Part shown: piece by piece, positions 1 through 64,000 of the stretch | Layout of the letters: each line of letters opens with the position of its first letter | How positions within the stretch are numbered: position 1 is the stretch's first letter | Assembly (NCBI GenBank): GCA_905234235.1 | Contig: CAJOHN010000006.1 | Coordinates: 1 to 64,000, forward strand | Direction: 5' to 3' | Source: an uncultured Selenomonadaceae bacterium | GTDB taxonomy: Bacteria; Bacillota; Negativicutes; Selenomonadales; Selenomonadaceae | Length of the DNA stretch: 64,000 nt | Notes under the pieces: model-generated | What the model was told of the DNA's origin: nothing | Database searches by the model: none | Seen by the model: the letters and a program-made list of their open reading frames with translations, nothing else | Program-made: the position numbers and the translations under genes

Positions 1-318
1 ATTTACGGCGCACCCGATATGGTCGTTGAAGTTCTATCGCATTCGACGCGTAAAAAAGACCTCACGATAAAAAAAGACACTTACGAAGCTCACGGCGTGC
101 GAGAGTATTGGATTATCGACCCTCGAGCCAAAAGCGTTACAGTTTATCTCCTGCAAGACGGTAAATATTTTCTAGATGATGTATATACTCTGTTTAGCGA
201 AAAAGATTTAGAGTTGCTTGACGAGGAAGAGAAAGCTGAAGTTAAATACGAAGTGCCCGTTTCCATTTTGGACGGCTTAACTATTCCCATAGAATTTATT
301 TTCAGCTGGGGTTATTGA
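1..318 (+). CDS. Uma2-family (DUF820) putative nuclease, C-terminal part
   Basis: The reading frame is open from the first base, so the N-terminus lies outside the window. The visible 105 residues carry the block GAPDMVVEVLS, followed by a KKD, a Y-E-x-x-G-V-R-E-Y-W segment and an I-D-P turn. This is the core of the Uma2 family, a PD-(D/E)XK-fold group whose members are often numerous in a genome and whose role is mostly unknown. The D of PD and the E of VEV are the usual metal-binding acids, so the catalytic core looks intact. The gene ends 16 bp before the RTX gene. Family assignment is firm; nuclease activity is inferred from the fold only. Confidence 0.8.
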   Translation: MYGAPDMVVEVLSHSTRKKDLTIKKDTYEAHGVREYWIIDPRAKSVTVYLLQDGKYFLDDVYTLFSEKDLELLDEEEKAEVKYEVPVSILDGLTIPIEFIFSWGY

Positions 319-334
319 ATGGGAGGCGATTTTT

Positions 335-3300
335 ATGGCAGTCAAGACTAACACGAAGCACGAAACGCTTATCACCGGCACGAACAAGGATGATTCAATC
401 GAGAACAACGGTAAAAATGTCACAATCAATGCGGGCGCGGGTAACGATTCGATTGATAATCGTAGCGCAAGTGTTTCCGTCGACGGCGGCGCAGGTAATG
501 ATTACATTAACGGTAGATTTCGTACTGACAATTTATCTATAAGCGGCGGTAAAGGTAATGATACCATTTATTTGGACATGTACTCGAGAAATGCTTTAAT
601 TCTTTACAATAACGGCGACGGAAACGATACTATCTACGGCTTCAATGAAGATGACAGCATTAAAATTTATGAAAATGATTACTCTACTGTTGAAAGTGGC
701 AATGATGTTATTATAACTGTCGGTAACGGTAGCATTAAGTTGATTGACGGTGCTTATTTGTCGATACTCAACATTTCAAATTCATTTGGCGATAAACCGC
801 TGAATATTTCTGTCGACACGAACAATACACTGATTAGCGGTACTTTATTCGATGACATTGTTTTTAACGATAGAGGAGAAAACGTAACTGTACTTGGTAG
901 AGACGGTAACGATACAATAGATAATACGGGAGATTTTGTTTCAATCGATGCAGGGTCAGGTAATGACTCAATTTATAGTCACGGTTTTAGTACAGGCGAT
1001 AATCCTACAATTTACGGCGGTTCGGGTAACGATTATATCGAAGCAAGAGGCGACAATGCGTTTGTTGACGGTGGTGATGGCAAAGATACCATTGAAATTG
1101 CCGGTATTGGCAGAGAAAATGCCACTGTCTATGGCGGTAAAGGAAATGACTCAATTTACAACTTCATTAGCGGTTCGATGTTTGATTGCGGAGACGGCGA
1201 CGATACTATTACAAACAATGGCGGCGCGAACGTGACAATAATCGGCGGCAAAGGCAATGATTCGATTTATAATGCAAGAGGTTTAGGTTCAAATGACAGT
1301 ATTTCTATCAGTGGTGGCGCAGGTAACGATACAATTTACAGTTACTTCAGTGATAAAACTACTATAAACGGCGGAACTGGTAATGATTTAATCGAACTTG
1401 CCTCAACAGATGAAATTGGATTCCAAGATAATTATTTCCACACTCTTATTCAGTACAACAAAGGCGATGGCAATGATTCAATCGTCGGTTTCGAGTCAAC
1501 GTCCACACTCCAAATTGGTGACGGTACAGGAACGTACTCTTCGATAAAAAGCGGCGATGATATAATCGTGACGGTTGGTGACGGAGTAATAACTTTGGTC
1601 GGCGCGGCGAGCTTGGAGAAAGTAAATATCAAAGGTAAAAAAGCTGTCGCGGAAAAAAAATCTTGGACACTCGACGGCACAACGGCTAAATATGGCACGA
1701 GCAGTAAAACTTTGGCGTCGATTGAAGGTGCGGCGTCGACCGGAGGACTTTCTGTAAGCGGCGATTCTATTACGCTAAAAAAATCTGCTCTGAAAAACAA
1801 AGTTACAATCGGCGGCGGTTACGAATTTGACTTCGCGTCCGGTTACAGTAGCGCGACTATCAGCGGCAGTGCAAGCGCAGATAAAATCACGACTCGCGGC
1901 AATAATCTTTCAATCAACGGCGGGAACGGCAATGACACGTTTAAAATTCTCGGCAATAACAGTTCGGTTAGGGGCGGCGACGGCGCGGATTTATTTATAC
2001 TCGGTGCCGATAAATCGAACGTCATCACAGATTACGCGGCGGAAGATAAAATAAGCATTGCGTCGGGAACTGCTGATGTAATTGCGAGCGGCTCAGACGT
2101 TGTTATTAACGGGAAAATCACAGTCAAAGGCGGCAAGGATAAAACTGTCACGTACTTTGACGCGGCGGGCGAACACAATTATAAGGAAAGTTCCGATGAC
2201 GCTAAAATTATCACGCTGACTGATGATTATGACGAAGAAATTTATACCTTCGGCGACAAACTCCGCACGCTTGACGCTTCGGCGGTTGAATTAGACCTCA
2301 AAATCGTCGGGAATAAATTTGCGAACTCGATAATCGGCAGTGAACAAAATGATACTCTCGAAGGCGGCAAGGCTAATGACACGTTGACGGGCGGCGGCGG
2401 TTCCGATATTTTTATTTACAACAGCGGCGATGGCAACGACATTATTACCGATTACGCGGAGGAAGATACAATCAGCATAGCGTCGGGCGCGGCTGACTTC
2501 AAAGTTGACGGCAACAAAGTTATTATAACTGTCAGCAACGGCTCGAATAAGGGCACGATAACGCTCAATGACGCGGCGGACAAAGTTATCAGCTACATTG
2601 ACAAAAACGGCGCGAAAACTTTTGGCGATACGATTTCAGCTGTCGAAGTTAAAGGCAAGAAAGTTACGATCTCGGAAAATTATACGGCGGAAAGTTTTGA
2701 TTTAGCGGGTTACGCCAAGACAATGAAGACTATCGACGCCTCAGCAGTCACTCGCGACATAAAAATTACCGCCAATGCCAATGCGAACAGTATTTTAGGC
2801 GGCAAAGGAAATGATTCATTGATTGGAGGCGCGGGTAACGACACTTTGAGAGGCGGCGACGGCGCGGACATTTTTATTTACGGCAAGGGAGACGGCAACG
2901 ACGTTATTACCGATTACAGCGAGGAAGATAAGATTAAAATTACGTCGGGCACGGCTAAAATCAAGAAGAGCGGCAAGGATATAATCTTCACGGTCGGGAA
3001 CGGCAAAATTAACGTTAAAAATAGCGCGGACAAAGTCATTACTTACATCGACGCGAAGGGCAAGACAAAATATTATCCCGCCCCACCCGATACTCCCGTA
3101 ATTATCGCTGACACGCGGATTATTTTATCGGAGAAATACAGCCAAGACAGCTTCAGCCTCGCCGATTACGACAGCTCAATTAAAACCGTCGACGCAACTA
3201 AAGTTACACGGGACATAATCATCACGGGCAACGCGAAGGCGAATTTAATAATCGGCGGCGCGAAGAACAATACGATAATCGGAGACGCGGGCGATGATTC

Positions 3301-3703
3301 ACTTCAAGGCGGTGCGGGTTCCAATGTTTTTGTTTATCACAAGGGCGACGGCAACGATACGATTGTTGATTATGCGGCGGGCGATAAGATAAGTTTAGCG
3401 TCGGGCTCAGTGAGTTCAGCCTCCGTTAAGGGCGATGATTACGTCTTCAAAGTCGGTAAGGGCAAAATCACTCTCAAGAATGGCGCGGATAAATCTATAA
3501 CGGTCGTCAACTCCAAAGGCGCGGAGAAAATTTATAACGCTTCGGGAAATGTCGCTTGGTTTATTGAAGACGATAATAATTTTTCTACCGATAATCAGCT
3601 GAGTTTGCTTGTTGAAGATAAAAATTATTCATCAACTATACCGCTTGAAACTTCCCGTGATTTATTCAAGGAAAATATTTTCGTCACGTACAGTAAAAAA
3701 TAA
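335..3703 (+). CDS. Large RTX calcium-binding repeat protein
   Basis: A 1122-residue protein preceded by GGAGG. It contains dozens of RTX-type nonapeptides of the form GG-x-G-N-D-x-I, which bind Ca2+ and fold into beta-rolls after export. Residues 1 to about 450 are irregular repeats. From about 507 onward there are four related modules of roughly 130-150 residues (starting near 507, 625, 777 and 928), each with an RTX block, a D-I-F-I-Y and GDGND segment, and a lysine-rich beta tail. There is no N-terminal signal peptide. The last 50 residues are acidic and aromatic, as expected for a type I secretion signal, so export by an ABC/HlyD/TolC system is likely, although none is encoded here. No enzymatic domain is visible. 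A surface-layer, adhesin or biofilm role is plausible but unproven. Confidence 0.85.
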   Translation: MAVKTNTKHETLITGTNKDDSIENNGKNVTINAGAGNDSIDNRSASVSVDGGAGNDYINGRFRTDNLSISGGKGNDTIYLDMYSRNALILYNNGDGNDTIYGFNEDDSIKIYENDYSTVESGNDVIITVGNGSIKLIDGAYLSILNISNSFGDKPLNISVDTNNTLISGTLFDDIVFNDRGENVTVLGRDGNDTIDNTGDFVSIDAGSGNDSIYSHGFSTGDNPTIYGGSGNDYIEARGDNAFVDGGDGKDTIEIAGIGRENATVYGGKGNDSIYNFISGSMFDCGDGDDTITNNGGANVTIIGGKGNDSIYNARGLGSNDSISISGGAGNDTIYSYFSDKTTINGGTGNDLIELASTDEIGFQDNYFHTLIQYNKGDGNDSIVGFESTSTLQIGDGTGTYSSIKSGDDIIVTVGDGVITLVGAASLEKVNIKGKKAVAEKKSWTLDGTTAKYGTSSKTLASIEGAASTGGLSVSGDSITLKKSALKNKVTIGGGYEFDFASGYSSATISGSASADKITTRGNNLSINGGNGNDTFKILGNNSSVRGGDGADLFILGADKSNVITDYAAEDKISIASGTADVIASGSDVVINGKITVKGGKDKTVTYFDAAGEHNYKESSDDAKIITLTDDYDEEIYTFGDKLRTLDASAVELDLKIVGNKFANSIIGSEQNDTLEGGKANDTLTGGGGSDIFIYNSGDGNDIITDYAEEDTISIASGAADFKVDGNKVIITVSNGSNKGTITLNDAADKVISYIDKNGAKTFGDTISAVEVKGKKVTISENYTAESFDLAGYAKTMKTIDASAVTRDIKITANANANSILGGKGNDSLIGGAGNDTLRGGDGADIFIYGKGDGNDVITDYSEEDKIKITSGTAKIKKSGKDIIFTVGNGKINVKNSADKVITYIDAKGKTKYYPAPPDTPVIIADTRIILSEKYSQDSFSLADYDSSIKTVDATKVTRDIIITGNAKANLIIGGAKNNTIIGDAGDDSLQGGAGSNVFVYHKGDGNDTIVDYAAGDKISLASGSVSSASVKGDDYVFKVGKGKITLKNGADKSITVVNSKGAEKIYNASGNVAWFIEDDNNFSTDNQLSLLVEDKNYSSTIPLETSRDLFKENIFVTYSKK

Positions 3704-3714
3704 TCTGCGCGGAT

Positions 3715-3751
3715 AAAAAAATTCCCCACCGTTTGGCAGGGGATTTTTTTT
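3715..3751. terminator. Bidirectional intrinsic terminator between convergent genes
   Basis: TCCCC pairs with GGGGA around a short loop, with an A7 run before and a T8 run after, so it can stop both the rightward RTX transcript and the leftward sigma-like transcript. Confidence 0.75.
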
Positions 3752-3753
3752 GC

Positions 3754-4242
3754 TTAAAAATTTTCGTTCGCTACGACATGAATAATTTTCCGTTCGATAC
3801 AAAGCGTCGCGCAGGTGTCGAAGTCCGTTTCTTTATCGAAGTCGAATTGCTCGGCGGCTTCAATCAATCCGACGTTGCCCGCCTGAATCAAATCTTCCAA
3901 CGCAAAATTGTTTGTGTATTTTAAAGCGATATTCTCGACCAGCTCACGATTTTTTATGCATAAATCTTGCCGCGCCTGTTGGTCGCCGTCTTGAATCAAT
4001 CGAATCAGCAATTTGTTAGGCATTTTTATTTCGCGTGCAGGGTCTGTAACCGGCGGCACTTCCTCCGGCAAATCTTCCAGCTCGTCAACAAGTTCAATAT
4101 TTAAGTCGTCTTGAATCGTGTCGGCGATTGGATATTGTTCTTTGCGCGGCAGAAACCCAAAAATTTTATCGAAATCGTCATATGTAAGCTTATTGTCGCG
4201 CACGAACGGGCGAATTGTTTTGAAAATATATTGGCTGTTCAT
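3754..4242 (-). CDS. Truncated RpoD-like protein (sigma regions 1.1 and 2 only)
   Basis: 162 residues. Residues about 17-57 resemble sigma region 1.1 (LTYDDFDKIF, then IELVDELED). Residues about 80-160 resemble region 2: an NRELVENIA helix, the core-binding block DLIQAGNVGLIEAAEQFDF, and a degenerate region 2.3 where the usual YATWWIRQAI is replaced by C-A-T-L-C-I-E-R-K-I. The protein then stops; regions 2.4, 3 and 4 are missing. The core-binding surface looks kept while the aromatic promoter-melting residues are lost, so it may bind RNA polymerase without starting transcription. Its start overlaps the stop of the upstream phosphatase by ATGA, so the two are translationally coupled. It could be a degenerate sigma factor or a regulator; family membership is likely, the role is inferred. 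Confidence 0.65.
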   Translation of the reverse strand: MNSQYIFKTIRPFVRDNKLTYDDFDKIFGFLPRKEQYPIADTIQDDLNIELVDELEDLPEEVPPVTDPAREIKMPNKLLIRLIQDGDQQARQDLCIKNRELVENIALKYTNNFALEDLIQAGNVGLIEAAEQFDFDKETDFDTCATLCIERKIIHVVANENF

Positions 4243-4661
4243 GCGATTTGATTAAGCAGAGCCTTGCAACCGCGCAGAATGTCATCGTAAGTCGTGGCGA
4301 AACCGTTTTTATCCCAAGGAATATCTTTATCGAGGAGCATTCTGACTTTGCCAGCCGAATCGCCGCCGACAATCTCCTTAACCTGCTCGACGTTGCCCGC
4401 GTCCATGCAAACGATTAAATATGCGCCGTCGTAATCGTCTTTAGTGATAGTGTGCGCCGTGTGTTCGCCGTAAGGAATTTCTTCTGCGCGGAGTTTGGCG
4501 GCAATGCCCTCGTGAAGATTTTTTGACGTTATCGGCTTGCTTGCCGCGCTCGAAACAGAAATTTTATTACTCAAGCCCGCGTCCGCGATTAATTTTTCCA
4601 TAACAAACCGCGCCATCGGTGAACGCCCCGTATTTCCACTGCATACAAATAAAATTTTCAT
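4239..4661 (-). CDS. Low-molecular-weight phosphatase, probable protein-arginine phosphatase (YwlE-like)
   Basis: 140 residues from the ATG that follows GGAGGAAG by a normal spacing; an upstream in-frame ATG lies inside that ribosome site. The P-loop is CSGNTGRS at the N-terminus, giving the C-x5-R-S nucleophile loop of the LMW-PTP family. The Thr after GNx, in place of the usual Ile, is the residue known to favour phospho-arginine in YwlE. The usual second Cys of the YwlE loop is Gly here. The C-terminal D-P general-acid loop is not obvious; a PWDKNGF segment stands in its place. No McsB arginine kinase is visible in the window. Enzyme class is confident; arginine specificity is inferred from one residue. 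Confidence 0.8.
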   Translation of the reverse strand: MKILFVCSGNTGRSPMARFVMEKLIADAGLSNKISVSSAASKPITSKNLHEGIAAKLRAEEIPYGEHTAHTITKDDYDGAYLIVCMDAGNVEQVKEIVGGDSAGKVRMLLDKDIPWDKNGFATTYDDILRGCKALLNQIA

Positions 4662-4691
4662 CGAAACTTCCTCCAAAATATTTTTGTCGTA

Positions 4692-4720
4692 ATTTTAACC
4701 TCTAAAACCGCTCTACGCAA
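4692..4720 (-). promoter_or_regulatory. Promoter of the phosphatase/sigma-like pair
   Basis: On the minus strand TTGCGT, a 17-bp spacer, then TAAAAT, about 30 bp ahead of the phosphatase start. Confidence 0.55.
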
Positions 4721-4727
4721 TAAAAAC

Positions 4728-4756
4728 TTGATTTATCTTTTTCCGTTTGTTATTAT
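4728..4756 (+). promoter_or_regulatory. Promoter of the exported TPR gene
   Basis: TTGATT, 17-bp spacer, TATTAT, about 30 bp before the ATG. It is back to back with the leftward promoter at 4692-4720. Confidence 0.5.
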
Positions 4757-4762
4757 AACAAA
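4746..4762. promoter_or_regulatory. Perfect inverted repeat over a -10 box, candidate operator
   Basis: TTTGTTAT, one central T, then ATAACAAA: 8-bp perfect arms. It covers the -10 hexamer of the rightward promoter, the position expected for a repressor site. I do not recognise it as the box of a known regulator. Confidence 0.45.
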
Positions 4763-4784
4763 AACACTTTGGGAGGTTAATGTC

Positions 4785-5861
4785 ATGAACTTGCGGAAAA
4801 ACTTTCGACGAGCCGTTTCTATGCTGGTTATAGTCTCGATTATGCTTTTCTCCGCCGTAACCCACGCTGAAATTTACACCGGCGAAGGTTCTTACATCAT
4901 GAGCGAGGGCGAAAACCTCAGCGTCGCGAAGGAACGCGCTAAAGCCGACGCCATGCGCAACGCCGCAGAAAAAGCCGGCACTTACGTAAAGAGTTACTCT
5001 CGTTCAAAAAATTTTGAACTCGAAGAAGATATTATCGAAACGATGACCGCCAATATCCTTAAATTGGTCGAAGCCCCTAAATTTTTGCCGTATGAACAAC
5101 TCGATAACCTCGAAGGTCTGCTGATTCGCGTTATCGTCAAAGTTCAAATCGACGATTCGGATATAAATCGCTGGCTAAACAAAGATGACAGTGAAAAATC
5201 AACTCTCGTCTCGCAAATGGAGGCTCTTCGCAAGGCTAATGAGGAACAAGCTCGCCAAATCGCCGAATTGAAACGCCAACTCGCTAATAATCCTAATGAC
5301 AGAGAACAAATCACTAAAAAATTTGAAACTGAGGATAAAATCTTTCTGTCGAATCAAAAAGTAGAGGAAGGTTGGAAACTTTTTAGCAAAGGCGACTACA
5401 ATGGAGCCAAAAATCTTTTCGATGAGGCTGTTCAATTAAATTCTGACAATGCACAAGCTTATTACGGACGAGGAACATCTTATGGTGAATTAAAACAAAA
5501 CGAGCGAGCGATTCAAGATTTTTCCAAAGCGATTCAACTAAATCCGAATTTAGAAGAAGCGTACTACAATCGCGGCACTGTTTATGCTGATTTAGAAGAA
5601 TACGAGCTAGCCATTCAAGATTTCAACAAAGCTATTGAATTAAATCCGAATTTAGCAGAGGCGTACAACAATCGCGGTGCCGCCTATTACTTTTTGAAAA
5701 AATATCAGCAAGCAATTGCCGACGCAACAAAAGCGATTCAAATCGATCCTAATCATTCTACAGCATATATGATTCGAGGAACTTGTTATCAAGAACTCGG
5801 AGACGAGACAAAAGCTCAATCCGACTTTAAAAAAGCAAAAGAACTTGGCTACGATGGCTAA
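4785..5861 (+). CDS. Exported TPR-repeat protein with FlgT/LPP20-like N-terminal domain
   Basis: 358 residues from the ATG behind GGGAGGTTAATGTC; a more upstream in-frame ATG has no ribosome site. A signal peptide (basic start, then about 20 hydrophobic residues ending in T-H-A) precedes a domain of about 110 residues with an A-K-x-R-A-x-x-D-A-M-R-N-A helix, reminiscent of the FlgT N-terminal/LPP20 family of periplasmic proteins. A short coiled coil at about 145-175 follows, then four TPR units (about 205-355) with the A-Y-x-x-R-G and A-I-x-D-x-x-K-A-I-x-L-x-P pattern. It is likely periplasmic and mediates protein contacts. The partner is unknown; it stands alone between two terminators. Confidence 0.75.
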   Translation: MNLRKNFRRAVSMLVIVSIMLFSAVTHAEIYTGEGSYIMSEGENLSVAKERAKADAMRNAAEKAGTYVKSYSRSKNFELEEDIIETMTANILKLVEAPKFLPYEQLDNLEGLLIRVIVKVQIDDSDINRWLNKDDSEKSTLVSQMEALRKANEEQARQIAELKRQLANNPNDREQITKKFETEDKIFLSNQKVEEGWKLFSKGDYNGAKNLFDEAVQLNSDNAQAYYGRGTSYGELKQNERAIQDFSKAIQLNPNLEEAYYNRGTVYADLEEYELAIQDFNKAIELNPNLAEAYNNRGAAYYFLKKYQQAIADATKAIQIDPNHSTAYMIRGTCYQELGDETKAQSDFKKAKELGYDG

Positions 5862-5865
5862 AAAA

Positions 5866-5908
5866 TTATCCCCGCGCAAATTTTTTTACTGCTTTGGGGA
5901 TTTTTTTT
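5866..5908. terminator. Bidirectional terminator between TPR gene and trpG
   Basis: ATCCCC and GGGGAT arms around a T-rich loop, followed by T8 rightward and by A5 on the other flank, which reads as T5 leftward. Confidence 0.55.
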
Positions 5909-5923
5909 CGTTATCAACAGAAA

Positions 5924-6484
5924 TCAAAGCCGCTTCAGGAAATTCATCATCATTTGCCGTCCGTAAGGCGTCAAAATCGATTCGGGGTGGAATTGAATCC
6001 CCTCTACGTCAAAATTTTTATGTCGGACGCCCATAATCGTCCCGTCGTCAATCTCGGAAGTAATTTCCAAACAATCGGGCAAAGTTTCGCTCTCAATTAT
6101 CAGCGAATGATACCTTCCGACCTCAATTTTCTGTTCCAAACCGAAATAAAGCCCTTTGCCGTTGTGAATCAGCTTTGAAGTCTTGCCGTGAACAATTTCT
6201 TTAGCGCGAATTATTTTGCCGCCGAAAACTTCGCCAATCGCCTGATGTCCCAAACAAATTCCCAAAATCGGCAATTCGCCTTTGAGTTCGGAAATTATTT
6301 GCTCAGAAATGCCCGCGTCACTCGGAACACCCGGACCGGGAGAAATTATCACGGCTGAATAATTTTTAACTTCGTCGACGGAAATTTTATCGTTGCGGAC
6401 GACTTCAACCGCCGCGCCCAATTCAGACAGCAGTTGATAGACGTTGTAGGTAAACGAATCGTAGTTATCAAGCAGGAGAATCAT
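5924..6484 (-). CDS. trpG: Anthranilate synthase glutamine amidotransferase subunit
   Basis: 186 residues. It releases ammonia from glutamine for TrpE in the first committed step of tryptophan synthesis, and in many bacteria also serves aminodeoxychorismate synthase. The class I amidotransferase motifs are all present: LLLDNYDSFTYN at the start, SPGPG oxyanion region, the nucleophile elbow GICLGHQ (Cys), and the late GIQFHPES with the catalytic His and Glu. The start chosen is the Met before ILLLDNYDSF; the longer frame is only read-through of the trpE frame. It overlaps trpE by 17 bp, so translation is coupled. TrpG and PabA cannot be separated by sequence alone; the neighbour argues for TrpG. 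Confidence 0.9.
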   Translation of the reverse strand: MILLLDNYDSFTYNVYQLLSELGAAVEVVRNDKISVDEVKNYSAVIISPGPGVPSDAGISEQIISELKGELPILGICLGHQAIGEVFGGKIIRAKEIVHGKTSKLIHNGKGLYFGLEQKIEVGRYHSLIIESETLPDCLEITSEIDDGTIMGVRHKNFDVEGIQFHPESILTPYGRQMMMNFLKRL

Positions 6485-7967
6485 TGTTTTCAACCTCCTC
6501 GACGACTTCAAACAGAGCTTTAGCCTTTTGTAAAAATTCGCGGTACTCATTTAGCGGAATTGAATCGGCGACAATGCCCGCGCCCGTCTGAATCACGGCG
6601 TCAATGTCGTTTTCAATGCGCATCGTGCGCAACGTAATGCACATGTCCATATTTCCGCAAAAATCCATGTAGCCGACAGTGCCCGCGTAACTTTTGCGGC
6701 GAACAGGCTCTAATTCGTGGATAATTTCCATAGCGCGGAGTTTCGGCGCACCGCTAACTGTTCCCGCTGGGAAAGTCGCCTTCAAAACGTCAACGGGTGT
6801 GAAATTTTCTTTGAGCGTGCCGACGACGCTTGAAACCATGTGCATAACGTGGCTGAAATATTCCACTGCGCGGAGCTTTTCGACTTTTACAGTGCCAGCC
6901 GCGCAGATTCTGCCCAAATCATTCCGCGCCAAGTCGACAAGCATTGAGTGTTCGGCATTTTCTTTAACGTCGGATTTAAGTTCGTTGGCAAGCAAATTAT
7001 CTTCGTCAAAATCCTTGCCGCGACGACGAGTGCCTGCTATCGGATAAGTATAAACTTTTTGCCCCGCGACTTTAACCAACATTTCGGGCGAGGCTCCAAC
7101 CAATTTAACGCTACCGAAGTTCAGATAGAACATGTACGGCGACGGATTGATTTGCCGGAGCTTGCGATAAAAAAGGAACGCCGGCTTAGAAATTTTGGCT
7201 TTAAACTGTTTAGACGGCACGACTTGGAAAATATCGCCCGCGAAAATATATTCCTTAGCCTTTTCGATAGCCGATAAAACTTCGGGCGGAGCTTCGCCGT
7301 ATTTTTCGATGAAGTTAATCGGCTCGTGAAGAGTTTTATAATTGGACGTGGACAAACTGAGCGGCGCGGAAATTTTTTCGGCGAGTTCGTTCATGCGCGA
7401 AGTTATTTCGGCGTAAAGTTCGGGCAAATTATCTTGATTCTTAACGTCGGCAAGATAAATAAGCCGCGCAGAGTTTTTAAGGGCGTCGAGGACAATCAGC
7501 ACGCGGCAAATCATAAATTGCCCCAAAAGTTCTTCGTCGCCGAGCTCCAAACCGCGAATCCTGTCGAACGTCGCAGCGACTTCAAAATTAAAATAGCCGA
7601 TCATGCCGCCGTTTGCAAGCGGAAGATTTTTATCGAGATTAGCGGGCTTATAACGCGCCATAAATTTTTTAATCGCGTCAACAGGTTCGCCGTCAATGCA
7701 TTTCATCAAGTCGCAGTCGCGAATCATCAATTTTGACTTGAAAACTTGCAACTCAATGAAGGGTTCCGCGCCGATAAAAGAAAATCGCCCGAAAGCTTGT
7801 TGCGTGGTGTCGACGGATTCGAGAATAAAGCCGCGCCCGTCAACAATTTTATAAAAAATCGAAACGGGGGTATCCAAGTCGGTGTTAATTTCGGCTGAAA
7901 CCGCGATAAGGTTAGAATTTTGCGCGAAGGCTTGGAAATCTTGCAGGGTCGGGGAAATTTTTAGCAA
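6468..7967 (-). CDS. trpE: Anthranilate synthase component I
   Basis: 499 residues. It converts chorismate and ammonia to anthranilate. The N-terminus has the feedback-site element (F-I-L-E-S-V, then GRFSFIG) and the C-terminal chorismate-binding domain has PSPYMFYL, GASPEMLV, PIAGTRRRG, the D-L-A-R-N-D-L-G-R block and FPAGTVSGAPK. PIAGTRRRG favours TrpE over PabB. The start is taken as TTG, 8 nt after AGGAG; the GTG three codons upstream touches that ribosome site. No other trp gene lies nearby. It is the middle gene of an operon running from the small exported protein to trpG. Confidence 0.88.
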   Translation of the reverse strand: MLKISPTLQDFQAFAQNSNLIAVSAEINTDLDTPVSIFYKIVDGRGFILESVDTTQQAFGRFSFIGAEPFIELQVFKSKLMIRDCDLMKCIDGEPVDAIKKFMARYKPANLDKNLPLANGGMIGYFNFEVAATFDRIRGLELGDEELLGQFMICRVLIVLDALKNSARLIYLADVKNQDNLPELYAEITSRMNELAEKISAPLSLSTSNYKTLHEPINFIEKYGEAPPEVLSAIEKAKEYIFAGDIFQVVPSKQFKAKISKPAFLFYRKLRQINPSPYMFYLNFGSVKLVGASPEMLVKVAGQKVYTYPIAGTRRRGKDFDEDNLLANELKSDVKENAEHSMLVDLARNDLGRICAAGTVKVEKLRAVEYFSHVMHMVSSVVGTLKENFTPVDVLKATFPAGTVSGAPKLRAMEIIHELEPVRRKSYAGTVGYMDFCGNMDMCITLRTMRIENDIDAVIQTGAGIVADSIPLNEYREFLQKAKALFEVVEEVENNDSPA

Positions 7968-7979
7968 ATGAATCACTCC

Positions 7980-8270
7980 TTACTTGCCGAGTTGCTGATT
8001 TGCTTCGTTTACTTTTTCGGCGGCATTTTCCATTTGCCGTTCCACGATATTCATGTCTTCGACGTGCGTATTGTCGATGTCGACGCCGAATTTTTTTAGC
8101 ACGGGCTTAGTAACCGCCAAAGTTTTAGCCTTAGCAAGTTGAACGTATTTGGATATGGCAGATTGTCCTGCGTTGACGGTTCCGACGGCGTCGTGTGAAT
8201 TGCTATAAGTTATCAACGCTCCCGCCATCAGGAAACTCAGCACGAGGAACATCAAAAGTTTTTTTATCAT
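7980..8270 (-). CDS. Small exported or membrane-anchored protein of unknown function
   Basis: 96 residues behind a strong GAGGAGG site. There is one hydrophobic segment at about residues 4-22 (signal peptide or anchor; no lipobox Cys), then an Ala/Lys-rich amphipathic region and a helical tail (VERQMENAAEKVNEANQQ). I do not recognise a family. It is the first gene of the trpE-trpG transcript, with about 12 bp to the trpE start, but it has no runs of Trp codons, so it is not a classical attenuator peptide. Confidence 0.6.
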   Translation of the reverse strand: MIKKLLMFLVLSFLMAGALITYSNSHDAVGTVNAGQSAISKYVQLAKAKTLAVTKPVLKKFGVDIDNTHVEDMNIVERQMENAAEKVNEANQQLGK

Positions 8271-8302
8271 GTGAATTACCTCCTCAAAAAATTTCTGCGG
8301 CG

Positions 8303-8311
8303 ATTATATCA
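8303..8311 (-). promoter_or_regulatory. Extended -10 promoter of the small-protein/trpEG operon
   Basis: TGATATAAT on the minus strand (TG-n-TATAAT) with only a poor -35 match; 33 bp upstream of the first ATG. Confidence 0.45.
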
Positions 8312-8325
8312 CATTCAACGAAATT

Positions 8326-9387
8326 TTAACGGTCGGAGCCCAAAATATTTCCTGCGAAGTCGACGAGGATAGTTTTGACTTCCAACTTGCCAAAAACGTA
8401 ACGCTCCGCACGAAGGCTGGCACGTTCGGCGATTTTGTTATAAATTTTTTCGAGATGATTGGCGGAAATAATCTGCGCGGCGTCTTCGGTGGTGTTAGCG
8501 TTTAAAATTTTTTGAACTTCGGTTGCGGGAAGACCTTCAGCCGCCGCATAAGCCGCCAAAGTTTCAAGTCGAGCGTCGGCAACTCTGTTATGCGTATGAA
8601 AAACGCCCGCCGCAACTTTAACGAGCTTGCCGAGATGTCCGCACAAAATTATTTTGGGAATTTGCCGTTCAGCCGCCGCCTCCAACATAAATCCGATAAA
8701 ATTACTCGTCTGGATAATCGCGCCGTCGTTGAAGCCGAGTTTTTTAGCGATAGTCTCGCCGATTTTGCCCGGCACGAAAATTAATTCATCAAAGCCCGCC
8801 GCCTTCGCCACGTCAATTTGAGGCACGAGAGAATTCTTAAAAGCCTCCTCTGACATCGGGCGTAAAACTCCGGTTGTTCCGATTATCGACAAGCCGCCTT
8901 CGACGCCCAAAATCGGATTCAAAGTTTTTTTAGCGAGTTCGACGCCGTTCGGAATAGAAATTTCAACTTCAAGCCCGCCGATATTAAATTCTTCAGCGAC
9001 GTTGCGGATTAATTCTCGCGGCTTTGGATTAATCGCGGGTTCGCCAACTTTTAATTGCAAGCCGGCTTTAGTGATGTGTCCGACGCCTAAACCTGCGCGG
9101 AAAATAATCTTATCAGCAAAAATGCGGCGCACCGTCGTGAAAACAGATGCGCCGTTGGTAATATCTGGGTCGTCGCCCGAATCTTTTATGATTTCTGCGC
9201 GGATTCCGTCAGAAAATTTTTCAACACTCTTAACGGGGATTTTTAAAGGCGTGCCGTCAAGCGCAGTGATCTCGACTTCGGAAATAATTTCGCCCGTCGT
9301 CATATAAATCAGTGCCGCTTTAACGCCCGCAGCCGCACAGGCTCCCGTTGTGTATCCGCCGCGAAGAAATTTTTTATCGGTTGTCAT
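8326..9387 (-). CDS. cbiD: Cobalt-precorrin-5B C1-methyltransferase
   Basis: 353 residues. CbiD methylates C1 of the corrin ring in the anaerobic (early cobalt insertion) route to cobalamin, using SAM. The signature start RGGYTTGACAAAGVKAAL, the D-G-T-P-L-K-I-P-V segment, KDSGDDPDITNG and the GTTGVLRPMS loop are all present, and the length is normal. The start used is the ATG before TTDKKFLRGG, which overlaps the end of rmlB by 14 bp; there is no clear ribosome site, so coupling to rmlB is likely. It is separated from the other cobalamin genes of the window (cobS, pduX), so the pathway is scattered. Confidence 0.92.
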   Translation of the reverse strand: MTTDKKFLRGGYTTGACAAAGVKAALIYMTTGEIISEVEITALDGTPLKIPVKSVEKFSDGIRAEIIKDSGDDPDITNGASVFTTVRRIFADKIIFRAGLGVGHITKAGLQLKVGEPAINPKPRELIRNVAEEFNIGGLEVEISIPNGVELAKKTLNPILGVEGGLSIIGTTGVLRPMSEEAFKNSLVPQIDVAKAAGFDELIFVPGKIGETIAKKLGFNDGAIIQTSNFIGFMLEAAAERQIPKIILCGHLGKLVKVAAGVFHTHNRVADARLETLAAYAAAEGLPATEVQKILNANTTEDAAQIISANHLEKIYNKIAERASLRAERYVFGKLEVKTILVDFAGNILGSDR

Positions 9388-10393
9388 ACATTTTGGCATA
9401 ATAATTTTTGTACTCGCCGCTGATAATTTTTTCCCACCAAGCGCGATTGTCGAGGTACCACGCAACAGTTTTCTTTATGCCGTCGTCGAATTTAGTTTTG
9501 GGCGTCCAACCGAGTTCATTTGTAATTTTTGTCGGGTCGATTGCGTAACGTTGGTCGTGCCCTTTCCTGTCAGTGACAAATTCAATAAGCCCCTCGCTCT
9601 TGCCGAGAATTTTTAGAATCGTCTTGACGACTTCAAGATTGGTACGCTCGTTGTGCCCGCCGATATTGTAAACTTCGCCGACAGTTCCCTTGCGAATTAT
9701 CAAATCAATCGCCGCGCAGTGATCCTCGACGTAAAGCCAATCGCGAACGTTCAAACCCTTGCCGTAGACGGGCAATTTTTTATCGTGGAGCGCGTTGATA
9801 ATCATCAGCGGAATTAATTTTTCCGGAAAGTGATACGCGCCATAATTATTCGAGCAACGGCTTATCGTCGCGGGGATTTGATACGTCCGTTGATAAGCTT
9901 GAACCAACAAATCCGCCGCCGCCTTACTCGCTGAATACGGGCTGGACGTGTGCAAATTAGTTTTCTCAGTAAAAAATAAATCGGGGCGGTCGAGCGGCAA
10001 GTCGCCGTAAACTTCGTCCGTCGAAACCTGATGAAAACGTTCAATGCCAAACTTCCTGCAGGCGTCGAGCAAAACGCTTGTCCCGATAATATTCGTGCGC
10101 AAAAAAAGTTCGGGGGCTTCAATCGAGCGGTCAACGTGACTCTCCGCCGCAAAATTCACGACGACATCGGGCTTTTCCTCCGCAAAAAGTTTATAAACAA
10201 AATCACGGTCGGCAATGTCTCCGCGAACAAATTTAAAACTCGGATTAGCCTGCGCCTCCGCCAACGTTTCAAGGTTGCCCGCGTAAGTGAGCTTGTCAAG
10301 GCAAATAATTTTATCATCAGCGTGATTCTTAAGTTCGTAGTAAACAAAGTTGCTGCCGATAAAACCCGCGCCGCCCGTCACGATTATCTTCAT
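9374..10393 (-). CDS. rmlB: dTDP-glucose 4,6-dehydratase
   Basis: 339 residues from the ATG behind GGAGGAAATTTTT. It makes dTDP-4-keto-6-deoxyglucose, the branch point to dTDP-rhamnose and other deoxysugars of surface polysaccharide. The NAD-binding TGGAGFIGSN is at the N-terminus, then NFAAESHVDRS, the catalytic T-D-E-V-Y-G (Thr-Asp-Glu), the Y-S-A-S-K-A catalytic Tyr/Lys pair, and NNYGAYHFPEKLIPL. No other rml gene is adjacent; it sits between a wall amidase and cbiD, 18 bp from the former. Confidence 0.92.
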   Translation of the reverse strand: MKIIVTGGAGFIGSNFVYYELKNHADDKIICLDKLTYAGNLETLAEAQANPSFKFVRGDIADRDFVYKLFAEEKPDVVVNFAAESHVDRSIEAPELFLRTNIIGTSVLLDACRKFGIERFHQVSTDEVYGDLPLDRPDLFFTEKTNLHTSSPYSASKAAADLLVQAYQRTYQIPATISRCSNNYGAYHFPEKLIPLMIINALHDKKLPVYGKGLNVRDWLYVEDHCAAIDLIIRKGTVGEVYNIGGHNERTNLEVVKTILKILGKSEGLIEFVTDRKGHDQRYAIDPTKITNELGWTPKTKFDDGIKKTVAWYLDNRAWWEKIISGEYKNYYAKMYDNR

Positions 10394-10411
10394 AAAAATT
10401 TCCTCCATTTA

Positions 10412-12160
10412 TCAGCCGAAATAATCCTCAATGCCGTCGAGAATACCCTGCGCGGCTTTCTGAACGCCTTCCTTTGAATCCAAAAGTTTTTCCTCGTCCT
10501 TGTTCGATATGAAACCAAGTTCAATCAGCGTGGCGGGCATGTCGGTATGTTTGACGACGTAGAAATTGCAAGGTTGAGTTCCGCGACTTGGTGTGCCGAG
10601 TTGTTCAACCAAATTGCGACGAATACAATCGGCAAGTTTCTGCCCTCTGCCGCTGGTACTTTTGCTGTAATAATAGCCCGTCGTACCGCGCGCTTCGGGT
10701 CGTGTGAAACTGTCAGCGTGAATCGATATGAAAATATCCGCGCCATTTTTATTGGCGACTTCGCAACGCGCGCCCAGTTCTTCAATATCGGAAGCCTTCG
10801 CGCCCTTAGCAGAAACGGTTTTATCTGTCTCGCGAGTTAGGATTACTTGTGCGCCCTCCGCCTCAAGCAATTTTTTTAGCTCCAATGAAACTTTAAGCGT
10901 GACATTTTTTTCCATGACGCCCGTCGGTCCGATTGCGCCCGCGTCGTTGCCGCCATGTCCTGGGTCGATAACAATTTTCTTGCCGCTGAGTGTAGTAATT
11001 TTATTCAAGTCGCTATCTAATTCCTTAAAAGGCTGATCGACTTCCTTATCTTTATCGCCGTCTTTATCTTTGTCCTTATCTTTTTTATCCTTGTCTTTTT
11101 TCTCGCGACGTTCCTGTTTTTCTTTTTCCTTAAGTTGTTTTTCGCGCTCGCGCTGCTCCCTGATTGTTTGTTCCTGTTTTTCTTTAAGTTCACGCTCTTG
11201 CTTTTCTTTGAGCTCGCGTTCCTTTTTTTCTTTAAGTTCCTGTTCTTGCTTTTCTTTAAGTTCGCGTTCCCATTTCTCGCGGAGTTCCTTCTCCCACTGA
11301 GCTTTAAGTTCAGCTTCCTGCTTAGCTTTAAGTTCAGCTTCCTGTTTAGCTTTAAGTTCGGCTTCCTGCTTAGCTTTAAGTTCAGCCTCTTGCTTGGCTT
11401 TAAGTTCAGCTTCCTGCTTGGCTTTAAGTTCAGCTTCTTGTTTGGCTTTAAGTTCGGCTTCCTGCTTAGCTTTAAGTTCAGCCTCTTGCTTAGCTTTAAG
11501 TTCAGCTTCCTGCTTAGCTTTAAGTTCGGCTTCCTGTTTAGCTTTAAGTTCGGCTTCCTGCTTAGCTTTAAGTTCAGCCTCTTGCTTGGCTTTAAGTTCA
11601 GCTTCTTGTTTGGCTTTAAGTTCGGCTTCTTGCTTAGCTTTAAGTTCAGCCTCTTGTTTAGCTTTTAATTCGGCCTCTTGTTTGGCCTTCAAAGCGGCGG
11701 CATCGGGATTTGGTTTATTAAGTTCGGGATTCGCCTTGAAGTCGCTATTGCCCACGTCGATAACTAAGCGGTGTCCTTTGGCTCCGCCGTCCAAATAAAA
11801 AGTTTTCGTATCCGCCATAGTTTCGATGACGATTCTGACTGTCGAGGGATTAAACTGCGCGACACGAATTTTTTTAGCCGCTAACGACTTCAATTCAATC
11901 TCGCGCTTAACGTTTGGACTGAGCCAAGAATTTTTTAAATCGATAATCATGCGCGAGGGATTTTCTGCATAAGCCTCAGCAAATTCAACTTTTTTGGTAA
12001 TGTCGATGACAATCCTGACCGTGCCCGAACCGTAGCCGACGCGAACCGCCCCGACCTCAGCGAGGTTAGCTTTTCGTTCGTTAAATGTTTGTTCCGCCGC
12101 ATTAACAACTGAAGTCGCCGCAATTAAAATGAGGAGACTCAGCATTATTTTCCTAATCAA
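10412..12160 (-). CDS. N-acetylmuramoyl-L-alanine amidase (AMIN + long charged helix + Amidase_3)
   Basis: 582 residues from a TTG, 9 nt after GAGGAGG. It cleaves the amide between MurNAc and the stem peptide, most likely in the periplasm for cell separation. Order: signal peptide (1-21), an AMIN-type beta domain that usually targets septal peptidoglycan (about 35-140), an extreme Lys/Glu/Gln/Ala-rich helical segment (about 152-390) made first of 17 copies of an 8-residue unit, then a zinc Amidase_3 domain (about 398-582). Catalytic residues are visible: DPGHGG (zinc His), the Glu of ARCEVA, SIHAD (second His) and the Glu of IELGFISN. The linker is predicted to form a single alpha helix of more than 200 residues, long enough to span a wide periplasm. 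Confidence 0.9.
   Translation of the reverse strand: MIRKIMLSLLILIAATSVVNAAEQTFNERKANLAEVGAVRVGYGSGTVRIVIDITKKVEFAEAYAENPSRMIIDLKNSWLSPNVKREIELKSLAAKKIRVAQFNPSTVRIVIETMADTKTFYLDGGAKGHRLVIDVGNSDFKANPELNKPNPDAAALKAKQEAELKAKQEAELKAKQEAELKAKQEAELKAKQEAELKAKQEAELKAKQEAELKAKQEAELKAKQEAELKAKQEAELKAKQEAELKAKQEAELKAKQEAELKAKQEAELKAKQEAELKAKQEAELKAQWEKELREKWERELKEKQEQELKEKKERELKEKQERELKEKQEQTIREQREREKQLKEKEKQERREKKDKDKKDKDKDKDGDKDKEVDQPFKELDSDLNKITTLSGKKIVIDPGHGGNDAGAIGPTGVMEKNVTLKVSLELKKLLEAEGAQVILTRETDKTVSAKGAKASDIEELGARCEVANKNGADIFISIHADSFTRPEARGTTGYYYSKSTSGRGQKLADCIRRNLVEQLGTPSRGTQPCNFYVVKHTDMPATLIELGFISNKDEEKLLDSKEGVQKAAQGILDGIEDYFG
11290..11698 (-). repeat. 24-bp tandem repeat, about 17 copies, inside the amidase gene
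   Basis: Each unit encodes AELKAKQE. Copies differ mostly by third-position changes (ttc/ttg, tta/ttg, agc/ggc) and show a higher-order pattern, a mark of recent duplication. Because the unit is a multiple of three, gain or loss of copies would keep the frame and only change linker length. Confidence 0.9.
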
Positions 12161-12181
12161 CCCAAAGCCTCCTCTATTAAT

Positions 12182-12826
12182 TTAAGTTTCATATGAGCCG
12201 TAACGTTGCTCCAATTTCTTAAAAATCCACGTCAGCACCGCCGTCATGCCCAGATAAAATATTCCCGCGATAACAAAGGGCGTCATGTCGAATTCGCGTT
12301 GAACAATCGTCCGCGCCACGCGTAGCAAATCGTTCATTGCCAAGATATAAATCAGCGACGTATCTTTGACAAGGTTTATAGTTTCGTTGGAAATCGGCGG
12401 CAGGACGACGCGCAACACTTGCGGGAAAATTATATAGCGCATCATCTGCCAATGCTTAAGTCCCAATGCTTTTGCCGCTTCGTATTGCCCGCGAGGTATT
12501 GCTTGAATGCCTGCGCGGAAAACTTCAGCAAAGTAAGCGGCGTAGTTAAGAGTGAAAGCCAACAGAGCCGCCGCCACGTCCGGCAACATTATCCCGACCA
12601 TCGGGAGCGCGAAGTACACGAACAACAGTTGCAACATTAACGGCGTACCGCGCATTATCCAAACGTAAAACTCCATAAGGTAGCGCATCGGCGCGAAACT
12701 CGAAATGCGCCCTAATGCCGCCAGTGCTCCGATTGGCAAGCTTAAAATTAAAGTCACGAAGAAAATTTCCAACGTGACTTCCGCCCCCTGCATTATCAGG
12801 AGCGTCATATCTAAAAATTTTTCCAT
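12182..12826 (-). CDS. Polar amino-acid ABC transporter permease
   Basis: 214 residues of the HisM/GlnP family. Several membrane spans and the EAA loop (Y-E-A-A-K-A-L-G-L-K, residues about 115-125), which docks onto the ATPase, are visible, as are RGTPLMLQL near the N-terminus and the conserved N-E-T-I-N-L-V-K-D-T-S-L stretch. Four binding proteins lie directly upstream, but no ATPase gene is present in this run; the next gene downstream is the amidase, 21 bp away. The permease must therefore borrow an ATPase encoded elsewhere. The substrate cannot be read from the sequence beyond amino acids. Confidence 0.88.
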   Translation of the reverse strand: MEKFLDMTLLIMQGAEVTLEIFFVTLILSLPIGALAALGRISSFAPMRYLMEFYVWIMRGTPLMLQLLFVYFALPMVGIMLPDVAAALLAFTLNYAAYFAEVFRAGIQAIPRGQYEAAKALGLKHWQMMRYIIFPQVLRVVLPPISNETINLVKDTSLIYILAMNDLLRVARTIVQREFDMTPFVIAGIFYLGMTAVLTWIFKKLEQRYGSYET

Positions 12827-12890
12827 AACAGCTTTTCCCTAACTCCCGTCTCGCGACGGCGGTCACTGTTTGCAAATCAGCAATCGCCGA

Positions 12891-13703
12891 TTATTTTTTC
12901 TTAAGAAGGTCAGCACCAAACCATTGCTCGGAAATTTTACTGGCGGCACCGTCTTTAACCATCTCATCAAAAACTTTCTGAACTTTATCGCGGAGTTCGG
13001 TGTCATCTTTGCGGAAGGCAATACCAAATTCCGTTACGGGACCGACTTGAACATTGAGAGCCTCGTAATCGTCCATGCGGTCTTTAATGTTGTAACGCCC
13101 GACAATTTCGTCGCAAACCAATGCATCAATTCTGCCGTTATCCAAATCCATGAACGCGCTTACGTAATCGCCGTAAGTTTTGAACTCGGTGAAACTTTTC
13201 TTGAGTTCTTCGTTTTTGTCAATGTAAGTTTCAGCAGTGGAGCCCGATTGCGTACCGACTTTTTTACCGGAAAGGTCAGCCTCAGCCGCAATGCCTTGAT
13301 CGTTGCCCTTCTTCACGAAGACGATTTGGCGATTGTCCATGTAAGGATCACTAAAAAGCATATTCTCTTGGCGTTCGGGCGTGATGTCTAAGCCGTTCCA
13401 GATAATGTCAATGCGCCCGCTCTTAAGCTCCGCCTCTTTGGAGTTCCAATCGATAGCTTTGAATTCGACTTCGGAGCCGAGACGTTTTGCCGCTTCCTTA
13501 GCTAAATCAACGTCGAAGCCGACAATCTCATTTTTCTCATCTTTGAAGCCCATCGGCTTGTACTCATCGTCGAGCCCGATAACGATTTTTTTGCTGTCTT
13601 TAGAGTCGCTGTCGCCGTCGGTTTTGGCAGGAGTATCTCCGCCGCCGCAACCGCTAAATACCATCGTCACGAGGAGCAATGCCGCCGTCAAAAATTTTTT
13701 CAT
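12891..13703 (-). CDS. Amino-acid-binding lipoprotein, paralogue 1
   Basis: 270 residues of the SBP_bac_3 family. The start is the ATG before KKFLTAALLL; an upstream in-frame ATG belongs to the leader. The signal peptide ends in a lipobox F-S-G-C. A short Asp/Ser-rich spacer precedes the mature core, with KIVIGLDDEYKPMGF, GFDVDLAKEAAKRLG, DIIWNGLDITPER and PYMDNRQIV. It is the copy next to the permease and has its own near-consensus promoter, so it is probably the main partner of the permease. The three upstream paralogues share all these blocks. Confidence 0.88.
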   Translation of the reverse strand: MKKFLTAALLLVTMVFSGCGGGDTPAKTDGDSDSKDSKKIVIGLDDEYKPMGFKDEKNEIVGFDVDLAKEAAKRLGSEVEFKAIDWNSKEAELKSGRIDIIWNGLDITPERQENMLFSDPYMDNRQIVFVKKGNDQGIAAEADLSGKKVGTQSGSTAETYIDKNEELKKSFTEFKTYGDYVSAFMDLDNGRIDALVCDEIVGRYNIKDRMDDYEALNVQVGPVTEFGIAFRKDDTELRDKVQKVFDEMVKDGAASKISEQWFGADLLKKK

Positions 13704-13752
13704 TCCAAAAAGCATCCTTTCGTTAAAAAAAAGTTTTGATAAATCGCGTTGC

Positions 13753-13781
13753 ATTATACTTTATCATCAAAAGCATTGCAA
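13753..13781 (-). promoter_or_regulatory. Strong promoter before paralogue 1 and the permease
   Basis: TTGCAA, 17-bp spacer, perfect TATAAT on the minus strand, giving a leader of about 40 nt to the ATG. It lies in the only sizeable gap within the binding-protein cluster. Confidence 0.75.
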
Positions 13782-13816
13782 GCGTACCACCAAAACTTTT
13801 GAAAAGAAAATGAAAG

Positions 13817-14593
13817 TTATCTGCCCGACTTAATCAAATCAGCGTCGAACCACTTGATAGAAATTTCTTTAGCGGTGCCGTCCGCAATCATCTCGTCGAA
13901 AGCAGCTTGAACTCTGTCGCGCAACTCGCCTTTATCTTTCGGGAAGCCAATGCCCGTCTCCGTGATAATTCCGATTTTTACGTTGATTATTTTGAGCTGA
14001 TCGGGACAGCAATTCATTTCGTAGCGGGCAACAAGTTCGTCGCAAACAAAAGCATCTATCTCGTTATTTTTAAGAGCTTTGACACCCTCGTTAAATTTGC
14101 TGTAAGTCTTATATTCCTTGATACTGTTTTTAAGATCCACGTTTTGATGTATGTAATCATCGGAAGCGGAACCGGCTTGCGAGCCGACAATTTTGCCTTC
14201 CAAGTCGTATTCGGAATGAATATCCAACTCGCTGTCTTTCTTAACCAAAAGTATTTTGCGGTCGTCCATGTAAGGCTTGCTGAAAATCATGTACTCCTTG
14301 CGTTTTTCGGTTATGTCGAGCCCGTTCCAAATCATATCGATAGTTCCGGAGTTTATCGCCGTTCTTTTACCGTCCCAATCAATTGGCTTAAATTCAACTA
14401 AAACGCCCATACGCTTTGCCGCCTCTGTTGCAAGGTCAATGTCAAAACCGACGAGGTCGCCTTGTTCGTTATAATAACTCATCGGCGCAAAGTCATCGTC
14501 AATCCCAATAACAATTTTCTCAACCTTATTGATGTCACTGCAACCCATCAGCAAAAGAAACATCAGCATGAACAGCCAGAGATATTTTTTCAT
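13817..14593 (-). CDS. Amino-acid-binding lipoprotein, paralogue 2
   Basis: 258 residues, GAGGAGG before the ATG. Lipobox L-M-G-C at the end of a hydrophobic signal peptide. Core blocks as in the other copies: IVIGIDDDFAPMSY, GFDIDLATEAAKRMG, MIWNGLDIT, KPYMDDRKILLV and GSQAGSASDDYI. Differences cluster in the C-terminal lobe (for example a C-C-P-D loop absent elsewhere), which suggests a different ligand or partner. There are 21 bp to the upstream paralogue and about 113 bp to the next one. Confidence 0.87.
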   Translation of the reverse strand: MKKYLWLFMLMFLLLMGCSDINKVEKIVIGIDDDFAPMSYYNEQGDLVGFDIDLATEAAKRMGVLVEFKPIDWDGKRTAINSGTIDMIWNGLDITEKRKEYMIFSKPYMDDRKILLVKKDSELDIHSEYDLEGKIVGSQAGSASDDYIHQNVDLKNSIKEYKTYSKFNEGVKALKNNEIDAFVCDELVARYEMNCCPDQLKIINVKIGIITETGIGFPKDKGELRDRVQAAFDEMIADGTAKEISIKWFDADLIKSGR

Positions 14594-14614
14594 GCTGAAA
14601 CCTCCTCATGAAAG

Positions 14615-15397
14615 TTATCTTTTTGATTTAATCAAATCAGCGTCGAACCACTTCAAGGAAATTGCCTTTGCCGTCCCGTCTTTAATTACCTCGTCGAACA
14701 CCGCTTGGACTTGGTCGCGGAGCGCGGTGTCATTCTTTTTGAAGCCTATGCCAAATTCCGTCGCAGAGCCGAATGTATCTTCAATAAGTTCAAAAGTATC
14801 GGGACGTTTTATCATCTCGTAATGCCCTGCAATTTCATCGATAATCAGCACGTCGCATTCATTTTTTATCAGAGCCGCGAAACTTTCCCTTATGTTGTTG
14901 TAAGTCTTAAAGTCGGCGAAACTATCCGCGATTTGTTTGCTCTCGTGTACGTAGTCTTCGGAATTGGAACCGGCTTGCGTGCCGACGATTTTTCCTGCGA
15001 GGTCGGCGATAGAGTAAATATTTTTATCGTTGCCATGCCTAACCATGAGAATTTGACGGTTGTCCATGTAAGGCTTGCTGAAAATCATATTTCCATCGCG
15101 TTCGGGTATAATATCAAGCCCGCTCCAAATCATATCAACTTTGCCCGACTTTATATCAATCTCTTTGTTGTTCCAATCTATCGGCACAAATTCTATATCA
15201 ACGCCCATGCGTCGCGCCGTCTCTTTAGCCAAGTCAATATCGAAGCCAACCAATTCGCCTTGTTCGTTGCGAAAAGTCATAGGCGCGAATTCTTCATCCA
15301 CTCCGATGATAAGCTTATCGTGCTTTACGGAAGTCTCGTTGCCGCAACCCGTCAGCATAAAAATCATAACAGCGAACAGCAAAATTAATCTCTTCAA
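14615..15397 (-). CDS. Amino-acid-binding lipoprotein, paralogue 3
   Basis: 260 residues. The start is taken as the TTG before KRLILLFAVM, 8 nt after GGAGG; another TTG two codons earlier is too close to that site. Lipobox L-T-G-C. It carries the same family blocks (LIIGVDEEFAPMTF, GFDIDLAKETARRMG, DMIWSGLDIIPER, PYMDNRQILMV, GTQAGSNSEDYV). Expected to bind an amino acid at the outer face of the cytoplasmic membrane. Confidence 0.87.
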   Translation of the reverse strand: MKRLILLFAVMIFMLTGCGNETSVKHDKLIIGVDEEFAPMTFRNEQGELVGFDIDLAKETARRMGVDIEFVPIDWNNKEIDIKSGKVDMIWSGLDIIPERDGNMIFSKPYMDNRQILMVRHGNDKNIYSIADLAGKIVGTQAGSNSEDYVHESKQIADSFADFKTYNNIRESFAALIKNECDVLIIDEIAGHYEMIKRPDTFELIEDTFGSATEFGIGFKKNDTALRDQVQAVFDEVIKDGTAKAISLKWFDADLIKSKR

Positions 15398-15421
15398 GCC
15401 CAAAACCTCCTTATAACTTTT

Positions 15422-16189
15422 TTATTTGGTTAAATCGGCGTCGAACCATTGCCGAGAAATTTTTTGTGCCGTACCGTCTTTAATTATCGCGTCGAAAGCC
15501 TCTTGAACTTTATTGCGGAGTTCCGTGTCGTCCTTGCGAAAACCAATCCCAATTTCAGTAACGGGACCGATAGTTACGTCAATAACATCAAGTTTATCAA
15601 CGTAGCGGCTTTTCTCGTAACGCCCGGCAAGTTCATCGATAATCATCACGTCGAACTTATCCGTAACCAAATCATTGAACGCCGCCTTGAAAGTGTCATA
15701 CGTTTTGAAATCGCTGAAAGTTTTTCTGAGGTCTTCGTTACGGTTTACATAAGCCTCCGACGTGGAACCTGCGCGGACACCGACGATTTTATCCGCGAGG
15801 TCGTATTCGGAATAAATATCGAGTTCCTTGCCCTTCTTGATTAAAAGAATTTGGCGATTCTCCATGTAAGGCTTGCTGTAGAGAAATTTTTCCTTACGTT
15901 CGGGCGTAATGTTGAAGCCGTTCCAAATCATATCGATATTCCCGCTGTTGAGCTCGTCTTCCTTAGCGTTCCAGTTTATAGGTTTGAATTCAAATTCGAC
16001 GCCCATGCGCTTAGAGGTTTCTTTGGCGAGGTCAATGTCGAAGCCGACGATTTCATTTTTTTCATTGCGAAAACCAACCGGCGGATAACCGTCATCAATC
16101 CCAACAATTAATTTTTTTGTCTCGTGGAAACCGTCGCAACCTGCTAATAATAAAACAATCAACACCAGCGGGAAAAAAATTTTCTTCAT
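15422..16189 (-). CDS. Amino-acid-binding lipoprotein, paralogue 4
   Basis: 255 residues, AGGAGG before the ATG, lipobox L-A-G-C. Same SBP_bac_3 blocks (LIVGIDDGYPPVGF, GFDIDLAKETSKRMG, DMIWNGFNITPER, PYMENRQILLI), with GVRAGSTSEAYV in place of the GTQ/GSQ motif. It is the first gene of the cluster, directly behind a consensus promoter. Confidence 0.87.
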   Translation of the reverse strand: MKKIFFPLVLIVLLLAGCDGFHETKKLIVGIDDGYPPVGFRNEKNEIVGFDIDLAKETSKRMGVEFEFKPINWNAKEDELNSGNIDMIWNGFNITPERKEKFLYSKPYMENRQILLIKKGKELDIYSEYDLADKIVGVRAGSTSEAYVNRNEDLRKTFSDFKTYDTFKAAFNDLVTDKFDVMIIDELAGRYEKSRYVDKLDVIDVTIGPVTEIGIGFRKDDTELRNKVQEAFDAIIKDGTAQKISRQWFDADLTK

Positions 16190-16224
16190 GCCTAAGCCTC
16201 CTTTTTGCCGTGAACTTGGACGCC

Positions 16225-16254
16225 ATTATAATTTAACCATTGCGAACTTGTCAA
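16225..16254 (-). promoter_or_regulatory. Promoter of the binding-protein/permease/amidase operon
   Basis: Perfect TTGACA and perfect TATAAT with an 18-bp spacer on the minus strand, about 36 bp ahead of paralogue 4. Confidence 0.75.
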
Positions 16255-16263
16255 AAATTAGCC

Positions 16264-16294
16264 AAAAAAACTCCCCCGCGATAAGCAGAGGAGC
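16264..16294 (-). terminator. Terminator of ompM
   Basis: Minus-strand RNA folds into a 9-bp stem (CTCCTCTGC with GCGGGGGAG, two G-U pairs) followed by U7. Confidence 0.75.
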
Positions 16295-16319
16295 TTTTCC
16301 ATGTAATGAAATTGTTTTC

Positions 16320-17543
16320 TTAGAAGAAGAAGCTGACACGCCCGAAGAAAGTTTTATCGTCTTGATGAGTGTCGAGGGTTTTGCCCCAGAAGTAGTTGAG
16401 ATAAACTTGCGTGTTCATGATAGGAGCCCAAGTCGCGCCGATGTCAACGCCTTTCTTGTGGCTTCTCATACCGAACGTGTCGTAAGTGGTAGCCAAGCTG
16501 ACGTAATCGGAGATGTAACGGTAATCGGCACTGATGCCCCAAGAACCGGGTTTCGTCTTGTCCGCGCCTTTGTAAGAAAGACCGGCAGTCCAAGAATAAT
16601 CAAAATCGTCAGCTTTGGTGTTGTTAGCATATGCGCCGTGAACGTTGACATCGCCTATATTGTAGCGCGCGCCGACCGTCCAAACATTGGCGTCGTCTTC
16701 ATTGTACAGAGCTTTGAAATCGTCGCTGTTGAAGTGATGATAGCCCGCGCCGATGTAGAATTTATCGGTTTCGTAGGAAAGCTCGCCGCCTTGATAATTC
16801 GCAGGGTCATTCAAATCGCCGCTCTTGCTGTAACGACCAGCCATAAGCGCAACCTTGAATTTGCTACCGAAAACGAGTTGTGCACCGCTGAAGTAATCAT
16901 CCATTACCATACCGTCATCAACATTGGTGTAGAAAGCCATTTTACCTAAGTTGATTTGGAATTTGTCGTAAGTACCTTCGGCATATGCGAACGGAACAGT
17001 GAATGAACCGGTGGTATCTTTGCGCATGTTGGAAGTCGCCTGAATACGAGCCTTAAGTTTCCAATGTTCGTTGACTGTAGCCGTCGGGTGGAAACGCATC
17101 ATAACTGTATTGTTAGTTTGTTTTCTGTCGCCGCCGCCTCTAAGGTCAGTCTTTTCATTCCAGTAGCGATAACGCAATTCGCCGTGCCAGACGACTTTGT
17201 CAGCGTACTTTTCGAGTTCAGCAACGCGAACGCCTAAATTATCGAGCTCATCACGGAACTCCGCCGCGAGTCTGTCGAGTTCAGCTTTGCTGGAACCGCC
17301 GGGATTTTTAGCCATAGCTTTAGCAACCATCTGAGCCATTTCGTAACGGGTGATGTTTCTGTCGCCGCGATAAGTTCCGTCGCCGTAACCTTCGACAACG
17401 CCCTCTGCCGCCAATTTCGCGATTGAGTTATAAGCCCAATGTCCTGCGGGAACGTCGCTGAAAGGATTCGCCGCCGCGAACGTGGTTGATGCTGTGCTGA
17501 CGACGAACGCCGCCGCCAATGCTGCTGTTAATGTCTTCTTCAT
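16320..17543 (-). CDS. OmpM-type outer-membrane porin with S-layer homology domain
   Basis: 407 residues, signal peptide ending T-F-A-A. Residues about 26-75 form an SLH domain (NPFSDVPAGHWAYNSIAKLA, then G-Y-G-D-G-T-Y-R-G and the I-T-R-Y-E-M-A block), which binds wall-linked polymer or cadaverine-modified peptidoglycan in Negativicutes. A short coiled coil (about 83-115) follows. The rest is a beta barrel of alternating aromatic strands ending in V-S-F-F-F, the C-terminal aromatic needed for BAM insertion. The family is the main porin and outer-membrane tether of Veillonella and Selenomonas. Its strong promoter, long leader and own terminator fit an abundant protein. This is the best taxonomic marker in the window. 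Confidence 0.93.
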   Translation of the reverse strand: MKKTLTAALAAAFVVSTASTTFAAANPFSDVPAGHWAYNSIAKLAAEGVVEGYGDGTYRGDRNITRYEMAQMVAKAMAKNPGGSSKAELDRLAAEFRDELDNLGVRVAELEKYADKVVWHGELRYRYWNEKTDLRGGGDRKQTNNTVMMRFHPTATVNEHWKLKARIQATSNMRKDTTGSFTVPFAYAEGTYDKFQINLGKMAFYTNVDDGMVMDDYFSGAQLVFGSKFKVALMAGRYSKSGDLNDPANYQGGELSYETDKFYIGAGYHHFNSDDFKALYNEDDANVWTVGARYNIGDVNVHGAYANNTKADDFDYSWTAGLSYKGADKTKPGSWGISADYRYISDYVSLATTYDTFGMRSHKKGVDIGATWAPIMNTQVYLNYFWGKTLDTHQDDKTFFGRVSFFF

Positions 17544-17630
17544 CTTAAAAAACCCTCCAATAAACTTAACCTACAGTGAACCTTGTCGGCTCTCGGTTAC
17601 TTTGGAGAAGCTTTCAAATTTGAGTTGCCG

Positions 17631-17673
17631 TGTTTCCTCAAGCCTTACGACTTCCCCGCTTGTTCCCTCAAGC
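17631..17673 (-). repeat. Direct repeat in the ompM leader
   Basis: Two 13-bp copies of TGTTYCCTCAAGC (plus-strand reading, 12 of 13 identical) 30 bp apart, the second ending at about the predicted transcription start. They would lie at the very 5' end of the roughly 130-nt ompM leader. Confidence 0.5.
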
Positions 17674-17680
17674 CGCGCAG

Positions 17681-17709
17681 AATATAGCACAGCCGAAAAT
17701 TTTTTTCAA
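17681..17709 (-). promoter_or_regulatory. ompM promoter
   Basis: TTGAAA, 17-bp spacer, TATATT on the minus strand; start expected near 17674, about 130 nt before the ATG. Confidence 0.7.
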
Positions 17710-17747
17710 GAAGAATTTTTTCCAGTTTCGTTACATGTTTAATCGCA

Positions 17748-17776
17748 TTGCTTTTCGTTTGCTCGTAACTTATAAT
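17748..17776 (+). promoter_or_regulatory. meaB promoter
   Basis: TTGCTT, 17-bp spacer, perfect TATAAT; 36 bp before the meaB ATG and divergent from the ompM promoter. Confidence 0.7.
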
Positions 17777-17812
17777 TTAAGCGGAAAATTTTTGAGCAGG
17801 GGAGTTGAGCAA

Positions 17813-18973
17813 ATGGCGAATTACACGACGACGACCCCCGAATGGGCGGTATCGAATCAATCGGCGGTGATGAGCGGCATTGAGGGCATAAAGGATACGA
17901 CCGTCGGAAATATTAATCCCGCGTTTACGTCGGGCGCGTTCAAGCCGAAACGCCGCATGACTTTAACGGAAGATGAACTGGTTGATGGAGTTACTCGCGG
18001 CGACAGAATGATTTTGTCAAGAGCGATAACATTAATCGAGAGCAACAGCCCTAAGCATTTCGCGAAGGCGCAACGAGTTTTGCAGAGGCTTCTTCCGCGA
18101 ACGGGCAAAGCTTTAAGAATCGGAATAACGGGCGTACCGGGCGCGGGCAAGTCGACAATCATTGAGGCGTTCGGGAATATGCTCTGCGACGACGGACACA
18201 GGGTAGCGGTTTTGTCAATCGACCCGACAAGCTCCATAACCAAAGGCTCAATTCTCGGCGACAAAACGCGCATGGGAACTTTAAGCCGTCGCAGTGAAGC
18301 TTTTATTCGTCCGAGTCCGGCAGGTGGGACTTTAGGCGGCGTGGCGCGCAAGAGTCGCGAAACTATGTTGATGTGCGAGGCGGCAGGTTACGACGTGATT
18401 TTAATTGAGACGGTTGGCGTCGGGCAATCGGAGACAACTGTCCGCTCGATGGTAGATTTTTTTATGCTGGTTGTGTTGACGGGCGCGGGCGACGATTTGC
18501 AAGGCATAAAAAAAGGAATCATGGAGCTTGCCGACGCGATTGTTATCAATAAAGCCGACGGCGATAATCTTGTTCGCGCCAAAGTTACTCGCGGCGAGTA
18601 CGAACGCATGACTGAATTTATTCGCCCCGCGACGGAAGGTTGGCAGACGCATGCTTACCTTGCCAGTGCCGTAACTAAAATGGGCTTGCCGGAATTGTGG
18701 CAGGTTATTCAGCTGTTCAAAGCGACGACGGAGGCAAGCGGTGTTTTTCAACGGCGGCGGGATTCGCAACTGCTTGACTGGATGCACGCAATGATTGATG
18801 AGCATTTACATAATTTATTCTTCGGCGACGCGGTAATAACGGGAAGAATGCCGGAAATTCGCGAGGCAGTTTTAAAGGGAATAATTTCTCCGACGCAAGC
18901 GGTCGCGGAACTCGTGAAAATGTTCGACATAACGCGGGCGGCGCAAAAAAAGGTTGACTTGTTCGAGTCGTAA
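17813..18973 (+). CDS. meaB: Methylmalonyl-CoA mutase-associated GTPase
   Basis: 386 residues from the ATG after AGGGGAG; the longer frame has no ribosome site and runs through the promoter. MeaB is a G3E-type GTPase that gates adenosylcobalamin loading and protects methylmalonyl-CoA mutase, the B12 step of the succinate-propionate route. Visible: Walker A GVPGAGKST, DPTSSITKGSILGDKTRM, the switch region RPSPAGGTLGGVARKSRE, IETVGVGQSE and VINKADGD (NKxD). It is about 55 residues longer than typical MeaB because of a Thr/Ser-rich N-terminal extension of unknown role. No mutase gene is in the window. The nearby cobalamin genes fit its function. Confidence 0.92.
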   Translation: MANYTTTTPEWAVSNQSAVMSGIEGIKDTTVGNINPAFTSGAFKPKRRMTLTEDELVDGVTRGDRMILSRAITLIESNSPKHFAKAQRVLQRLLPRTGKALRIGITGVPGAGKSTIIEAFGNMLCDDGHRVAVLSIDPTSSITKGSILGDKTRMGTLSRRSEAFIRPSPAGGTLGGVARKSRETMLMCEAAGYDVILIETVGVGQSETTVRSMVDFFMLVVLTGAGDDLQGIKKGIMELADAIVINKADGDNLVRAKVTRGEYERMTEFIRPATEGWQTHAYLASAVTKMGLPELWQVIQLFKATTEASGVFQRRRDSQLLDWMHAMIDEHLHNLFFGDAVITGRMPEIREAVLKGIISPTQAVAELVKMFDITRAAQKKVDLFES

Positions 18974-19038
18974 CTATGCAGGAAAATTTGTTATGGGCGT
19001 AGAAATTTTTATTTGGAAAATTTGCGGAGGTGGTTTTA

Positions 19039-19470
19039 ATGGCGAAGCTTAATATAAGGAACTGTGCACGTTGTAAAAAGATTTTTGCCCCTGCAGGTAA
19101 CGAGAAAATTTGTCCCGATTGCCGCGCCGAAGAAGCCGAAATGGAGGAGCACGTTAAAGCGTACGTTCGAGATCATCGCGGTCTCACGGTTAATCAACTA
19201 ATCGAAGGGTCGGGCGCGCCTGCAAAGCTGATTTGGCGCATGATTCAGCAAGGTTTATTTGAGAATGCCGGCTTACTCGACGCCGAATATCCTTGCGCTA
19301 ACTGCGGCAAACTTATTTCTAAAGATGTTTATTGTAGCGAGTGCGCAAGCAAACTTAGAGAGAATGCGCAGAAATTCTCTGCCGCCTTGAGCTCCAAACA
19401 GCGTGCCGCCGAAAAGAGATCTCAAACTTTTTCCAATTCAATGCATGACATGATGAACGGTACGCGCTAA
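19039..19470 (+). CDS. YvyF-type flagellar-operon zinc-ribbon protein (TIGR03826-like)
   Basis: 143 residues from the ATG after GGAGGTGGTTTTA. Two Cys4 knuckles flank a helical middle: N-C-A-R-C-K-K-I-F with KICPDC at residues about 8-30, and C-A-N-C with Y-C-S-E-C at about 85-105. The middle (RDHRGLTVNQLIEGSGAPAKL) resembles a small winged-helix-like segment. This layout matches the protein next to flgM in many Firmicute flagellar clusters; its biochemical role is unknown. Here it follows meaB by 65 bp and is far from the flagellar operon at 37-47 kb. Confidence 0.7.
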   Translation: MAKLNIRNCARCKKIFAPAGNEKICPDCRAEEAEMEEHVKAYVRDHRGLTVNQLIEGSGAPAKLIWRMIQQGLFENAGLLDAEYPCANCGKLISKDVYCSECASKLRENAQKFSAALSSKQRAAEKRSQTFSNSMHDMMNGTR

Positions 19471-19488
19471 ATTATCGCCGTCAAAACC

Positions 19489-19517
19489 TTGCATATTTTT
19501 TTCAGGTAGGTTAGAAT
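19489..19517 (+). promoter_or_regulatory. Promoter of the exported Lys-tailed protein
   Basis: TTGCAT, 17-bp spacer, TAGAAT, 32 bp before the TTG start. Confidence 0.55.
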
Positions 19518-19549
19518 GCAACCAAAACACTCAGACGAGGTGAAACGGT

Positions 19550-20227
19550 TTGCGTAAAATTTTTTTCTTAGCCACACTGTTAATGATGATTCTGACGGCA
19601 ACGGCTTTTGCGGAGGAAGCTAAGGAGGAAGTTGTCGAAGAGAAAGACGAGCCTTATATTTACACGAGCGAAGATTTTAAATTCACAATCACTTGCCCGA
19701 TTAAACCTATAGCGGTCGTCGAAAATCCTTGGCAGGAGCCCGAAAAGCGCGGCGAGATGTTGGTTTTCGCCAATGAAGGTTTCGACGTGCTTTATGGCTA
19801 CATGATTCAAGTTAATGCCTTCGATACCAATCAAGTTCCCGACTTCAACAAGGGTAGTATTATGGCTATCGGCGATTATCTGGCGGCTCTCAAAAAAAAT
19901 AATGGTTTCGCCGACGCCAGACTGGTAAATCTTACGAAGAAGAATAAGGGCGTCTTCGCGGTAACTGCCGAGACAATCGACGTTGTTAATCCCGAAACCG
20001 GCGAACTTGAGGGCGAATTTGTTGCCGATAAACAATACATCTACACGTTTTTCCGCAGCCCCGAAGGTCGTTGCATAAGCATTCAGCTGATAAGCGCGAG
20101 TTTCGATAAAGAATTTGTCGACACCTATCGCGGTAGCGTCGCCAGCTTCAAAGACAATATCAAAGATAAAAAGTCCGATAAAAAAGACAAAAAGGATAAG
20201 AAGAAAGACAAGAAGGACAAAAAATAA
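19550..20227 (+). CDS. Exported protein with lysine-rich tail, unknown function
   Basis: 225 residues starting at TTG, with GAGGTG at a normal distance. A signal peptide (ends A-F-A) is followed by an acidic stretch, a domain of about 150 residues (starting I-Y-T-S-E-D-F-K-F-T-I) and a tail of about 25 residues made almost only of Lys and Asp. The globular part has the look of small lipid- or wall-associated periplasmic proteins but I cannot name a family. The tail could bind anionic wall polymer or nucleic acid. It stands alone between its own promoter and the tRNA promoter. Confidence 0.6.
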   Translation: MRKIFFLATLLMMILTATAFAEEAKEEVVEEKDEPYIYTSEDFKFTITCPIKPIAVVENPWQEPEKRGEMLVFANEGFDVLYGYMIQVNAFDTNQVPDFNKGSIMAIGDYLAALKKNNGFADARLVNLTKKNKGVFAVTAETIDVVNPETGELEGEFVADKQYIYTFFRSPEGRCISIQLISASFDKEFVDTYRGSVASFKDNIKDKKSDKKDKKDKKKDKKDKK

Positions 20228-20233
20228 ATTCGG

Positions 20234-20262
20234 TTGACAAAAATTGAGCCGTGTGATATAAA
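20234..20262 (+). promoter_or_regulatory. tRNA-Gln promoter
   Basis: TTGACA, 17-bp spacer, TATAAA, 18 bp before the mature tRNA 5' end. Confidence 0.75.
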
Positions 20263-20280
20263 AGGCAACGGTTTTACCAC

Positions 20281-20356
20281 AGGGGTATCGCCAAGTTGGT
20301 AAGGCACCAGACTCTGAATCTGGCATTCGTTGGTTCGAGTCCAGCTACCCCTGCCA
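20281..20356 (+). tRNA. tRNA-Gln(CTG), CCA encoded
   Basis: 76 nt. The 7-bp acceptor stem AGGGGTA/TACCCCT, the D arm, the anticodon stem CCAGA/TCTGG with loop CTCTGAA (anticodon CUG, reads CAG), the T arm with GTTCGAGTC, discriminator G and encoded CCA are all visible. The first pair is A1-U72. Confidence 0.95.
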
Positions 20357-20372
20357 ATCTTGAAATTAATTG

Positions 20373-20403
20373 AAAGCCTGCGTCTTGAACGGCGCGGGCT
20401 TTT
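20373..20403 (+). terminator. Terminator after tRNA-Gln
   Basis: 10-bp stem (AAAGCCTGCG with CGCGGGCTTT, one G-U pair) and a short U run. The T run is brief, so read-through into the following operon is possible. Confidence 0.55.
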
Positions 20404-20427
20404 GTAGTTTAAGGGGAGGTCAAGAGC

Positions 20428-21126
20428 ATGGAAGAAGCAATGGTATCGCCGGTATTTTCGGACGCGTTGAATTTTCTTTCGCTGGGCTTGAGCGTCGTAT
20501 TACTGTTCGCGGTGGCGTATCTTTGGTCGAGCAACAACAATAGAGCCGCGCAGATTGCAACACTTCAAGCCGAACAGCAACGCATGAAAAAATCTTTGAG
20601 CAAATTAGAGGACAAAGTCAACGTCATGCGGGAGCCGACAGTCGTAGCAGAAGTTCCGCAAGCAGTTCCGTTCGGAATCGATTTATCGGAGCCGGAAAGT
20701 TCAAGGATGACGCCGCTCGCGCCGCAAGATCCGTGGATTGTTTTTGTTGATGAGTATAACAAGCTCGCGGAGGAAATGAAAAAACCCGGTCAGCTGATGC
20801 GTTGCGAGAAATTTGTTAAGGATAAAAAGCTGAGGATTTTGACTTACGGCGGCGCAATGACTTTTAGACATGCGATTGACGTTAAGGACAGTGCTTATTG
20901 GGCGTTGAAATGCGATCTTGATGAGTACGCGGTCGTGCCGAATCCGATGAATCCTTGCGACGAAGACCTTCACGAGAACGGCGGCATTAAGGAAATTTAC
21001 GCGCTGAATTATCAGGACGGCATTTATCGGAAATATTACGTCAAGTTGCCCGCGATTTTCAATTTGGAAGCGGATGGTACTTGGCAATTAAAGAAACCGG
21101 GCGTTGTGAATTTGGAGCGGAAATGA
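20428..21126 (+). CDS. Membrane-anchored protein of unknown function
   Basis: 232 residues behind AGGGGAGG. One transmembrane helix at about residues 15-33, then a coiled coil (about 38-68) and a soluble domain with conserved-looking aromatic and Cys residues in the C-terminal half. No family recognised. It is the first gene of a tightly packed rightward run; the next gene (nagZ) starts one base after its stop. Confidence 0.6.
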   Translation: MEEAMVSPVFSDALNFLSLGLSVVLLFAVAYLWSSNNNRAAQIATLQAEQQRMKKSLSKLEDKVNVMREPTVVAEVPQAVPFGIDLSEPESSRMTPLAPQDPWIVFVDEYNKLAEEMKKPGQLMRCEKFVKDKKLRILTYGGAMTFRHAIDVKDSAYWALKCDLDEYAVVPNPMNPCDEDLHENGGIKEIYALNYQDGIYRKYYVKLPAIFNLEADGTWQLKKPGVVNLERK

Positions 21127-21127
21127 C

Positions 21128-22225
21128 ATGAAAAAATTTCTTGCGTTGATATTGGCGGCTATAATTTGCGCGGGTTGCGGCGAGGTTAAAGAAGTGCAGG
21201 CGGACGTATTACCGCCGCCCGACCCGATTGAACAGCAATTAAATTCCATGACGCTTGAAGAAAAAATCGGACAGATGATTATGATTGGCGTTTACGGGAC
21301 AGAGCTCAATGACGATATAATTTATTCGCTGAACCAATTCCATTTCGGCGGCGTTATTTTTTACGATAGAAATTTGGAGAGCGTCGCGCAGACTAAAAAG
21401 TTCGCTAATGACATTGAGGCGGCGGCTAATCAAAAAGTTCCGATGTTCTTTGCAATAGATATGGAAGGCGGAAGAGTTGTTCGCGGCAAAAATTTTTTGG
21501 AAGTCGCGCCGTCGCAGGAAAGTATCGGACTTGACGGCAACCCCGAAGCGGCTAAGTATTGGGCTAAACACAACGCGACGATTTTAAAAAGTCTCGGCGT
21601 CAATATAAATTTCGCGCCCGTTGCCGACGTTGGCAGTCGTGATACGCGTTCCTTTGGCGATGACGCGCAGATTGTTTCAAATTTTGTTGACGCCGCCGCG
21701 CAGGGTTACGAGGAAGAAAATTTTCTTTACACTTTGAAACATTTCCCCGGTATCGGCAAAAGTAAAATCGACCCGCACCAAGAAGTTTCCGCCGTCGAGG
21801 ACAGCAAAGAAATTCTCGACGCTGAAGACTTGCCGCCGTTCAAAAAAATTATTCGTTGGCATGATAATTCAAAGTTCATGGTTATGGTCGGGCATTTGAA
21901 ATACGACGCGCTTGACCCTGTAAATTCCGCGAGTTTGTCGCCTGCCGTTATGATGGGGCTTTTGCGCAACGAGTTGGGCTTTACGGGCGTTGTGATAACC
22001 GACGATTTGGAGATGGGCGCGATTAAAAATAACACTGACTTGCCGAGCTTGGGCGTCAAAATGATTTTAGCGGGCGGCGACATTGCGCTTGTCTGCCACA
22101 ATTACGAAAGTCAGCAAATCGTTTACAACAGCATTCTTGCGGCGGTTCAACGCGGAGAAATTTCTGAGGCGCGAATTAATGAATCCGTTCGCAGGATTTT
22201 AAAGATGAAGGCGCACTTGCAATGA
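21128..22225 (+). CDS. nagZ: Glycoside hydrolase family 3 beta-N-acetylhexosaminidase, lipoprotein
   Basis: 365 residues. It removes terminal GlcNAc from peptidoglycan fragments. A signal peptide with lipobox C-A-G-C places it outside the cytoplasm as a lipoprotein, unlike the cytosolic NagZ of enterobacteria. Family 3 motifs: GGVIFYDRN, AIDMEGGRV, the mobile loop KHFPGIGKSKIDPH with the Asp/His acid-base pair, and VITDDLEMGAI with the nucleophile Asp. The overlap with the following hydrolase is ATGA. It likely works with the two amidases and the transglycosylase of this window in wall turnover. Confidence 0.88.
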   Translation: MKKFLALILAAIICAGCGEVKEVQADVLPPPDPIEQQLNSMTLEEKIGQMIMIGVYGTELNDDIIYSLNQFHFGGVIFYDRNLESVAQTKKFANDIEAAANQKVPMFFAIDMEGGRVVRGKNFLEVAPSQESIGLDGNPEAAKYWAKHNATILKSLGVNINFAPVADVGSRDTRSFGDDAQIVSNFVDAAAQGYEEENFLYTLKHFPGIGKSKIDPHQEVSAVEDSKEILDAEDLPPFKKIIRWHDNSKFMVMVGHLKYDALDPVNSASLSPAVMMGLLRNELGFTGVVITDDLEMGAIKNNTDLPSLGVKMILAGGDIALVCHNYESQQIVYNSILAAVQRGEISEARINESVRRILKMKAHLQ

Positions 22226-22965
22226 AAATTTCAATCGTACAATTCAAATCGGAGCTCGGCGAAGTCGAGAAAAATTTTTCTACGGCGACAAGATTAATCG
22301 AGACTGCAAAAAATTCCGACGTGATACTCCTTCCCGAATTGTGGTCGACGGGATATTATCCGACACCCGTTGAAGATTTTGCTGACGTTGACGGTGAACG
22401 CACAACTAAATTTCTCTGCGCGGCGGCTGAAAAATTTTCCGTGAACATAATCGGCGGCTCAGTCATCGTCAAAAGCGGCGACAAAATTTTTAATCGTTGT
22501 ATCGTGGCGAATCGGCGCGGAAAAATTGCGGCGACTTACGACAAAACGCACTTGTTCAGCTTCGCCAAAGAGGATGAAGTTTTCTGCGCGGGCGATAAAA
22601 TTTCTGTCGTTGAACTTGACGGCGTGCGTTGCGGCTTGGCTATTTGTTACGACCTCCGCTTTCCGAAATTTTTTAGGAAGATTGCATTGGCGGGCGCGGA
22701 AATTATTTTTATTCCTGCCGCGTGGAGTTTGAAACGTTTGACGCCGCGACAAATTCTGACTAAGGCGCGGGCGATTGAGAATCAAGTTTTCGTAGTCTTC
22801 GCGAACAGTTCGGGCATATCGGAGATTGTGAATCCTCGCGGCGAAATCATTGCCGAGAGCGGGCGCGACGAAGAAATTTTGACGGCGGAAATAAATTTGT
22901 CAGAGCGGGCGGAGATTATCGCTACGATGAATCTCCTCGCCGACAGAAATTTGAACGTCGATTAA
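22222..22965 (+). CDS. Carbon-nitrogen hydrolase (nitrilase superfamily, omega-amidase-like)
   Basis: 247 residues. The Glu-Lys-Cys triad is complete: LLPELW (Glu), YDKTHLFSF (Lys) and [11 protein letters not shown] (Cys). The order and length fit the omega-amidase/YafV/MtnU branch, which hydrolyses alpha-ketoglutaramate-type amides made by glutamine transaminases. The exact substrate is not readable. It overlaps nagZ by ATGA and precedes smpB, so it is probably cotranscribed with unrelated housekeeping genes. Confidence 0.85.
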
Positions 22966-22978
22966 AGAGGTGAATCAC

Positions 22979-23440
22979 ATGAAGGACGAGATAAAAGTTG
23001 CGTGCGAAAATCGGAAGGCGCGCCACGATTATTTTATCCACGAGACTTACGAGGCGGGCATTGAGCTTAAAGGCACGGAAGTTAAAAGTTTACGGGCGGG
23101 CAAGGCGAATCTCCGCGACAGTTATGCCGAAGTCAAGGACGGCGAAATTTTTATTGAACACATGCACATCAGCCCTTATGAGCAGGGAAATATTTTTAAT
23201 CACGATCCGTTGCGGCGCAGACGTTTGCTCCTCCACAAGCGCGAGATTTTAAAACTGTTCGGCAAGACGCGGGAGAAAGGCTTTACGTTGGTGCCGCTGA
23301 AAATTTATTTCAAAAAAGGTCGGGCGAAATTGGAACTGGCATTGGCGAGCGGCAAACACACTTACGACAAACGCGCCGTCCTCCACGAAAAATCTGCGCA
23401 ACGCGACATTGAACGCGCATTAAAAGAACGTTCACGATAA
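22979..23440 (+). CDS. smpB: SsrA-binding protein
   Basis: 153 residues from the ATG after AAAGAGGTGAATCAC; a GTG three codons earlier overlaps the ribosome site. SmpB carries tmRNA to stalled ribosomes. Motifs: [45 protein letters not shown] and the basic tail with T-Y-D-K-R. The usual E-T-Y-E-A-G-I start of the OB fold is complete. The ssrA RNA gene often lies nearby in other genomes but I do not find it in the window. Confidence 0.95.
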
Positions 23441-23454
23441 TCGGGGAAATTTTC

Positions 23455-25026
23455 ATGGACATTTTAAAACGTTACGAAACGGCACTAAGTTTGTACAGAG
23501 CGCGAAGATTATCTGAAGCCTTTAAGATTGTCGCGGAGTTAAAAATCGCCGCGCCGCATTGGAAGAAACCTTTTTTGTTGGAAACTTTTATAAGACGCGA
23601 ACAAGGCGAGTTCGTTAAAGAATTTGAGTTGCTGGCGAGACTTTTGCCGCGTTTCGACCTCGATAAGCCGGAAGAAAAAACTTTGGCGGCAGAGGCTTTA
23701 AGCGTCTTCGGCGCGGTCAACAGGACTCTCGGCAATATCGCGGAGGCGGTAGAAAGTTTTTGTTTATCGGCGGCGTTGGAAGTCGAGAATAAAAAATCTT
23801 GCGTGGAGATAAGCAATGCTCTTTTCACGGCGAACAGCTCCGAAAATTTTACCGCTAAAGATTTCCAAACACTCTATGACAAGTACAAAAAATATTTGGC
23901 GGACATTAAACCTTATCCGCGCAGATTTTATGAGCACGAAAAAATTCGCGTAGGTCTTTTGTCGTCGGATTTTCAATGGCATGTGGTTATGGCGTGGAGT
24001 TGGGCGTTGATTACGGAGCTTGATAAGAATCATTTTGAAACTTATTGCTATTCCAACGTGCAAACTCCCGACGATGTCACGGAGCATTTTCAGAAGACGG
24101 CTCAAGTTTGGCGAGACATTTACAACTTGACGGACGCACAAGCGGCGGAGCTGATTCGCAACGACGAGATTGATATTTTATTTGACTTCAACGGGCACAC
24201 GTCTAATAACCGACTTCGGGTTGCGGCGTATCGTCCGGCGAGCGTACAAGTTTGCGGCATCGGCTACATGAACTCGACGGGGCTTGACTGTTTCGATTAT
24301 TTTTTATCGGACGTTTACTGCGCGGGCGACCCGAATTATTTTACCGAGAAACTTATCAAGTTGCCACACAGCCATATTTGCTACGAGGCGTCGAGTAAAC
24401 TTGAACCAGCCGCCGCGCCGCCGTGTATAAAAAATGGTTATGTGACGTTCGGAAGTTTCAATAAGTTTGCTAAGGTTACCGATTCGATTTTGATTGCGTG
24501 GAAGAAAATTTTGGACGCGGTGCCGAACAGCCGTCTGATTCTCAAGCATAAAATTTTCAACACAAGCGACGGGCGGAAGTTTGTTAGCGAACGTATGAAA
24601 AAAATTGACTTCGACGTTGCGCGAGTTGAAATGCGTGCGTTTTCGGCGGAGAATCATCTGCTTGAATATGGCGACATGGATATTGCGCTGGATACTTTTC
24701 CGTACACGGGCGGCGTGACGACTTGCGAGGCGTTGTATATGGGCGTGCCGGTTGTGAGTTTATACGGCGACAGGCACGGGACGCGCTTTGGCTTGAGTAT
24801 TTTGGCTAACGTTGGGATTGAGGAGTTGGCGGTTAATTCTTACGAGGAATATATTAATCGTGCGGTGATGTTGGCTGGCGATTGGGAATTGCTTACGATT
24901 TTGCGGAAAAATCTGCGAGGGATGATGAAAAAATCTCCGCTGATGGGTTCGGCAAATTATATCCGAGAAATTCAGGAAGCCTTTACAAAAGTCCTCAGCA
25001 ATGAGCGAGAAAAATTATTATGTTGA
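23455..25026 (+). CDS. OGT/SPINDLY-type glycosyltransferase (GT41) with TPR N-terminus
   Basis: 523 residues. Residues 1 to about 130 are helical, TPR-like repeats; the rest is a GT41 catalytic region: RVGLLSSDFQWHVVM, I-D-I-L-F-D-F-N-G-H-T-S-N-N-R, Q-V-C-G-I-G-Y-M-N-S-T-G, the UDP-binding FGSFNKFAKVTDSIL, and DTFPYTGGVTTCEALYMGVP followed by GTRFGLSIL. GT41 enzymes put GlcNAc or another sugar on Ser/Thr of proteins in the cytoplasm. Bacterial members often modify adhesins, flagellins or pilins. Its stop overlaps the next gene, a PilN-like protein, which may point to a surface-appendage substrate. The target is inferred only. Confidence 0.85.
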   Translation: MDILKRYETALSLYRARRLSEAFKIVAELKIAAPHWKKPFLLETFIRREQGEFVKEFELLARLLPRFDLDKPEEKTLAAEALSVFGAVNRTLGNIAEAVESFCLSAALEVENKKSCVEISNALFTANSSENFTAKDFQTLYDKYKKYLADIKPYPRRFYEHEKIRVGLLSSDFQWHVVMAWSWALITELDKNHFETYCYSNVQTPDDVTEHFQKTAQVWRDIYNLTDAQAAELIRNDEIDILFDFNGHTSNNRLRVAAYRPASVQVCGIGYMNSTGLDCFDYFLSDVYCAGDPNYFTEKLIKLPHSHICYEASSKLEPAAAPPCIKNGYVTFGSFNKFAKVTDSILIAWKKILDAVPNSRLILKHKIFNTSDGRKFVSERMKKIDFDVARVEMRAFSAENHLLEYGDMDIALDTFPYTGGVTTCEALYMGVPVVSLYGDRHGTRFGLSILANVGIEELAVNSYEEYINRAVMLAGDWELLTILRKNLRGMMKKSPLMGSANYIREIQEAFTKVLSNEREKLLC

Positions 25027-26030
25027 AGAATTTTTTTAAGGAAAATGTCGGCGCGGTTATCGGCGCGTATTTCGACGGCGACAAAATTTTTATCGTGCGC
25101 TTGACGGAGAAATTTGAAACTGTCGAAGTTGAGGCGGACGGCTCAGAGATTGAACAACTCGCCGAAAAAATTTCGTTCGTGTGCAGGCAAAAAGGTTGGG
25201 CGACTTCCGCAGTAGGTTTTTGTCTCCGCGCAGATGACGCCGTAACTTTTCAAACAGAAGTCGGCAACGTCCCCGATAAAGAAATCCCCGCGCTCGTTGA
25301 AAGTTGGGCGACTGCACAGACAGGAAAAAATGCGCCGTTCGCGTTCACGAAACTCGGCGAGGAACTTTGGATGGAAACTTTGCCGCGAGTTAAGCTTGAA
25401 GAATTCGACGCGGCGTTTCAAAAATTCGGATTGAATCTGCGCGGCTTATCGGTAATGCCCGTCGATTCGCTGGTGAAAATCCACCCGTTCGACAGGACAG
25501 AATTTATAACGGAAGTCGTGCGCGATAAGAAAGCCCCGAATCTTTTACAAGCGCGAGGCAACGTTTGGAACTGGAAAAAAATCTCAGTCGCGTCGGCGGC
25601 AATTTTTTTTATCGCAATGATAATCGCCTCGTCAAAACTTTTCATCGAATACCGCACAGCTTCCGCCAACCTCGACGCGGCAACCGAATCAATCAACGAA
25701 CTGCGCGACGACCTCGCCTTAAAAGAAAATCTCGACGCGGATATTGCTGAACTTAATAAGCTGAACAAAATCTGCGCGGAACAAAATTTTACTCCGACGA
25801 AGTTTAACCTCTTGCTTAAAGTCGGGAAAATTTCCGGCGGCGACGTGCGCTTGATTGAGATTCGCGTCGATGAAAAACTTTTGGAGCTTGAAGGTTTAGC
25901 GAATACGCCCGACGCTTTGAAAGCTTACCTTAGCCGCGTGAAAAATTTCGTCGTTCAAAATGCGCGCCTCGAAAACTCGACCGAACGCGACGACGGCGAT
26001 ATTGCCTTTCTGATTCGCGCCTCGCTGTAA
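25020..26030 (+). CDS. PilM/PilN-like membrane protein (type IV pilus or T2SS type)
   Basis: 336 residues overlapping the glycosyltransferase by 7 bp. An N-terminal domain of about 180 residues with an actin-like or GspL-like look is followed by one transmembrane helix (about 191-210), a coiled coil (about 215-250) and a small C-terminal alpha/beta domain (DVRLIEIRVDEKLLELEGLA, then L-K-A-Y-L). The second half matches the PilN/GspL periplasmic layout that sits on the inner-membrane platform of type IV pili. No other pilus gene is in the window, so it may be an orphan or belong to a dispersed system. Confidence 0.6.
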   Translation: MLKNFFKENVGAVIGAYFDGDKIFIVRLTEKFETVEVEADGSEIEQLAEKISFVCRQKGWATSAVGFCLRADDAVTFQTEVGNVPDKEIPALVESWATAQTGKNAPFAFTKLGEELWMETLPRVKLEEFDAAFQKFGLNLRGLSVMPVDSLVKIHPFDRTEFITEVVRDKKAPNLLQARGNVWNWKKISVASAAIFFIAMIIASSKLFIEYRTASANLDAATESINELRDDLALKENLDADIAELNKLNKICAEQNFTPTKFNLLLKVGKISGGDVRLIEIRVDEKLLELEGLANTPDALKAYLSRVKNFVVQNARLENSTERDDGDIAFLIRASL

Positions 26031-26068
26031 AAATTCGGCGGGGGATTTTTTTTTATTGCCGCCTGTTG

Positions 26069-26074
26069 TATAAT
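26069..26074 (+). promoter_or_regulatory. -10 element before the exported CsgG/LpoB-like gene
   Basis: Perfect TATAAT 23 bp before the ATG; the -35 position is only a T run, so the promoter may need an activator. Confidence 0.4.
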
Positions 26075-26097
26075 TCGCAAAAACGGGAGGCGGAGTC

Positions 26098-26928
26098 ATG
26101 GCACGGAAAATTTTTTTACTTTGCTTGGCGGTGTTGCTGATTGTGCAGGGCGCGGCGTCGGCAAAAAAAAATTCGGACTTACCGGAAGAGGAACGCATAA
26201 AAATCGCGATTGAAGTTACGGACAGCTCGCGACATAAAGAACTCGGCACGGCGGAACATCTCGAAGACGCTCTGATTGAGGAACTCTTTAAGAAAAACCT
26301 CGTAGACATTTTGGATCCGAAAATTTTTCAAGACGATACCAAGCTGATTTTGGATGAGGATACGACGGCAGAAAAAAAATCGCCCTTTGAAAATCTGGGC
26401 GAGCTTTTGGTATTCGACGCGATTGAATTGCCGCGCAACAGCCGACTTCCTGCCGATTTCAATCAGACGTTCTATAAAAATTTCGGCGTGGATTACGTTA
26501 TTCATTGCGAAGTTATCGCGCTCGGTCTGAATAAGGTTTACGACGACACAATCCCAACGATTTTAAGCGTGGCGGGCGGCGTTACCGAATTGGTATTTTC
26601 AGGGAACGGCGGGCGCGATGAAACTTTAAGCGACATCGGCACGATAGTTGGACTTGGCGGCTTCGTTCAAGTCAAACGCACCGCGCTTAGTAACGTCGTC
26701 AACATGAAATTTATCAACGTCGAGACGGGGCAAGTTATGTGGGAAAAAAATCTTACGGGGCAAGCGATAAAACATCACAAGCCCCGCGGCGGCTTCCCCG
26801 ACGCTTGGACGCAAGCTTACATGGAGTCGGTAGCAAATTCGGCGAAACTCATTGCACAGCGCGTCAATAAATACGTCGACAAAGTTATCATCAAAGGCAA
26901 AAGCGATAAAAATTTCTCCGCTCAGTGA
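26098..26928 (+). CDS. Exported protein, possibly CsgG/LpoB-like
   Basis: 276 residues behind GGGAGG. Signal peptide ending A-S-A. The body alternates beta strands and helices: KIAIEVTD near the start, D-A-L-I-E-E-L-F-K-K, Y-V-I-H-C-E-V, V-N-M-K-F-I-N-V-E-T-G-Q-V-M-W-E, and a late helix ending V-D-K-V-I-I-K-G. The V-E-T-G-x-V-x-W-E turn and helix order resemble the TolB-N/CsgG/LpoB periplasmic fold, but the match is loose and there is no lipobox. It ends 7 bp inside the convergent aminotransferase gene. Confidence 0.45.
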   Translation: MARKIFLLCLAVLLIVQGAASAKKNSDLPEEERIKIAIEVTDSSRHKELGTAEHLEDALIEELFKKNLVDILDPKIFQDDTKLILDEDTTAEKKSPFENLGELLVFDAIELPRNSRLPADFNQTFYKNFGVDYVIHCEVIALGLNKVYDDTIPTILSVAGGVTELVFSGNGGRDETLSDIGTIVGLGGFVQVKRTALSNVVNMKFINVETGQVMWEKNLTGQAIKHHKPRGGFPDAWTQAYMESVANSAKLIAQRVNKYVDKVIIKGKSDKNFSAQ

Positions 26929-28088
26929 TGATTTTTCAGGAAGTGTTCGATACGATTCAATGCCTCAGAAATTTTATCGACGCTCGTGGCGTAGGAACAA
27001 CGAACATGGCCCGCGCCGCATTTGCCAAACGCCGTACCCGGTACCAGTGCGACGTGCTCGGCTTGGATTAATTTCTCGGCAAAATCCTCCGAAGTCAAGC
27101 CGCTCGCCGTGATGTTCGGGAAAATGTAAAATGCGCCCTTCGGCTCGAAACTATCCAAACCCAAAGTTTTAAAGCCGTCGTAAATCAATCTGCGTCGCCT
27201 GTCGTAATCGGCGACCATTTTTTTCATGTACTTTTCGCCGCGCTTAAGAGCCTCAATCGCCGCCATCTGCGCGGTTATCGGCGCACAAAGTATCGTGTAC
27301 TGATGAATCTTCGTCATCGCTCCGATAAAGTCGGGATTGGAAAGCGCGTAGCCGATTCGCCAGCCAGTCATCGCATAAGCCTTGCTGAAACCGTTAAGCA
27401 AAATCGTCCTGTCGCGCATCTTCGGCAACGCAGAAAAACATTCGTGGACGCCACCGTAAGTCAAGTCGCCGTAAATTTCGTCGCTGATAACAATTAAATC
27501 GTGCGCCTCCGCGAAGTCAGCAATCTTAAGCAAATCCTCGCGCTCCATAATCGCACCCGTCGGATTGTTCGGGTAACCAATCAAAATTGCCTTAGTCTTT
27601 GGCGTAACGAACGGCTCCAATTCTTCGGGCGTAATTCGGAACTCGTTTTCAATCTTCGCGGGCACGCTGACAGGTACGCCGTTCGCCATAAAAGTACACG
27701 CTTGATAAGAAACGTAGCAAGGTTCCGGAATTAAAACTTCGTCGCCGGGATTTAAAATCGCTCGCAACGCCAAATCCAAAGCCTCGCTCACACCAACCGT
27801 TACTAAAATCTCCGTGTCAACGTCGTAAGCCACGTTAAATTTTTCGACATAATGACGGGCAATTTCTTCGCGCAACTTCAACATGCCGCGATTGGCGGTG
27901 TAGCTCGTGTAGCCGCGTTCCAAACTGTAAACACAACTCTCACGAATAGACCAAGGAGTAACAAAATCCGGCTCGCCGACGCCTAAAGAAATTACGTCCT
28001 GCATTTTCGCCGCGATGTCAAAAAATTTCCTTATGCCGCTCGGCGCAACCGACTTAACCGAACTCGACAACTTATCTTGCCACATCAT
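26922..28088 (-). CDS. PLP-dependent class I/II aminotransferase
   Basis: 388 residues of the aspartate-aminotransferase fold type I. Visible: S-L-G-V-G-E-P-D-F near the start, Y-T-A-N-R-G, YPNNPTGAIM, S-D-E-I-Y-G-D-L-T-Y (PLP Asp/Tyr), the Schiff-base Lys in NGFSKAYAMTGWRIGY and the late substrate Arg in G-H-V-R-C-S-Y. It resembles the PatA/AspC-like enzymes of Firmicutes; the substrate could be aspartate, an aromatic or a branched-chain amino acid. The start overlaps the stop of the Lrp-type gene, so the regulator and enzyme are one unit and the regulator probably controls it. Confidence 0.88.
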   Translation of the reverse strand: MMWQDKLSSSVKSVAPSGIRKFFDIAAKMQDVISLGVGEPDFVTPWSIRESCVYSLERGYTSYTANRGMLKLREEIARHYVEKFNVAYDVDTEILVTVGVSEALDLALRAILNPGDEVLIPEPCYVSYQACTFMANGVPVSVPAKIENEFRITPEELEPFVTPKTKAILIGYPNNPTGAIMEREDLLKIADFAEAHDLIVISDEIYGDLTYGGVHECFSALPKMRDRTILLNGFSKAYAMTGWRIGYALSNPDFIGAMTKIHQYTILCAPITAQMAAIEALKRGEKYMKKMVADYDRRRRLIYDGFKTLGLDSFEPKGAFYIFPNITASGLTSEDFAEKLIQAEHVALVPGTAFGKCGAGHVRCSYATSVDKISEALNRIEHFLKNHH

Positions 28089-28564
28089 GGCGCAACCACC
28101 AACCTGCGGTCGCTGTCCTCGTCTTCCATTATCACGCCGTCTTTTTTGTACGCCTTCAACATAAAATGACTGCGCGTCTGCGTTACGCCCTCAATCGGTG
28201 CCAAGCGCGTCGCCACGAAATTTGCCACGTCCTTAAGCGATTTGCCTTCAATGATAACCAACAGATCAAAGTTGCCGCTCATAAGATAAACCGTGCGCAC
28301 CTCGTCGAAACGATAAATCCGCTCGGCTATGGCGTCGAAACCGACTTCGCGCTGTGGCGTCAAATTTATTTCGATTATAGCTGTGACAACATCGTCGCCG
28401 AATTTCTCCCAATTTATCAACGCGCCGTAGGACAGGATTATTTTTTCCTTTTCGAGGACGGCGATTTCCTTTTCAATCTCGTACTCCGACTTCTGCAACA
28501 TCGAAGCCAGTTCGCCCGTCGACAGCCGCGCATTGTGCTCCAGCAATTCCAATATTTCCTTCAT
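28085..28564 (-). CDS. Lrp/AsnC-family transcriptional regulator
   Basis: 159 residues from the ATG before KEILELLEHNARLS, which has GAGAG at about 10 nt; an ATG three codons earlier is too close to that site. An N-terminal helix-turn-helix (L-S-T-G-E-L-A-S-M-L) is followed by the RAM effector-binding domain (AIIEINLTPQ, V-R-T-V-Y-L-M-S-G-N-F-D-L-L-V). These proteins sense amino acids as dimers and higher oligomers. The coupling to the aminotransferase suggests local control of amino acid metabolism. Confidence 0.88.
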   Translation of the reverse strand: MKEILELLEHNARLSTGELASMLQKSEYEIEKEIAVLEKEKIILSYGALINWEKFGDDVVTAIIEINLTPQREVGFDAIAERIYRFDEVRTVYLMSGNFDLLVIIEGKSLKDVANFVATRLAPIEGVTQTRSHFMLKAYKKDGVIMEDEDSDRRLVVAP

Positions 28565-28569
28565 AATTA

Positions 28570-29583
28570 TCATCTCTCAATCATCATGGAATAAAAGTTT
28601 TCTCCCGCGTGCGACGCCGCAAAGTTTTTAATCGCCGTCATGCCGCCCTTGCTGTGGTCAAGCTTATCGTTGAGGGCGCAGAGCATTTCCAAAAAATTTT
28701 CGACAGTCAAACGCGCTTTGGAGATTGTCGTTAGAACCGTTGCAAATTCAATCGCCCGATAAGTCGTCACGAACACGCGGCAATTAAACGCCTCGCTGCC
28801 CGTGAACGCGCAGGGATAACACCGCATAAAAAATTCGTTGACTAAATAATTTTCCAAGACCGTCGCGAAATTCCCGCGCAGTTGAGCCAAAATACTTTCC
28901 CTGTGCACAAGGTAAGTTTCGGCGAGCTGAACTTTTTTATCGGCAGTCAATTCGGCGTCGTAAGTTTTACCGAAAATCTCAGCCAAAGCCAATGCATGAT
29001 TTATCGCGTCGAAGTTCGTAGAAAAATTTTCTCCGAAGAAATCACAAAGATTCTTAAGCCGTTCGTTTATCGACAGTTCGCGCCGTTGCAAAATTTTTAT
29101 TGACGTTTGCTGACGTTCCAAGAAATTTTCTGCCGCCGAAATTCTCGCCGTAAAGTCGAACACTTGCCGCGAGTTAAGTTTGTCGACAAATTCAAACGGT
29201 ATCGGCTCGCCGCGCAGGAGGATTAAAATCGCCGCGACCGGACAAGTCAGCGTCATTGCCTGCATAAAAATTTCTTCGCCGAGTTTGTAAGTTACTCGCG
29301 GGAAACTTTGACAGACTGCCGTTAAAAATTCTTCGCCGTGTTTAAGCTGAAGTTTGCACAAAAAATTTTCGTCGAGAAACGGACACGCGCCCGAACTTTG
29401 CATTTTGAAAACCTGCGCGGCTTCATCGACGTGTTGAAAAATTTCTTCGCGGTCGGGGAGAGTTAAATATTTTTGTCGCGTCTCCTCGTCAAGCAAAATT
29501 CGCCAGTCTCGACAACACCGCGAGCCGCAAGCCTTACCGTCGCACTTGAAATCTTTAACGTAAGTCGGACGATAAATTTTCAT
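28570..29583 (-). CDS. fliB: FliB-type flagellin lysine-N-methylase
   Basis: 337 residues, starting at the ATG that overlaps the stop of the flavoprotein gene (ATGA). The N-terminus has P-T-Y-V-K-D-F-K-C-D-G followed by C-G-S-R-C-C-R-D-W, then a second cluster C-P-F-L-D and C-x-L, and a later C-Q-S-F-P-R. This Cys-rich pattern is shared by FliB and YkgJ-like proteins and probably holds a metal or Fe-S centre. FliB methylates surface lysines of flagellin in Salmonella. The flagellar operon is only 7 kb away, but no flagellin gene is in the window. Family is confident, substrate inferred. Confidence 0.8.
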   Translation of the reverse strand: MKIYRPTYVKDFKCDGKACGSRCCRDWRILLDEETRQKYLTLPDREEIFQHVDEAAQVFKMQSSGACPFLDENFLCKLQLKHGEEFLTAVCQSFPRVTYKLGEEIFMQAMTLTCPVAAILILLRGEPIPFEFVDKLNSRQVFDFTARISAAENFLERQQTSIKILQRRELSINERLKNLCDFFGENFSTNFDAINHALALAEIFGKTYDAELTADKKVQLAETYLVHRESILAQLRGNFATVLENYLVNEFFMRCYPCAFTGSEAFNCRVFVTTYRAIEFATVLTTISKARLTVENFLEMLCALNDKLDHSKGGMTAIKNFAASHAGENFYSMMIER

Positions 29584-30200
29584 CTGATAAAATGCGTCGG
29601 AATCCAAACTTCTTGTGCGGGCAAGCCGACATTTTCTTTGCCGAGCGCGATACTCTTCATGAGGAAAGTCATATTCTTTGCGAGCGTGCGCATCGTCTGT
29701 AAGCCTTCGGCGTCTTGAGCCGCCTCGCCGGGTTTAAGCCCGTAAACCATATTCCAATACTGACTGCCCGCAACCGTCATGCCCGTTATCCCAAAATATT
29801 TATTGAGGACGTCAAAGGAGGCACTCGCTCCGCCGCGCCGACAAATCACGACACTTGCCGCAACCTTACTAGTCTTATCATAGGCGTTCGTGCTGTAAAA
29901 AAGTCTGTCGAGGAACGAAATTACCGTACCATTCGGCGAAGAATAATAAACAGGCGAGCCGACGACGAAACCATCAGCCTCAATTAAAAGCGGCGCAACA
30001 TCATTGACAATATCCTCAAAAACACAACGTCCAAGCTTGAAACAATTTTGGCAGGCGACGCAACCGCGAATAACTTTGTGCCCGATGTGGACAAGCTTAG
30101 TCTCGACGCCCTCCGCCTCGAAAACTTTAATCATCTCGTTGAGCGCGATACTCGTGTTACCTTTTGCACGCGGCGAACCGTTAATCAGCAGAACTTTCAT
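29580..30200 (-). CDS. Iron-sulfur flavoprotein / NADPH-dependent FMN reductase
   Basis: 206 residues. FMN-binding flavodoxin-like fold: LLINGSPRAKGNTS at the start and GSPVYYSSPNGTVISFLDR in the middle. The Cys cluster C-V-A-C-Q-N-C-F-K-L-G-R-C (C-x2-C-x2-C-x5-C) is the compact motif of methanogen-type iron-sulfur flavoproteins that hold a 4Fe-4S cluster. These are electron carriers or quench O2 and peroxide in anaerobes. Coupled by overlap to the FliB-type methylase, which may need the electrons or may just be cotranscribed. Confidence 0.85.
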   Translation of the reverse strand: MKVLLINGSPRAKGNTSIALNEMIKVFEAEGVETKLVHIGHKVIRGCVACQNCFKLGRCVFEDIVNDVAPLLIEADGFVVGSPVYYSSPNGTVISFLDRLFYSTNAYDKTSKVAASVVICRRGGASASFDVLNKYFGITGMTVAGSQYWNMVYGLKPGEAAQDAEGLQTMRTLAKNMTFLMKSIALGKENVGLPAQEVWIPTHFIR

Positions 30201-30260
30201 TTAAAACACTCCTCTCTATACGCTTGCAAAAATATTTTGACGCGGAGTTTAAAAATCCTT

Positions 30261-32072
30261 TCAGGTGCGTTTGAACATTTTGGCGAGGTCTGCGGCGGAG
30301 AATTTTATAATCGTCGGGCGTCCGTGCGGGCAAGTGTGCGGGTGCGGCGTCTTCGATAAATCGTTCAATAAAATTTCTATCTGCCGAAGGTTAAGCTCTT
30401 GTCCGGCTTTTATCGCCGCCTTACAAGCCGTTGTCGCTAAGATTGCGTGGCGGATTTTTTTAGCAATATCGCCCGCGTCGTTCACGCCGTTAAAAATCTC
30501 CGCGATAATCCCGCGCAAAAGATTTTCAGCGTCGGTATCAGAGGCGTCAATCGGAACTTCAATTAATCGGAATTCATTTTGACCGCTCGGCTCCATAGTA
30601 AAGCCCAATTCCGCGAAGACTTCAAGATTTTTTTCAATCAGTTCAGCCTCCCGCGAATCAAATTTCAAAACTTGGTGAATCAACAAACCCTGCGCGGGAA
30701 TTTTTTCTGCGTAACCGCTTAACCTGTCGAATAAAATTCTTTCATGCGCGGCGTGTTGGTCGACGATATACAAATCATTTCCGCTCTGCGCCACGATATA
30801 ACAACGCGCTACTTGCCCAATCGGTTCGAGTTCAAGCGCGGATTTTTTTTCGGGCGTTGGAATTTTTTCAACCGGCTTAATTTTTTCTTCGGGCGGCGGA
30901 TTTTTTTTGGCTTCGACTGTCGTTAAAATTTGTTCAATGTCGAAGTCATCTTTGGGATTTTTTTTACGTTCCTTTTTAGGTGGCGGCGGCGATTCTTCAA
31001 CTTCCTCGACGAGGTTTATTTGTTCAAAGTGCGGAGTTTCGGGCGCGGCGGCGACTTCCGTTAAAATGTGTTCAGTTGCCGTTTGCTTACCTTCGACAGC
31101 CTCGCGTACCGCCCGATAAACTACCTTGAAAATTCTGCCGTCGTCGTCGAATTTGATTTCAATTTTTTGCGGGTGAACGTTCACATCGATTGAATTTTGC
31201 GGCACGTCGATTATCACAACCGCCAAAGGAAAGCCGGTCTTGGGCACCAGCGATTTATAAGCCTCGTCGACTGCCTTTGAAATTGTCCGATTCTCGACGA
31301 CGCGCCCATTAATTATGAACGACTGCCAACCGCGATGACTTTTTAAAATGTTGGGCTTAGTCACGTAGCCGCGCAGTTTTAAATCGCCGTCGTCTTGGCT
31401 CAACGTAAGAAGAGAATCCGTAAGTTCGATGCCGTAAATTGCGCTCAATGTGTCGAGGAGGTTGCCGTTGCCGGGCGTAGCGAGCGCGACTCTGTTGCCG
31501 TTTATAAATCGGAACGAAATTTCGGGGCGGCTCAACGCAAGTTTGATAATGAAGTCGTGAATTTTATTGGCTTCGGTCGGCGTCGCCTTTAAAAACTTCA
31601 GCCGCGCAGGCGTGTTGAAAAATAAATCTTCAACCAAAATCGTCGTGCCGACTTTGCAACCGATTTCGTGAATGTCCTGCGTCTTCCCGCCGTCAATTTT
31701 AATTTTAGTTCCGAGTTCATCATCTGCGCGGCGCGTCTGCAATGTAAATTTCGATACGGCGGCGATAGTCGGCAAAGCCTCACCTCTAAATCCCAACGTC
31801 GAAATATATTGCAAATCAGCGGCTGTCGAAAGTTTACTGGTTGCGTGGCGGCGAACCGAAAGCGCGGCGTCTTCGCGATTCATGCCCGTGCCGTCGTCGG
31901 TTATGCGAATCAAAGCCTTGCCGCCATTCTGGATTTCAATCTCGATACGCCTCGCGCCCGCGTCAATAGAATTTTCAACAAGCTCCTTGACGACAGAAGC
32001 CGGACGTTCCACGACTTCGCCTGCCGCAATTTTATTTATCGTGCTCGTGTCAAGCAATTTAACATTAGCCAT
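30261..32072 (-). CDS. mutL: DNA mismatch repair protein MutL
   Basis: 603 residues from the ATG 10 nt after GGAG; a TTG three codons earlier is too close to that site. The GHKL ATPase is complete: IAAGEVVERPASVVKELVEN, D-D-G-T-G, the R-H-A-T-S-K lid and G-F-R-G-E-A-L. A linker of about 100 Lys/Glu/Pro-rich residues leads to the C-terminal endonuclease domain with V-D-Q-H-A-A-H-E-R-I-L-F-D, A-C-K-A-A-I-K-A-G and C-P-H-G-R-P. In the usual DQHA-x2-E-x4-E motif the last Glu is Asp. It overlaps mutS by 8 bp. Confidence 0.95.
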   Translation of the reverse strand: MANVKLLDTSTINKIAAGEVVERPASVVKELVENSIDAGARRIEIEIQNGGKALIRITDDGTGMNREDAALSVRRHATSKLSTAADLQYISTLGFRGEALPTIAAVSKFTLQTRRADDELGTKIKIDGGKTQDIHEIGCKVGTTILVEDLFFNTPARLKFLKATPTEANKIHDFIIKLALSRPEISFRFINGNRVALATPGNGNLLDTLSAIYGIELTDSLLTLSQDDGDLKLRGYVTKPNILKSHRGWQSFIINGRVVENRTISKAVDEAYKSLVPKTGFPLAVVIIDVPQNSIDVNVHPQKIEIKFDDDGRIFKVVYRAVREAVEGKQTATEHILTEVAAAPETPHFEQINLVEEVEESPPPPKKERKKNPKDDFDIEQILTTVEAKKNPPPEEKIKPVEKIPTPEKKSALELEPIGQVARCYIVAQSGNDLYIVDQHAAHERILFDRLSGYAEKIPAQGLLIHQVLKFDSREAELIEKNLEVFAELGFTMEPSGQNEFRLIEVPIDASDTDAENLLRGIIAEIFNGVNDAGDIAKKIRHAILATTACKAAIKAGQELNLRQIEILLNDLSKTPHPHTCPHGRPTIIKFSAADLAKMFKRT

Positions 32073-34635
32073 TATGTCCAAGCTCCTTTCTTGCCTGCTG
32101 TTGAAGTTCGTAAAGTTTGCTCATCGCTTCAATCGGCGTCAAGCTCGGCACGTCCAACGTAACCAAATCTTTGACAGCCTGCGCCATGAATAAGCTCGGA
32201 ACTTGTGCGGGAGATTTTTTATTTATGACGGGGCGAACGGGCTCGGAAGTCTCCATTGACTTTAAAATTTCTTCGGCGCGTTTCATGACGGATTTTGGCA
32301 AGCCCGCTAACTTTGCAACTTGAATGCCGTAAGATTTATCCGCGCCGCCCAACTTTATCCTCCGTAAAAAAATAACTTCACTGCCGCGTTCCCTGACTGC
32401 TACCGAAAAATTTTCAATCCGCGCAGAGGTCTCGGCAAGGTCAGTAAGTTCGTGGTAATGCGTCGCGAATAAAGTTTTGGCGCGAATTTTTTTGTCAATG
32501 TACTCGATAACTGCGCGGGCAATGCTCATTCCATCGAAAGTGGAAGTTCCGCGCCCGACCTCGTCGAGGATAATCAAACTGCGCTCGGTGGCGTACTTTA
32601 AAATTTGCGCAACTTCATTCATCTCAACCATAAACGTTGACTGCCCGCTGACTAAATCGTCACTGGCTCCGATTCGCGTAAAAATCCTGTCGACGGGGCA
32701 AATGTTCGCGCTCGCCGCCGGAATAAAACTCCCCGCCTGCGTCATCAAAGTTAAAAGCGCAACTTGCCGCATGTAAGTCGATTTGCCCGCCATATTCGGA
32801 CCGGTGATAATCATCAACGCGCAACGATTGGGCGCGAGGCTCGTGTCATTCGGGACAAATAAACTGTTCGTCAAAATCCTCTCAACCAGAGGATGCCGCC
32901 CGTCGCGAATATCAATCGTGCCGTTAATGTTTAGGTCGGGGCGCGTGTAATTATGAACCTGCGCGGCTTCGGCAAACGCGGCGATAACATCAATCAGCGC
33001 GATTCGCTTTGCAGTATCTTGAATTTGCGACAGCTGAGCTTTAATTTTATCGCGCACTTCGCAGAAAAGATTGTATTCAAGATTAGCAATTCGTTCCTGC
33101 GCGCCGAAGATTTTAGTTTCGTAATCCTTCAATTCGGGCGTGATATACCGCTCGGCATTAACAAGCGTCTGCTTACGAATGTAATTGTCGGGAACTTTAC
33201 TCGCGCCGCTTTTACGAACTTCGATGTAGTAGCCGAAAATTTTATTATAACCAACTTTAAGCGCACGAATGCCGGTTTTAATTTTCTCTTGCTCCTCGAA
33301 CTTCTGTAGGAAAGCACTGCCATCCGCCGATATACGCCGCAATTCGTCAAGCTCTTCGTTGTAGCCGCTGTTGATAATTCCGCCGTCGCGCAAGCTGAGT
33401 GAAGCACTTTCGCTGATAGCCGCGTCGATAATTTTAGCCAAGTCGGAAAAATCTCCGAGCCCGTCGCGGCAAGCAACTAAAATATCACTCGTCAAGCCGT
33501 CGAGAATTTCTTTAATCTTGGGCAACGCAAGCATTGAAATTTTCAACGCGGTTAAGTCGCGGGCATTGGCGGAGCCGACTTCAATTTTAGTCATGAGCCG
33601 TTCAAAGTCGTGAATATCGCGGAGCGTCTCGCGTAAATTCCTGCGCGTCGTGAAGTTCTTAAACATTTCCTCCACAGCGTCGAGGCGGCGATTAATTGCA
33701 GTTACATCAATCAGCGGGCTTTCCAACCAACGACGTAACAATCTATTACCGAGCGGAGTTTTCGTAAAGTCCAACACGTCGAACAGCGTATCTTTTTTGG
33801 AGCCGTCGCGCAGATTTTTTATGACTTCCAAATTTCTCAACGCGGTCGCGTCAAGGATTAAGTGATTGCCGGTATCGAGGCGCGCGAGCTTCGACAAGTG
33901 CTTTAAGTCGGTGCGAATAGTCGCGTGAATGTATTGCAAAAGATTTTCTACGGCTTGGGCGGCGAGTTCGGCGGCGGGCAATTCATTTTCCGGAAAGTGT
34001 TCGGCGGAGAAATTTTTATCGGAATTTTTTTCAGTGTCAACCGTCGTGAACGTGCAACCTTCAAGCTTAAGGTCGGCGAAACTTTTCAATCGCTTAAAAA
34101 TTTTTGGCTCGCCCGTGATTAAAATTTCGTGCGGACTGAGGCGATAAAGTTCGTCGAAAAGATTTTGTTCGCGAGTATCGCCGTCATAAAGCCCGTAAAA
34201 AATTTCGCCCGTCGAAACGTCCGCGCCCGCCAATGAAAGTTCGTCGTCACCTTCCATAATCAGCACAAGATAATTATTTCCCGAATTTGTAAGCGTGTCG
34301 TCGGTTAGGATTGTGCCGGGCGTGACAATTTTTGTAAGAGCGCGTTCGGTTAAGCCTTTGCCTTTCGGGTCGCCGATTTGGTCGACGATTGCGACGCGAT
34401 AACCTTTGGCAACGAGTTTCTGCAGATAACTTTCGATAGCATGAGCCGGCACGCCGCACATCGGAACTTGCTGGCGGTGCGTCAAAGTTAAGCCGAGTTC
34501 CCGCGAAGTCGTTACCGCGTCCTCGTTAAACATTTCAAAAAAATCGCCGAGCCTAAAAAATAAAAGCTCGTTAGGGTGTTGAGATTTTTGCGCGTGATAT
34601 TGCTCCATCATCGGCGTCAAATTTTTATCGTTCAA
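32065..34635 (-). CDS. mutS: DNA mismatch repair protein MutS
   Basis: 856 residues from a TTG, 5 nt after GAGGTG, which fits the family start; the longer frame has no ribosome site. Domain I carries F-F-R-L-G-D-F-F-E-M-F, the F-x-E mismatch wedge. The C-terminal ATPase has Walker A TGPNMAGKSTYMRQ, the S-T-F-M-V-E-M block, I-I-L-D-E-V-G-R-G-T-S-T (Walker B and signature) and A-T-H-Y-H-E-L. Length and domain order are normal for MutS1. It forms the mismatch-repair operon with mutL. Confidence 0.96.
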   Translation of the reverse strand: MNDKNLTPMMEQYHAQKSQHPNELLFFRLGDFFEMFNEDAVTTSRELGLTLTHRQQVPMCGVPAHAIESYLQKLVAKGYRVAIVDQIGDPKGKGLTERALTKIVTPGTILTDDTLTNSGNNYLVLIMEGDDELSLAGADVSTGEIFYGLYDGDTREQNLFDELYRLSPHEILITGEPKIFKRLKSFADLKLEGCTFTTVDTEKNSDKNFSAEHFPENELPAAELAAQAVENLLQYIHATIRTDLKHLSKLARLDTGNHLILDATALRNLEVIKNLRDGSKKDTLFDVLDFTKTPLGNRLLRRWLESPLIDVTAINRRLDAVEEMFKNFTTRRNLRETLRDIHDFERLMTKIEVGSANARDLTALKISMLALPKIKEILDGLTSDILVACRDGLGDFSDLAKIIDAAISESASLSLRDGGIINSGYNEELDELRRISADGSAFLQKFEEQEKIKTGIRALKVGYNKIFGYYIEVRKSGASKVPDNYIRKQTLVNAERYITPELKDYETKIFGAQERIANLEYNLFCEVRDKIKAQLSQIQDTAKRIALIDVIAAFAEAAQVHNYTRPDLNINGTIDIRDGRHPLVERILTNSLFVPNDTSLAPNRCALMIITGPNMAGKSTYMRQVALLTLMTQAGSFIPAASANICPVDRIFTRIGASDDLVSGQSTFMVEMNEVAQILKYATERSLIILDEVGRGTSTFDGMSIARAVIEYIDKKIRAKTLFATHYHELTDLAETSARIENFSVAVRERGSEVIFLRRIKLGGADKSYGIQVAKLAGLPKSVMKRAEEILKSMETSEPVRPVINKKSPAQVPSLFMAQAVKDLVTLDVPSLTPIEAMSKLYELQQQARKELGHNG

Positions 34636-34691
34636 GTCCTCACCTCTGAAAATTTTTATCAGCAGTTTAACACCTTGCGCCGCCAATGTCC

Positions 34692-34720
34692 AAAAAAAAA
34701 AATCCCCGCGCTCGGCGAGG
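34692..34720 (-). terminator. Terminator of rsmB
   Basis: Minus-strand stem CCTCGC/GCGGGG (one G-U) with a 5-nt loop and an uninterrupted U run of about 10. Confidence 0.75.
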
Positions 34721-34723
34721 AAG

Positions 34724-36010
34724 TTATTTTCTAATCAATTTGGCTGAAAAAAATCCGTCGGTGTTTGTGACGTGCGGCAGGAGCGTTTTCATTTCGACGA
34801 GTTCAAACTCTGCATGCGTCGCTAAAAATTTTTCCACAACGTCTTGATTTTCTTGCTTAGTGATTGTGCACGTGCTGTAGAGCAAAGTTCCGCCGACTTT
34901 TAAAGTTTTCGCCGCTCCCGATAAAATTTCTCCCTGCAATGTCGGCAAATTTTTAATCTCGTCCAGAGTTTTTTTCCAACGCAAATCAGCTTTCCGCCTG
35001 AGCACGCCCAAGCCCGAACATGGCGCGTCGACTAAAACTTTATCAGCTTGGTTAGGAAATTTTTCGCCGAGTTTTCTTGCGTCGAGCAGGAGCGGTTCGA
35101 TAATTTTTATTCCGAGACGTTGCGCGTTTTGGCTGATGTGTTCAAGTTTCGTTTCGTAAATATCTGCCGCGATTATTCGCCCGCGATTCTGCATAAGTTC
35201 CGCGAGGTGCGTTGATTTACCGCCGGGAGCCGCGCAGGCATCAATCACAAACTCGCCCGCCTTAGGATTTAAAATTCGCGCCGCCGTCATGGAGCTTTCG
35301 TCTTGAACTTGGCAAAGACCTGTGCGGAGCGGTTGAAATTTATCAAGTGCGCCGTGTCCGTTGCAGATAATTCCTTCGGGCGCGAACGTTGACGGTTCAG
35401 CTTGCACTCCGAAATTTTTCAAGGCGTCCAAAATTTTTTCGCGAGTAGTTTTTAAAAAGTTCACGCGCAGGCAAAGCGGCGGGCTGGTGTTGTCAAAGTC
35501 CAAAATTTTTTTAGTCGCGTCGAGTCCGAACTCTTCAACGAACAACTTCACGAGCCAAGCAGGATGAAAAGTTCTCAACGCCAATGATTGAACGTCGTCG
35601 CCCGTCGGAAAATCTGATTTATTTGGCTCGCGCACTGCCGAACGTAATACGCCGTTGACAAACTTCGACTCGCCAATCCCGCAAAATTTTTTCGACAGCT
35701 CCACAGATTCATTGACTGCCGCCGAGTTCGGAACTTTATCCAAGAAAAATATCTGATAAAAACCTGCGCGGAGGACGGCTAAAATTTTTGCGTCGACTTT
35801 GTTTATCGGGCGGTTGAGATACTTTGAAATTTTCCAATCAAGCGACGCGCCCGCTTTAATCGCGCCGTAAACCAACTCCGTACAAAATTTTCTGTCGAGG
35901 TCGGAGAATTTTTCTTGCCTTAAAACCTGCGACAATGCCACGTTTGAATACGCTCCGTTCGCCGCCACGTCGTATAAAATTTTCGTCGCCGCCAATCTTA
36001 CTTTGTCCAT
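34724..36010 (-). CDS. rsmB: 16S rRNA (cytosine-967-C5)-methyltransferase
   Basis: 428 residues; the start is the Met before DKVRLAATKIL, two bases after the stop of the upstream gene. The N-terminal NusB-like domain (about 1-140) is followed by the SAM methyltransferase: DACAAPGGKSTHLAE, DIYETKL, V-D-A-P-C-S-G-L-G-V-L-R-R-K (the TC/PC cysteine that leaves after catalysis) and Y-S-T-C-T-I (the nucleophilic Cys). NusB fusion plus both Cys residues identify RsmB among RNA m5C enzymes. Confidence 0.93.
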   Translation of the reverse strand: MDKVRLAATKILYDVAANGAYSNVALSQVLRQEKFSDLDRKFCTELVYGAIKAGASLDWKISKYLNRPINKVDAKILAVLRAGFYQIFFLDKVPNSAAVNESVELSKKFCGIGESKFVNGVLRSAVREPNKSDFPTGDDVQSLALRTFHPAWLVKLFVEEFGLDATKKILDFDNTSPPLCLRVNFLKTTREKILDALKNFGVQAEPSTFAPEGIICNGHGALDKFQPLRTGLCQVQDESSMTAARILNPKAGEFVIDACAAPGGKSTHLAELMQNRGRIIAADIYETKLEHISQNAQRLGIKIIEPLLLDARKLGEKFPNQADKVLVDAPCSGLGVLRRKADLRWKKTLDEIKNLPTLQGEILSGAAKTLKVGGTLLYSTCTITKQENQDVVEKFLATHAEFELVEMKTLLPHVTNTDGFFSAKLIRK

Positions 36011-36011
36011 G

Positions 36012-36527
36012 TCAATCAATCCGAATAACCTTGCCCTCCACCGAAATAATTTGCTCGTCGGGAACCTCGTTGTTCCTGTCCATGAAGACTTCGATAAAAT
36101 TTTTGTCCGCACGATAAACCGCATCCGTCACGCCGTCAATATTTTTCAGCACGTCGGCAATTTTTTCGGCGTCCGATTCGACGTAAACAACTTTATAATC
36201 GAGACGTTCAATCTTAAAAATCACGGGGCGCGTGCCGTCATTACAACAGGCAATCATCATGTGTTCATCGTTCGTCCAACCGCGCATAATCGAACCGCCT
36301 TGCAACGCCGCGTAAATATATCGGCTGATACAATCCCACGCCTCCGAACATTGCGAACCCTTGCCCACGCGCCAAAACGTATCGTCGTCGCCGTAACGTT
36401 CAAAGATATACTCCGCGCCGACTTCATAAAAAGGACACGCGCCGGACTGTGGGTCTTCAAGATATTTCTCCTGCAAATCCGGAAAAACTTTCTTGTCAAC
36501 AACCGTCAGCTTGCACTTGTACTGCAT
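36012..36527 (-). CDS. TIGR04076-like protein with C-terminal ferredoxin-like domain
   Basis: 171 residues from the ATG 9 nt after AGGAGA. The first 100 residues (Y-K-C-K-L-T-V-V-D-K, then G-A-C-P-F-Y-E-V-G-A-E, and C-I-S-R-Y-I-Y-A-A-L with C-C-N-D-G) fit the small TIGR04076 family, unknown in function and rich in conserved Cys. The last 70 residues are a beta-alpha-beta unit like heavy-metal or ACT-type domains (VIFKIERLDYKVVYVES). The fusion is unfamiliar to me. Two bases separate it from rsmB, so they share a transcript. Confidence 0.6.
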   Translation of the reverse strand: MQYKCKLTVVDKKVFPDLQEKYLEDPQSGACPFYEVGAEYIFERYGDDDTFWRVGKGSQCSEAWDCISRYIYAALQGGSIMRGWTNDEHMMIACCNDGTRPVIFKIERLDYKVVYVESDAEKIADVLKNIDGVTDAVYRADKNFIEVFMDRNNEVPDEQIISVEGKVIRID

Positions 36528-36542
36528 TCCGCTCACTCTCCT

Positions 36543-36579
36543 AAAAAAATGAAAAGCCTCTGGTAATTCCCAAAAGCTT
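36543..36579 (-). terminator. Terminator of the leftward antisense transcript
   Basis: Minus-strand RNA forms a 10-bp stem (AAGCUUUUGG with CCAGAGGCUU) with a 6-nt loop, then UUUUCAUUUUUUU. The two G-U pairs become C-A mismatches on the other strand, so the signal works leftward only. Confidence 0.7.
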
Positions 36580-36580
36580 G

Positions 36581-36589
36581 TGTTATAAC
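36581..36589 (+). promoter_or_regulatory. Extended -10 promoter of the small-peptide mRNA
   Basis: TGTTATAAC (TG-n-TATAAC) with a poor -35; start expected near 36596, giving a 5' leader of about 90 nt. Confidence 0.45.
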
Positions 36590-36663
36590 TCCGTCGTGCA
36601 GTTTTGAAGTTCTTTGAAATATTTTGCTCATTGCCAAACGGCAGGCGGTCTAATCAGCAGAAG

Positions 36664-36683
36664 CCCCCAGAAGGGGGGTGGAG
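36664..36683 (+). promoter_or_regulatory. Hairpin next to the peptide ribosome site
   Basis: CCCCC, loop AGAA, GGGGGG, then TGGAG and the ATG 3 nt later. The stem takes up part of the G-rich Shine-Dalgarno sequence, so translation is probably low unless the stem opens. Confidence 0.55.
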
Positions 36684-36686
36684 TCG

Positions 36687-36761
36687 ATGACAAAGATTAT
36701 CGTTCGGGTCGCCATACTGACTCCCATAATCCTCTTGATCCTTTCAAGAACAGCCGCCTAA
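36687..36761 (+). CDS. 24-residue hydrophobic peptide, candidate type I toxin
   Basis: ATG preceded by GTGGAG. The peptide begins MTKIIVRVAILTP and continues IILLILSRTAA: one membrane-spanning stretch with Lys/Arg near each end, half of all residues Ile, Leu or Val. This is the build of Ibs/TisB-type membrane toxins. It lies in the middle of a rightward transcript with long 5' and 3' untranslated parts, and an antisense RNA covers all of it. The alternative is a leader peptide rich in branched-chain codons, but there is no rightward gene downstream for it to regulate. Too short to name by homology. Confidence 0.55.
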   Translation: MTKIIVRVAILTPIILLILSRTAA

Positions 36762-36839
36762 GCTATCCCACAGCTAACAGCGGTTAAAATCTCCTACAAA
36801 ACATTCAGAAATATTTGGGGGCAGACCGTTTATGAGCAC

Positions 36840-36867
36840 CGTCCTGTTCGTGCAGGGCGATTTTTTT
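36840..36867 (+). terminator. Terminator of the peptide mRNA
   Basis: 7-bp stem CGTCCTG/CAGGGCG with a 6-nt loop followed by A and T7. The U-G pair exists only on the rightward RNA, so it is strand specific. Confidence 0.7.
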
Positions 36868-36879
36868 ATTGCCAAACAG

Positions 36880-36908
36880 ATTATATTCGTCGCGCAGGAA
36901 ATTGTCAA
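36880..36908 (-). promoter_or_regulatory. Perfect consensus promoter driving the antisense RNA
   Basis: TTGACA, 17-bp spacer, TATAAT, all perfect, on the minus strand; the -35 lies over the azlD stop codon. Transcription would start near 36873. Confidence 0.8.
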
Positions 36909-37210
36909 ATCAATAATTCCGTAACGAAGACGACCGAACAACACAACAATGCGACTTTGAACAAACTCGCGCCAGACCACGCCGCCAAAATCCCTACGAT
37001 TAACGCCAATGCTCCCGATAACTGCGATTGCGTGGCGTCGATTATCGCCGGAAATGTCATAACCGCCAGCGTCACGTAAGGCACGTAGTACAGGAACGAG
37101 CGCACCGTTTGATTTTTTATCTCGCCGCGAATCAGCGTTAACGGCAAAATTTTTATCGCCAACGTCACCGCGCTCGCAACCAAGATGTAAACGTTAATGT
37201 CGTGCGTCAT
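36905..37210 (-). CDS. azlD: Branched-chain amino acid exporter, small subunit
   Basis: 101 residues with three or four membrane spans (A-V-T-L-A-I-K-I-L-P, then Y-V-P-Y-V-T-L-A-V-M-T-F-P-A). AzlD is the small partner of AzlC in exporters for leucine analogues and other branched-chain or small amino acids. It overlaps azlC by 17 bp. It is the last gene of the flagellar-operon run; the antisense-RNA promoter is embedded in its end. Confidence 0.88.
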   Translation of the reverse strand: MTHDINVYILVASAVTLAIKILPLTLIRGEIKNQTVRSFLYYVPYVTLAVMTFPAIIDATQSQLSGALALIVGILAAWSGASLFKVALLCCSVVFVTELLI

Positions 37211-37916
37211 CGTCGTCCTCCTTGATTGGGAATAACATTGCCGCCGCGCCTGCGATTAAAATTGTCAACGCGATTGTCCGATTGCCCGCAGAAATTTCAG
37301 GGAAAAATTTTTCAGCTAAAAAACTCATAAGAAAGCTCACGACGACCGCCCCGCCGATAATTTTATCCTTCCGCGCAGGCGGGATTATCACCGCAAGAAA
37401 CATCCCGTAAAGCGCAACACTCAACGCGCTGACTGCCGACGCCGGTAAAATATTCCCCGCGATAATTCCAAGAGCCGTCCCAATCGACCAGCCGGGTAAC
37501 GCCGTCAACATCGCGCCGTAATTGTAAAACGGATTCAGCCAACGTCCGCCGCGTGCTATCGATATGCCAAAAATTTCGTCCGTCACGTCGAAGCCAACAA
37601 AAATCCTGTGGTAAAACGGCGTATCGGGCGAAAACTTTTGACTTAAAACCGTGCTCATCAAAACGTAGCGAGCATTAGCGACGAGCGTCATCAAAGCAAT
37701 TTCAAAGCAAGGCGCATCCGAGCCGATAACCATAAACGCCGCGTATTCGCCCGCAGAAGCATTGTTCAGCAAACTTATCACGAAACCTTGCAACGGATTG
37801 AGCCCAACGTTTTTCGCCGCGATGCCCAAAGTAAAGCCCACGACAAAATATCCCAAACCAATCGGCGTGCCGTCTCTGAAACCGTCCAGCAACGCTTGCC
37901 GATTCTCAATCGTCAT
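37194..37916 (-). CDS. azlC: Branched-chain amino acid exporter, large subunit
   Basis: 240 residues. G-L-G-Y-F-V-V-G-F-T-L-G near the start, N-A-S-A-G-E-Y-A-A, N-A-R-Y-V-L-M-S and D-E-I-F-G are the AzlC hallmarks, in a polytopic membrane protein. The start overlaps the stop of the amidase gene by 11 bp, which ties it to the operon upstream. An exporter at the end of a flagellar operon is unusual and may be chance gene order. Confidence 0.9.
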   Translation of the reverse strand: MTIENRQALLDGFRDGTPIGLGYFVVGFTLGIAAKNVGLNPLQGFVISLLNNASAGEYAAFMVIGSDAPCFEIALMTLVANARYVLMSTVLSQKFSPDTPFYHRIFVGFDVTDEIFGISIARGGRWLNPFYNYGAMLTALPGWSIGTALGIIAGNILPASAVSALSVALYGMFLAVIIPPARKDKIIGGAVVVSFLMSFLAEKFFPEISAGNRTIALTILIAGAAAMLFPIKEDDDDARH

Positions 37917-38547
37917 AGAAAATCAAACCGTCGCTTTCAAGCTGAGCGCGCAAGCCGTTCATAAAAATTTTACCGGGATCAGTTTTTATCGAGTAATAGC
38001 CCGCGACGTTTTCAATGTAAAGCCCGCTCGCCCGCGCCGCATTTTGCTGATAGTGCCCGAAAACATATTTTATCGTCGGATATTTTTCGTGCAGATATTT
38101 TATCAGCTGAACGTTCGCCGCAAGTTGCTCTTCCGTCAAATCCTCGCGCCCGTCATAACCGCCGACGTTTTCAATCCCAATCGCGCAGTGGTTATAGCCG
38201 ATAATGTGCCGCGCAAATTTCGTTTCGGGCATAAGCCGCCAAATCGTGCCGTCGCGACCAACTAAAAATTGAGACGCAACATTAAGCCTGCCCTCGTCGT
38301 CGTTCATTTCCTCGTTATAAAAGAATCCCCAATTTGATTCGAGCGTGCCCATCGCCGTCCAATGCACAACGACTGCTTGCGGAATTATTTCGCGGCAAAT
38401 TTTCCCGTAATGTCTAAGCGTGTATTCGTCAATTAATTCGTCGCGGTGTTCCGTCCATAAAATAAAGTTGTCGACGTAGGGAACTTCGGCGAAAACTTTT
38501 GTGCTCAACATAAGAACCGCCGCGCAGATTATTGAAAATTTTTTCAT
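37906..38547 (-). CDS. Exported N-acetylmuramoyl-L-alanine amidase (Amidase_2/PGRP type)
   Basis: 213 residues with a signal peptide (ends V-F-A). Zinc-amidase features: AVVVHWTAMG (first His), S-Q-F-L-V-G-R-D-G-T-I-W-R-L, H-I-I-G-Y-N-H (second His) with A-I-G-I-E-N-V-G, V-F-G-H-Y-Q-Q, and K-T-D-P-G near the end. It cuts the MurNAc-L-Ala bond in the periplasm. It starts inside the stop of the transglycosylase gene (ATGA), so the two wall enzymes are made together, perhaps to open the wall for the flagellar rod. Confidence 0.86.
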   Translation of the reverse strand: MKKFSIICAAVLMLSTKVFAEVPYVDNFILWTEHRDELIDEYTLRHYGKICREIIPQAVVVHWTAMGTLESNWGFFYNEEMNDDEGRLNVASQFLVGRDGTIWRLMPETKFARHIIGYNHCAIGIENVGGYDGREDLTEEQLAANVQLIKYLHEKYPTIKYVFGHYQQNAARASGLYIENVAGYYSIKTDPGKIFMNGLRAQLESDGLIFYDD

Positions 38548-39413
38548 TGGTAAATGTCCATAACGCGCCCAACATAATTTTGCGTTTCGGAGAAGGGCGG
38601 AATTCCTCCGTAACGTTTAACCGCACCGGGTCCGGCATTGTAAGCAGCAACCGCCAACGGAACATCGCCGTCGAAAGTGTCAAGCATCTGCTTAAGATAT
38701 TTCGTGCCGCCTGCAATATTTTCACTTGTGTTGTAGGGATTGACGCCCAAACTCGCCGCAGTCTCCGGCATGAGTTGCATAACGCCAATCGCGCCGACGG
38801 GTGAAATTTCGGCTTGATTCATATCGGATTCGGCAATGGCGATAGCGCGGACGAGTCGCGGGTCGACGCCGTAACTCTGCGCGGTCTGCATGATATAATC
38901 TTCGACGTTGATAAATTCTTCGCTCGCGCCGATATAATTATCCTCAAAAATTTTATCGTCGGGCGTCGGAATTTCAAGCTCGGTACCAGGAACTTCGACG
39001 CGTTCAATCTTCGGGGCGGCTTGTTGAGGCGGATTAATTTTTTCAGGCAAAGGATTCTGCTCGGGCTCGGCAGGTTTAACTTCAGCAGATTTTTTCGGAG
39101 CGGGCGGGTTAGGATTAATTTCGACTTTCTCCGCCTCGCGTAAAGCTTTGGCGACTTTGGCGGAATTTGCGGCGTCGTTTTCGTTGACGGGATTAGTGAC
39201 ACCGGGCAATTTCTGAACGTCGGAAACTTTTTGAACGTCGGAAATAGCTTGTGGCTGATGAATTTTTGCTTGCCGCGCTATCTCCCGTTCCAATGTCGCT
39301 TGAAAGTCTGCGCCGTTTATTCCGATTTTTTCCTCTATCGCCGCTATCCGCCGACGTACTTGGTCAATCCTCTGCGTCATGTTGACGCGCTCAACCGGTT
39401 GAATCTCAATCAA
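38544..39413 (-). CDS. Lytic transglycosylase (SLT domain), probable flagellar accessory
   Basis: 289 residues from a TTG, 9 nt after AAGGAG. The C-terminal 130 residues are an SLT domain: Y-G-V-D-P-R-L-V-R-A-I-A-I-A-E-S with the catalytic Glu, then S-P-V-G-A-I-G-V-M-Q-L-M-P and V-A-A-Y-N-A-G-P-G-A-V. The N-terminal half is coiled-coil and a long Pro/Glu/Lys linker. There is no signal peptide. In a flagellar operon next to fliJ this suggests export through the flagellar apparatus, like FlgJ or SltF, to cut the wall for the rod. That route is inference. Confidence 0.82.
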   Translation of the reverse strand: MIEIQPVERVNMTQRIDQVRRRIAAIEEKIGINGADFQATLEREIARQAKIHQPQAISDVQKVSDVQKLPGVTNPVNENDAANSAKVAKALREAEKVEINPNPPAPKKSAEVKPAEPEQNPLPEKINPPQQAAPKIERVEVPGTELEIPTPDDKIFEDNYIGASEEFINVEDYIMQTAQSYGVDPRLVRAIAIAESDMNQAEISPVGAIGVMQLMPETAASLGVNPYNTSENIAGGTKYLKQMLDTFDGDVPLAVAAYNAGPGAVKRYGGIPPFSETQNYVGRVMDIYQ

Positions 39414-39426
39414 AATTTATCACTCC

Positions 39427-39873
39427 TTATTTACGCATTGACAACTGCAAGCCGATTTCGTCAAGCATTTTTTGTTCCTCGAAAAGTAATTCCGCATTGT
39501 ACTCATTCAATCGCTTTTCCTTAAGCTGTTCAATACTTTTAAGATACGTCATCAGCTTCATTAAAATTTTCAATTTCTCCTGCTTATCCTGCGCCGCCTT
39601 TAAAATTACTTGCTGTTGCTTTTCGATTTGTTCGCGCTTCCAGTTGAAAAAACTATTGTACGTCATGATAACTCCAATCGTAACTTTTTTGCCCTCGCCC
39701 GTCATCTCGGCAAATTCCTCTTGTCCTTCAGCGAGTTCGCGCAGTAACACTTGCAACTTGGCGCGGCACTCCTCCAATTTCCGCGAAGACTCGGCGAATT
39801 TCATTTCGGCATCGTCTTTTTTGCGCTTGGTGACTTTCAACAGCGTTTCGAGCTGGAATTTAAATTTTTTCAT
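39427..39873 (-). CDS. fliJ: Flagellar export chaperone
   Basis: 148 residues, almost entirely coiled coil, with the FliJ start K-F-K-F-Q-L-E-T-L-L-K-V-T and K-K-D-D-A-E. FliJ sits as the stalk in the FliI ATPase ring. One base separates it from fliI and 13 from the transglycosylase. Confidence 0.9.
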   Translation of the reverse strand: MKKFKFQLETLLKVTKRKKDDAEMKFAESSRKLEECRAKLQVLLRELAEGQEEFAEMTGEGKKVTIGVIMTYNSFFNWKREQIEKQQQVILKAAQDKQEKLKILMKLMTYLKSIEQLKEKRLNEYNAELLFEEQKMLDEIGLQLSMRK

Positions 39874-39874
39874 A

Positions 39875-41200
39875 TCACTTGCCGGAAATCTTTATAAGTT
39901 TTTGTTTGGTTACGTCGTAGGTGTCGACTTCAAAAATCCCTTGACAGAGGAACTCGTTAATCGAATCAATCTTGCTAATCGCCTCGTCAATGCGTTTGCT
40001 GGAACCTTTGACGTAAGCCCCGATATGAATCAAATCTTCCGCGTCTTTATAAACCGCCATCAACGCACGCATTTTCTGCGCGGCTTGCAAATGTTCCTTA
40101 GTAACAACCTCATTCATAACGCGGCTGACGCTAGCCAAAACGTCGATAGCGGGGAAATGATTCTGCGCGGCGATTGTGCGACTTAAAACAATGTGCCCGT
40201 CGAGAATTGAACGGACGGCGTCGGCAATGGGTTCGTTCATATCATCGCCGTCGACAAGCACAGTATAAATCCCCGTGATTGAGCCGGTATCTGAAGTTCC
40301 TGCGCGTTCAAGAAGTCTCGGCAATAATGCGAAAACCGACGGAGTATAACCTCTTGTCGCGGGCGGCTCGCCGATTGTTAAGCCGACTTCACGTTGAGCC
40401 ATAGCAAAGCGCGTAACAGAATCCATCATCAAAATAACTTTGTGTCCTTGATCTCGGAAATACTCGGCAATGGCGGTGGCAGTCATCGCTCCTTTGATTC
40501 TGACGAGTGCAGGTTGGTCTGAAGTCGCAACAACAACGACGGCGCGTTTAAGTCCCGCCTCGCCCAAGTCGCGTTCAATAAAGTCACGAACTTCACGCCC
40601 GCGTTCGCCAATCAGCGCAATGACGCTTATATCAGCCTCAGTATTGCGGGCAATCATCGAGAGCAAAGTTGACTTTCCGACTCCGGAGCCCGCCATAATC
40701 CCGATACGTTGACCGTCGCCCATAGTTATAAGCCCGTCAACTGCACGGACGCCGACATAAAGATTATCATGAATGCGCGGGCGTTTAAGCGGATGAGGCG
40801 GCGGGGCTTGCAACGGATATTCAATCGTAGAAAGAATCGGTTCCAGTCCGTCCATTGGATTACCGAGTCCGTCAAGTACGCGTCCCAAAAGTTCATCGCC
40901 GACTTTGACTTGAAGAGTTTTCTGCGCGGCGACAACTTCGCAACCGGGACCGACGCCTTGCATTTCGCCAATCGGCATTAACATTACAAAACCTTCGCGG
41001 AAACCAACGACTTCTGCAGGTATCGGCGGCACGTTCGGGAATTTTGACGTGATATAACAAAGCTCGCCTACGCTGACTGCCGGACCTTGCGTCTCTATAA
41101 CCAGCCCGACCACTTGCGTAACCTTGCCCATTAATTTAATCGTCTTGCATTCGTTTATCGCGTTTTTGAGTTTCTGCAGGTTTATATCGTTCTTAATCAT
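39875..41200 (-). CDS. fliI: Flagellum-specific ATP synthase
   Basis: 441 residues. The start is the ATG of the M-I-K-N-D segment; its ATGA overlaps the stop of the PIN toxin gene. A longer in-frame start runs inside the toxin and is a shadow. F1-beta-like ATPase of the export gate: P-loop GIMAGSGVGKSTLLSM, G-E-R-G-R-E-V-R-D-F-I, the M-M-D-S-V-T-R-F-A-M-A-Q-R-E-V-G-L block and G-E-P-P-A-T-R-G-Y-T-P-S. It energises export of flagellar subunits together with FliH and FliJ. Confidence 0.95.
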   Translation of the reverse strand: MIKNDINLQKLKNAINECKTIKLMGKVTQVVGLVIETQGPAVSVGELCYITSKFPNVPPIPAEVVGFREGFVMLMPIGEMQGVGPGCEVVAAQKTLQVKVGDELLGRVLDGLGNPMDGLEPILSTIEYPLQAPPPHPLKRPRIHDNLYVGVRAVDGLITMGDGQRIGIMAGSGVGKSTLLSMIARNTEADISVIALIGERGREVRDFIERDLGEAGLKRAVVVVATSDQPALVRIKGAMTATAIAEYFRDQGHKVILMMDSVTRFAMAQREVGLTIGEPPATRGYTPSVFALLPRLLERAGTSDTGSITGIYTVLVDGDDMNEPIADAVRSILDGHIVLSRTIAAQNHFPAIDVLASVSRVMNEVVTKEHLQAAQKMRALMAVYKDAEDLIHIGAYVKGSSKRIDEAISKIDSINEFLCQGIFEVDTYDVTKQKLIKISGK

Positions 41201-41616
41201 TCGGCTCTCCAGTTTACAAAACTCAAACCTTCGACGCGGCTGAAGTGTCTCATATTGGAGGTGACGAGCGTACAATCATTAACCATAGAAATCGCCGCAA
41301 TGTAAATATCATTGTCCTCAATCATTTGTCCCTTGTGTAGCTGAAGATAAATTTCGATGGCTTTTCTAATCGTTGTCAAATCGTCTCGGTCTTGGTCAAG
41401 ATAGAGATGTTTAGCGTTTTCGTAGAACTTATTAAACTTTTTGAGCATACGAGTTTTGCCAGCCGCTTTTAAGCCACGCACAACCTCATAATAAACGATT
41501 GACGAGATAAAAAGATTGTCGTCATTATCCAAAGCTGTGTTCAAGTGGTGCATAACTTTGGGATCATTGCGTAGAATATCGCTTACGACGTTTGAATCCA
41601 AACAATAATTAGCCAT
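41197..41616 (-). CDS. PIN-domain (VapC-like) toxin inside the flagellar operon
   Basis: 139 residues starting at the Met before ANYCLDSNVVSDIL; the longer frame has no ribosome site. PIN residues are present: Asp in L-D-S-N, Glu in Y-Y-E-V-V-R-G-L, Asp in E-D-N-D-I-Y-I-A-A, and the C-L-V-T-S-N-M-R-H-F-S-R-V end with N in the fourth position. VapC-type enzymes cut tRNA or rRNA and are held by a cognate antitoxin. It overlaps its antitoxin by 8 bp upstream and fliI by 4 bp downstream, so toxin translation is physically tied to fliI translation. Confidence 0.88.
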   Translation of the reverse strand: MANYCLDSNVVSDILRNDPKVMHHLNTALDNDDNLFISSIVYYEVVRGLKAAGKTRMLKKFNKFYENAKHLYLDQDRDDLTTIRKAIEIYLQLHKGQMIEDNDIYIAAISMVNDCTLVTSNMRHFSRVEGLSFVNWRAE

Positions 41617-41842
41617 AAAGTGCCGCCTTTCTTGCCTCTTCAGCCTCCATATATTTGCCGAGAGCCTCTTTTTCGTCGTCATCGAGCAAATTGGCAAGTC
41701 CCATAAATACCTCGCGCTGAGTCATCTTTTCCTCTGGTTCGGGGTTACTGTTGTTCTTAATCGCGTTAATGTCGGTGCGCAAGGCGTCAATATCATTCTG
41801 CATTTTGGTAAGCATGGACAAAATTTTTTCTTCGTTAGACAA
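41609..41842 (-). CDS. Putative antitoxin of the PIN toxin
   Basis: 77 residues. The N-terminal half is a coiled coil (I-L-S-M-L-T-K-M-Q-N-D-I-D-A-L); the C-terminal half is acidic and ends Y-M-E-A-E-E-A-R-K-A-A-L-Y-G, the sort of segment that threads into a PIN active site. I see no classic DNA-binding fold, so self-repression is uncertain. It starts one base after the fliH stop and overlaps the toxin by 8 bp. The antitoxin role is inferred from position and build. Confidence 0.65.
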   Translation of the reverse strand: MSNEEKILSMLTKMQNDIDALRTDINAIKNNSNPEPEEKMTQREVFMGLANLLDDDEKEALGKYMEAEEARKAALYG

Positions 41843-41843
41843 T

Positions 41844-42797
41844 TTAATTCGCCTCCTGTGTATTCAAGACGCTTTGAACGGCTTTTTTCATCAAATCGAG
41901 TTGCGTAGAAAGTCTGGCGTCGACGCCGCCGTTGGGAGTTTCGATAACGCAATCGCCGGGCTTCAACGCTTCATCCGAAACAACTTCGAGGAGGGCGGTA
42001 CCGTCGGTTAGCATCGATTGAAATTCCGCACGCGCCATCAAAATTAAATCGTAACTATCGGGGTCGACGTGAACTTTGACTTCCTTTTGGTCGCGAACGT
42101 GCCTAATCGATTCACGCACGACGGGCAGAATAACTTGCGGCGCGTCGAGGAAATGTTGCGGCAAAATTTTTTCTATCGCCATGATAACGACTGCGACAAT
42201 TTCATCTTCCGCACGGATAAAATATTCCGACGTTTGCTCCTTAGCGTCGCGAATTGTTTTCTGCGCTTTATCGTTAGCTTGCCGAACTATATCTTTGAGC
42301 TCGTCCTCGATTTTTTCTTTGCCGTCTTTAATGCCCTCTTTTTTGCCGTCTTTGTAACCCGCGTCGTAGCCTTCCTTCTGAACTTTTTCGAGGAGCTCTT
42401 TAGCCTCTTGCTTTGTATCCTCGACGATTTTTTCAGCCTCTGCGGTTGCCCTGTCGAGAGTTTCTTGCGCCTGTTTTTCGGCTTGTCTTTTGAGGTCTTC
42501 GGCTTGCTGTTTAATTTCTTCAGCTTGCTTTTTTAATTGTGTTGACTCCGCCTTTTCCTTATGAGCCTCGCGCAAAGTTTCTTCCGTCAATTTGGATTTC
42601 TGTTCGATTTCCTCTATCTCCGCGTAAACTTTATCTAAAATTTCTTGCGGGATGCCGCGTTCGGGTTCGGGCTCTTTAAGTTCTTCTTCTGATTTTTCTT
42701 CGTCTTCATCGGGTTTTTCTTCGACGACGGGTTTTGGTTTCGTGCCGATTATAACAGGTTGCCCGACCGTCATGTATCGCACAATGGGTTTCTGCAA
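41844..42797 (-). CDS. fliH: Flagellar assembly protein FliH
   Basis: 317 residues starting at TTG behind GGAGGCGAAATAA. The N-terminal third is Glu/Pro-rich, the middle a long charged coiled coil (Lys/Glu/Gln/Ala), the last 130 residues the FliH/V-ATPase-E-like domain (I-M-A-I-E-K-I-L-P-Q-H-F, then V-K-V-H-V-D-P-D-S-Y). It regulates FliI and links it to the C ring. It is the last gene before the toxin-antitoxin insertion. Confidence 0.88.
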   Translation of the reverse strand: MQKPIVRYMTVGQPVIIGTKPKPVVEEKPDEDEEKSEEELKEPEPERGIPQEILDKVYAEIEEIEQKSKLTEETLREAHKEKAESTQLKKQAEEIKQQAEDLKRQAEKQAQETLDRATAEAEKIVEDTKQEAKELLEKVQKEGYDAGYKDGKKEGIKDGKEKIEDELKDIVRQANDKAQKTIRDAKEQTSEYFIRAEDEIVAVVIMAIEKILPQHFLDAPQVILPVVRESIRHVRDQKEVKVHVDPDSYDLILMARAEFQSMLTDGTALLEVVSDEALKPGDCVIETPNGGVDARLSTQLDLMKKAVQSVLNTQEAN

Positions 42798-42812
42798 TTA
42801 TTTCGCCTCCGA

Positions 42813-43844
42813 TTATACAAGCATACCCTCGCCGCCGCCGCGCACGATTACGATAACGCCCTTGTCTTCGAGCGTCCGAATAACGTTGACGACTTTCGCT
42901 TGAGCCTCTTCCACGTCGCGTATCTTAACCGGTCCCATGTAAGAAATTTCTTCGCGCAACATATCGGCGGCACGTTTCGACATGTTCTTATAAATTTTTT
43001 CGGAAACCTCGTCGCTGGTAGCCTTCATTGCAAGCGAAAGATCTTTGGTATCGACTTCGCGCAAAACAAGCTGAAGTGAACGGTCGTCGAGCTGGACAAT
43101 ATCCTCGAAGACGAACATAAGTTGTTTGATTTCTTCGGCGAGTTCGGGGCTGTCGACTTCCAAAGATTCGATAATCGCACGCTCCGTTGAACGGTCGACG
43201 CGGTTTAAAACATCGACAACAGCTTGGACGCCGCCCGCCGTCGTGAAGTCTTGCGTTGACAGCGAGGAGATTTTCTTTTCAAGCACGCGTTCTACTTCGC
43301 GGATAACATCTGGGGAAGTCCTATCCATAAGCGCGATACGTTTGGCAACGTCGGCTTGCGCGTCGACTGATAAGCCGCTCATGATGATACCTGCTTGGTC
43401 GGGCGACAGATACGCCATAACCAACGCGATTGTCTGCGGGTGTTCGTTTTGTAAGAAGTTCAAAAGTTGCGAGGGGTCGGTCTTGCGTAGGAACTCGAAC
43501 GGGCGCACCTGCAAGCTCGTTGTCAAGCGATTGAGGATGTCGGTTGCCTTGTCCGTGCCCAATGCTTTCTCCAAGACACTTTGCGCGTATTCAAGCCCGC
43601 CCGTCGACAGATAATCATTAGCCATCATCATCTGATAAAATTCGCTGATGACTTTATTTTTTTTCTCAAGGCTGACGTGCCGATTGTTGGCGATTTCAAG
43701 CGTGATTGATTCGATTTCGTCTTCGTCCATATGTTCAAAGACTTTAGCAGCGTAGTCGCCGCCGAGCGCGATAAATAAAATCGCCGCCTTTTCGTGCGCC
43801 GACATTGGTTTTGCTTCGGCATACATATCTTGTACTGATGGCAT
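42813..43844 (-). CDS. fliG: Flagellar motor switch protein
   Basis: 343 residues after GGAGGAG. E-K-A-A-I-L-F-I-A-L-G near the start, the middle-domain E-H-P-Q-T-I-A-L-V motif, and the C-terminal torque helix with charged residues (E-D-I-V-Q-L-D-D-R-S-L-Q-L-V-L-R-E-V-D) are typical. It forms the stator-facing part of the C ring and sits on FliF. Confidence 0.96.
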   Translation of the reverse strand: MPSVQDMYAEAKPMSAHEKAAILFIALGGDYAAKVFEHMDEDEIESITLEIANNRHVSLEKKNKVISEFYQMMMANDYLSTGGLEYAQSVLEKALGTDKATDILNRLTTSLQVRPFEFLRKTDPSQLLNFLQNEHPQTIALVMAYLSPDQAGIIMSGLSVDAQADVAKRIALMDRTSPDVIREVERVLEKKISSLSTQDFTTAGGVQAVVDVLNRVDRSTERAIIESLEVDSPELAEEIKQLMFVFEDIVQLDDRSLQLVLREVDTKDLSLAMKATSDEVSEKIYKNMSKRAADMLREEISYMGPVKIRDVEEAQAKVVNVIRTLEDKGVIVIVRGGGEGMLV

Positions 43845-43870
43845 TTTATCTCCTCCGTTAAAAGCAAAAA

Positions 43871-43921
43871 GTGATTAGTGACGAGTGATTAGATTTTTGC
43901 TAACCACTAAGCACTAACCAC
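43871..43921. repeat. Imperfect long inverted repeat between fliF and fliG
   Basis: Two 22-nt arms (GTGATTAGTGACGAGTGATTAG and its near complement built on CTAACCACTAAGCACTAACC) around a short loop. As minus-strand RNA the arms pair with a few mismatches and wobbles. Each arm is itself made of a short TTAGTG-type repeat. There is no T run, so it is a processing or stability element rather than a terminator. Confidence 0.6.
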
Positions 43922-43927
43922 TAAGAA

Positions 43928-45604
43928 TCATTCGTCCTCCGTTAGCCACGTCTTTACGAGCATGGCGACTTCCGCAGGTTTCTCGTCGATTAGCTTAAGG
44001 ATAGCTTGTTTCTCGGCGAGTTGTTGTCTTTCTTCTTCGGTGAGGTTGTCCTCCGGAATAATATTTTCTTCGATGTCCTTTGCCCGCTGTTCGGCTTCGG
44101 CTTGAACTGCGGCGAGGCGTTGTTGTTCTTCCTCGCGCTTTTGAGCCTCTTCCGCTTGTCTGGCTTTCTCTTCTTCCTCGCGAGCTTTTCGTTCAGCCTC
44201 AAGTTTCGCCTCGATTTCAGCCTGACGCTCTTTACGTTTCTTCCAGCGATACATGAGGAACCCGCCCAAAAGTAATGCCGCAAGTAAAATCATAGCCGCA
44301 ATCTCCGTGTACAAAATCCTATCTTTGCGTAATTGTTCTTGTCTTGCCTCTTCTGCCAATCTGTCTTTCAAATCGGTATTGAACGGCATGGGCTCGACGG
44401 ATATGGTATCGCCGCGATCCTCGTTTATGCCTGCCGCTGAACTTACCGCCCTAAGAAGTCCCTCTTGCTGAAGCTCAGTAATTTCATCATTAACCAAAAC
44501 GGCAACCGTGAGGCGGCGAATTGAACCGGGCGACGCTATGATTTTCTGATTTTCCTCGTTGACTTCGTAGTTTTTAGTTGACTCCTTGCGTTCGTATTCG
44601 GCATTGGCATTCCTATCCTCCGCGACGTAACCGGGAACGTTGCCCGCGACGCCTGCAGGTCCGCCGGGCATATTAGATTCGCCGTTGTAACTTTCGCTGA
44701 TGTCCTGCTGACTGCGGATAATGCCCGACTCGTCAACTACCGGCGTGAAAGTTTGGCGGTCAATCTTTCTGTCGTCGAAGTCGAGTTCCACGCTTACACG
44801 GACGAAAGCATTGCCCTCGCCGAGCGTCTTATCGAGCATGGTTTGAATATTTTGCTGAATATGGTCGCGAACGCGCTTTGTCATTTCAATCTGACTGAGC
44901 GTCCGCATATTCATTGCGCTTTGTTTTTCAAACTCGTCGTCATCGCTTTTGTTAAGGATATTGCCCTGTTCGTCGACGATTGTAATATTTTCTGGGGAAA
45001 GACCTTGAACGCTGTGGCTTACCAGATTAACAATGCCTTTAACTTCCGGCACCGTCAACTTAGTTTCGGGCTTCAACATAAGGAGGATTGACGCCGTCGC
45101 GGGTTTTTCATTCTTTTTATAGAGGCTGTCCTCCGGCAAGACGATATGAACTCGCGCCTTGTCGACGCTACCCAAATGTTCAATCGTGCGAGTAAGTTCC
45201 CCTTGCAATGCTTGAAGATAATTAACTTTGTTCTGGAATTCCGTGACGCCGAGTTTGCTGTCGTCAAAGAGTTCAAAACCTTTATTACCGCGTGGCAAAC
45301 CCGCCGCCGCCAAATCAAGTCGCAGATTATGAACTTGCGTGACGGGGACAAAGATTGTCGCGCCTTTTTTATCTTCAGTCAATTCGTAGGGGACGCCCGC
45401 TTCTTTTAAGCTGTTCACAACGTCGCCGGCGTCTTTCGTCTCCAAATTGGTATACAGCGGCACATATTCGGGTTTGCTACCGTACCAGAAGCTGATTCCC
45501 GCGAAGGCAAGCACCAATAAAACAATTCCGCCTATGATAATGTATTTGCGCCTGCTTTGGTATCTGTTCCACAGTTCCAGGAGCCGCTCTCTCCAATTCG
45601 CCAA
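43928..45604 (-). CDS. fliF: Flagellar MS-ring protein
   Basis: 558 residues starting at TTG, about 9 nt after AAAGGA. Two transmembrane helices (about 21-45 and 440-462) bracket the periplasmic ring-building motifs: Y-V-P-L-Y-T-N-L-E-T-K-D-A-G, F-E-L-F-D-D-S-K-L-G-V-T-E-F, V-N-Y-L-Q-A-L-Q-G-E-L-T-R-T-I and A-R-V-H-I-V-L-P. A highly charged cytoplasmic tail ends in the FliG-binding helix. It seeds assembly of the basal body. Confidence 0.95.
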   Translation of the reverse strand: MANWRERLLELWNRYQSRRKYIIIGGIVLLVLAFAGISFWYGSKPEYVPLYTNLETKDAGDVVNSLKEAGVPYELTEDKKGATIFVPVTQVHNLRLDLAAAGLPRGNKGFELFDDSKLGVTEFQNKVNYLQALQGELTRTIEHLGSVDKARVHIVLPEDSLYKKNEKPATASILLMLKPETKLTVPEVKGIVNLVSHSVQGLSPENITIVDEQGNILNKSDDDEFEKQSAMNMRTLSQIEMTKRVRDHIQQNIQTMLDKTLGEGNAFVRVSVELDFDDRKIDRQTFTPVVDESGIIRSQQDISESYNGESNMPGGPAGVAGNVPGYVAEDRNANAEYERKESTKNYEVNEENQKIIASPGSIRRLTVAVLVNDEITELQQEGLLRAVSSAAGINEDRGDTISVEPMPFNTDLKDRLAEEARQEQLRKDRILYTEIAAMILLAALLLGGFLMYRWKKRKERQAEIEAKLEAERKAREEEEKARQAEEAQKREEEQQRLAAVQAEAEQRAKDIEENIIPEDNLTEEERQQLAEKQAILKLIDEKPAEVAMLVKTWLTEDE

Positions 45605-45607
45605 TAA

Positions 45608-45702
45608 ACTCAGTCCTTTCTAGGGATCAGGAGTCAGAGTACAGGGGTCAGCACTAAAACCTAAACCCTAAAACCTAAACCCTGAAACCTGAATCCTTAT
45701 CC
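45608..45702. repeat. Short-repeat spacer between fliE and fliF
   Basis: The 98-bp gap is filled with CCTAAAACC/CCTAAACCC-type units (at least five) and with CAGGAGTCAG/CAGGGGTCAG-type units. GGATTCAGG and CCTGATCCC at its ends are nearly complementary, so the minus-strand RNA can fold back. Similar in style to the spacer between fliF and fliG. Confidence 0.6.
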
Positions 45703-46005
45703 CTATACTTGCATGCGCATGATTTCCTGATATGCTTGCGTTGCACGGTTTCGCAACTGGAGCGTTAATTGGAGCGCGATTTCCGCTTTCTGAGCCGCAA
45801 CTACCACTTGAGAAATATCTTCTACCCTGCCCGCCGCGAGTGCCGCATTGAGCTTTTCGGATTCAAGTTCAAGCTCGTTTGTCTTTTTTAATGCATCGGT
45901 CAAGAACTCGCCAAAACTTTTTACGGGCTCTTCAACCGTCGTTTCGCCAATGTGACTGTGTGCACTCATTTTTACGGGTGTCATTTCCAACGGCGTTATT
46001 TCCAT
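45703..46005 (-). CDS. fliE: Flagellar hook-basal body protein FliE
   Basis: 100 residues with the FliE end: L-A-A-G-R-V-E-D-I-S-Q-V-V-V-A-A-Q-K-A-E-I-A, then L-R-N-R-A-T-Q-A-Y-Q-E-I-M-R-M-Q-V. FliE joins the MS ring to the rod. Placed between flgC and fliF as usual. Confidence 0.95.
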   Translation of the reverse strand: MEITPLEMTPVKMSAHSHIGETTVEEPVKSFGEFLTDALKKTNELELESEKLNAALAAGRVEDISQVVVAAQKAEIALQLTLQLRNRATQAYQEIMRMQV

Positions 46006-46080
46006 CTTGTCACCTTCCCCTTCGTCAACTTGGTTTGATTAACCATTATAAACATTCAACGAAACAATATCAAACATTTT

Positions 46081-46530
46081 TTACTTGCCAATCTCCAAAG
46101 TCTTGGTCGCCATAGTTTTTGCCGCAGTGATTGCTGTTGAATTTGCCTCGTAAGCGCGTTGTGCAGTTATCATGTCTACCATTTCGCTGACGATATTAAC
46201 GTTAGGTTTTTCGACGTAGCCATCAGCATTGGCGTCGGGATGACCGGGGTCGTAAACGAGCGGTCCTTGCGTATTGTCTTCCATGATTGAAACTGCGCGG
46301 ACGCCTTCGCCTGTCTGCCGACTTAAACCGACTGCCTTCATAAGTGTTTGCTCAAAAGATTTCGGCTCACGTTCACGCGGTTCAAAGACAACAAAACGGC
46401 GATGATAAGCTCCGCCGCCTTCAGTGCGTGTGGTATTGGCGTTGGCGATGTTGTTCGATATAACGTCCATTCTCAGCCGCTCGGCAGTCAAGCCCGAAGC
46501 CGAAGCATCAATCCCTAAAAAAAGTCCCAT
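46081..46530 (-). CDS. flgC: Flagellar basal-body rod protein FlgC
   Basis: 149 residues. N-terminal rod signature S-A-S-G-L-T-A-E-R-L-R-M-D-V-I-S-N-N-I-A-N-A-N-T and C-terminal V-N-I-V-S-E-M-V-D-M-I-T-A-Q-R-A-Y-E-A-N. Proximal rod subunit exported by the flagellar apparatus. Confidence 0.95.
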   Translation of the reverse strand: MGLFLGIDASASGLTAERLRMDVISNNIANANTTRTEGGGAYHRRFVVFEPREREPKSFEQTLMKAVGLSRQTGEGVRAVSIMEDNTQGPLVYDPGHPDANADGYVEKPNVNIVSEMVDMITAQRAYEANSTAITAAKTMATKTLEIGK

Positions 46531-46548
46531 AAAAAATTTCCCCTTAGA

Positions 46549-46974
46549 TTATCCTTGTCCACTGGTTATTGCATTCTTCAAGCGCGTAACGTGCCCGCCG
46601 AACTCGGTAACAAGTGCATTGAAATAAATCTGATTCTTCGCCAGCGATGCCATTTCAATATCGACATCAACGTTATTATCGTCCACGCGCATTATCGTCG
46701 TGTTGTCTTGGAAAATCGTCGGCTCCGCATGATAATTAAGCGGCTCTGCGGGCAAATGTCTATCGTGTGTCCGCGCCATTTTCAATTTCCCGTCGGGTTC
46801 TTCGCCGTAAATTTCTCGTGCTAACAGGTCTTCAAAGTTCACGACCGACTTGCGATAGTTCGGCGTGTTCACGTTTGCAAGATTATGCGCGATGACTTCC
46901 TGCCTTATGCTCGCAGCTGTCATTGCTCGCGGCAGGTAATTGAAATCCGACGAACCAAAAATTTGTTCAAGCAC
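46549..46974 (-). CDS. flgB: Flagellar basal-body rod protein FlgB
   Basis: 141 residues starting at GTG behind an AAAGGTG site. A-S-I-R-Q-E-V-I-A-H-N-L-A-N-V-N-T-P-N-Y and the V-D-I-E-M-A-S-L-A-K-N-Q end are the rod-protein ends. First gene of the flagellar operon, directly behind two promoters. Confidence 0.95.
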   Translation of the reverse strand: MLEQIFGSSDFNYLPRAMTAASIRQEVIAHNLANVNTPNYRKSVVNFEDLLAREIYGEEPDGKLKMARTHDRHLPAEPLNYHAEPTIFQDNTTIMRVDDNNVDVDIEMASLAKNQIYFNALVTEFGGHVTRLKNAITSGQG

Positions 46975-47017
46975 GCCCTCCCACTCACCTTTCTGATTCT
47001 GAAAAAAAGCCTCGTTG

Positions 47018-47046
47018 ATTGTACACCATTAAACGTCTTTCTTCAA
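47018..47046 (-). promoter_or_regulatory. Proximal promoter of the flagellar operon
   Basis: TTGAAG, 17-bp spacer, TACAAT on the minus strand. This is a sigma-A/70 type site, about 44 bp from flgB. Confidence 0.6.
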
Positions 47047-47083
47047 CCTTGCGAATAGAAATCGCGAATGATTTTTTCAACGC

Positions 47084-47113
47084 ATTTTATCAATCCCCTT
47101 TTTGGCTTGTCAA
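47084..47113 (-). promoter_or_regulatory. Distal promoter of the flagellar operon
   Basis: Perfect TTGACA, 18-bp spacer, TAAAAT on the minus strand. Its -35 lies on top of the -35 of the rightward promoter at 47107-47135. Confidence 0.6.
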
Positions 47114-47135
47114 AAAATTTTTCAGCTGTTATATT
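47107..47135 (+). promoter_or_regulatory. Promoter of the metallo-hydrolase gene
   Basis: TTGTCA, 17-bp spacer, TATATT, 20 bp before the start codon; shares its -35 with the leftward flagellar promoter. Confidence 0.6.
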
Positions 47136-47154
47136 TTAATCGGGAGTGGAAAAC

Positions 47155-48279
47155 TTGAACAGAAGAAATTTCATCAGAAACTTTTTAATCGGCGGAGCAG
47201 GTTTGACGGCTTTGGCGGGCGGCGGAATTTTTTACTACATCAATCGCCCCGAATTCGGAAGGTTGCCGACAGGTTCGCGCCTCGAAAAAATTTTAGCCTC
47301 GCCGCATTACTTTAAAGATCATTTTGAATGCCTCACGCCCGTTAAAGTCATGAACGAAGACATTCAAGACAAAGAGAATCGGATTGTTGCGACGTGGAAA
47401 TTTTTATTCGGCGATAAGAAAGGGCTCGTGCCGCCCATGCCGATTCCCACCGTCAAGACTGATTTAAAATCTCTCGGTGATGACGACTGCGCAATTTGGA
47501 TGGGGCACTCGACGATTTATTTGCAACTCGGCGGGCGAAAAATTTTACTCGACCCGGTTTTTTCGGCGTATGCCTCGCCGGTTTTCTTTGTCAATCGCGC
47601 CTTCGCGGGCAGTAACATTTATTCTGCTGACGACTTCCCGCCGATAGATATTCTCGCGATAACTCACGACCATTGGGATCATCTTGATTACCCGTCGATT
47701 ATCGCGCTTAAGCCGAAGATTAAAACTGTGCTGTGTCCTTTGGGCGTCGGAGAATATTTTGAGCAATGGGGCTTCGACGCAGATAAAATTATCGAGGAAG
47801 ATTGGGATTCGGTGATTGATTTCGGACGCGGCTTGACGGCGCACATTTTGCCGAGCCAACATTTTTCGGGGCGTATGCTTACTCAAAATCCAACTGAATG
47901 GTGCGCGTTTGCATTCGCGACATCTGCGCGGAAAATTTTTTGTTCGGGCGACGGCGGCTACTCGAATCACTTCAAAGACATTGGCATAAAATTTGGCGGG
48001 TTTGATTTGGCGTTCATGGAAAACGGGCAGTATAATCTTGCGTGGCACGCGATACACATGTTGCCGAACGAAACCGCGCAGGCGTCGGAAGATATTCGCG
48101 CCAGAAAAGTTGTGCCGATTCACGCGGGGAAGTTTGCGCTTGCGAGACACCTTTGGAATGAGCCGTATAAAGATTTGCTTGCCGAGAGTGCCGCTAAAAA
48201 TTACGAGCTGTTGACTCCGCGCATTGGCGAGCTGATAAATTTCGACGGGAAAACTTTTGAACGTTGGTTTGAAATATGA
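47155..48279 (+). CDS. MBL-fold metallo-hydrolase (NAPE-PLD/UlaG-like), possible Tat substrate
   Basis: 374 residues from a TTG 8 nt after GGGAG; a GTG three codons earlier touches that site. The N-terminus N-R-R-N-F-I-R-N-F-L-I-G-G-A-G is a twin-arginine-like signal with a hydrophobic segment. Metal ligands: I-T-H-D-H-W-D-H-L-D (HxHxDH), P-S-Q-H-F-S-G-R, F-C-S-G-D-G-G-Y and V-P-I-H-A-G. The layout fits the branch with NAPE-phospholipase D and UlaG, and a W-M-G-H-S-T strand. It could act on membrane phospholipid headgroups. Its promoter faces away from the flagellar operon. Confidence 0.82.
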   Translation: MNRRNFIRNFLIGGAGLTALAGGGIFYYINRPEFGRLPTGSRLEKILASPHYFKDHFECLTPVKVMNEDIQDKENRIVATWKFLFGDKKGLVPPMPIPTVKTDLKSLGDDDCAIWMGHSTIYLQLGGRKILLDPVFSAYASPVFFVNRAFAGSNIYSADDFPPIDILAITHDHWDHLDYPSIIALKPKIKTVLCPLGVGEYFEQWGFDADKIIEEDWDSVIDFGRGLTAHILPSQHFSGRMLTQNPTEWCAFAFATSARKIFCSGDGGYSNHFKDIGIKFGGFDLAFMENGQYNLAWHAIHMLPNETAQASEDIRARKVVPIHAGKFALARHLWNEPYKDLLAESAAKNYELLTPRIGELINFDGKTFERWFEI

Positions 48280-48905
48280 TTTACGTGATTTTAATTGCGG
48301 CGGGCGTGGCGTTGGCGTTGCTGTACAAATTTTCTCCGTCGCGCAAAGCCTTCATGATAATTTGCACGCTGTTAATCGTCGTGTTCGGCGCGAGTTTTTT
48401 TATTCACAGCCGACAAGTTCAGCGGGAAGAAATTACGCGAGCGCAACGCGAAGAACTTCAGGCGCGGCAAAAAATTTTCGGCGATTGGTACGCGGCTTAT
48501 CAAAAAGACATCGACCGCCTCGACAGGAATTGGCAATCCTATCACAACGTCCTTGAACTTTTGCGGACGACGGAAGAGGAAAATTTCAACGCGGAGGCAG
48601 TTTATCTTCGCTTGAAGGAATTGGAGCAAGAGTCCGTCGACGAACAACTTAAAATCTACATGCTGACCGCGCCGCAAAATCTTGACGCCGCCAATCAAAC
48701 TTTAGTTGAGGCAATCATAAAAAAAACTCAGCGATACGTCGACGCGCAAACTCAAACCATAAGCAAATCGGCAACTGCCGCAACCCCGCCCGTCGATTTG
48801 GAAATTTTGAAAGTCAATCTTCGTGATATAATGATTCGCGAATCGCCCGAAGGTTTATTCACCGCGCAGGAAATTTCAGCCATACGCTCGGCACTTTCCG
48901 ATTGA
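48276..48905 (+). CDS. Membrane protein with coiled coil, unknown function
   Basis: 209 residues overlapping the hydrolase stop by ATGA. Two transmembrane helices (about 2-18 and 25-43), then a charged coiled coil (about 46-120) and a soluble C-terminal part. No family recognised. The following ribF starts 15 bp after its stop. Confidence 0.6.
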   Translation: MIYVILIAAGVALALLYKFSPSRKAFMIICTLLIVVFGASFFIHSRQVQREEITRAQREELQARQKIFGDWYAAYQKDIDRLDRNWQSYHNVLELLRTTEEENFNAEAVYLRLKELEQESVDEQLKIYMLTAPQNLDAANQTLVEAIIKKTQRYVDAQTQTISKSATAATPPVDLEILKVNLRDIMIRESPEGLFTAQEISAIRSALSD

Positions 48906-48920
48906 AACGAGGTTTTTTGT

Positions 48921-49841
48921 TTGGACATTGTAAAAAAAATTAGCGTCGTAAAAAAATATCCTAATCCTGTCGTCGCGCTTGGCATGTTCGACGGCGTTCA
49001 TCTCGGTCACGCCAGCGTTATCCGCCACGCCATCGACGTTGCCAAAAAAATTGACGGCACCGCTATCGTTTTTACGTTCTCGAATCATCCGCTGACTGTG
49101 ATTGCGCCCGATGATGCGCCGCTTATGATTGGCAGTAAAAATCTCCGCCGCGATATTTTTGCTGATATGGGCGTCGACGTGCTGATTGAAATTCCGTTCA
49201 CAAAAGAGCTGAGTAAAAAATCGCCCGAAGAATTTTTGGAACTCCTCCAAGAGAAAATCGCGCCCGCTTACGTCGTCACGGGGCAAAATTATACTTTTGG
49301 GCGGTTCGGCAGAGGTAACGGGCGTTTGCTCCTGCGCGAGGCTGAACATTACGGTTTCAAGGCGGAGGTTTGTCAATCGTTCACCGTCGACAGAAAAATC
49401 GTCAGCAGTACGAGGATTCGGGCGTTGATTGCGGCGGGCGATTTAAATTCTGCCAATCAACTACTCGGAAGAAATTTCACTTATGCGGGCGAAGTCGTCA
49501 ACGGCGATAAACGCGGCAGAAAAATCGGCTTCCCGACTGCTAACCTTGAAATTGCCGACCATAGAGCCATGTTGCCTAACGGCGCGTACATCGTCAAAGT
49601 TAAAGTTCGCGGGAAAATTTTCAACGGCATTGCCAATATCGGCGACAATCCAACTTTTAAAGTTGCGCGGCGACGCTTGGAAGTTTTTATCGACAAGTTC
49701 AGCGGCGATATTTACGGCGAGGAAATTTTTGTAAGTTTCATCAGCAAGTTGCGCGACGAGAAAATTTTTGCGTCGGTCGAGGAGCTTAAGGCTCAACTTA
49801 ATGAGGATTTGAGGGTTATGAGAAATGCCACAGCTGATTAA
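48921..49841 (+). CDS. ribF: Bifunctional riboflavin kinase/FAD synthetase
   Basis: 306 residues starting at TTG after an ACGAGG site. The N-terminal nucleotidyltransferase half has G-M-F-D-G-V-H-L-G-H and V-V-T-G-Q-N-Y-T-F-G; the S-S-T-R-I-R motif joins to the C-terminal kinase with G-R-K-I-G-F-P-T-A-N-L and Y-G-E-E-I-F-V-S-F. It makes FMN then FAD. It overlaps rlmD by 17 bp. Confidence 0.95.
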   Translation: MDIVKKISVVKKYPNPVVALGMFDGVHLGHASVIRHAIDVAKKIDGTAIVFTFSNHPLTVIAPDDAPLMIGSKNLRRDIFADMGVDVLIEIPFTKELSKKSPEEFLELLQEKIAPAYVVTGQNYTFGRFGRGNGRLLLREAEHYGFKAEVCQSFTVDRKIVSSTRIRALIAAGDLNSANQLLGRNFTYAGEVVNGDKRGRKIGFPTANLEIADHRAMLPNGAYIVKVKVRGKIFNGIANIGDNPTFKVARRRLEVFIDKFSGDIYGEEIFVSFISKLRDEKIFASVEELKAQLNEDLRVMRNATAD

Positions 49842-51144
49842 AATTCACGGGCTCGGTTCGTCGGGAGAGGGCGTCGGCAAACTTGACGGGCTTACTGTTT
49901 TTGTCGAAGGCGCATTGCCCTCTGAGGAAGTTTTGGCGGAGCTTGAAACTGTCAAAAAAAATTACGCGGTCGGGCGTCTGATTGAGATTCTGAAAAATTC
50001 TTCGGAGCGCGTTGAGCCGTTTTGTCCGCTGTATAAAGATTGCGGCGGCTGTCAACTTCAACATTTAAGTTATCCCGCGCAGTTGAAATATAAACGTCAG
50101 CAAGTCGTCGACGCCATTGAACATATCGGCAAACTCGGCGGCGTTGAAATTTTTGATACTCTCGGCATGGAAAATCCTCTGCGCTATCGAAATAAAATGC
50201 AATTCCCCGTTGGAAAAAATTTGCAAATCGGTTGCTATGCTCGCGGAAGTCATAAAATTATCGATACAAATTCCTGCATGATTCAAAACGCCGGCAACGA
50301 TAAAATTCTCGCCGCCGTCCGCAATGTCACTAAAAAATTTAACCTTCAACCTTACGACGAAGACACGCACAAAGGATTTTTACGTCACGTTATGGGGCGC
50401 GTCGGTTGCAACGGCGAGCTTATGATTGTCCTCGTCACCGCCATGAAAAATTTCCCGAACGAAAAAAATTTTGTCCGCGCTTTGGTTAAGGAACTCCCCG
50501 AAGTCACGAGCATTCAACAGAACGTCCAAACTTTCCACAATAACGTTATTCTCGGTCGCGATACTAAAATTTTATTCGGCAAGCCAACTATCAAAGACAA
50601 AATCGGCGGCTTAACTTTCAATATCTCGGCGCGTTCATTTTTTCAAGTCAACACCTCTCAAGCCGAAGTTTTATACAAAACCGCCCGTGACTTTGCAAAT
50701 CTGCGCGGCAACGAAACGATTATCGACGCTTACTGCGGCACGGGCACGATTGGTTTGTTTATGGCTAGAAAAGTTCGGAAAGTTATCGGCGTCGAAGTTG
50801 TAAGCTCCGCTATTTCCGACGCTAAAAAAAATTCTCGCGAGAATAATATCCGCAACGCTGAGTTTATTGTCGGCGATGTCGTGAAAATTCTTCCCAAGAT
50901 TAATGATTATGCCGAAGTTGTGATCGTCGACCCGCCCCGCGCAGGTTGCGATAAAAAAGTTCTTGAAACCTTCGCCGCCATGAAACCCGAAAAAATTATC
51001 TACGTCTCCTGCAACCCCGCAACTTTAGCCCGCGATTTGAAGATTTTAGACGAGTTTGGTTATCGCACAAAAAAAATTCAGCCCGTTGACATGTTCCCGT
51101 TTACTTCGCATGTCGAGGCTGTCGCGCAGATTATTCGTGCTTGA
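49825..51144 (+). CDS. 23S rRNA (uracil-C5)-methyltransferase (RumA/RlmCD family)
   Basis: 439 residues. N-terminal TRAM domain, then the 4Fe-4S ligands (C-P-L-Y-K-D-C-G-G-C and a later N-S-C), the SAM site D-A-Y-C-G-T-G-T-I-G-L-F and the catalytic V-S-C-N-P-A-T-L-A-R-D. It makes m5U in 23S rRNA (positions 747 or 1939 in E. coli numbering); which one cannot be read from the sequence. Its 3' end overlaps the convergent sulfate-binding gene by 14 bp. Confidence 0.9.
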   Translation: MPQLIKIHGLGSSGEGVGKLDGLTVFVEGALPSEEVLAELETVKKNYAVGRLIEILKNSSERVEPFCPLYKDCGGCQLQHLSYPAQLKYKRQQVVDAIEHIGKLGGVEIFDTLGMENPLRYRNKMQFPVGKNLQIGCYARGSHKIIDTNSCMIQNAGNDKILAAVRNVTKKFNLQPYDEDTHKGFLRHVMGRVGCNGELMIVLVTAMKNFPNEKNFVRALVKELPEVTSIQQNVQTFHNNVILGRDTKILFGKPTIKDKIGGLTFNISARSFFQVNTSQAEVLYKTARDFANLRGNETIIDAYCGTGTIGLFMARKVRKVIGVEVVSSAISDAKKNSRENNIRNAEFIVGDVVKILPKINDYAEVVIVDPPRAGCDKKVLETFAAMKPEKIIYVSCNPATLARDLKILDEFGYRTKKIQPVDMFPFTSHVEAVAQIIRA

Positions 51145-52129
51145 AAATTTTATCGAAACTCGCGCCGTCAGCAAAATGATCGTTGTGAGCCTTAACCCAG
51201 CCGCCGAACGCCTCATCAACCGTAAAAAGTTCCAGCGGCTTGAAAATGTCGGAGTACCTCGCAAGAATTTCTTGGTTACGAGGGCGATAAAAATTCTGCG
51301 CGGCAATTTCCTGCCCGACATCAGAGTAAAGATAGTCCAAATATTCTTCGGCGAGGGCGCGAGTGCCTTTCTTATCAACGACGCTATCGACAACGGCAAC
51401 GGATGGCTCAGCGAGGATACTCAAGCTCGGAATGACAATATCATAATCGTCGGGGGCATTCTTTTTTGCAAGCAGAGCTTCATTCTCCCAAGCAATCAGC
51501 GCGTCATTAACTCCGCTTTGAAATCTATTGGTTGCGCCGCGAGCACCATCATCAAGTGGGGCGGCGTTGTCGTAAAATTTTTTCATGAAGGCACGGATTT
51601 TATTTTCATCGCCGTCAAATTTTCTGCGAGCAAATTCCCAAGCCGCGAGATAATTCCACTGCGCACCGCCGGAAGTTTTGGGATTGGGCGTGACAATCTT
51701 AACGTCGTCGCGAACTAAATCATCCCAGTCTTGAATATTTTTGGGATTGCCTGCGCGGACGAGAAAAACAATCGTAGAAGTGTACGGCGAGGAGTTATTG
51801 GGAAATTTAATACGCCAGCCGCCGCGAATTAGTCCGGCATTTTTAATTTGCGTCACGTCGTAGGACAAGGCGAGCGTCACGACATCAGCCTCCAAACCGT
51901 CGATGACTGCGCGAGCTTGTTTGCCGGAGCCGCCGTGCGACTGATTCAACGTAACGTTGCCGCGTCCGAGTTCATTTTCCCAATGGTTTTTAAATTGTTC
52001 GTTGTAAGCGGTGTAGAGTTCGCGAGTCGGGTCGTAAGAGACGTTCAAAAGTTCCTGCGTGGCGAGCTTTTCACTGCCGCAACCGCAAATTAATATCGCT
52101 GCGCAGATTATCAAAAGAATTTTTTTCAA
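51131..52129 (-). CDS. Sulfate/thiosulfate-binding lipoprotein, orphan
   Basis: 332 residues starting at TTG after AAAGGAG. Signal peptide with lipobox I-C-G-C. The Sbp/CysP family blocks are clear: L-N-V-S-Y-D-P-T-R-E-L-Y, N-Q-S-H-G-G-S-G-K-Q-A-R-A-V, A-D-V-V-T-L-A-L-S-Y-D, N-P-K-T-S-G-G-A-Q-W-N-Y and the late F-Y-R-P-R-N. It captures sulfate or thiosulfate for an ABC importer, but no CysTWA genes lie here. It overlaps rlmD tail to tail and has its own promoter. Confidence 0.9.
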   Translation of the reverse strand: MKKILLIICAAILICGCGSEKLATQELLNVSYDPTRELYTAYNEQFKNHWENELGRGNVTLNQSHGGSGKQARAVIDGLEADVVTLALSYDVTQIKNAGLIRGGWRIKFPNNSSPYTSTIVFLVRAGNPKNIQDWDDLVRDDVKIVTPNPKTSGGAQWNYLAAWEFARRKFDGDENKIRAFMKKFYDNAAPLDDGARGATNRFQSGVNDALIAWENEALLAKKNAPDDYDIVIPSLSILAEPSVAVVDSVVDKKGTRALAEEYLDYLYSDVGQEIAAQNFYRPRNQEILARYSDIFKPLELFTVDEAFGGWVKAHNDHFADGASFDKIFKHE

Positions 52130-52145
52130 GCGTCGAATCTCCTTT

Positions 52146-52174
52146 TTGACAGTGTCGCAGGATTATTTTATAAT
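52146..52174 (+). promoter_or_regulatory. Perfect promoter of the small gene/queH pair
   Basis: TTGACA, 17-bp spacer, TATAAT, all perfect; 34 bp before the ATG. Confidence 0.8.
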
Positions 52175-52193
52175 CGAAAAAAGTTTTTTTCAA
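52165..52193 (-). promoter_or_regulatory. Promoter of the sulfate-binding gene
   Basis: TTGAAA, 17-bp spacer, TAAAAT on the minus strand; its -10 overlaps the -10 of the rightward promoter. Confidence 0.6.
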
Positions 52194-52207
52194 GGCAGGT
52201 GGGCAAC

Positions 52208-52468
52208 ATGAAAATTCAAGGCGCGGTTATAATTGAGCAGGGCGTGACGTTCGCGATTATCGTCGTGAATCAGACCGTGACCAATTACACTTCGCGAGCC
52301 ATTCAAGTCCGCAATTATCTGACGCAATTTTTCCCGAACATGCCGATTATTTTAATGTCGCAGGACAACAACGGCACGCCGCATTACTACGGACGCAAAG
52401 ACATCGTTAAGTTCCTCAAATCGATTCGCCTCGACCAAATCCCTTGGAAGGAGTATCACATTTACTGA
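52208..52468 (+). CDS. Small conserved-looking protein of unknown function
   Basis: 86 residues from the ATG after AGGCAGGTGGGCAAC. No membrane span. Alternating beta strands and helices (A-V-I-I-E-Q-G-V-T-F-A-I-I-V-V, then P-I-I-L-M-S-Q-D) give a compact alpha/beta fold. No family recognised. Its stop TGA shares a base with the queH ATG, so it is coupled to queH and may belong to the same pathway. Confidence 0.6.
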   Translation: MKIQGAVIIEQGVTFAIIVVNQTVTNYTSRAIQVRNYLTQFFPNMPIILMSQDNNGTPHYYGRKDIVKFLKSIRLDQIPWKEYHIY

Positions 52469-53094
52469 TGAAAATTTTAATGCATATGTGTTGCGCGCCG
52501 TGTTCGTGTTATCCCGTAAAAAAATTGCGGGAAGAAAATTTTGAACCCGTCGGCTATTTTTTTAATCCGAACATTCATCCGCACCAAGAATGGAAAAATC
52601 GTTTGAAATCTGCGCGGGATTTTGCTGATAAAGTTGGCATGGAAATTTTTTACGATAATCATTACGGCTTGCGGGAATTTTTATCGAAGGTTTCAAGCGT
52701 TGTCGACGAGGCGGATACAATTCAATTCGCGGACGGTTTCCATAAGCGTTGCGGGATTTGTTACTCGTGGCGATTGAGTGAGGCGGCGCGTTTTGCGGCG
52801 GATAATAATTTTGAAATTTTTACGTCAACGCTTCTGTACAGCAAGCACCAGAATCACGAATTGATAAAAAAAATCGCCGAGCATTTCGCGAATGTGTTCG
52901 GCGTTAAATTTTTTTATGAAGATTTCCGCGCAGGTTGGCAGGAAGGAATTGATTTAAGTTTGGAACTTGGACTTTATCGGCAAAATTATTGCGGTTGCAT
53001 TTTCAGCGAGGAAGAACGTTTCAGTAACGACCTGCGCAAGGCACGGAAGAAATTTTTTACTTCTCGGCTTGAGCCGCTTTGTGTTCCTCGATAA
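52468..53094 (+). CDS. queH: Epoxyqueuosine reductase QueH
   Basis: 208 residues. QueH (DUF208) does the last step of queuosine synthesis in organisms without QueG. The metal and Fe-S Cys pairs are present: M-H-M-C-C-A-P-C near the N-terminus, R-C-G-I-C-Y-S-W in the middle and N-Y-C-G-C-I late, with F-N-P-N-I-H-P between. The start is the ATG in TGATG. The last 38 bp also encode the end of the opposite-strand EF-G paralogue. Confidence 0.9.
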   Translation: MKILMHMCCAPCSCYPVKKLREENFEPVGYFFNPNIHPHQEWKNRLKSARDFADKVGMEIFYDNHYGLREFLSKVSSVVDEADTIQFADGFHKRCGICYSWRLSEAARFAADNNFEIFTSTLLYSKHQNHELIKKIAEHFANVFGVKFFYEDFRAGWQEGIDLSLELGLYRQNYCGCIFSEEERFSNDLRKARKKFFTSRLEPLCVPR

Positions 53095-55132
53095 TTTTTT
53101 CGGCAAGCTTATCAGGCATAGGTTCGTAGCGTGCGAACTTCAGCGAATAAGACGCCCTGCCTTGCGTTTGCGAACGGAGGTCAGTCGCGTATTTATAAAG
53201 TTCACTCGCCGGAACATAAGCTTTGACTTCAGTCATCCCCTTGCCCTTTGGATCCATTCCTAAAATTTTGCCGCGCCTAGAATTGAGGTTACCGATGATG
53301 TCGCCCATATAATTTTCGGGCGTAAGGACGGTTATCTCTTCAATCGGCTCAAGCAAAATTGGATTGGCGGCGAGGATACCTTTTTTAATCGCGATAGAGG
53401 TTGCAGTCTTGAACGCGGCTTCGGAGCTGTCGACTGCGTGATAAGAACCGTCAAAAAGATTTACGCTGACATTGACGACGGGATAGCCCGCGATAACGCC
53501 TTCCGCCAAAGTTTCCTGCGTGCCTTTTTCGACTGCGGGGAAATATTGACGTGGAACACTGCCGCCGAAAATACTTTCAGACCAAACGTTGCCGGTGCCT
53601 TCCTTATTCGGACCGATTCTGAGCCAAACGTCGCCGTATTGCCCGTGCCCGCCGGATTGTTTCTTATGCTTGCCCTGTACTTCGACTTCCTTGCGAATTG
53701 TCTCACGATAAGCAACACGCGGCTCGCCCAAAACCATTTGCACGCCGAATTTACGTTGGAGTTTGTCGCTGAGAATATCCAAGTGAACTTCGCCGATGCC
53801 CTTTAAAATCGTCTGCTTAGTCTCGGCATTCTTAACCAACATAATCGTCGGGTCTTCGTCTTGCTGGCGAGTTATCGCGCCGAAAACTTTATCCTCCTCT
53901 CCCTTCTTAGCCGACGTAACAGCCATCGCGAGCATTGGTTCGGGATATTGAATGCGTTCGTATTTAATCGGAGCGGCTTTATCGCAGAGAGTGTCGCCGG
54001 TCTTGGCATTGGCAAGCTTACTGGTGACGACAATATCGCCCGCGTGCGCCACGTCGACGGGAATTTGTTTCTTGCCCTGCATAGTAAACAAGCCGCTTAA
54101 ACGTTCCTGCCCCTCGCTATCCGCGCCGATAAGTTGGTAAGTTGCGTCGCCCTTCATATCGCCGCTAATCACGCGCACATACGACATACGCCCGACGAAC
54201 GGGTCAACCATAGTTTTAAAAATTTGTCCGCTGAACGGCTCACTGACTTTGCGCTCGACGAGTTCATCGGTTTTGGGATTAATGCCGCTGTAGTCTTTAG
54301 AATCGGGCGCGGGGAAGAATTCAACGACGCTGTTAAGGAATTTTTTAATGCCGATATTTTTAACCGCACTGCCTACGAACACTGGGAAAACTTTCGCCTC
54401 AGCAATGCCCGCCGCTAATGCCTCGCTGATTTCGTTTTCGTCTAAATCCTCAACTTCGCCCTCTAAATATTTTTCCATAAGTTCATCGTTGAACTCGGCA
54501 ACTATATCGAGCATTTCGAGGCGTTTATCTTCAACTTCGTCAGCAACCTGCGCGGCGTCAATGTTTTCGTCATCGGCTTTGACTTTGGAGAACGCCTTAA
54601 GCAAATCGACGACGCCTTTAAATGAATCTTCTTTACCGACGGGAATTTGAACGGGAACAACGCCATTGCCGAACTTGTCTCTGAGCTGTGTAAGAACTTT
54701 TTCAAAATCGGCGTGCTCTCTGTCCATCTTGCTGACGAAAAACGCTCTCGGAAGGTTCAAACTCTCGGCGAGTGCCCAAGCCTTTTCCGTTTCAACTTCG
54801 ACGCCGGCACTTGCGCTCACCACGATAACCGTAGCATCAGCCGCCGCCAATGCGCCGTACATTTCCGCAACGAAATCGGGGAAGCCCGGCACGTCGATAG
54901 CGTTAATCTTAAAGTTCTTCCATTCAAGTGCCGCCAAGCTCGCGCTGATTGACATCTTCCGCTTATTTTCTTCGGGCTCAAAATCCAGAACGCTCGTCCC
55001 CAAATCAACGTTGCCGAGTCGAGTTGTCGCGCCGCTGTCGAATAAACACGCCTCCAACAACGTCGTCTTGCCGCTACGTCCGTGCCCGCAGAATGCCACA
55101 TTTCTTATGCTGTCGCTTTTGTAATCCTTCAT
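53057..55132 (-). CDS. EF-G paralogue (translation GTPase lacking the catalytic His)
   Basis: 691 residues with all five EF-G domains. G1 is A-F-C-G-H-G-R-S-G-K-T-T and G3 is A-I-D-V-P-G-F-P-D-F, so the catalytic His of the usual D-T-P-G-H is Phe. This is the signature of a second EF-G family common in Firmicutes and relatives, usually beside a canonical FusA elsewhere. The role is unsettled; recycling, stress or slow translocation are proposed for relatives. Domain IV has G-G-H-G-Q-Y-G-D-V and the C-terminal M-G-D-I-I-G-N-L-N-S-R-R-G is normal. Coding ends inside queH on the other strand. Confidence 0.9.
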   Translation of the reverse strand: MKDYKSDSIRNVAFCGHGRSGKTTLLEACLFDSGATTRLGNVDLGTSVLDFEPEENKRKMSISASLAALEWKNFKINAIDVPGFPDFVAEMYGALAAADATVIVVSASAGVEVETEKAWALAESLNLPRAFFVSKMDREHADFEKVLTQLRDKFGNGVVPVQIPVGKEDSFKGVVDLLKAFSKVKADDENIDAAQVADEVEDKRLEMLDIVAEFNDELMEKYLEGEVEDLDENEISEALAAGIAEAKVFPVFVGSAVKNIGIKKFLNSVVEFFPAPDSKDYSGINPKTDELVERKVSEPFSGQIFKTMVDPFVGRMSYVRVISGDMKGDATYQLIGADSEGQERLSGLFTMQGKKQIPVDVAHAGDIVVTSKLANAKTGDTLCDKAAPIKYERIQYPEPMLAMAVTSAKKGEEDKVFGAITRQQDEDPTIMLVKNAETKQTILKGIGEVHLDILSDKLQRKFGVQMVLGEPRVAYRETIRKEVEVQGKHKKQSGGHGQYGDVWLRIGPNKEGTGNVWSESIFGGSVPRQYFPAVEKGTQETLAEGVIAGYPVVNVSVNLFDGSYHAVDSSEAAFKTATSIAIKKGILAANPILLEPIEEITVLTPENYMGDIIGNLNSRRGKILGMDPKGKGMTEVKAYVPASELYKYATDLRSQTQGRASYSLKFARYEPMPDKLAEKIIEEHKAAQAEK

Positions 55133-55167
55133 GTTTGAATTACTACCTCCTTAATTTTTCTTAAAAT

Positions 55168-56007
55168 CTATTCTATCGTCGACGCAGTTTTTCCTGCCAA
55201 AAAGTTTGACAGCGCGGCGAATTCCTCTAAGCTTAAAGTCTCGGCGCGTCTTGAAACGTCAATTCCGGATTTTAAAACTCTATCACGCCCGAAACTCGCC
55301 AATGAATTTAATAGCGTCTTCCGCCGTTGAGCAAACGCCATGCGCACAACCTTAAAGAAAAAATCTTCGTCAACGTCCAAATTTTTATTCCGAACGTCAC
55401 ACACCACCACTGAACTTGTAACTTCGGGCGACGGTAAAAAACATTCGGGCGGCACGTCGAACGCTATCCTCGACTCTGCGCGGAATTGAACGGCGACAGA
55501 TAACGCCCCGTAAATTTTTGAACCCGGCGCGGCTGTCATACGTTCGGCGACTTCGCGTTGTACCATCGTCACGATTTTTGTTACCGGCAAGTTTTTTTCC
55601 AACAACGTCAACAAAATCTGCGTCGTGATGTAATACGGCAAGTTCGCTACGACTTTGAATCTGCGCGGCATCAACTCCGATAAATTTACCTTTAAAATGT
55701 CTCCTTCGACGAGCCGAAAATTTTCATAGCCCGCCAATGTTTCTTTTAGCACGGCGGGTAATTTTTTGTCCAATTCGACGGCTGTAACATTCGCGCCCGC
55801 CTCCAATAAGCCTTGCGTCAACGTCCCAATCCCCGCGCCGATTTCTAAAACTTCCTCGCCCGCGCAGATGTCAGCCGCCTCAACAATTTTCCGCACAACC
55901 TCCGCATCGATTAAAAAATTTTGTCCGAGCCCTTTGACTGCCCGCAATTTAAATTTTTTTAGTATGTGGCGCGTCGCCGAAGGATTAGCGATTAACGGGT
56001 GTAACAT
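55168..56007 (-). CDS. rsmA: 16S rRNA adenine-N6,N6-dimethyltransferase
   Basis: 279 residues. K-G-L-G-Q-N-F-L-I-D, E-I-G-A-G-I-G-T-L-T, the E-L-D-K acid and the catalytic N-L-P-Y-Y motif, with the F-P-S-P-E-V-type P-S-P-E-V-T-S-S-V. It dimethylates A1518/A1519. It overlaps rnmV by 23 bp, the usual Firmicute pairing. Confidence 0.95.
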   Translation of the reverse strand: MLHPLIANPSATRHILKKFKLRAVKGLGQNFLIDAEVVRKIVEAADICAGEEVLEIGAGIGTLTQGLLEAGANVTAVELDKKLPAVLKETLAGYENFRLVEGDILKVNLSELMPRRFKVVANLPYYITTQILLTLLEKNLPVTKIVTMVQREVAERMTAAPGSKIYGALSVAVQFRAESRIAFDVPPECFLPSPEVTSSVVVCDVRNKNLDVDEDFFFKVVRMAFAQRRKTLLNSLASFGRDRVLKSGIDVSRRAETLSLEEFAALSNFLAGKTASTIE

Positions 56008-56533
56008 TTTTCAACGCCTCCAAAAATTCTTCGCGAGTGACGCCGTAATTATTCAGCCGCCGCACGAAAGTTTTCACGTTGCCATAACCAATCCCGAGAG
56101 CCGCGCCGATTTTGTCACGAAGTTTGGAACTGTCCGCGCCGCCCGATAAATTAAACGTAACCATCTCCACCGCCGTAAATTCTTCGCGAGGATTAATTTC
56201 AAGCGTGCGAACTTTACTTAAGGCTTTGCGAATTGATTCGGGCGACGCCTGCTCAACTCCTACGTCGTCATTAGCGGTTGCCTCGTCGCGGGGAATGTAA
56301 GCGTGTTTGGCTTCGGGGAATTTCTTCGATAAAAAATTTCTGATATTTTCGCCCGCCGAATCCGGGTCGGTTAAAATAATTATCCCACGCTTTTTATAAG
56401 CCGCAGAAATATTTTTAAGTGTCCGCGCAGTGATATGAAAGCCGCCCGTCGTAATACACTCCGCCTCGACAGCACGTTTAACCGCGATAACGTCGGCTTT
56501 GCCCTCGACAATCAAAACTTCTTTAATCAACAT
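55985..56533 (-). CDS. rnmV: Ribonuclease M5
   Basis: 182 residues after CGGAGG. Toprim domain: V-L-I-V-E-G-K-A-D (Glu), I-I-I-L-T-D-P-D-S-A-G (DxD) and the H-A-Y-I-P-R-D turn. It matures 5S rRNA in Firmicutes and related bacteria. Gene order with rsmA supports the call and the phylum. Confidence 0.92.
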   Translation of the reverse strand: MLIKEVLIVEGKADVIAVKRAVEAECITTGGFHITARTLKNISAAYKKRGIIILTDPDSAGENIRNFLSKKFPEAKHAYIPRDEATANDDVGVEQASPESIRKALSKVRTLEINPREEFTAVEMVTFNLSGGADSSKLRDKIGAALGIGYGNVKTFVRRLNNYGVTREEFLEALKNVTPVNR

Positions 56534-56591
56534 GATACCTCCGAAAAAAAATTAAGCCGCAAGCGCGGCGGCAAGTGGTAAATGATTCCGA

Positions 56592-56972
56592 TTAAATTTC
56601 TTCCAAATCTTCGGGATGTTTTTTGATATAATCGCGGTACCTGTTATACTCGTCTTCAAAAGATTTATCTTCTGCGGCGGCGAGTTGGAAGGACATCATA
56701 GCGACCGCCATAATCCGAGCGATTTCATGCGCCTCGAAAGTTTCTACCAATCTGGAAATTGTACGCGCCGTTTCGTCGAGCAATTCTTGATCGTCGGCGG
56801 CAAAACGATTCAAAAGGAGCATGTCGAACATTTGCTGTTCCAAAGCAGACCAACCGAGCGCGATACCTGCATTGGAATGCGGAATTCTGTCGTGAACATT
56901 AAAGTCCGACTCGTCCTCGCCGATTTCCGGAATATAAACTTCGTCTTCGTCTTCAAAACGCGGTCTGAGCAT
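56592..56972 (-). CDS. Small acidic protein of unknown function
   Basis: 126 residues behind GGGGGGAG. The first 35 residues are strongly acidic (E-D-E-D-E-V-Y and G-E-D-E-S-D); the rest is helical (A-L-E-Q-Q-M-F-D-M-L, H-E-I-A-R-I-M-A-V-A-M-M). No family recognised. It lies 58 bp upstream of rnmV and has its own promoter. Confidence 0.6.
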   Translation of the reverse strand: MLRPRFEDEDEVYIPEIGEDESDFNVHDRIPHSNAGIALGWSALEQQMFDMLLLNRFAADDQELLDETARTISRLVETFEAHEIARIMAVAMMSFQLAAAEDKSFEDEYNRYRDYIKKHPEDLEEI

Positions 56973-56996
56973 AAAATTCTCCCCCCGAAAAAATTA

Positions 56997-57026
56997 TTGA
57001 AAATGATACCAAATGTATTGTACTAT
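56997..57026 (+). promoter_or_regulatory. Promoter of the small membrane protein/cobS/pduX run
   Basis: TTGAAA, 18-bp spacer, TACTAT. It overlaps the leftward promoter at 57017-57045. Confidence 0.45.
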
Positions 57027-57045
57027 AAGCGCAAGTAAAATGTAA
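57017..57045 (-). promoter_or_regulatory. Promoter of the acidic protein/rnmV/rsmA run
   Basis: TTACAT, 17-bp spacer, TACAAT on the minus strand. Confidence 0.5.
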
Positions 57046-57065
57046 AGTAAAAGCGGAGGTCGGTC

Positions 57066-57515
57066 ATGCAAAAAATTTTATTGGGAGTTGGCGTTACGCT
57101 GATTCTCTTGGGAATTTTCGGCGCGAGTTACACTTGGCATCACGACCATCGCGAGGTTGAGACGCTCGATAAGTACGCGACGACGGATTTTCAAGTTGGG
57201 CGCGATGCCGATGGTAATTGGGAAAGTGCGACGCTTAGTTTATGGGATTATCGCTATGACAAGGCGCAACTTTTAAATACAGTGATTGTCTTTACGGACG
57301 GTGCCCCTTGGGAAATTGACGCCGTCACCAAACAAACCCAAAAAGGTTGGCGCAATGAAAATAAATTATTTTTCCACTTCCCGAAGTCAAGCTTAAAGGA
57401 TTTGTTATTGGCGAAGGAGATACGCGTTAAATTTTTCTACGACAACGGGCAGTCGATAGATTTACCGCTGGGCAAAAAAGATTTACTCGCGTGGCAAAGG
57501 AAGTTGCGTTGGTGA
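57066..57515 (+). CDS. Membrane-anchored protein of unknown function
   Basis: 149 residues. An N-terminal helix (about 4-23) is followed by a soluble domain with many aromatic residues (W-D-Y-R-Y-D, A-P-W-E-I-D-A-V). It faces the periplasm. No family recognised. Its stop shares a base with the cobS start (TGATG). Confidence 0.6.
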   Translation: MQKILLGVGVTLILLGIFGASYTWHHDHREVETLDKYATTDFQVGRDADGNWESATLSLWDYRYDKAQLLNTVIVFTDGAPWEIDAVTKQTQKGWRNENKLFFHFPKSSLKDLLLAKEIRVKFFYDNGQSIDLPLGKKDLLAWQRKLRW

Positions 57516-58288
57516 TGAATTCGTTTTTAATCGGGCTACAATTTTTGACGCGGATAAATATCGTTAAGCAAAGCGTTTGGACGGAGCAAAGTTTCGGCGA
57601 GTCGGTGAAATTTTTTCCGGCGGTCGGTGCGGTACTCGGAATAATCTGCGCGGGCGTTCTTGGCGCGATAAATTTTTTGAACTTGCCGCTGTTGACGGGC
57701 GCGGTAGGATTTTCTTTGCTGATAATTTTAACGGGCGGCATTCATTGCGATGGATTAATGGATTCGGCTGACGGATTATTTTCGGGGCGCGAGCGCGAAA
57801 AAATTTTAGAGATAATGAAGGACAGCCGCGCAGGTTCATTCGGCGTCGTGAGTATGATTTTAGTTGCGGCGATAGAAATTTCGACGTTGGCGGAACTCGC
57901 GAGGCTTTCGACGTGGTTTTTATGCACAGCGATTTATTCTGCGCCGATAATCGCAAGGCTGATGATGGTCGTAACAATCGGAGCGTTCCCCTACGCGAGA
58001 AAATCGGGCATGGGCAAAGCGTTCGCGAAGTTCACGAAACGACGGACGATAATTTTTGCAACGTTTGAGGCGATTTTATTTTTGCTCCCGCTAATTTTTA
58101 TCAGCAAAATATTTTTAATCTGCGCGGCGTTGGCGAGTTTGTTTTCGTTAATCGTGACGTGGAAATTTGCAACGTTCGCGACTGAAAAAATCGGTGGCGT
58201 GACGGGCGACATTTACGGAGCAGTAACGACTTTATCTGAAATGTTCGTGCCGATAATTTTTTTGCTGATTGGAAATTATTTGCGATGA
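57515..58288 (+). CDS. cobS: Adenosylcobinamide-GDP ribazoletransferase
   Basis: 257 residues, polytopic. It joins adenosylcobinamide-GDP to alpha-ribazole, a last step of cobalamin assembly. Signature G-G-I-H-C-D-G-L-M-D-S-A-D-G-L-F-S-G, then K-D-S-R-A-G-S-F-G, A-R-L-M-M-V and G-G-V-T-G-D-I-Y-G-A late. The start is the Met in TGATG before NSFLIGLQFLTRI; the longer frame adds eight unrelated residues. It overlaps pduX by ATGA. Confidence 0.93.
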   Translation: MNSFLIGLQFLTRINIVKQSVWTEQSFGESVKFFPAVGAVLGIICAGVLGAINFLNLPLLTGAVGFSLLIILTGGIHCDGLMDSADGLFSGREREKILEIMKDSRAGSFGVVSMILVAAIEISTLAELARLSTWFLCTAIYSAPIIARLMMVVTIGAFPYARKSGMGKAFAKFTKRRTIIFATFEAILFLLPLIFISKIFLICAALASLFSLIVTWKFATFATEKIGGVTGDIYGAVTTLSEMFVPIIFLLIGNYLR

Positions 58289-59070
58289 AAGTTACGGTTA
58301 AAATGCGCGGTACTTGCGGCGAATTGGCTCAGGGGTTTTATCGCGGCGAACCGATTTTGATAACTTGCCCGATTGAAAAATTCTCGACGGCGATTGTATC
58401 TGATGAATTTGCGGGAGTTGAAGGGCTCGGCTCAAAGTCATTGGCGATACTCGACAAAGTTTTAAAAATTTTCGGCGCGGAAGATTTTAAATTCGGCGTG
58501 CGCTTGACTTCAGAACTTCCTCGCGGCAAAGGCATGGCGTCTTCCTCAGCGGATATGGCGGCGGTCGCGCAAGCAGTCGCGTTGTCGTTAGGGAAAAAAT
58601 TTTCTCCCGCTGAACTCGGCAGACTCTGCGCGGACATTGAACCGACTGACGGAATTTTTTATGGTGGCGTCGTCGCGATGAATCCTTTGACGGGACGATT
58701 GATAAAAAACATTCGGGCGCGCGAAAAATTTCAAATCGCGGTGTTCGATTACGGCGGTGAAGTCGACACGATAAAATTTAATCGCCGCAGTGATTTTGAG
58801 ATAAAAAATCTTGACGACGAAATTAATTTTGAACTCGCGAGAAAATCCGCGCTTGCTAATCAAAAAATTTTACCGAAGCCCAAACTCGAAGAGTTGATAA
58901 ATTTTTCTAAAGAGATTGAAGCACTCGGCGTAAACATTGCGCATTCGGGGACGGTCGCGGGAATTTTTTTTCATGCAGACGATTCACACGTTGAAGAAAG
59001 AATTTTAGCCATCCAAAAAAGTTTCGACTTCCTGCAGTTTATAACGTTGACAAAGCTATGGTACAATTAA
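58285..59070 (+). CDS. pduX: L-threonine kinase for cobalamin (GHMP family)
   Basis: 261 residues. It phosphorylates threonine to make the aminopropanol linker of cobalamin. P-E-L-type start C-G-E-L-A-Q-G-F, the ATP loop L-P-R-G-K-G-M-A-S-S-S-A-D and the late A-H-S-G-T-V-A-G-I-F-F are the PduX/BluE signature. It pairs with cobS here, so the organism builds its lower-loop parts itself. Two bases of overlap with cobS and tight spacing support one transcript. Confidence 0.88.
   Translation: MKVTVKMRGTCGELAQGFYRGEPILITCPIEKFSTAIVSDEFAGVEGLGSKSLAILDKVLKIFGAEDFKFGVRLTSELPRGKGMASSSADMAAVAQAVALSLGKKFSPAELGRLCADIEPTDGIFYGGVVAMNPLTGRLIKNIRAREKFQIAVFDYGGEVDTIKFNRRSDFEIKNLDDEINFELARKSALANQKILPKPKLEELINFSKEIEALGVNIAHSGTVAGIFFHADDSHVEERILAIQKSFDFLQFITLTKLWYN
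59059..59067 (+). promoter_or_regulatory. Extended -10 promoter of the coiled-coil membrane protein
   Basis: TGGTACAAT (TG-n-TACAAT) just inside the end of pduX; the -35 is poor. Confidence 0.35.
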
Positions 59071-59091
59071 TAACAAAAGGTGGTGATTAAA

Positions 59092-59382
59092 GTGGCTACA
59101 ACGGATGAACGTTTAAACAGTCTTGAGCAACAAGTCAGCGCGGTCACAGCTAAGGTTGATACTTTTATCGGCGAAATGCGCGACCGTGACAATCAGCGTT
59201 CGGCAGATATTATTGAATTGCGCCAGAAACACGACGCGGACATTAAGGAATTGCATACGAAGATTGATTCAAAGTTCGATTCACTCAGTAACCAAATTCA
59301 TAATTTAACAATCGCGGCAGTCGTCGGCTTTGGAGCTATTGCGCTTGCAGTTGGCGGGCTCGTTGTATCGTTGTTGAAGTAA
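59092..59382 (+). CDS. Coiled-coil protein with C-terminal membrane anchor
   Basis: 96 residues starting at GTG after AAAGGTGG. The first 70 residues form a coiled coil (E-R-L-N-S-L-E-Q-Q-V-S-A-V); the last 22 are a transmembrane helix. Similar in build to the small XhlA-type phage or stress membrane proteins, but no motif proves it. Unknown function. Confidence 0.55.
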   Translation: MATTDERLNSLEQQVSAVTAKVDTFIGEMRDRDNQRSADIIELRQKHDADIKELHTKIDSKFDSLSNQIHNLTIAAVVGFGAIALAVGGLVVSLLK

Positions 59383-59403
59383 AGCTCCGTAACGTGATAT
59401 AAT
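59374..59403 (+). promoter_or_regulatory. Promoter of the RND efflux operon
   Basis: TTGAAG, 18-bp spacer, TGATATAAT (extended -10, perfect hexamer), 26 bp before the start. The -35 lies in the end of the preceding gene. Confidence 0.7.
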
Positions 59404-59429
59404 GCGGAAAATTTTTGGGAGGTGACTCG

Positions 59430-60476
59430 TTGAATAAAAAATTCTTGGCGGCGATTATCGTTGCAAATTTTTTTGTCGTCGGTTGCGATAAAGAAATTAC
59501 TCCACCGAAGCCGCCGCTCGTCAAAGTTCAGCAAATCAAGCTCTCGAACTCCGCGCAGGAAGAAAATTATTCGGGCGTCGTTCGCGGTCGCTACGAAACT
59601 AATTTATCGTTCCAAGTCAGCGGCAAAATTATCTCTCGCGACGTTCAAGCAGGCTCGTTGGTGCGGGCGGGCGATATTTTGATGACGCTCGACCCAAAAG
59701 ATATTGTCGAACAATCGCGCACTGCCGACGCGCAAGTTGATTCGGCTCGTGCGCAACTTGAACTAGCTAAAGCAAATCTCGACAGGTACAGCGAACTTTT
59801 CAAAGCGGAAGCCGTCGCCGCTGTTGTCCTCGACCAATACAAAACTCAATACGACGCCGCCAAAGCCACTTACGACGCGGCAATCGCGCAAGCCCGTCAA
59901 AGTCAAAACGCCCTCGACTACACAACCTTAACAGCCAATGCTGACGGAGTTATTTCCGAAGTCAGCGCGGAAGTCGGGCAAGTCGTTGCGGCGGGGCAAA
60001 GCGTCTTAAAACTCGTGCAAACTAATGAACTTGAAGTCGTCGTCGACATTCCCGAAAATAAAATTTCAAACATGCAAATTGGTCAGCGCGTCTCGATAAA
60101 TTTTTGGGCGACTAATGAAACTGTAAGCGGCACCGTTCGCGAAGTTTCTCCGATGGCTGATTCTGCGTCGCGAACTTTTACCGTAAAAATTTCTCTGCCC
60201 GATGTCAATAACATTCAACTCGGCATGACTGCTAACGTTTCAATCCGCGAAGTTACACCGAGCGCGATTATCTTGCCGCTAAGTGCGATTTATCAGACGG
60301 GCGACGCCGCGCAGGTTTGGATTGTAGACGGCGGAAAAGTTTCGCTGAAAAAAATTGAAGTCACTGCCTTTGACGATAACAACGTTCGAGTGCGCGGGCT
60401 TAATTCGGGCGATACTGTTGTGGTTGCGGGCGTCAACAAACTCCGCGAAGGGCAAGACGTAAGGACGGGTGATTGA
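59430..60476 (+). CDS. RND efflux periplasmic adaptor (membrane-fusion lipoprotein)
   Basis: 348 residues starting at TTG, 5 nt after GGGAGGTG. Lipobox V-V-G-C near the start, then Q-V-S-G-K-I-I, a lipoyl half, a helical hairpin with Ala/Gln-rich helices (about 95-160), the second lipoyl half (A-D-G-V-I-S-E-V) and a beta-barrel and membrane-proximal part. It joins the inner-membrane pump to an outer-membrane channel. No TolC/OprM gene is adjacent. Confidence 0.9.
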   Translation: MNKKFLAAIIVANFFVVGCDKEITPPKPPLVKVQQIKLSNSAQEENYSGVVRGRYETNLSFQVSGKIISRDVQAGSLVRAGDILMTLDPKDIVEQSRTADAQVDSARAQLELAKANLDRYSELFKAEAVAAVVLDQYKTQYDAAKATYDAAIAQARQSQNALDYTTLTANADGVISEVSAEVGQVVAAGQSVLKLVQTNELEVVVDIPENKISNMQIGQRVSINFWATNETVSGTVREVSPMADSASRTFTVKISLPDVNNIQLGMTANVSIREVTPSAIILPLSAIYQTGDAAQVWIVDGGKVSLKKIEVTAFDDNNVRVRGLNSGDTVVVAGVNKLREGQDVRTGD

Positions 60477-60477
60477 C

Positions 60478-63400
60478 TTGCGCAACTTAACGGAGCTGTC
60501 ACTCAACAATCGGAGTCTCGTTTGGTATTTTATAATCGTGGCGTTTATCGGCGGGATTTTTTCTTACTTCAATCTCGGACGCATGGAAGATCCGAAATTT
60601 GTTGTACGTCAAATGATTGTGGCGGCTTACTGGCCGGGCGCGACTGCTTACGAAATGCAGGAACAAGTTACCGACAAGCTCGAAAAAAAATTGCAGGACA
60701 TTCCGGGACTCGACAACTTAACAAGTGAAACTCGCCCCGGTTCGACTGTGATTTACATCGAACTTAACGACGAGCTTCCTACCGACCAAATCCGTCCGAC
60801 GTGGCGCGACGTTAGGAATTATTGCGCCGATATTGAAAACGAATTGCCGAGCGGTGTTGCGGGGATTTTTTTTAATGACACTTATGATGAAGTTTTCGGC
60901 TCCGTTTACGCGTTGACGGGCGACGGTTTCAATTACGAAGAGCTCCGCCACTACGCTGAAGAAATTCGCCGCTTGCTGTTGGGCGTTCACGACGTTAAAA
61001 AGATTGAACTTATCGGCGTGCAAAGCGAAGTTGTTTACGTCGAGATTGAACAGGCTAAACTTTCCGAACTCGGCATAAGCCCGCAAGTTATATCGAACAC
61101 TCTCGCCGCGCAGAATGCCATGACGCCCGCCGGTATGATTGACACTTCAAGCGACAATGTTTATCTGCGTGTGACTGGGATTTTCGACGACGTTGCCGCG
61201 ATAAAAAATTTGCCGATAAACGCGGACGGAAGAATTTTTCGCCTCGCTGATATTGCCAACGTTGAACGGCGATTTGTCGACCCGCCCGAACCTAAAATGT
61301 TTTTCAACGGCGAGCCTGCGATTGGAATAGCAGTTGCGATGGAGGACGGCGGCAACATTCTAAAGCTCGGAGAAAATCTGCGCGGCTTAACGAAACAAAT
61401 ACAACAGGAATTACCGCTGGGCTTGGAACTTCATCAAGTATCGAATCAGCCGCAAGTCGTGGAAGAATCAATCGGCGAATTCGTCGAGACGTTAGTTTTA
61501 GCAATTGTAATCGTGCTTGCCGTGAGCTTCGCGAGTTTAGGCGTGCGGACGGGATTAGTCGTTGCAGGTTGTATACCGTTGGTATTGGCGGGGACGTTTT
61601 GTTTTATGTATGTCGCGGGGATTGATCTGCACAAAGTTTCGCTGGGCTCGCTGATAATTGCGCTGGGGCTTTTGGTTGACGACGCGATAATCGCAGTGGA
61701 AATGATGAGCGTACAGTTAGAGCGCGGGCTGTCGAGGTTTGATGCGGCGTGTCACGCGTTCAACGTCACGGCTAAACCGATGTTGACGGGCACGCTGATA
61801 ACCTGCGCGGGCTTCATACCGGTAGCGTTCGCCAAAGGCATAGCAAGCGAATTTTGCCGCGACATGTTTTGGGTCGTGTCAATCGCGCTACTGCTGTCGT
61901 GGATAGTTTCAGTGATGGTCGCGCCGCTGTTCGGAACTTACATAATCAAAGTTGAAAAAAAATCTGAGGCGGAACTTTATCAGAGCCGATTCTATAAAAT
62001 TTTCCGACGCGTGCTGGAAACGTTTTTGGACAATAAAATTTTAGTGCTGAGCGGAACAATCTTTACATTCGCGGCTACAATCCTTGCTTCGGATTTTGTT
62101 CAAGAAGAATTTTTCCCGCCGTCAATACGTCCCGAAATTTTAATCGAATTGAAGTTGCCTGAAGGCTCATCAATGGCGGCGACGCAAGCTGAGGCTGGTA
62201 AGTTTGCCAAATTCCTCAACAGCGAGCGCGATAACTTAAAAAATTTTGCTTACTACGTCGGAGAAGATACGCCGCGTTTCGTGCTGACGATTTCTCCGAA
62301 TGCCGACGGCGATAATATTGCCAAGTTTGTTGTGACGGCTAACGAGGACAATCGCGACGAGTTGATAAAAAAAATTCGCCACGAGTTGGAAGAAAATTTT
62401 CCACTCGTGCGCCCGAATATCCAACTGATTCAGACCGGACCGCCCGCCGATTATCCGATTATGCTCCGCGTCTCCGGCACCGACATTGATAAAGTTCAAG
62501 AGCTCGCCGCGCAGGTTGCCGACATTGTCGCGCAGGATTCAAACGCCGTTGATGTTAATCTTGATTGGAATGAAAAATCCAAAGTTGTGAAGATTGAACT
62601 AGACCAAGATAAACTTCGTGCGCTGGGCGTGTCGAGTCAGCTTGTGAAGTCGACGCTTTACACTGAAATCACGGGCGCGAAAGCTTCAGAATTTTACACG
62701 GGCGACAGGACGATTGATATTGATTTGCGCCTCGCCGAAGCCGACAGGAATAATCTTGCGGCGTTGAAAAATTTGCCGATATACTTGGGCGCGGCGGGCT
62801 ACGTTCCGCTTGAGCAAATTGCAAAAATTTCTTACGGCGCGGAGTTTGGATTGATAAAGCGGCGCGATTTGAAACCGACAATCACGGTACAGGCGAACAT
62901 TTTATCCGGCACTGCCAACGACGCGGCTATCAAAGCTTTTGACGCGACGGAGGACTTAAGAAAAACTTTACCGCTCGGCTACTTAATCGAACCGGGCGGC
63001 GACTTGGAGGAAAGCGATACGTCAACGGGACAACTCGCGGCGATGTTGCCGTTGGTTGTGTTCATAATCATGACGCTGTTGATGTTCCAATTAAAAGACG
63101 CCAAAGCAATGTTCCTAACGCTGTTGACCGCGCCGCTGGGATTAATCGGTGTAATTTTCGCGCTGATAATTTTGTCAAAGCCGTTGGGCTTCGTGGCGGA
63201 GCTTGGAGTTATCGCACTGTCGGGAATGATAATTCGCAACTCGGTAATTCTAATTGACCAAATCCAACAGCACTTGCGAGCGGGCGAAAATTTCCACGAC
63301 GCGATAATCGATTCAGCGATTTTAAGATTCAGACCGATAATGTTGACGGCGGCGGCGGCGATACTTGGCATGTTGCCGTTAATGGTAAGCGTCTTTTGGG

Positions 63401-63513
63401 GACCGATGGCGGTTGCGATAGCGGGCGGGCTTTTAGTCGCGACGATTTTAACGTTGTTAGTTTTACCCGTCATGTACGCGGCAGTTTATTTTTGGAAGGA
63501 GTTTAAGCAATGA
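60478..63513 (+). CDS. RND efflux pump, inner-membrane permease
   Basis: 1011 residues from a TTG 9 nt after AAGGACGG; an in-frame GTG three codons earlier touches that site. AcrB-type layout: twelve membrane helices, two large periplasmic loops, the proton-relay pair in L-G-L-L-V-D-D-A-I-I-A-V-E-M (helix 4) and the C-terminal half repeat. The adaptor and permease are one operon. Substrates are probably drugs, bile salts or toxic metabolites. It ends by ATGA overlap with the next gene. Confidence 0.92.
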   Translation: MRNLTELSLNNRSLVWYFIIVAFIGGIFSYFNLGRMEDPKFVVRQMIVAAYWPGATAYEMQEQVTDKLEKKLQDIPGLDNLTSETRPGSTVIYIELNDELPTDQIRPTWRDVRNYCADIENELPSGVAGIFFNDTYDEVFGSVYALTGDGFNYEELRHYAEEIRRLLLGVHDVKKIELIGVQSEVVYVEIEQAKLSELGISPQVISNTLAAQNAMTPAGMIDTSSDNVYLRVTGIFDDVAAIKNLPINADGRIFRLADIANVERRFVDPPEPKMFFNGEPAIGIAVAMEDGGNILKLGENLRGLTKQIQQELPLGLELHQVSNQPQVVEESIGEFVETLVLAIVIVLAVSFASLGVRTGLVVAGCIPLVLAGTFCFMYVAGIDLHKVSLGSLIIALGLLVDDAIIAVEMMSVQLERGLSRFDAACHAFNVTAKPMLTGTLITCAGFIPVAFAKGIASEFCRDMFWVVSIALLLSWIVSVMVAPLFGTYIIKVEKKSEAELYQSRFYKIFRRVLETFLDNKILVLSGTIFTFAATILASDFVQEEFFPPSIRPEILIELKLPEGSSMAATQAEAGKFAKFLNSERDNLKNFAYYVGEDTPRFVLTISPNADGDNIAKFVVTANEDNRDELIKKIRHELEENFPLVRPNIQLIQTGPPADYPIMLRVSGTDIDKVQELAAQVADIVAQDSNAVDVNLDWNEKSKVVKIELDQDKLRALGVSSQLVKSTLYTEITGAKASEFYTGDRTIDIDLRLAEADRNNLAALKNLPIYLGAAGYVPLEQIAKISYGAEFGLIKRRDLKPTITVQANILSGTANDAAIKAFDATEDLRKTLPLGYLIEPGGDLEESDTSTGQLAAMLPLVVFIIMTLLMFQLKDAKAMFLTLLTAPLGLIGVIFALIILSKPLGFVAELGVIALSGMIIRNSVILIDQIQQHLRAGENFHDAIIDSAILRFRPIMLTAAAAILGMLPLMVSVFWGPMAVAIAGGLLVATILTLLVLPVMYAAVYFWKEFKQ

Positions 63514-64000
63514 TTGATTTTAAAGACTTCGGCATTGAGGACAACGTGCGCTATTTGGAATATGTTAAGCGTTGCATTCAAATTCCGTCGAACGGCTCGC
63601 CGCTGATTGCGTTCGGATACAAGAAAAAGCTCAAGCTTCTGCGCGGCTATGAGGCAGAACTTTGTTGGCATAAATTTTTCATTGACGACGCGGAATTTTG
63701 GGCAGCTCCCGTCGGCGATTGGGACAATATTGACTGGCAAGCGGTCTTCGCGACGCACGTACCGCCCGAAACTGTTTTCTTTGCCGTTCCGGAATATCTT
63801 GTTGAGATTTGGAAACGCGAACTTGGCGAAAAAGTTTTAGTCGAAGATCAGCGCGATAATTGGGATTATCTTTTGGATTTGAAACGCCTCGTAAGTCTTG
63901 AGGGCAACAAATTGAAAAGCTTCCGCAAAGCCAAAAAAGCCTTCGAGAAAAATTATGATTATGAGATTGAGGTTATCACGCCGAAAATATTTGACGAGTT
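63510..64000 (+). CDS. DUF2156-family protein (phosphatidylglycerol lysyltransferase C-terminal type), partial
   Basis: The gene starts at the ATG that overlaps the RND stop and runs off the end of the window; 163 residues are visible. V-E-D-Q-R-D-N-W-D-Y-L-L-D-L-K-R-L-V-S-L-E-G and K-L-K-S-F-R-K-A-K-K-A-F match the DUF2156 acyltransferase-like (GNAT-fold) family, which includes the catalytic domain of MprF. No membrane part is visible in the N-terminus, so it is likely the stand-alone cytosolic form. Substrate unknown. Confidence 0.75.
   Translation, partial: MIDFKDFGIEDNVRYLEYVKRCIQIPSNGSPLIAFGYKKKLKLLRGYEAELCWHKFFIDDAEFWAAPVGDWDNIDWQAVFATHVPPETVFFAVPEYLVEIWKRELGEKVLVEDQRDNWDYLLDLKRLVSLEGNKLKSFRKAKKAFEKNYDYEIEVITPKIFDE

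Follow-up and report, generated by a model that had tools for sequence, protein, structure and literature searches.

The genome of an uncultured Selenomonadaceae bacterium carries the octamer CTGCGCGG about once per kb, and this word, as the core of the longer motif AAYCTGCGCGG, is probably a DNA uptake sequence of the genus. It looks like the self-recognition tags of a few DNA-importing bacteria; its abundance and its one-letter dialects follow the pattern of the DUS and USS uptake sequences, hence our reading. According to the available part of the source, no families other than Neisseriaceae and Pasteurellaceae are known to have such sequences (PMC12616744), so that the word would probably mark a third, independently evolved uptake-sequence system, in Negativicutes. 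We found no such uptake tag reported for this bacterial group in the literature.

Abundance of the word and its extended motif

An exact search of the window (the whole 64-kb stretch of DNA analysed) found 69 copies of CTGCGCGG, 40 on the + strand and 29 on the - strand. A preliminary description of this DNA had counted 68, and all 19 of the coordinates it named are genuine + strand copies. Copies on the + strand lie at 3705–3712, 4484–4491, 8473–8480, 9093–9100, 9195–9202, 10448–10455, 12511–12518, 15769–15776, 22416–22423, 22584–22591, 24318–24325, 25437–25444, 25772–25779, 27267–27274, 29413–29420, 35764–35771, 38877–38884, 40076–40083, 40163–40170, 40922–40929, 46293–46300, 47924–47931, 50701–50708, 51296–51303, 51751–51758, 54548–54555, 55476–55483, 55661–55668, 57646–57653, 58120–58127, 58626–58633, 61378–61385, 61803–61810 and 63639–63646. 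Those on the - strand lie at 4270–4277, 7464–7471, 9712–9719, 17673–17680, 20546–20553, 21696–21703, 23917–23924, 25226–25233, 28874–28881, 29210–29217, 37371–37378, 38520–38527, 48074–48081, 48862–48869, 50075–50082, 50937–50944, 55860–55867, 56423–56430, 57826–57833, 59551–59558, 60307–60314, 61106–61113 and 62507–62514. The copies at 6866–6873 (+) and 6899–6906 (-) form a close opposite pair, and those in mutL, in mutS and at sites aligned with relatives are given below. The preceding base is T or C at 60 of the 69 copies, as had been noted, A at nine and G at none.

Markov models of orders 0, 1 and 3 predict 1.3, 3.5 and 3.7 copies on the two strands of the window. The word is thus 19- to 52-fold over-represented against orders 0 to 3, in agreement with the roughly 30-fold first claimed. 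Expectation rises to 7.6 copies at order 4, 24.7 at order 5 and 52.3 at order 6. An order-6 model that accounts for the count had been named beforehand as evidence against the enrichment; its prediction indeed comes far nearer to 69, but it is not an independent null because the 7-mers that it learns from this window include those of the motif itself. Under this model, CTGCGCGG is the top-scoring 8-mer of the window.

The enrichment extends to the rest of the genome (G000; 2,148,753 bases in 46 contigs), as the preliminary description had proposed. The assembly holds 2007 copies against 278 for the reversed word, and the resulting 0.93 per kb over 2.149 Mb bears out the DUS-like density suggested. 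The longer motif AAYCTGCGCGG, of which or of a still longer motif the octamer is the core, occurs 701 times against 9 for its control. The flank of CTGCGCGG is graded, with A at positions -5 to -2, G at 0% (rounded) at -1, and few T at +8.

As an independent null, we shuffled synonymous codons inside each predicted gene of a 464-kb sample, made up of the window and 20 stretches that span 20 kb each. Sense coding copies number 169 against 19.0±3.6 after shuffling, and antisense copies 213 against 13.0±3.0. Protein and codon use therefore fail to explain the word, since shuffling predicts 32 coding copies and 382 exist; the earlier statement that codon use alone cannot account for it stands. Codon pairs that spell parts of the word also exceed the prediction from codon frequencies, by 3.0–4.0x for LR, AR, AQ and RA, and by 1.9x and 1.5x for CA and PR. 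Copies outside predicted genes (98 of 480, 20.4%) match the share of non-coding DNA (19.8%), and hence show no preference for either region. Known uptake sequences favour core or maintenance genes above accessory DNA. Here, genes with a homologue in a partial genus pool (1.6 Mb) carry 1.09 copies per kb and those without carry 0.97 (p=0.24); as a core-gene bias might be expected of an uptake word, this non-significant difference may count against our reading.

One-letter dialects in the genus

CTGCGCGG has a one-letter dialect, CTGCGCGA, in sister species. When 36 genus mates were sorted into classes defined after the counts were seen, 16 favoured CTGCGCGG (G dialect, 503–2103 copies in each), six favoured CTGCGCGA (A dialect) and 14 favoured neither clearly or were mixed. 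The A-dialect genomes (G004, G006, G019, G025, G034 and G035) hold 1242–2335 copies of CTGCGCGA, at up to 1.2 per kb, and 123–375 of CTGCGCGG. Codon shuffling confirms the A dialect in all three species tested (G004, 113 copies vs 6.5; G006, 77 vs 6.2; G034, 31 vs 2.4). It likewise confirms the G dialect in both further species tested (G010, 66 vs 8.8; G023, 59 vs 3.6). Of 250 class members sampled, only part of one genus carries the word at this abundance.

The dialects can also be seen in place. Five sites of the window were aligned with relatives, and at two of them (52610–52617, +; 52926–52933, -) L118, a named relative with the A dialect, reads CTGCGCGA. The word is kept in L041 at 31602–31609 (-), within mutL, and at 35230–35237 (-), and in L042 at 32511–32518 (+), within mutS. 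Other copies lie in mutL at 30690–30697 (+), 31369–31376 (-) and 31724–31731 (+), and in mutS at 32419–32426 (-) and 32959–32966 (+). The nearest named match of this MutS is from a Selenomonadaceae MAG (88%), consistent with the class Negativicutes given in the preliminary description.

Alternative explanations

Of the candidate roles raised in the preliminary description, an uptake signal fits best. Instead, a DNA methyltransferase, either solitary or linked to restriction, might recognise the word, which would then be kept abundant for an epigenetic or self-marking role of the kind proposed for HIP1 of cyanobacteria. HIP1 is likewise an octamer over-represented genome-wide, but it is palindromic and common to much of a phylum, whereas CTGCGCGG is non-palindromic and, at its present abundance, confined to part of one genus among the class members sampled. 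Methylase targets can be non-palindromic 8-mers, and short palindromes are strongly avoided in the genus (observed/expected in the studied genome of 0.02 for GGCC and 0.12 for GATC), so restriction systems probably shape its genomes. However, restriction targets are depleted rather than enriched, the graded A-rich flank, which a methylase leaves unexplained, resembles the logo of a binding site and not a fixed recognition word, and the dialects would require a methylase to change its specificity while the genome rebuilds some 2000 sites. We consider this explanation improbable.

There is also little to recommend biased gene conversion or repair, which would spread the word as a selfish or mutational drive with no preference at uptake. 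Near-matches exceed an order-2 model (CTGCGCGA 2.3-fold, CGGCGCGG 2.5-fold and CTGCGCGT 1.7-fold), and this pattern and the drift between dialects would also fit such a drive. No conversion system is known to us, though, that would target all genomic copies of an 11-bp word, and the documented drive of this kind is uptake bias, in Neisseriaceae and Pasteurellaceae.

It is very unlikely that AddAB or RecBCD reads the word as a Chi-like hotspot of recombination. The length and abundance of Chi sites span those of this word, homologous recombination could equally be the drive, and across stretches the fraction of + strand copies is correlated with GC skew (Spearman -0.60, p=0.004). Chi, however, works in a single orientation and shows a bias along the direction of replication, while the strands here are balanced both genome-wide in the 46-contig assembly (1022 forward and 985 reverse copies; 145 and 133 for the reversed-word control) and locally, as no strand bias was found per stretch of the 464-kb sample (chi2 13.5, 21 df, p=0.89). 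Nor would a one-letter difference between sister species be expected. The lack of local strand bias and the change of the word between species disfavour both Chi and a replication marker.

Equally hard to credit is a binding site for a chromosome-organising, segregation or replication protein. Every one of the 20 sampled 20-kb stretches has 11 to 31 copies, in coding and non-coding DNA, as such a site might. The 464-kb sample nevertheless shows neither clustering nor strand polarity: spacing is near-exponential (CV 0.98, KS p=0.03, 459 intervals), and close pairs are scarce (8 of 459 intervals at ≤60 bp vs ~29 expected). Known segregation sites are sparser than random spacing at about one per kb, and the near absence of the word from some genus mates (three copies in G013, five in G008) would be surprising if its function were essential.

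Finally, there is practically no chance that base composition, a preference for certain codons or one for certain dipeptides produced the enrichment as an artefact: the order-6 model yields 52 of the 69 window copies with the help of the motif's own 7-mers, and the synonymous shuffling and the non-coding share of copies refute this view.

Competence machinery, candidate receptor and known systems

The studied genome encodes ComEC (764 aa, with DUF4131, Competence and Lactamase_B domains), ComEA, DprA, a PilQ-like secretin, and PilB- and PilT-type ATPases. One operon encodes a PilC-like protein (T2SSF) and then four pilin-like proteins, which were recognised by pattern or by eye; Pfam gave no family above cut-off for these four, and its N_methyl model found no pilin in this genome. 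The comparison with competence genes suggested earlier thus finds ComEC and ComEA present, but their presence does not track the word, as species lacking it also carry ComEC, ComEA, DprA and secretins, and 12 of 13 tested have a PilB-type ATPase. A search for DprA in G006, a strong A-dialect genome of 99% completeness, gave no match.

The first pilin of the operon, a FimT/GspH-like minor pilin, is our candidate for the receptor. Its prepilin N-terminus reads G-FATFE with Glu at position 5, which is invariant in the 20 aligned of 31 orthologues, and it ends in GRFR. In Legionella FimT, GRxR characterises the tail that binds DNA (PMC8897410). This signature, present in the last 40 residues of 25 of the 31 genus orthologues, fails to track the word, since it occurs in 11/15 G-dialect, 6/6 A-dialect and 8/10 low species. 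A tail of GRxRG[TSE]Y, a rule derived after the fact, is found in all six A-dialect species and in none of the 25 other orthologues found. Trees of the pilin and of PilB place the A species in one weakly supported group, so the tail difference may be a single evolutionary event. The pilin of G005 groups with that of G-dialect G010, yet neither word is abundant in G005.

Assignment of the candidate to the FimT/GspH family is weak. Among NCBIfam models at E≤1, GspH matches 15 of 20 orthologues (best 2.3e-6), fewer than the PRK10574 pilin (20/20, best 5.8e-7), GspG (19/20) and ComGE (17/20). The pilin of the studied genome is itself absent from the GspH matches in NCBIfam, its best being the ComGE N-terminus (E=2.3e-4). 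Pfam GspH matches one of the 20 (E=0.033, not significant), and the FimT structure 7QYI gives a weak profile match in the C-terminal region (profile 87-155, E=0.91).

Like the Selenomonadaceae word, the DUS of Neisseriaceae is short, present in thousands of copies and divided into species-level dialects, eight of them according to the available text of PMC3630211. The DUS requires a CTG core, which the Selenomonadaceae word also contains, possibly by coincidence. It differs in word and taxon (ours belongs to Bacillota, Negativicutes), and in that uptake preference has been demonstrated for the DUS and is a prediction for our word. The known receptor of the DUS, ComP, is a minor pilin. DUS pairs often form terminators; inverted pairs of the Selenomonadaceae word are rare (two close opposite pairs in 464 kb).

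In Pasteurellaceae, the USS (Hin and Apl dialects) also occurs about once per kb with an AT-rich flank. ComN/PpdA, predicted to be its receptor, belongs to the minor pilins of the FimT/GspH family, which our candidate resembles (PMC12616744, available part). Word and taxon again differ, and the Selenomonadaceae word has its AT-rich extension 5' of the core (A at -5 to -2). FimT of Legionella pneumophila is likewise a minor pilin with a C-terminal GRxR tail, although the available text describes no uptake-sequence preference for it (PMC8897410; PDB 7QYI). Closer in taxonomy is Veillonella parvula, which belongs to the same class, is competent and has a PilT-type ATPase and prepilins in one locus. 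It prefers genomic DNA, and in the part of the report available its authors consider a DUS unlikely (PMC5397411), which counts against our reading.

On the uptake-sequence reading, the word would promote uptake and uptake bias would be its drive. A type IV (competence) pilus would bind free double-stranded DNA with a preference for word-bearing fragments, and draw it in through the outer-membrane secretin to ComEA; a single strand would then enter through ComEC and recombine with the help of DprA and RecA. Because word-bearing fragments would enter more often and recombine, their alleles would displace word-free ones, and CTGCGCGG would build up at all tolerable places, coding or non-coding, in both orientations. 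Should the specificity of the receptor shift by one base, the genome would drift to a new dialect, as may have happened with CTGCGCGA in the six sister species. A wider proposal, which we regard as possible though rather doubtful, is that two species purged of GCGC (an HhaI-like pressure) lost the word and kept a CTGCACG trace, that the reader is a minor pilin of FimT/GspH type, with the word's last base set by the C-terminal tail of this pilin (GRxRG[TSE]Y in 6/6 A species), and that the genus, with at least two one-letter dialects, would hold a third independently evolved uptake-sequence system, the first in Bacillota.

Abundance and extent of the word

An exact search finds 69 copies of the octamer CTGCGCGG in the window (40 on the + strand and 29 on the - strand), among them all 19 positions listed in the preliminary description. 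The number expected over both strands is 1.3 to 3.7 under Markov models of orders 0 to 3. It rises to 24.7 and 52.3 at orders 5 and 6, models that already include the motif's own words; the order-6 count was dismissed as a refutation of the enrichment, as its training data include the motif's own 7-mers. The enrichment, described earlier as genome-wide in style, indeed extends beyond the window: the whole assembly (G000; 2,148,753 bases in 46 contigs, 85.7% complete) contains 2007 copies vs 278 of the word read backward. The completeness and contig number of G000 suggest that it is a MAG.

We examined the word's surroundings in 464 kb, comprising the window and 20 stretches of 20 kb (480 copies; later G000 stretches are left out). 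The 5' flank is graded: A occupies position -3 in 53% of copies and -2 in 55%, while position -1 is T in 58%, C in 28% and G in 0% after rounding. Weaker preferences include A at -5 and -4, and T is scarce at +8 (10%). The longer form AATCTGCGCGG occurs 126 times vs 1.0 expected under an order-3 model, and the extended motif AAYCTGCGCGG occurs 701 times across G000 vs 9 for the reversed pattern. The true motif is longer than the octamer and extends 5'. A methylase or restriction target would leave both the enrichment and the graded flank unexplained. Downstream, an AT excess at +10, +13, +16 and +19 was considered as a counterpart of the helical-phase AT tracts of the Pasteurellaceae uptake sequence (USS), and set aside; its period is three bases and it may be a codon effect.

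Several other words also deviate from expectation in the 464-kb sample. The near-words CTCCGCGG (0 vs 22.9 expected) and CCGCGCGG (8 vs 58) are depleted, and CGGCGCGG is in excess (182 vs 74). Under the order-3 model, AAAATTTT (1000 vs 277) and AAAAATTT (830 vs 277) are over-represented, as they are in many genus mates; the 150 counts of AAAATTTT in the window, over both strands, include every site twice, since the word is palindromic.

Placement relative to genes, strands and neighbouring copies

In the 464 kb, 169 copies lie in the sense and 213 in the antisense orientation of coding sequences, with genes (360, of approximate boundaries) predicted by a simple script based on ORFs and codon usage. 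The other 98 (20.4%) fall outside predicted genes, where non-coding DNA makes up 19.8% of the total. Counts per phase range from 35 to 120 in five of the six, and the remaining one, an antisense phase, has 12. Shuffling synonymous codons within genes, which preserves the protein sequence and codon usage of each gene, predicts only 19.0±3.6 sense and 13.0±3.0 antisense copies vs the 169 and 213 seen. The word is a signal at the DNA level. Other words also exceed this null, though far less so, such as GGCGGCGA (133 vs 64, sense) and the reversed word GGCGCGTC (33 vs 12.7). Word density does not differ significantly between core and accessory genes, as classified against a partial genus gene pool in the 464 kb. 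Among the predicted genes of the sample that lack the word altogether, the longest encodes a 1122-aa protein with RTX calcium-binding repeats (window 335-3703, + strand), although it has a homologue in the genus pool.

The two strands are balanced per stretch (p=0.89 in the 464 kb), with two-strand counts of 8/9 and 10/10 in the individual stretches L003 and L004. Both stretches come from the region of C1 beyond 71 kb, where the extended motif also has - strand sites; a suspected block of + sites in that region is therefore rejected. Chi and segregation sites are expected to be strand-polarised, and this balance therefore argues against either role. The fraction of copies on the + strand correlates with GC skew (Spearman -0.60, p=0.004, in the 464 kb), which we read as the mild antisense preference of the word; known uptake sequences are also described as having a favoured orientation in genes (PMC2346458).

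Spacing in the 464 kb is approximately exponential (CV 0.98, KS p=0.03), and copies per 20 kb are slightly over-dispersed (variance/mean 1.2). Close neighbours are rarer than chance, with 8 of 459 intervals at or below 60 bp vs about 29 expected. A role as a terminator or hairpin was rejected, as only two close opposite pairs occur in 464 kb vs roughly 15 expected.

Dialects and word-poor relatives

We compared 36 genus mates, whose assemblies are 59-100% complete and whose per-Mb values rest on rounded genome sizes and vary with assembly completeness and possible mixing, and sorted them into classes defined after the counts were seen. In 16 of the 36, CTGCGCGG reaches at least 300 per Mb and is commoner than its one-letter variant CTGCGCGA (the G dialect). 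Another six (G004, G006, G019, G025, G034 and G035) use an A dialect, with about 620 to 1225 copies of CTGCGCGA and about 68 to 179 of CTGCGCGG per Mb. In the remaining 14, neither word stands out, or both occur at intermediate density, as in G021, G018 and G029. Codon shuffling bears out both the A dialect (seen vs expected: 113 vs 6.5 in G004, 77 vs 6.2 in G006, 31 vs 2.4 in G034) and the G dialect (66 vs 8.8 in G010, 59 vs 3.6 in G023); G021 shows 3.7- and 5-fold enrichment of the two words.

Named relatives here are mostly uncultured MAGs from ruminants; the closest MutS, from a Selenomonadaceae MAG of goat reticulum (88% identity), fits the earlier assignment to Negativicutes. In an A-dialect relative, an uncultured Selenomonadaceae of red deer (L118), two of the five window sites that could be aligned (52610 and 52926) read exactly CTGCGCGA. 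The word is kept at only two of nine aligned sites in the stretch L041 and one of three in L042, and its turnover is therefore fast.

Outside the genus, no genome in a class-wide draw of 250 both exceeded 1000 copies of CTGCGCGR and outnumbered the reversed control four-fold, a comparison covering this word alone, while other families may own different words. Among class genomes outside the genus with at least 20 copies, the top ratio belongs to G056 (family f21, 1.6 Mb; 210 vs 24 reversed), whose signal is a possible weaker relative of the word. Four- to five-fold ratios at lower counts occur in G204 (264 vs 55), G125 (278 vs 68) and G055 (110 vs 23). A fourth genus member in the draw, G201, is word-poor (383 vs 298).

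GCGC is almost absent from samples of two word-poor genus mates, G013 and G008 (obs/exp 0.03), and neither dialect word can therefore be common there; CTGCGCG occurs 0 times in 154 kb and once in 84 kb, respectively. Both have an excess of TCTGCACG (162 and 165 per Mb vs 0 to 87 in 12 other samples), possibly what is left of an earlier word that HhaI-like restriction pressure removed. No other word reaches comparable density in samples of 13-154 kb from G003 (stretch L191 left out), G005, G007, G008, G013, G028 and G032, with the exception of A/T-rich words in G005 and C runs in G003. The latter include 28 matches to CCCCCCCC in 117 kb vs about 0 expected (overlapping, both strands, 20 distinct flanks) and could be phase-variable C tracts. 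Across G000 and its genus mates, 19 of 20 sampled species have GGCC among their three most avoided 4-base palindromes (obs/exp 0.01-0.33), frequently accompanied by avoidance of GATC, CCGG, CTAG or CATG. This pattern suggests that restriction has acted over a long time and in different ways in different species.

The uptake reading and a candidate receptor

We consider it probable that the word is a DNA uptake sequence, since its density of about one per kb, balanced orientation, even occurrence in coding and non-coding DNA, nearly random spacing and dialects that differ by one letter jointly match the uptake sequences of Neisseriaceae (DUS) and Pasteurellaceae (USS). Dialects have been described for the former (PMC3630211). 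By contrast, the competent Negativicutes member Veillonella parvula prefers genomic DNA in a way its authors think does not involve DUS (PMC5397411).

G000 encodes ComEC (764 aa, three domains), ComEA, DprA, a putative ComF (zinc ribbon and phosphoribosyltransferase), a PilB-type ATPase, a PilQ-like secretin named from its setting and N-terminal domains, and two further secretins, whose loci resemble Tad loci by eye. On contig 29, an operon (locus L158) adds a PilT-type ATPase, a PilC-like protein, an ABC ATPase (FtsE-like by eye) and four pilin-like proteins (by pattern or eye). The presence of machinery was rejected as a discriminator, as ComEC, secretin, ComEA and DprA occur both with and without the word; DprA has no match in G006, a strong A-dialect genome. 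Directly beside comEC (L140:11176-18239, on G000:C8), an OmpA-domain protein, a MotA/ExbB-family protein, an unassigned ORF (14115-15500) and a SNF2-helicase/Mrr protein lie in a row, an arrangement that resembles a type I Zorya anti-phage system.

The first pilin-like protein (L158:12533-12994) carries a prepilin signature, G-FATFE, and its C-terminus is IIFDSVGRFRGGREEP. Sequence similarity weakly places it in the FimT/GspH family, and we tentatively put it forward as the word's receptor, with much less assurance than the uptake reading itself. Any of the three pilin-like proteins that follow (L158:12994-14451) could instead be the receptor. The N_methyl Pfam model missed the pilins in G000, none of the four exceeding the Pfam cut-off; inspection of the PilT operon revealed them. 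A pattern search of PilT loci in 12 other genomes recovered the same pilin in G017 only; a profile search then located it elsewhere in those genomes, giving orthologues that span the C-terminal part in 31 of 37 genus genomes, plus G013 by hand.

An alignment of 20 of these 31 (omitting G002, G003, G007, G016, G019, G021, G028, G029, G032, G033 and G036) was compared with NCBIfam at E<=1, where PRK10574 pilin matched 20, GspG 19, ComGE 17, GspH 15 (best 2.3e-6) and PRK10506 12; Pfam GspH matched one. For the G000 pilin itself, the best NCBIfam match is ComGE over the N-terminus (2.3e-4), PRK10506 covers residues 2-148 (E=0.13), and GspH gives no match at E<=1. Among solved structures, FimT 7QYI (E=0.91) is the only pilin matched beyond the N-terminal helix.

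In Pasteurellaceae, the predicted USS receptor is likewise described as a FimT/GspH-family pilin, in which the placement of positive C-terminal residues follows the dialect (PMC12616744). Here, the C-terminus GRxRG[TSE]Y, a rule formulated after the fact, occurs in 6/6 A-dialect species and 0/25 other orthologues. The A-dialect species group together both in the pilin tree (six species, ultrafast bootstrap only 75) and in a PilB-type ATPase tree of 12 genomes (five of the six, only 68), and the tail difference may therefore be a single event that reflects mere clade membership. The shorter GRxR is a conserved FimT tail whose arginines are reported to bind DNA in Legionella (PMC8897410). It is common to all three classes (11/15 G-dialect, 6/6 A-dialect and 8/10 other species), and thus has no predictive value for the word. 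Neither word is abundant in G005, though its pilin groups with that of the G-dialect G010 (97/83).

Recognition of self-DNA at uptake by a short genomic word is described as known only in Neisseriaceae and Pasteurellaceae (PMC12616744), and none of the open-licence papers listed by our literature searches reports such a word for Negativicutes or deals with the octamer itself. If the uptake reading is true, a diderm Firmicute would supply a third case, unrelated to the other two, indicating that such systems evolve repeatedly, and comparison within a genus with dialects would allow receptor specificity to be mapped. Natural transformation would also be expected in these bacteria, for which the word, added to donor DNA, would offer a practical handle.
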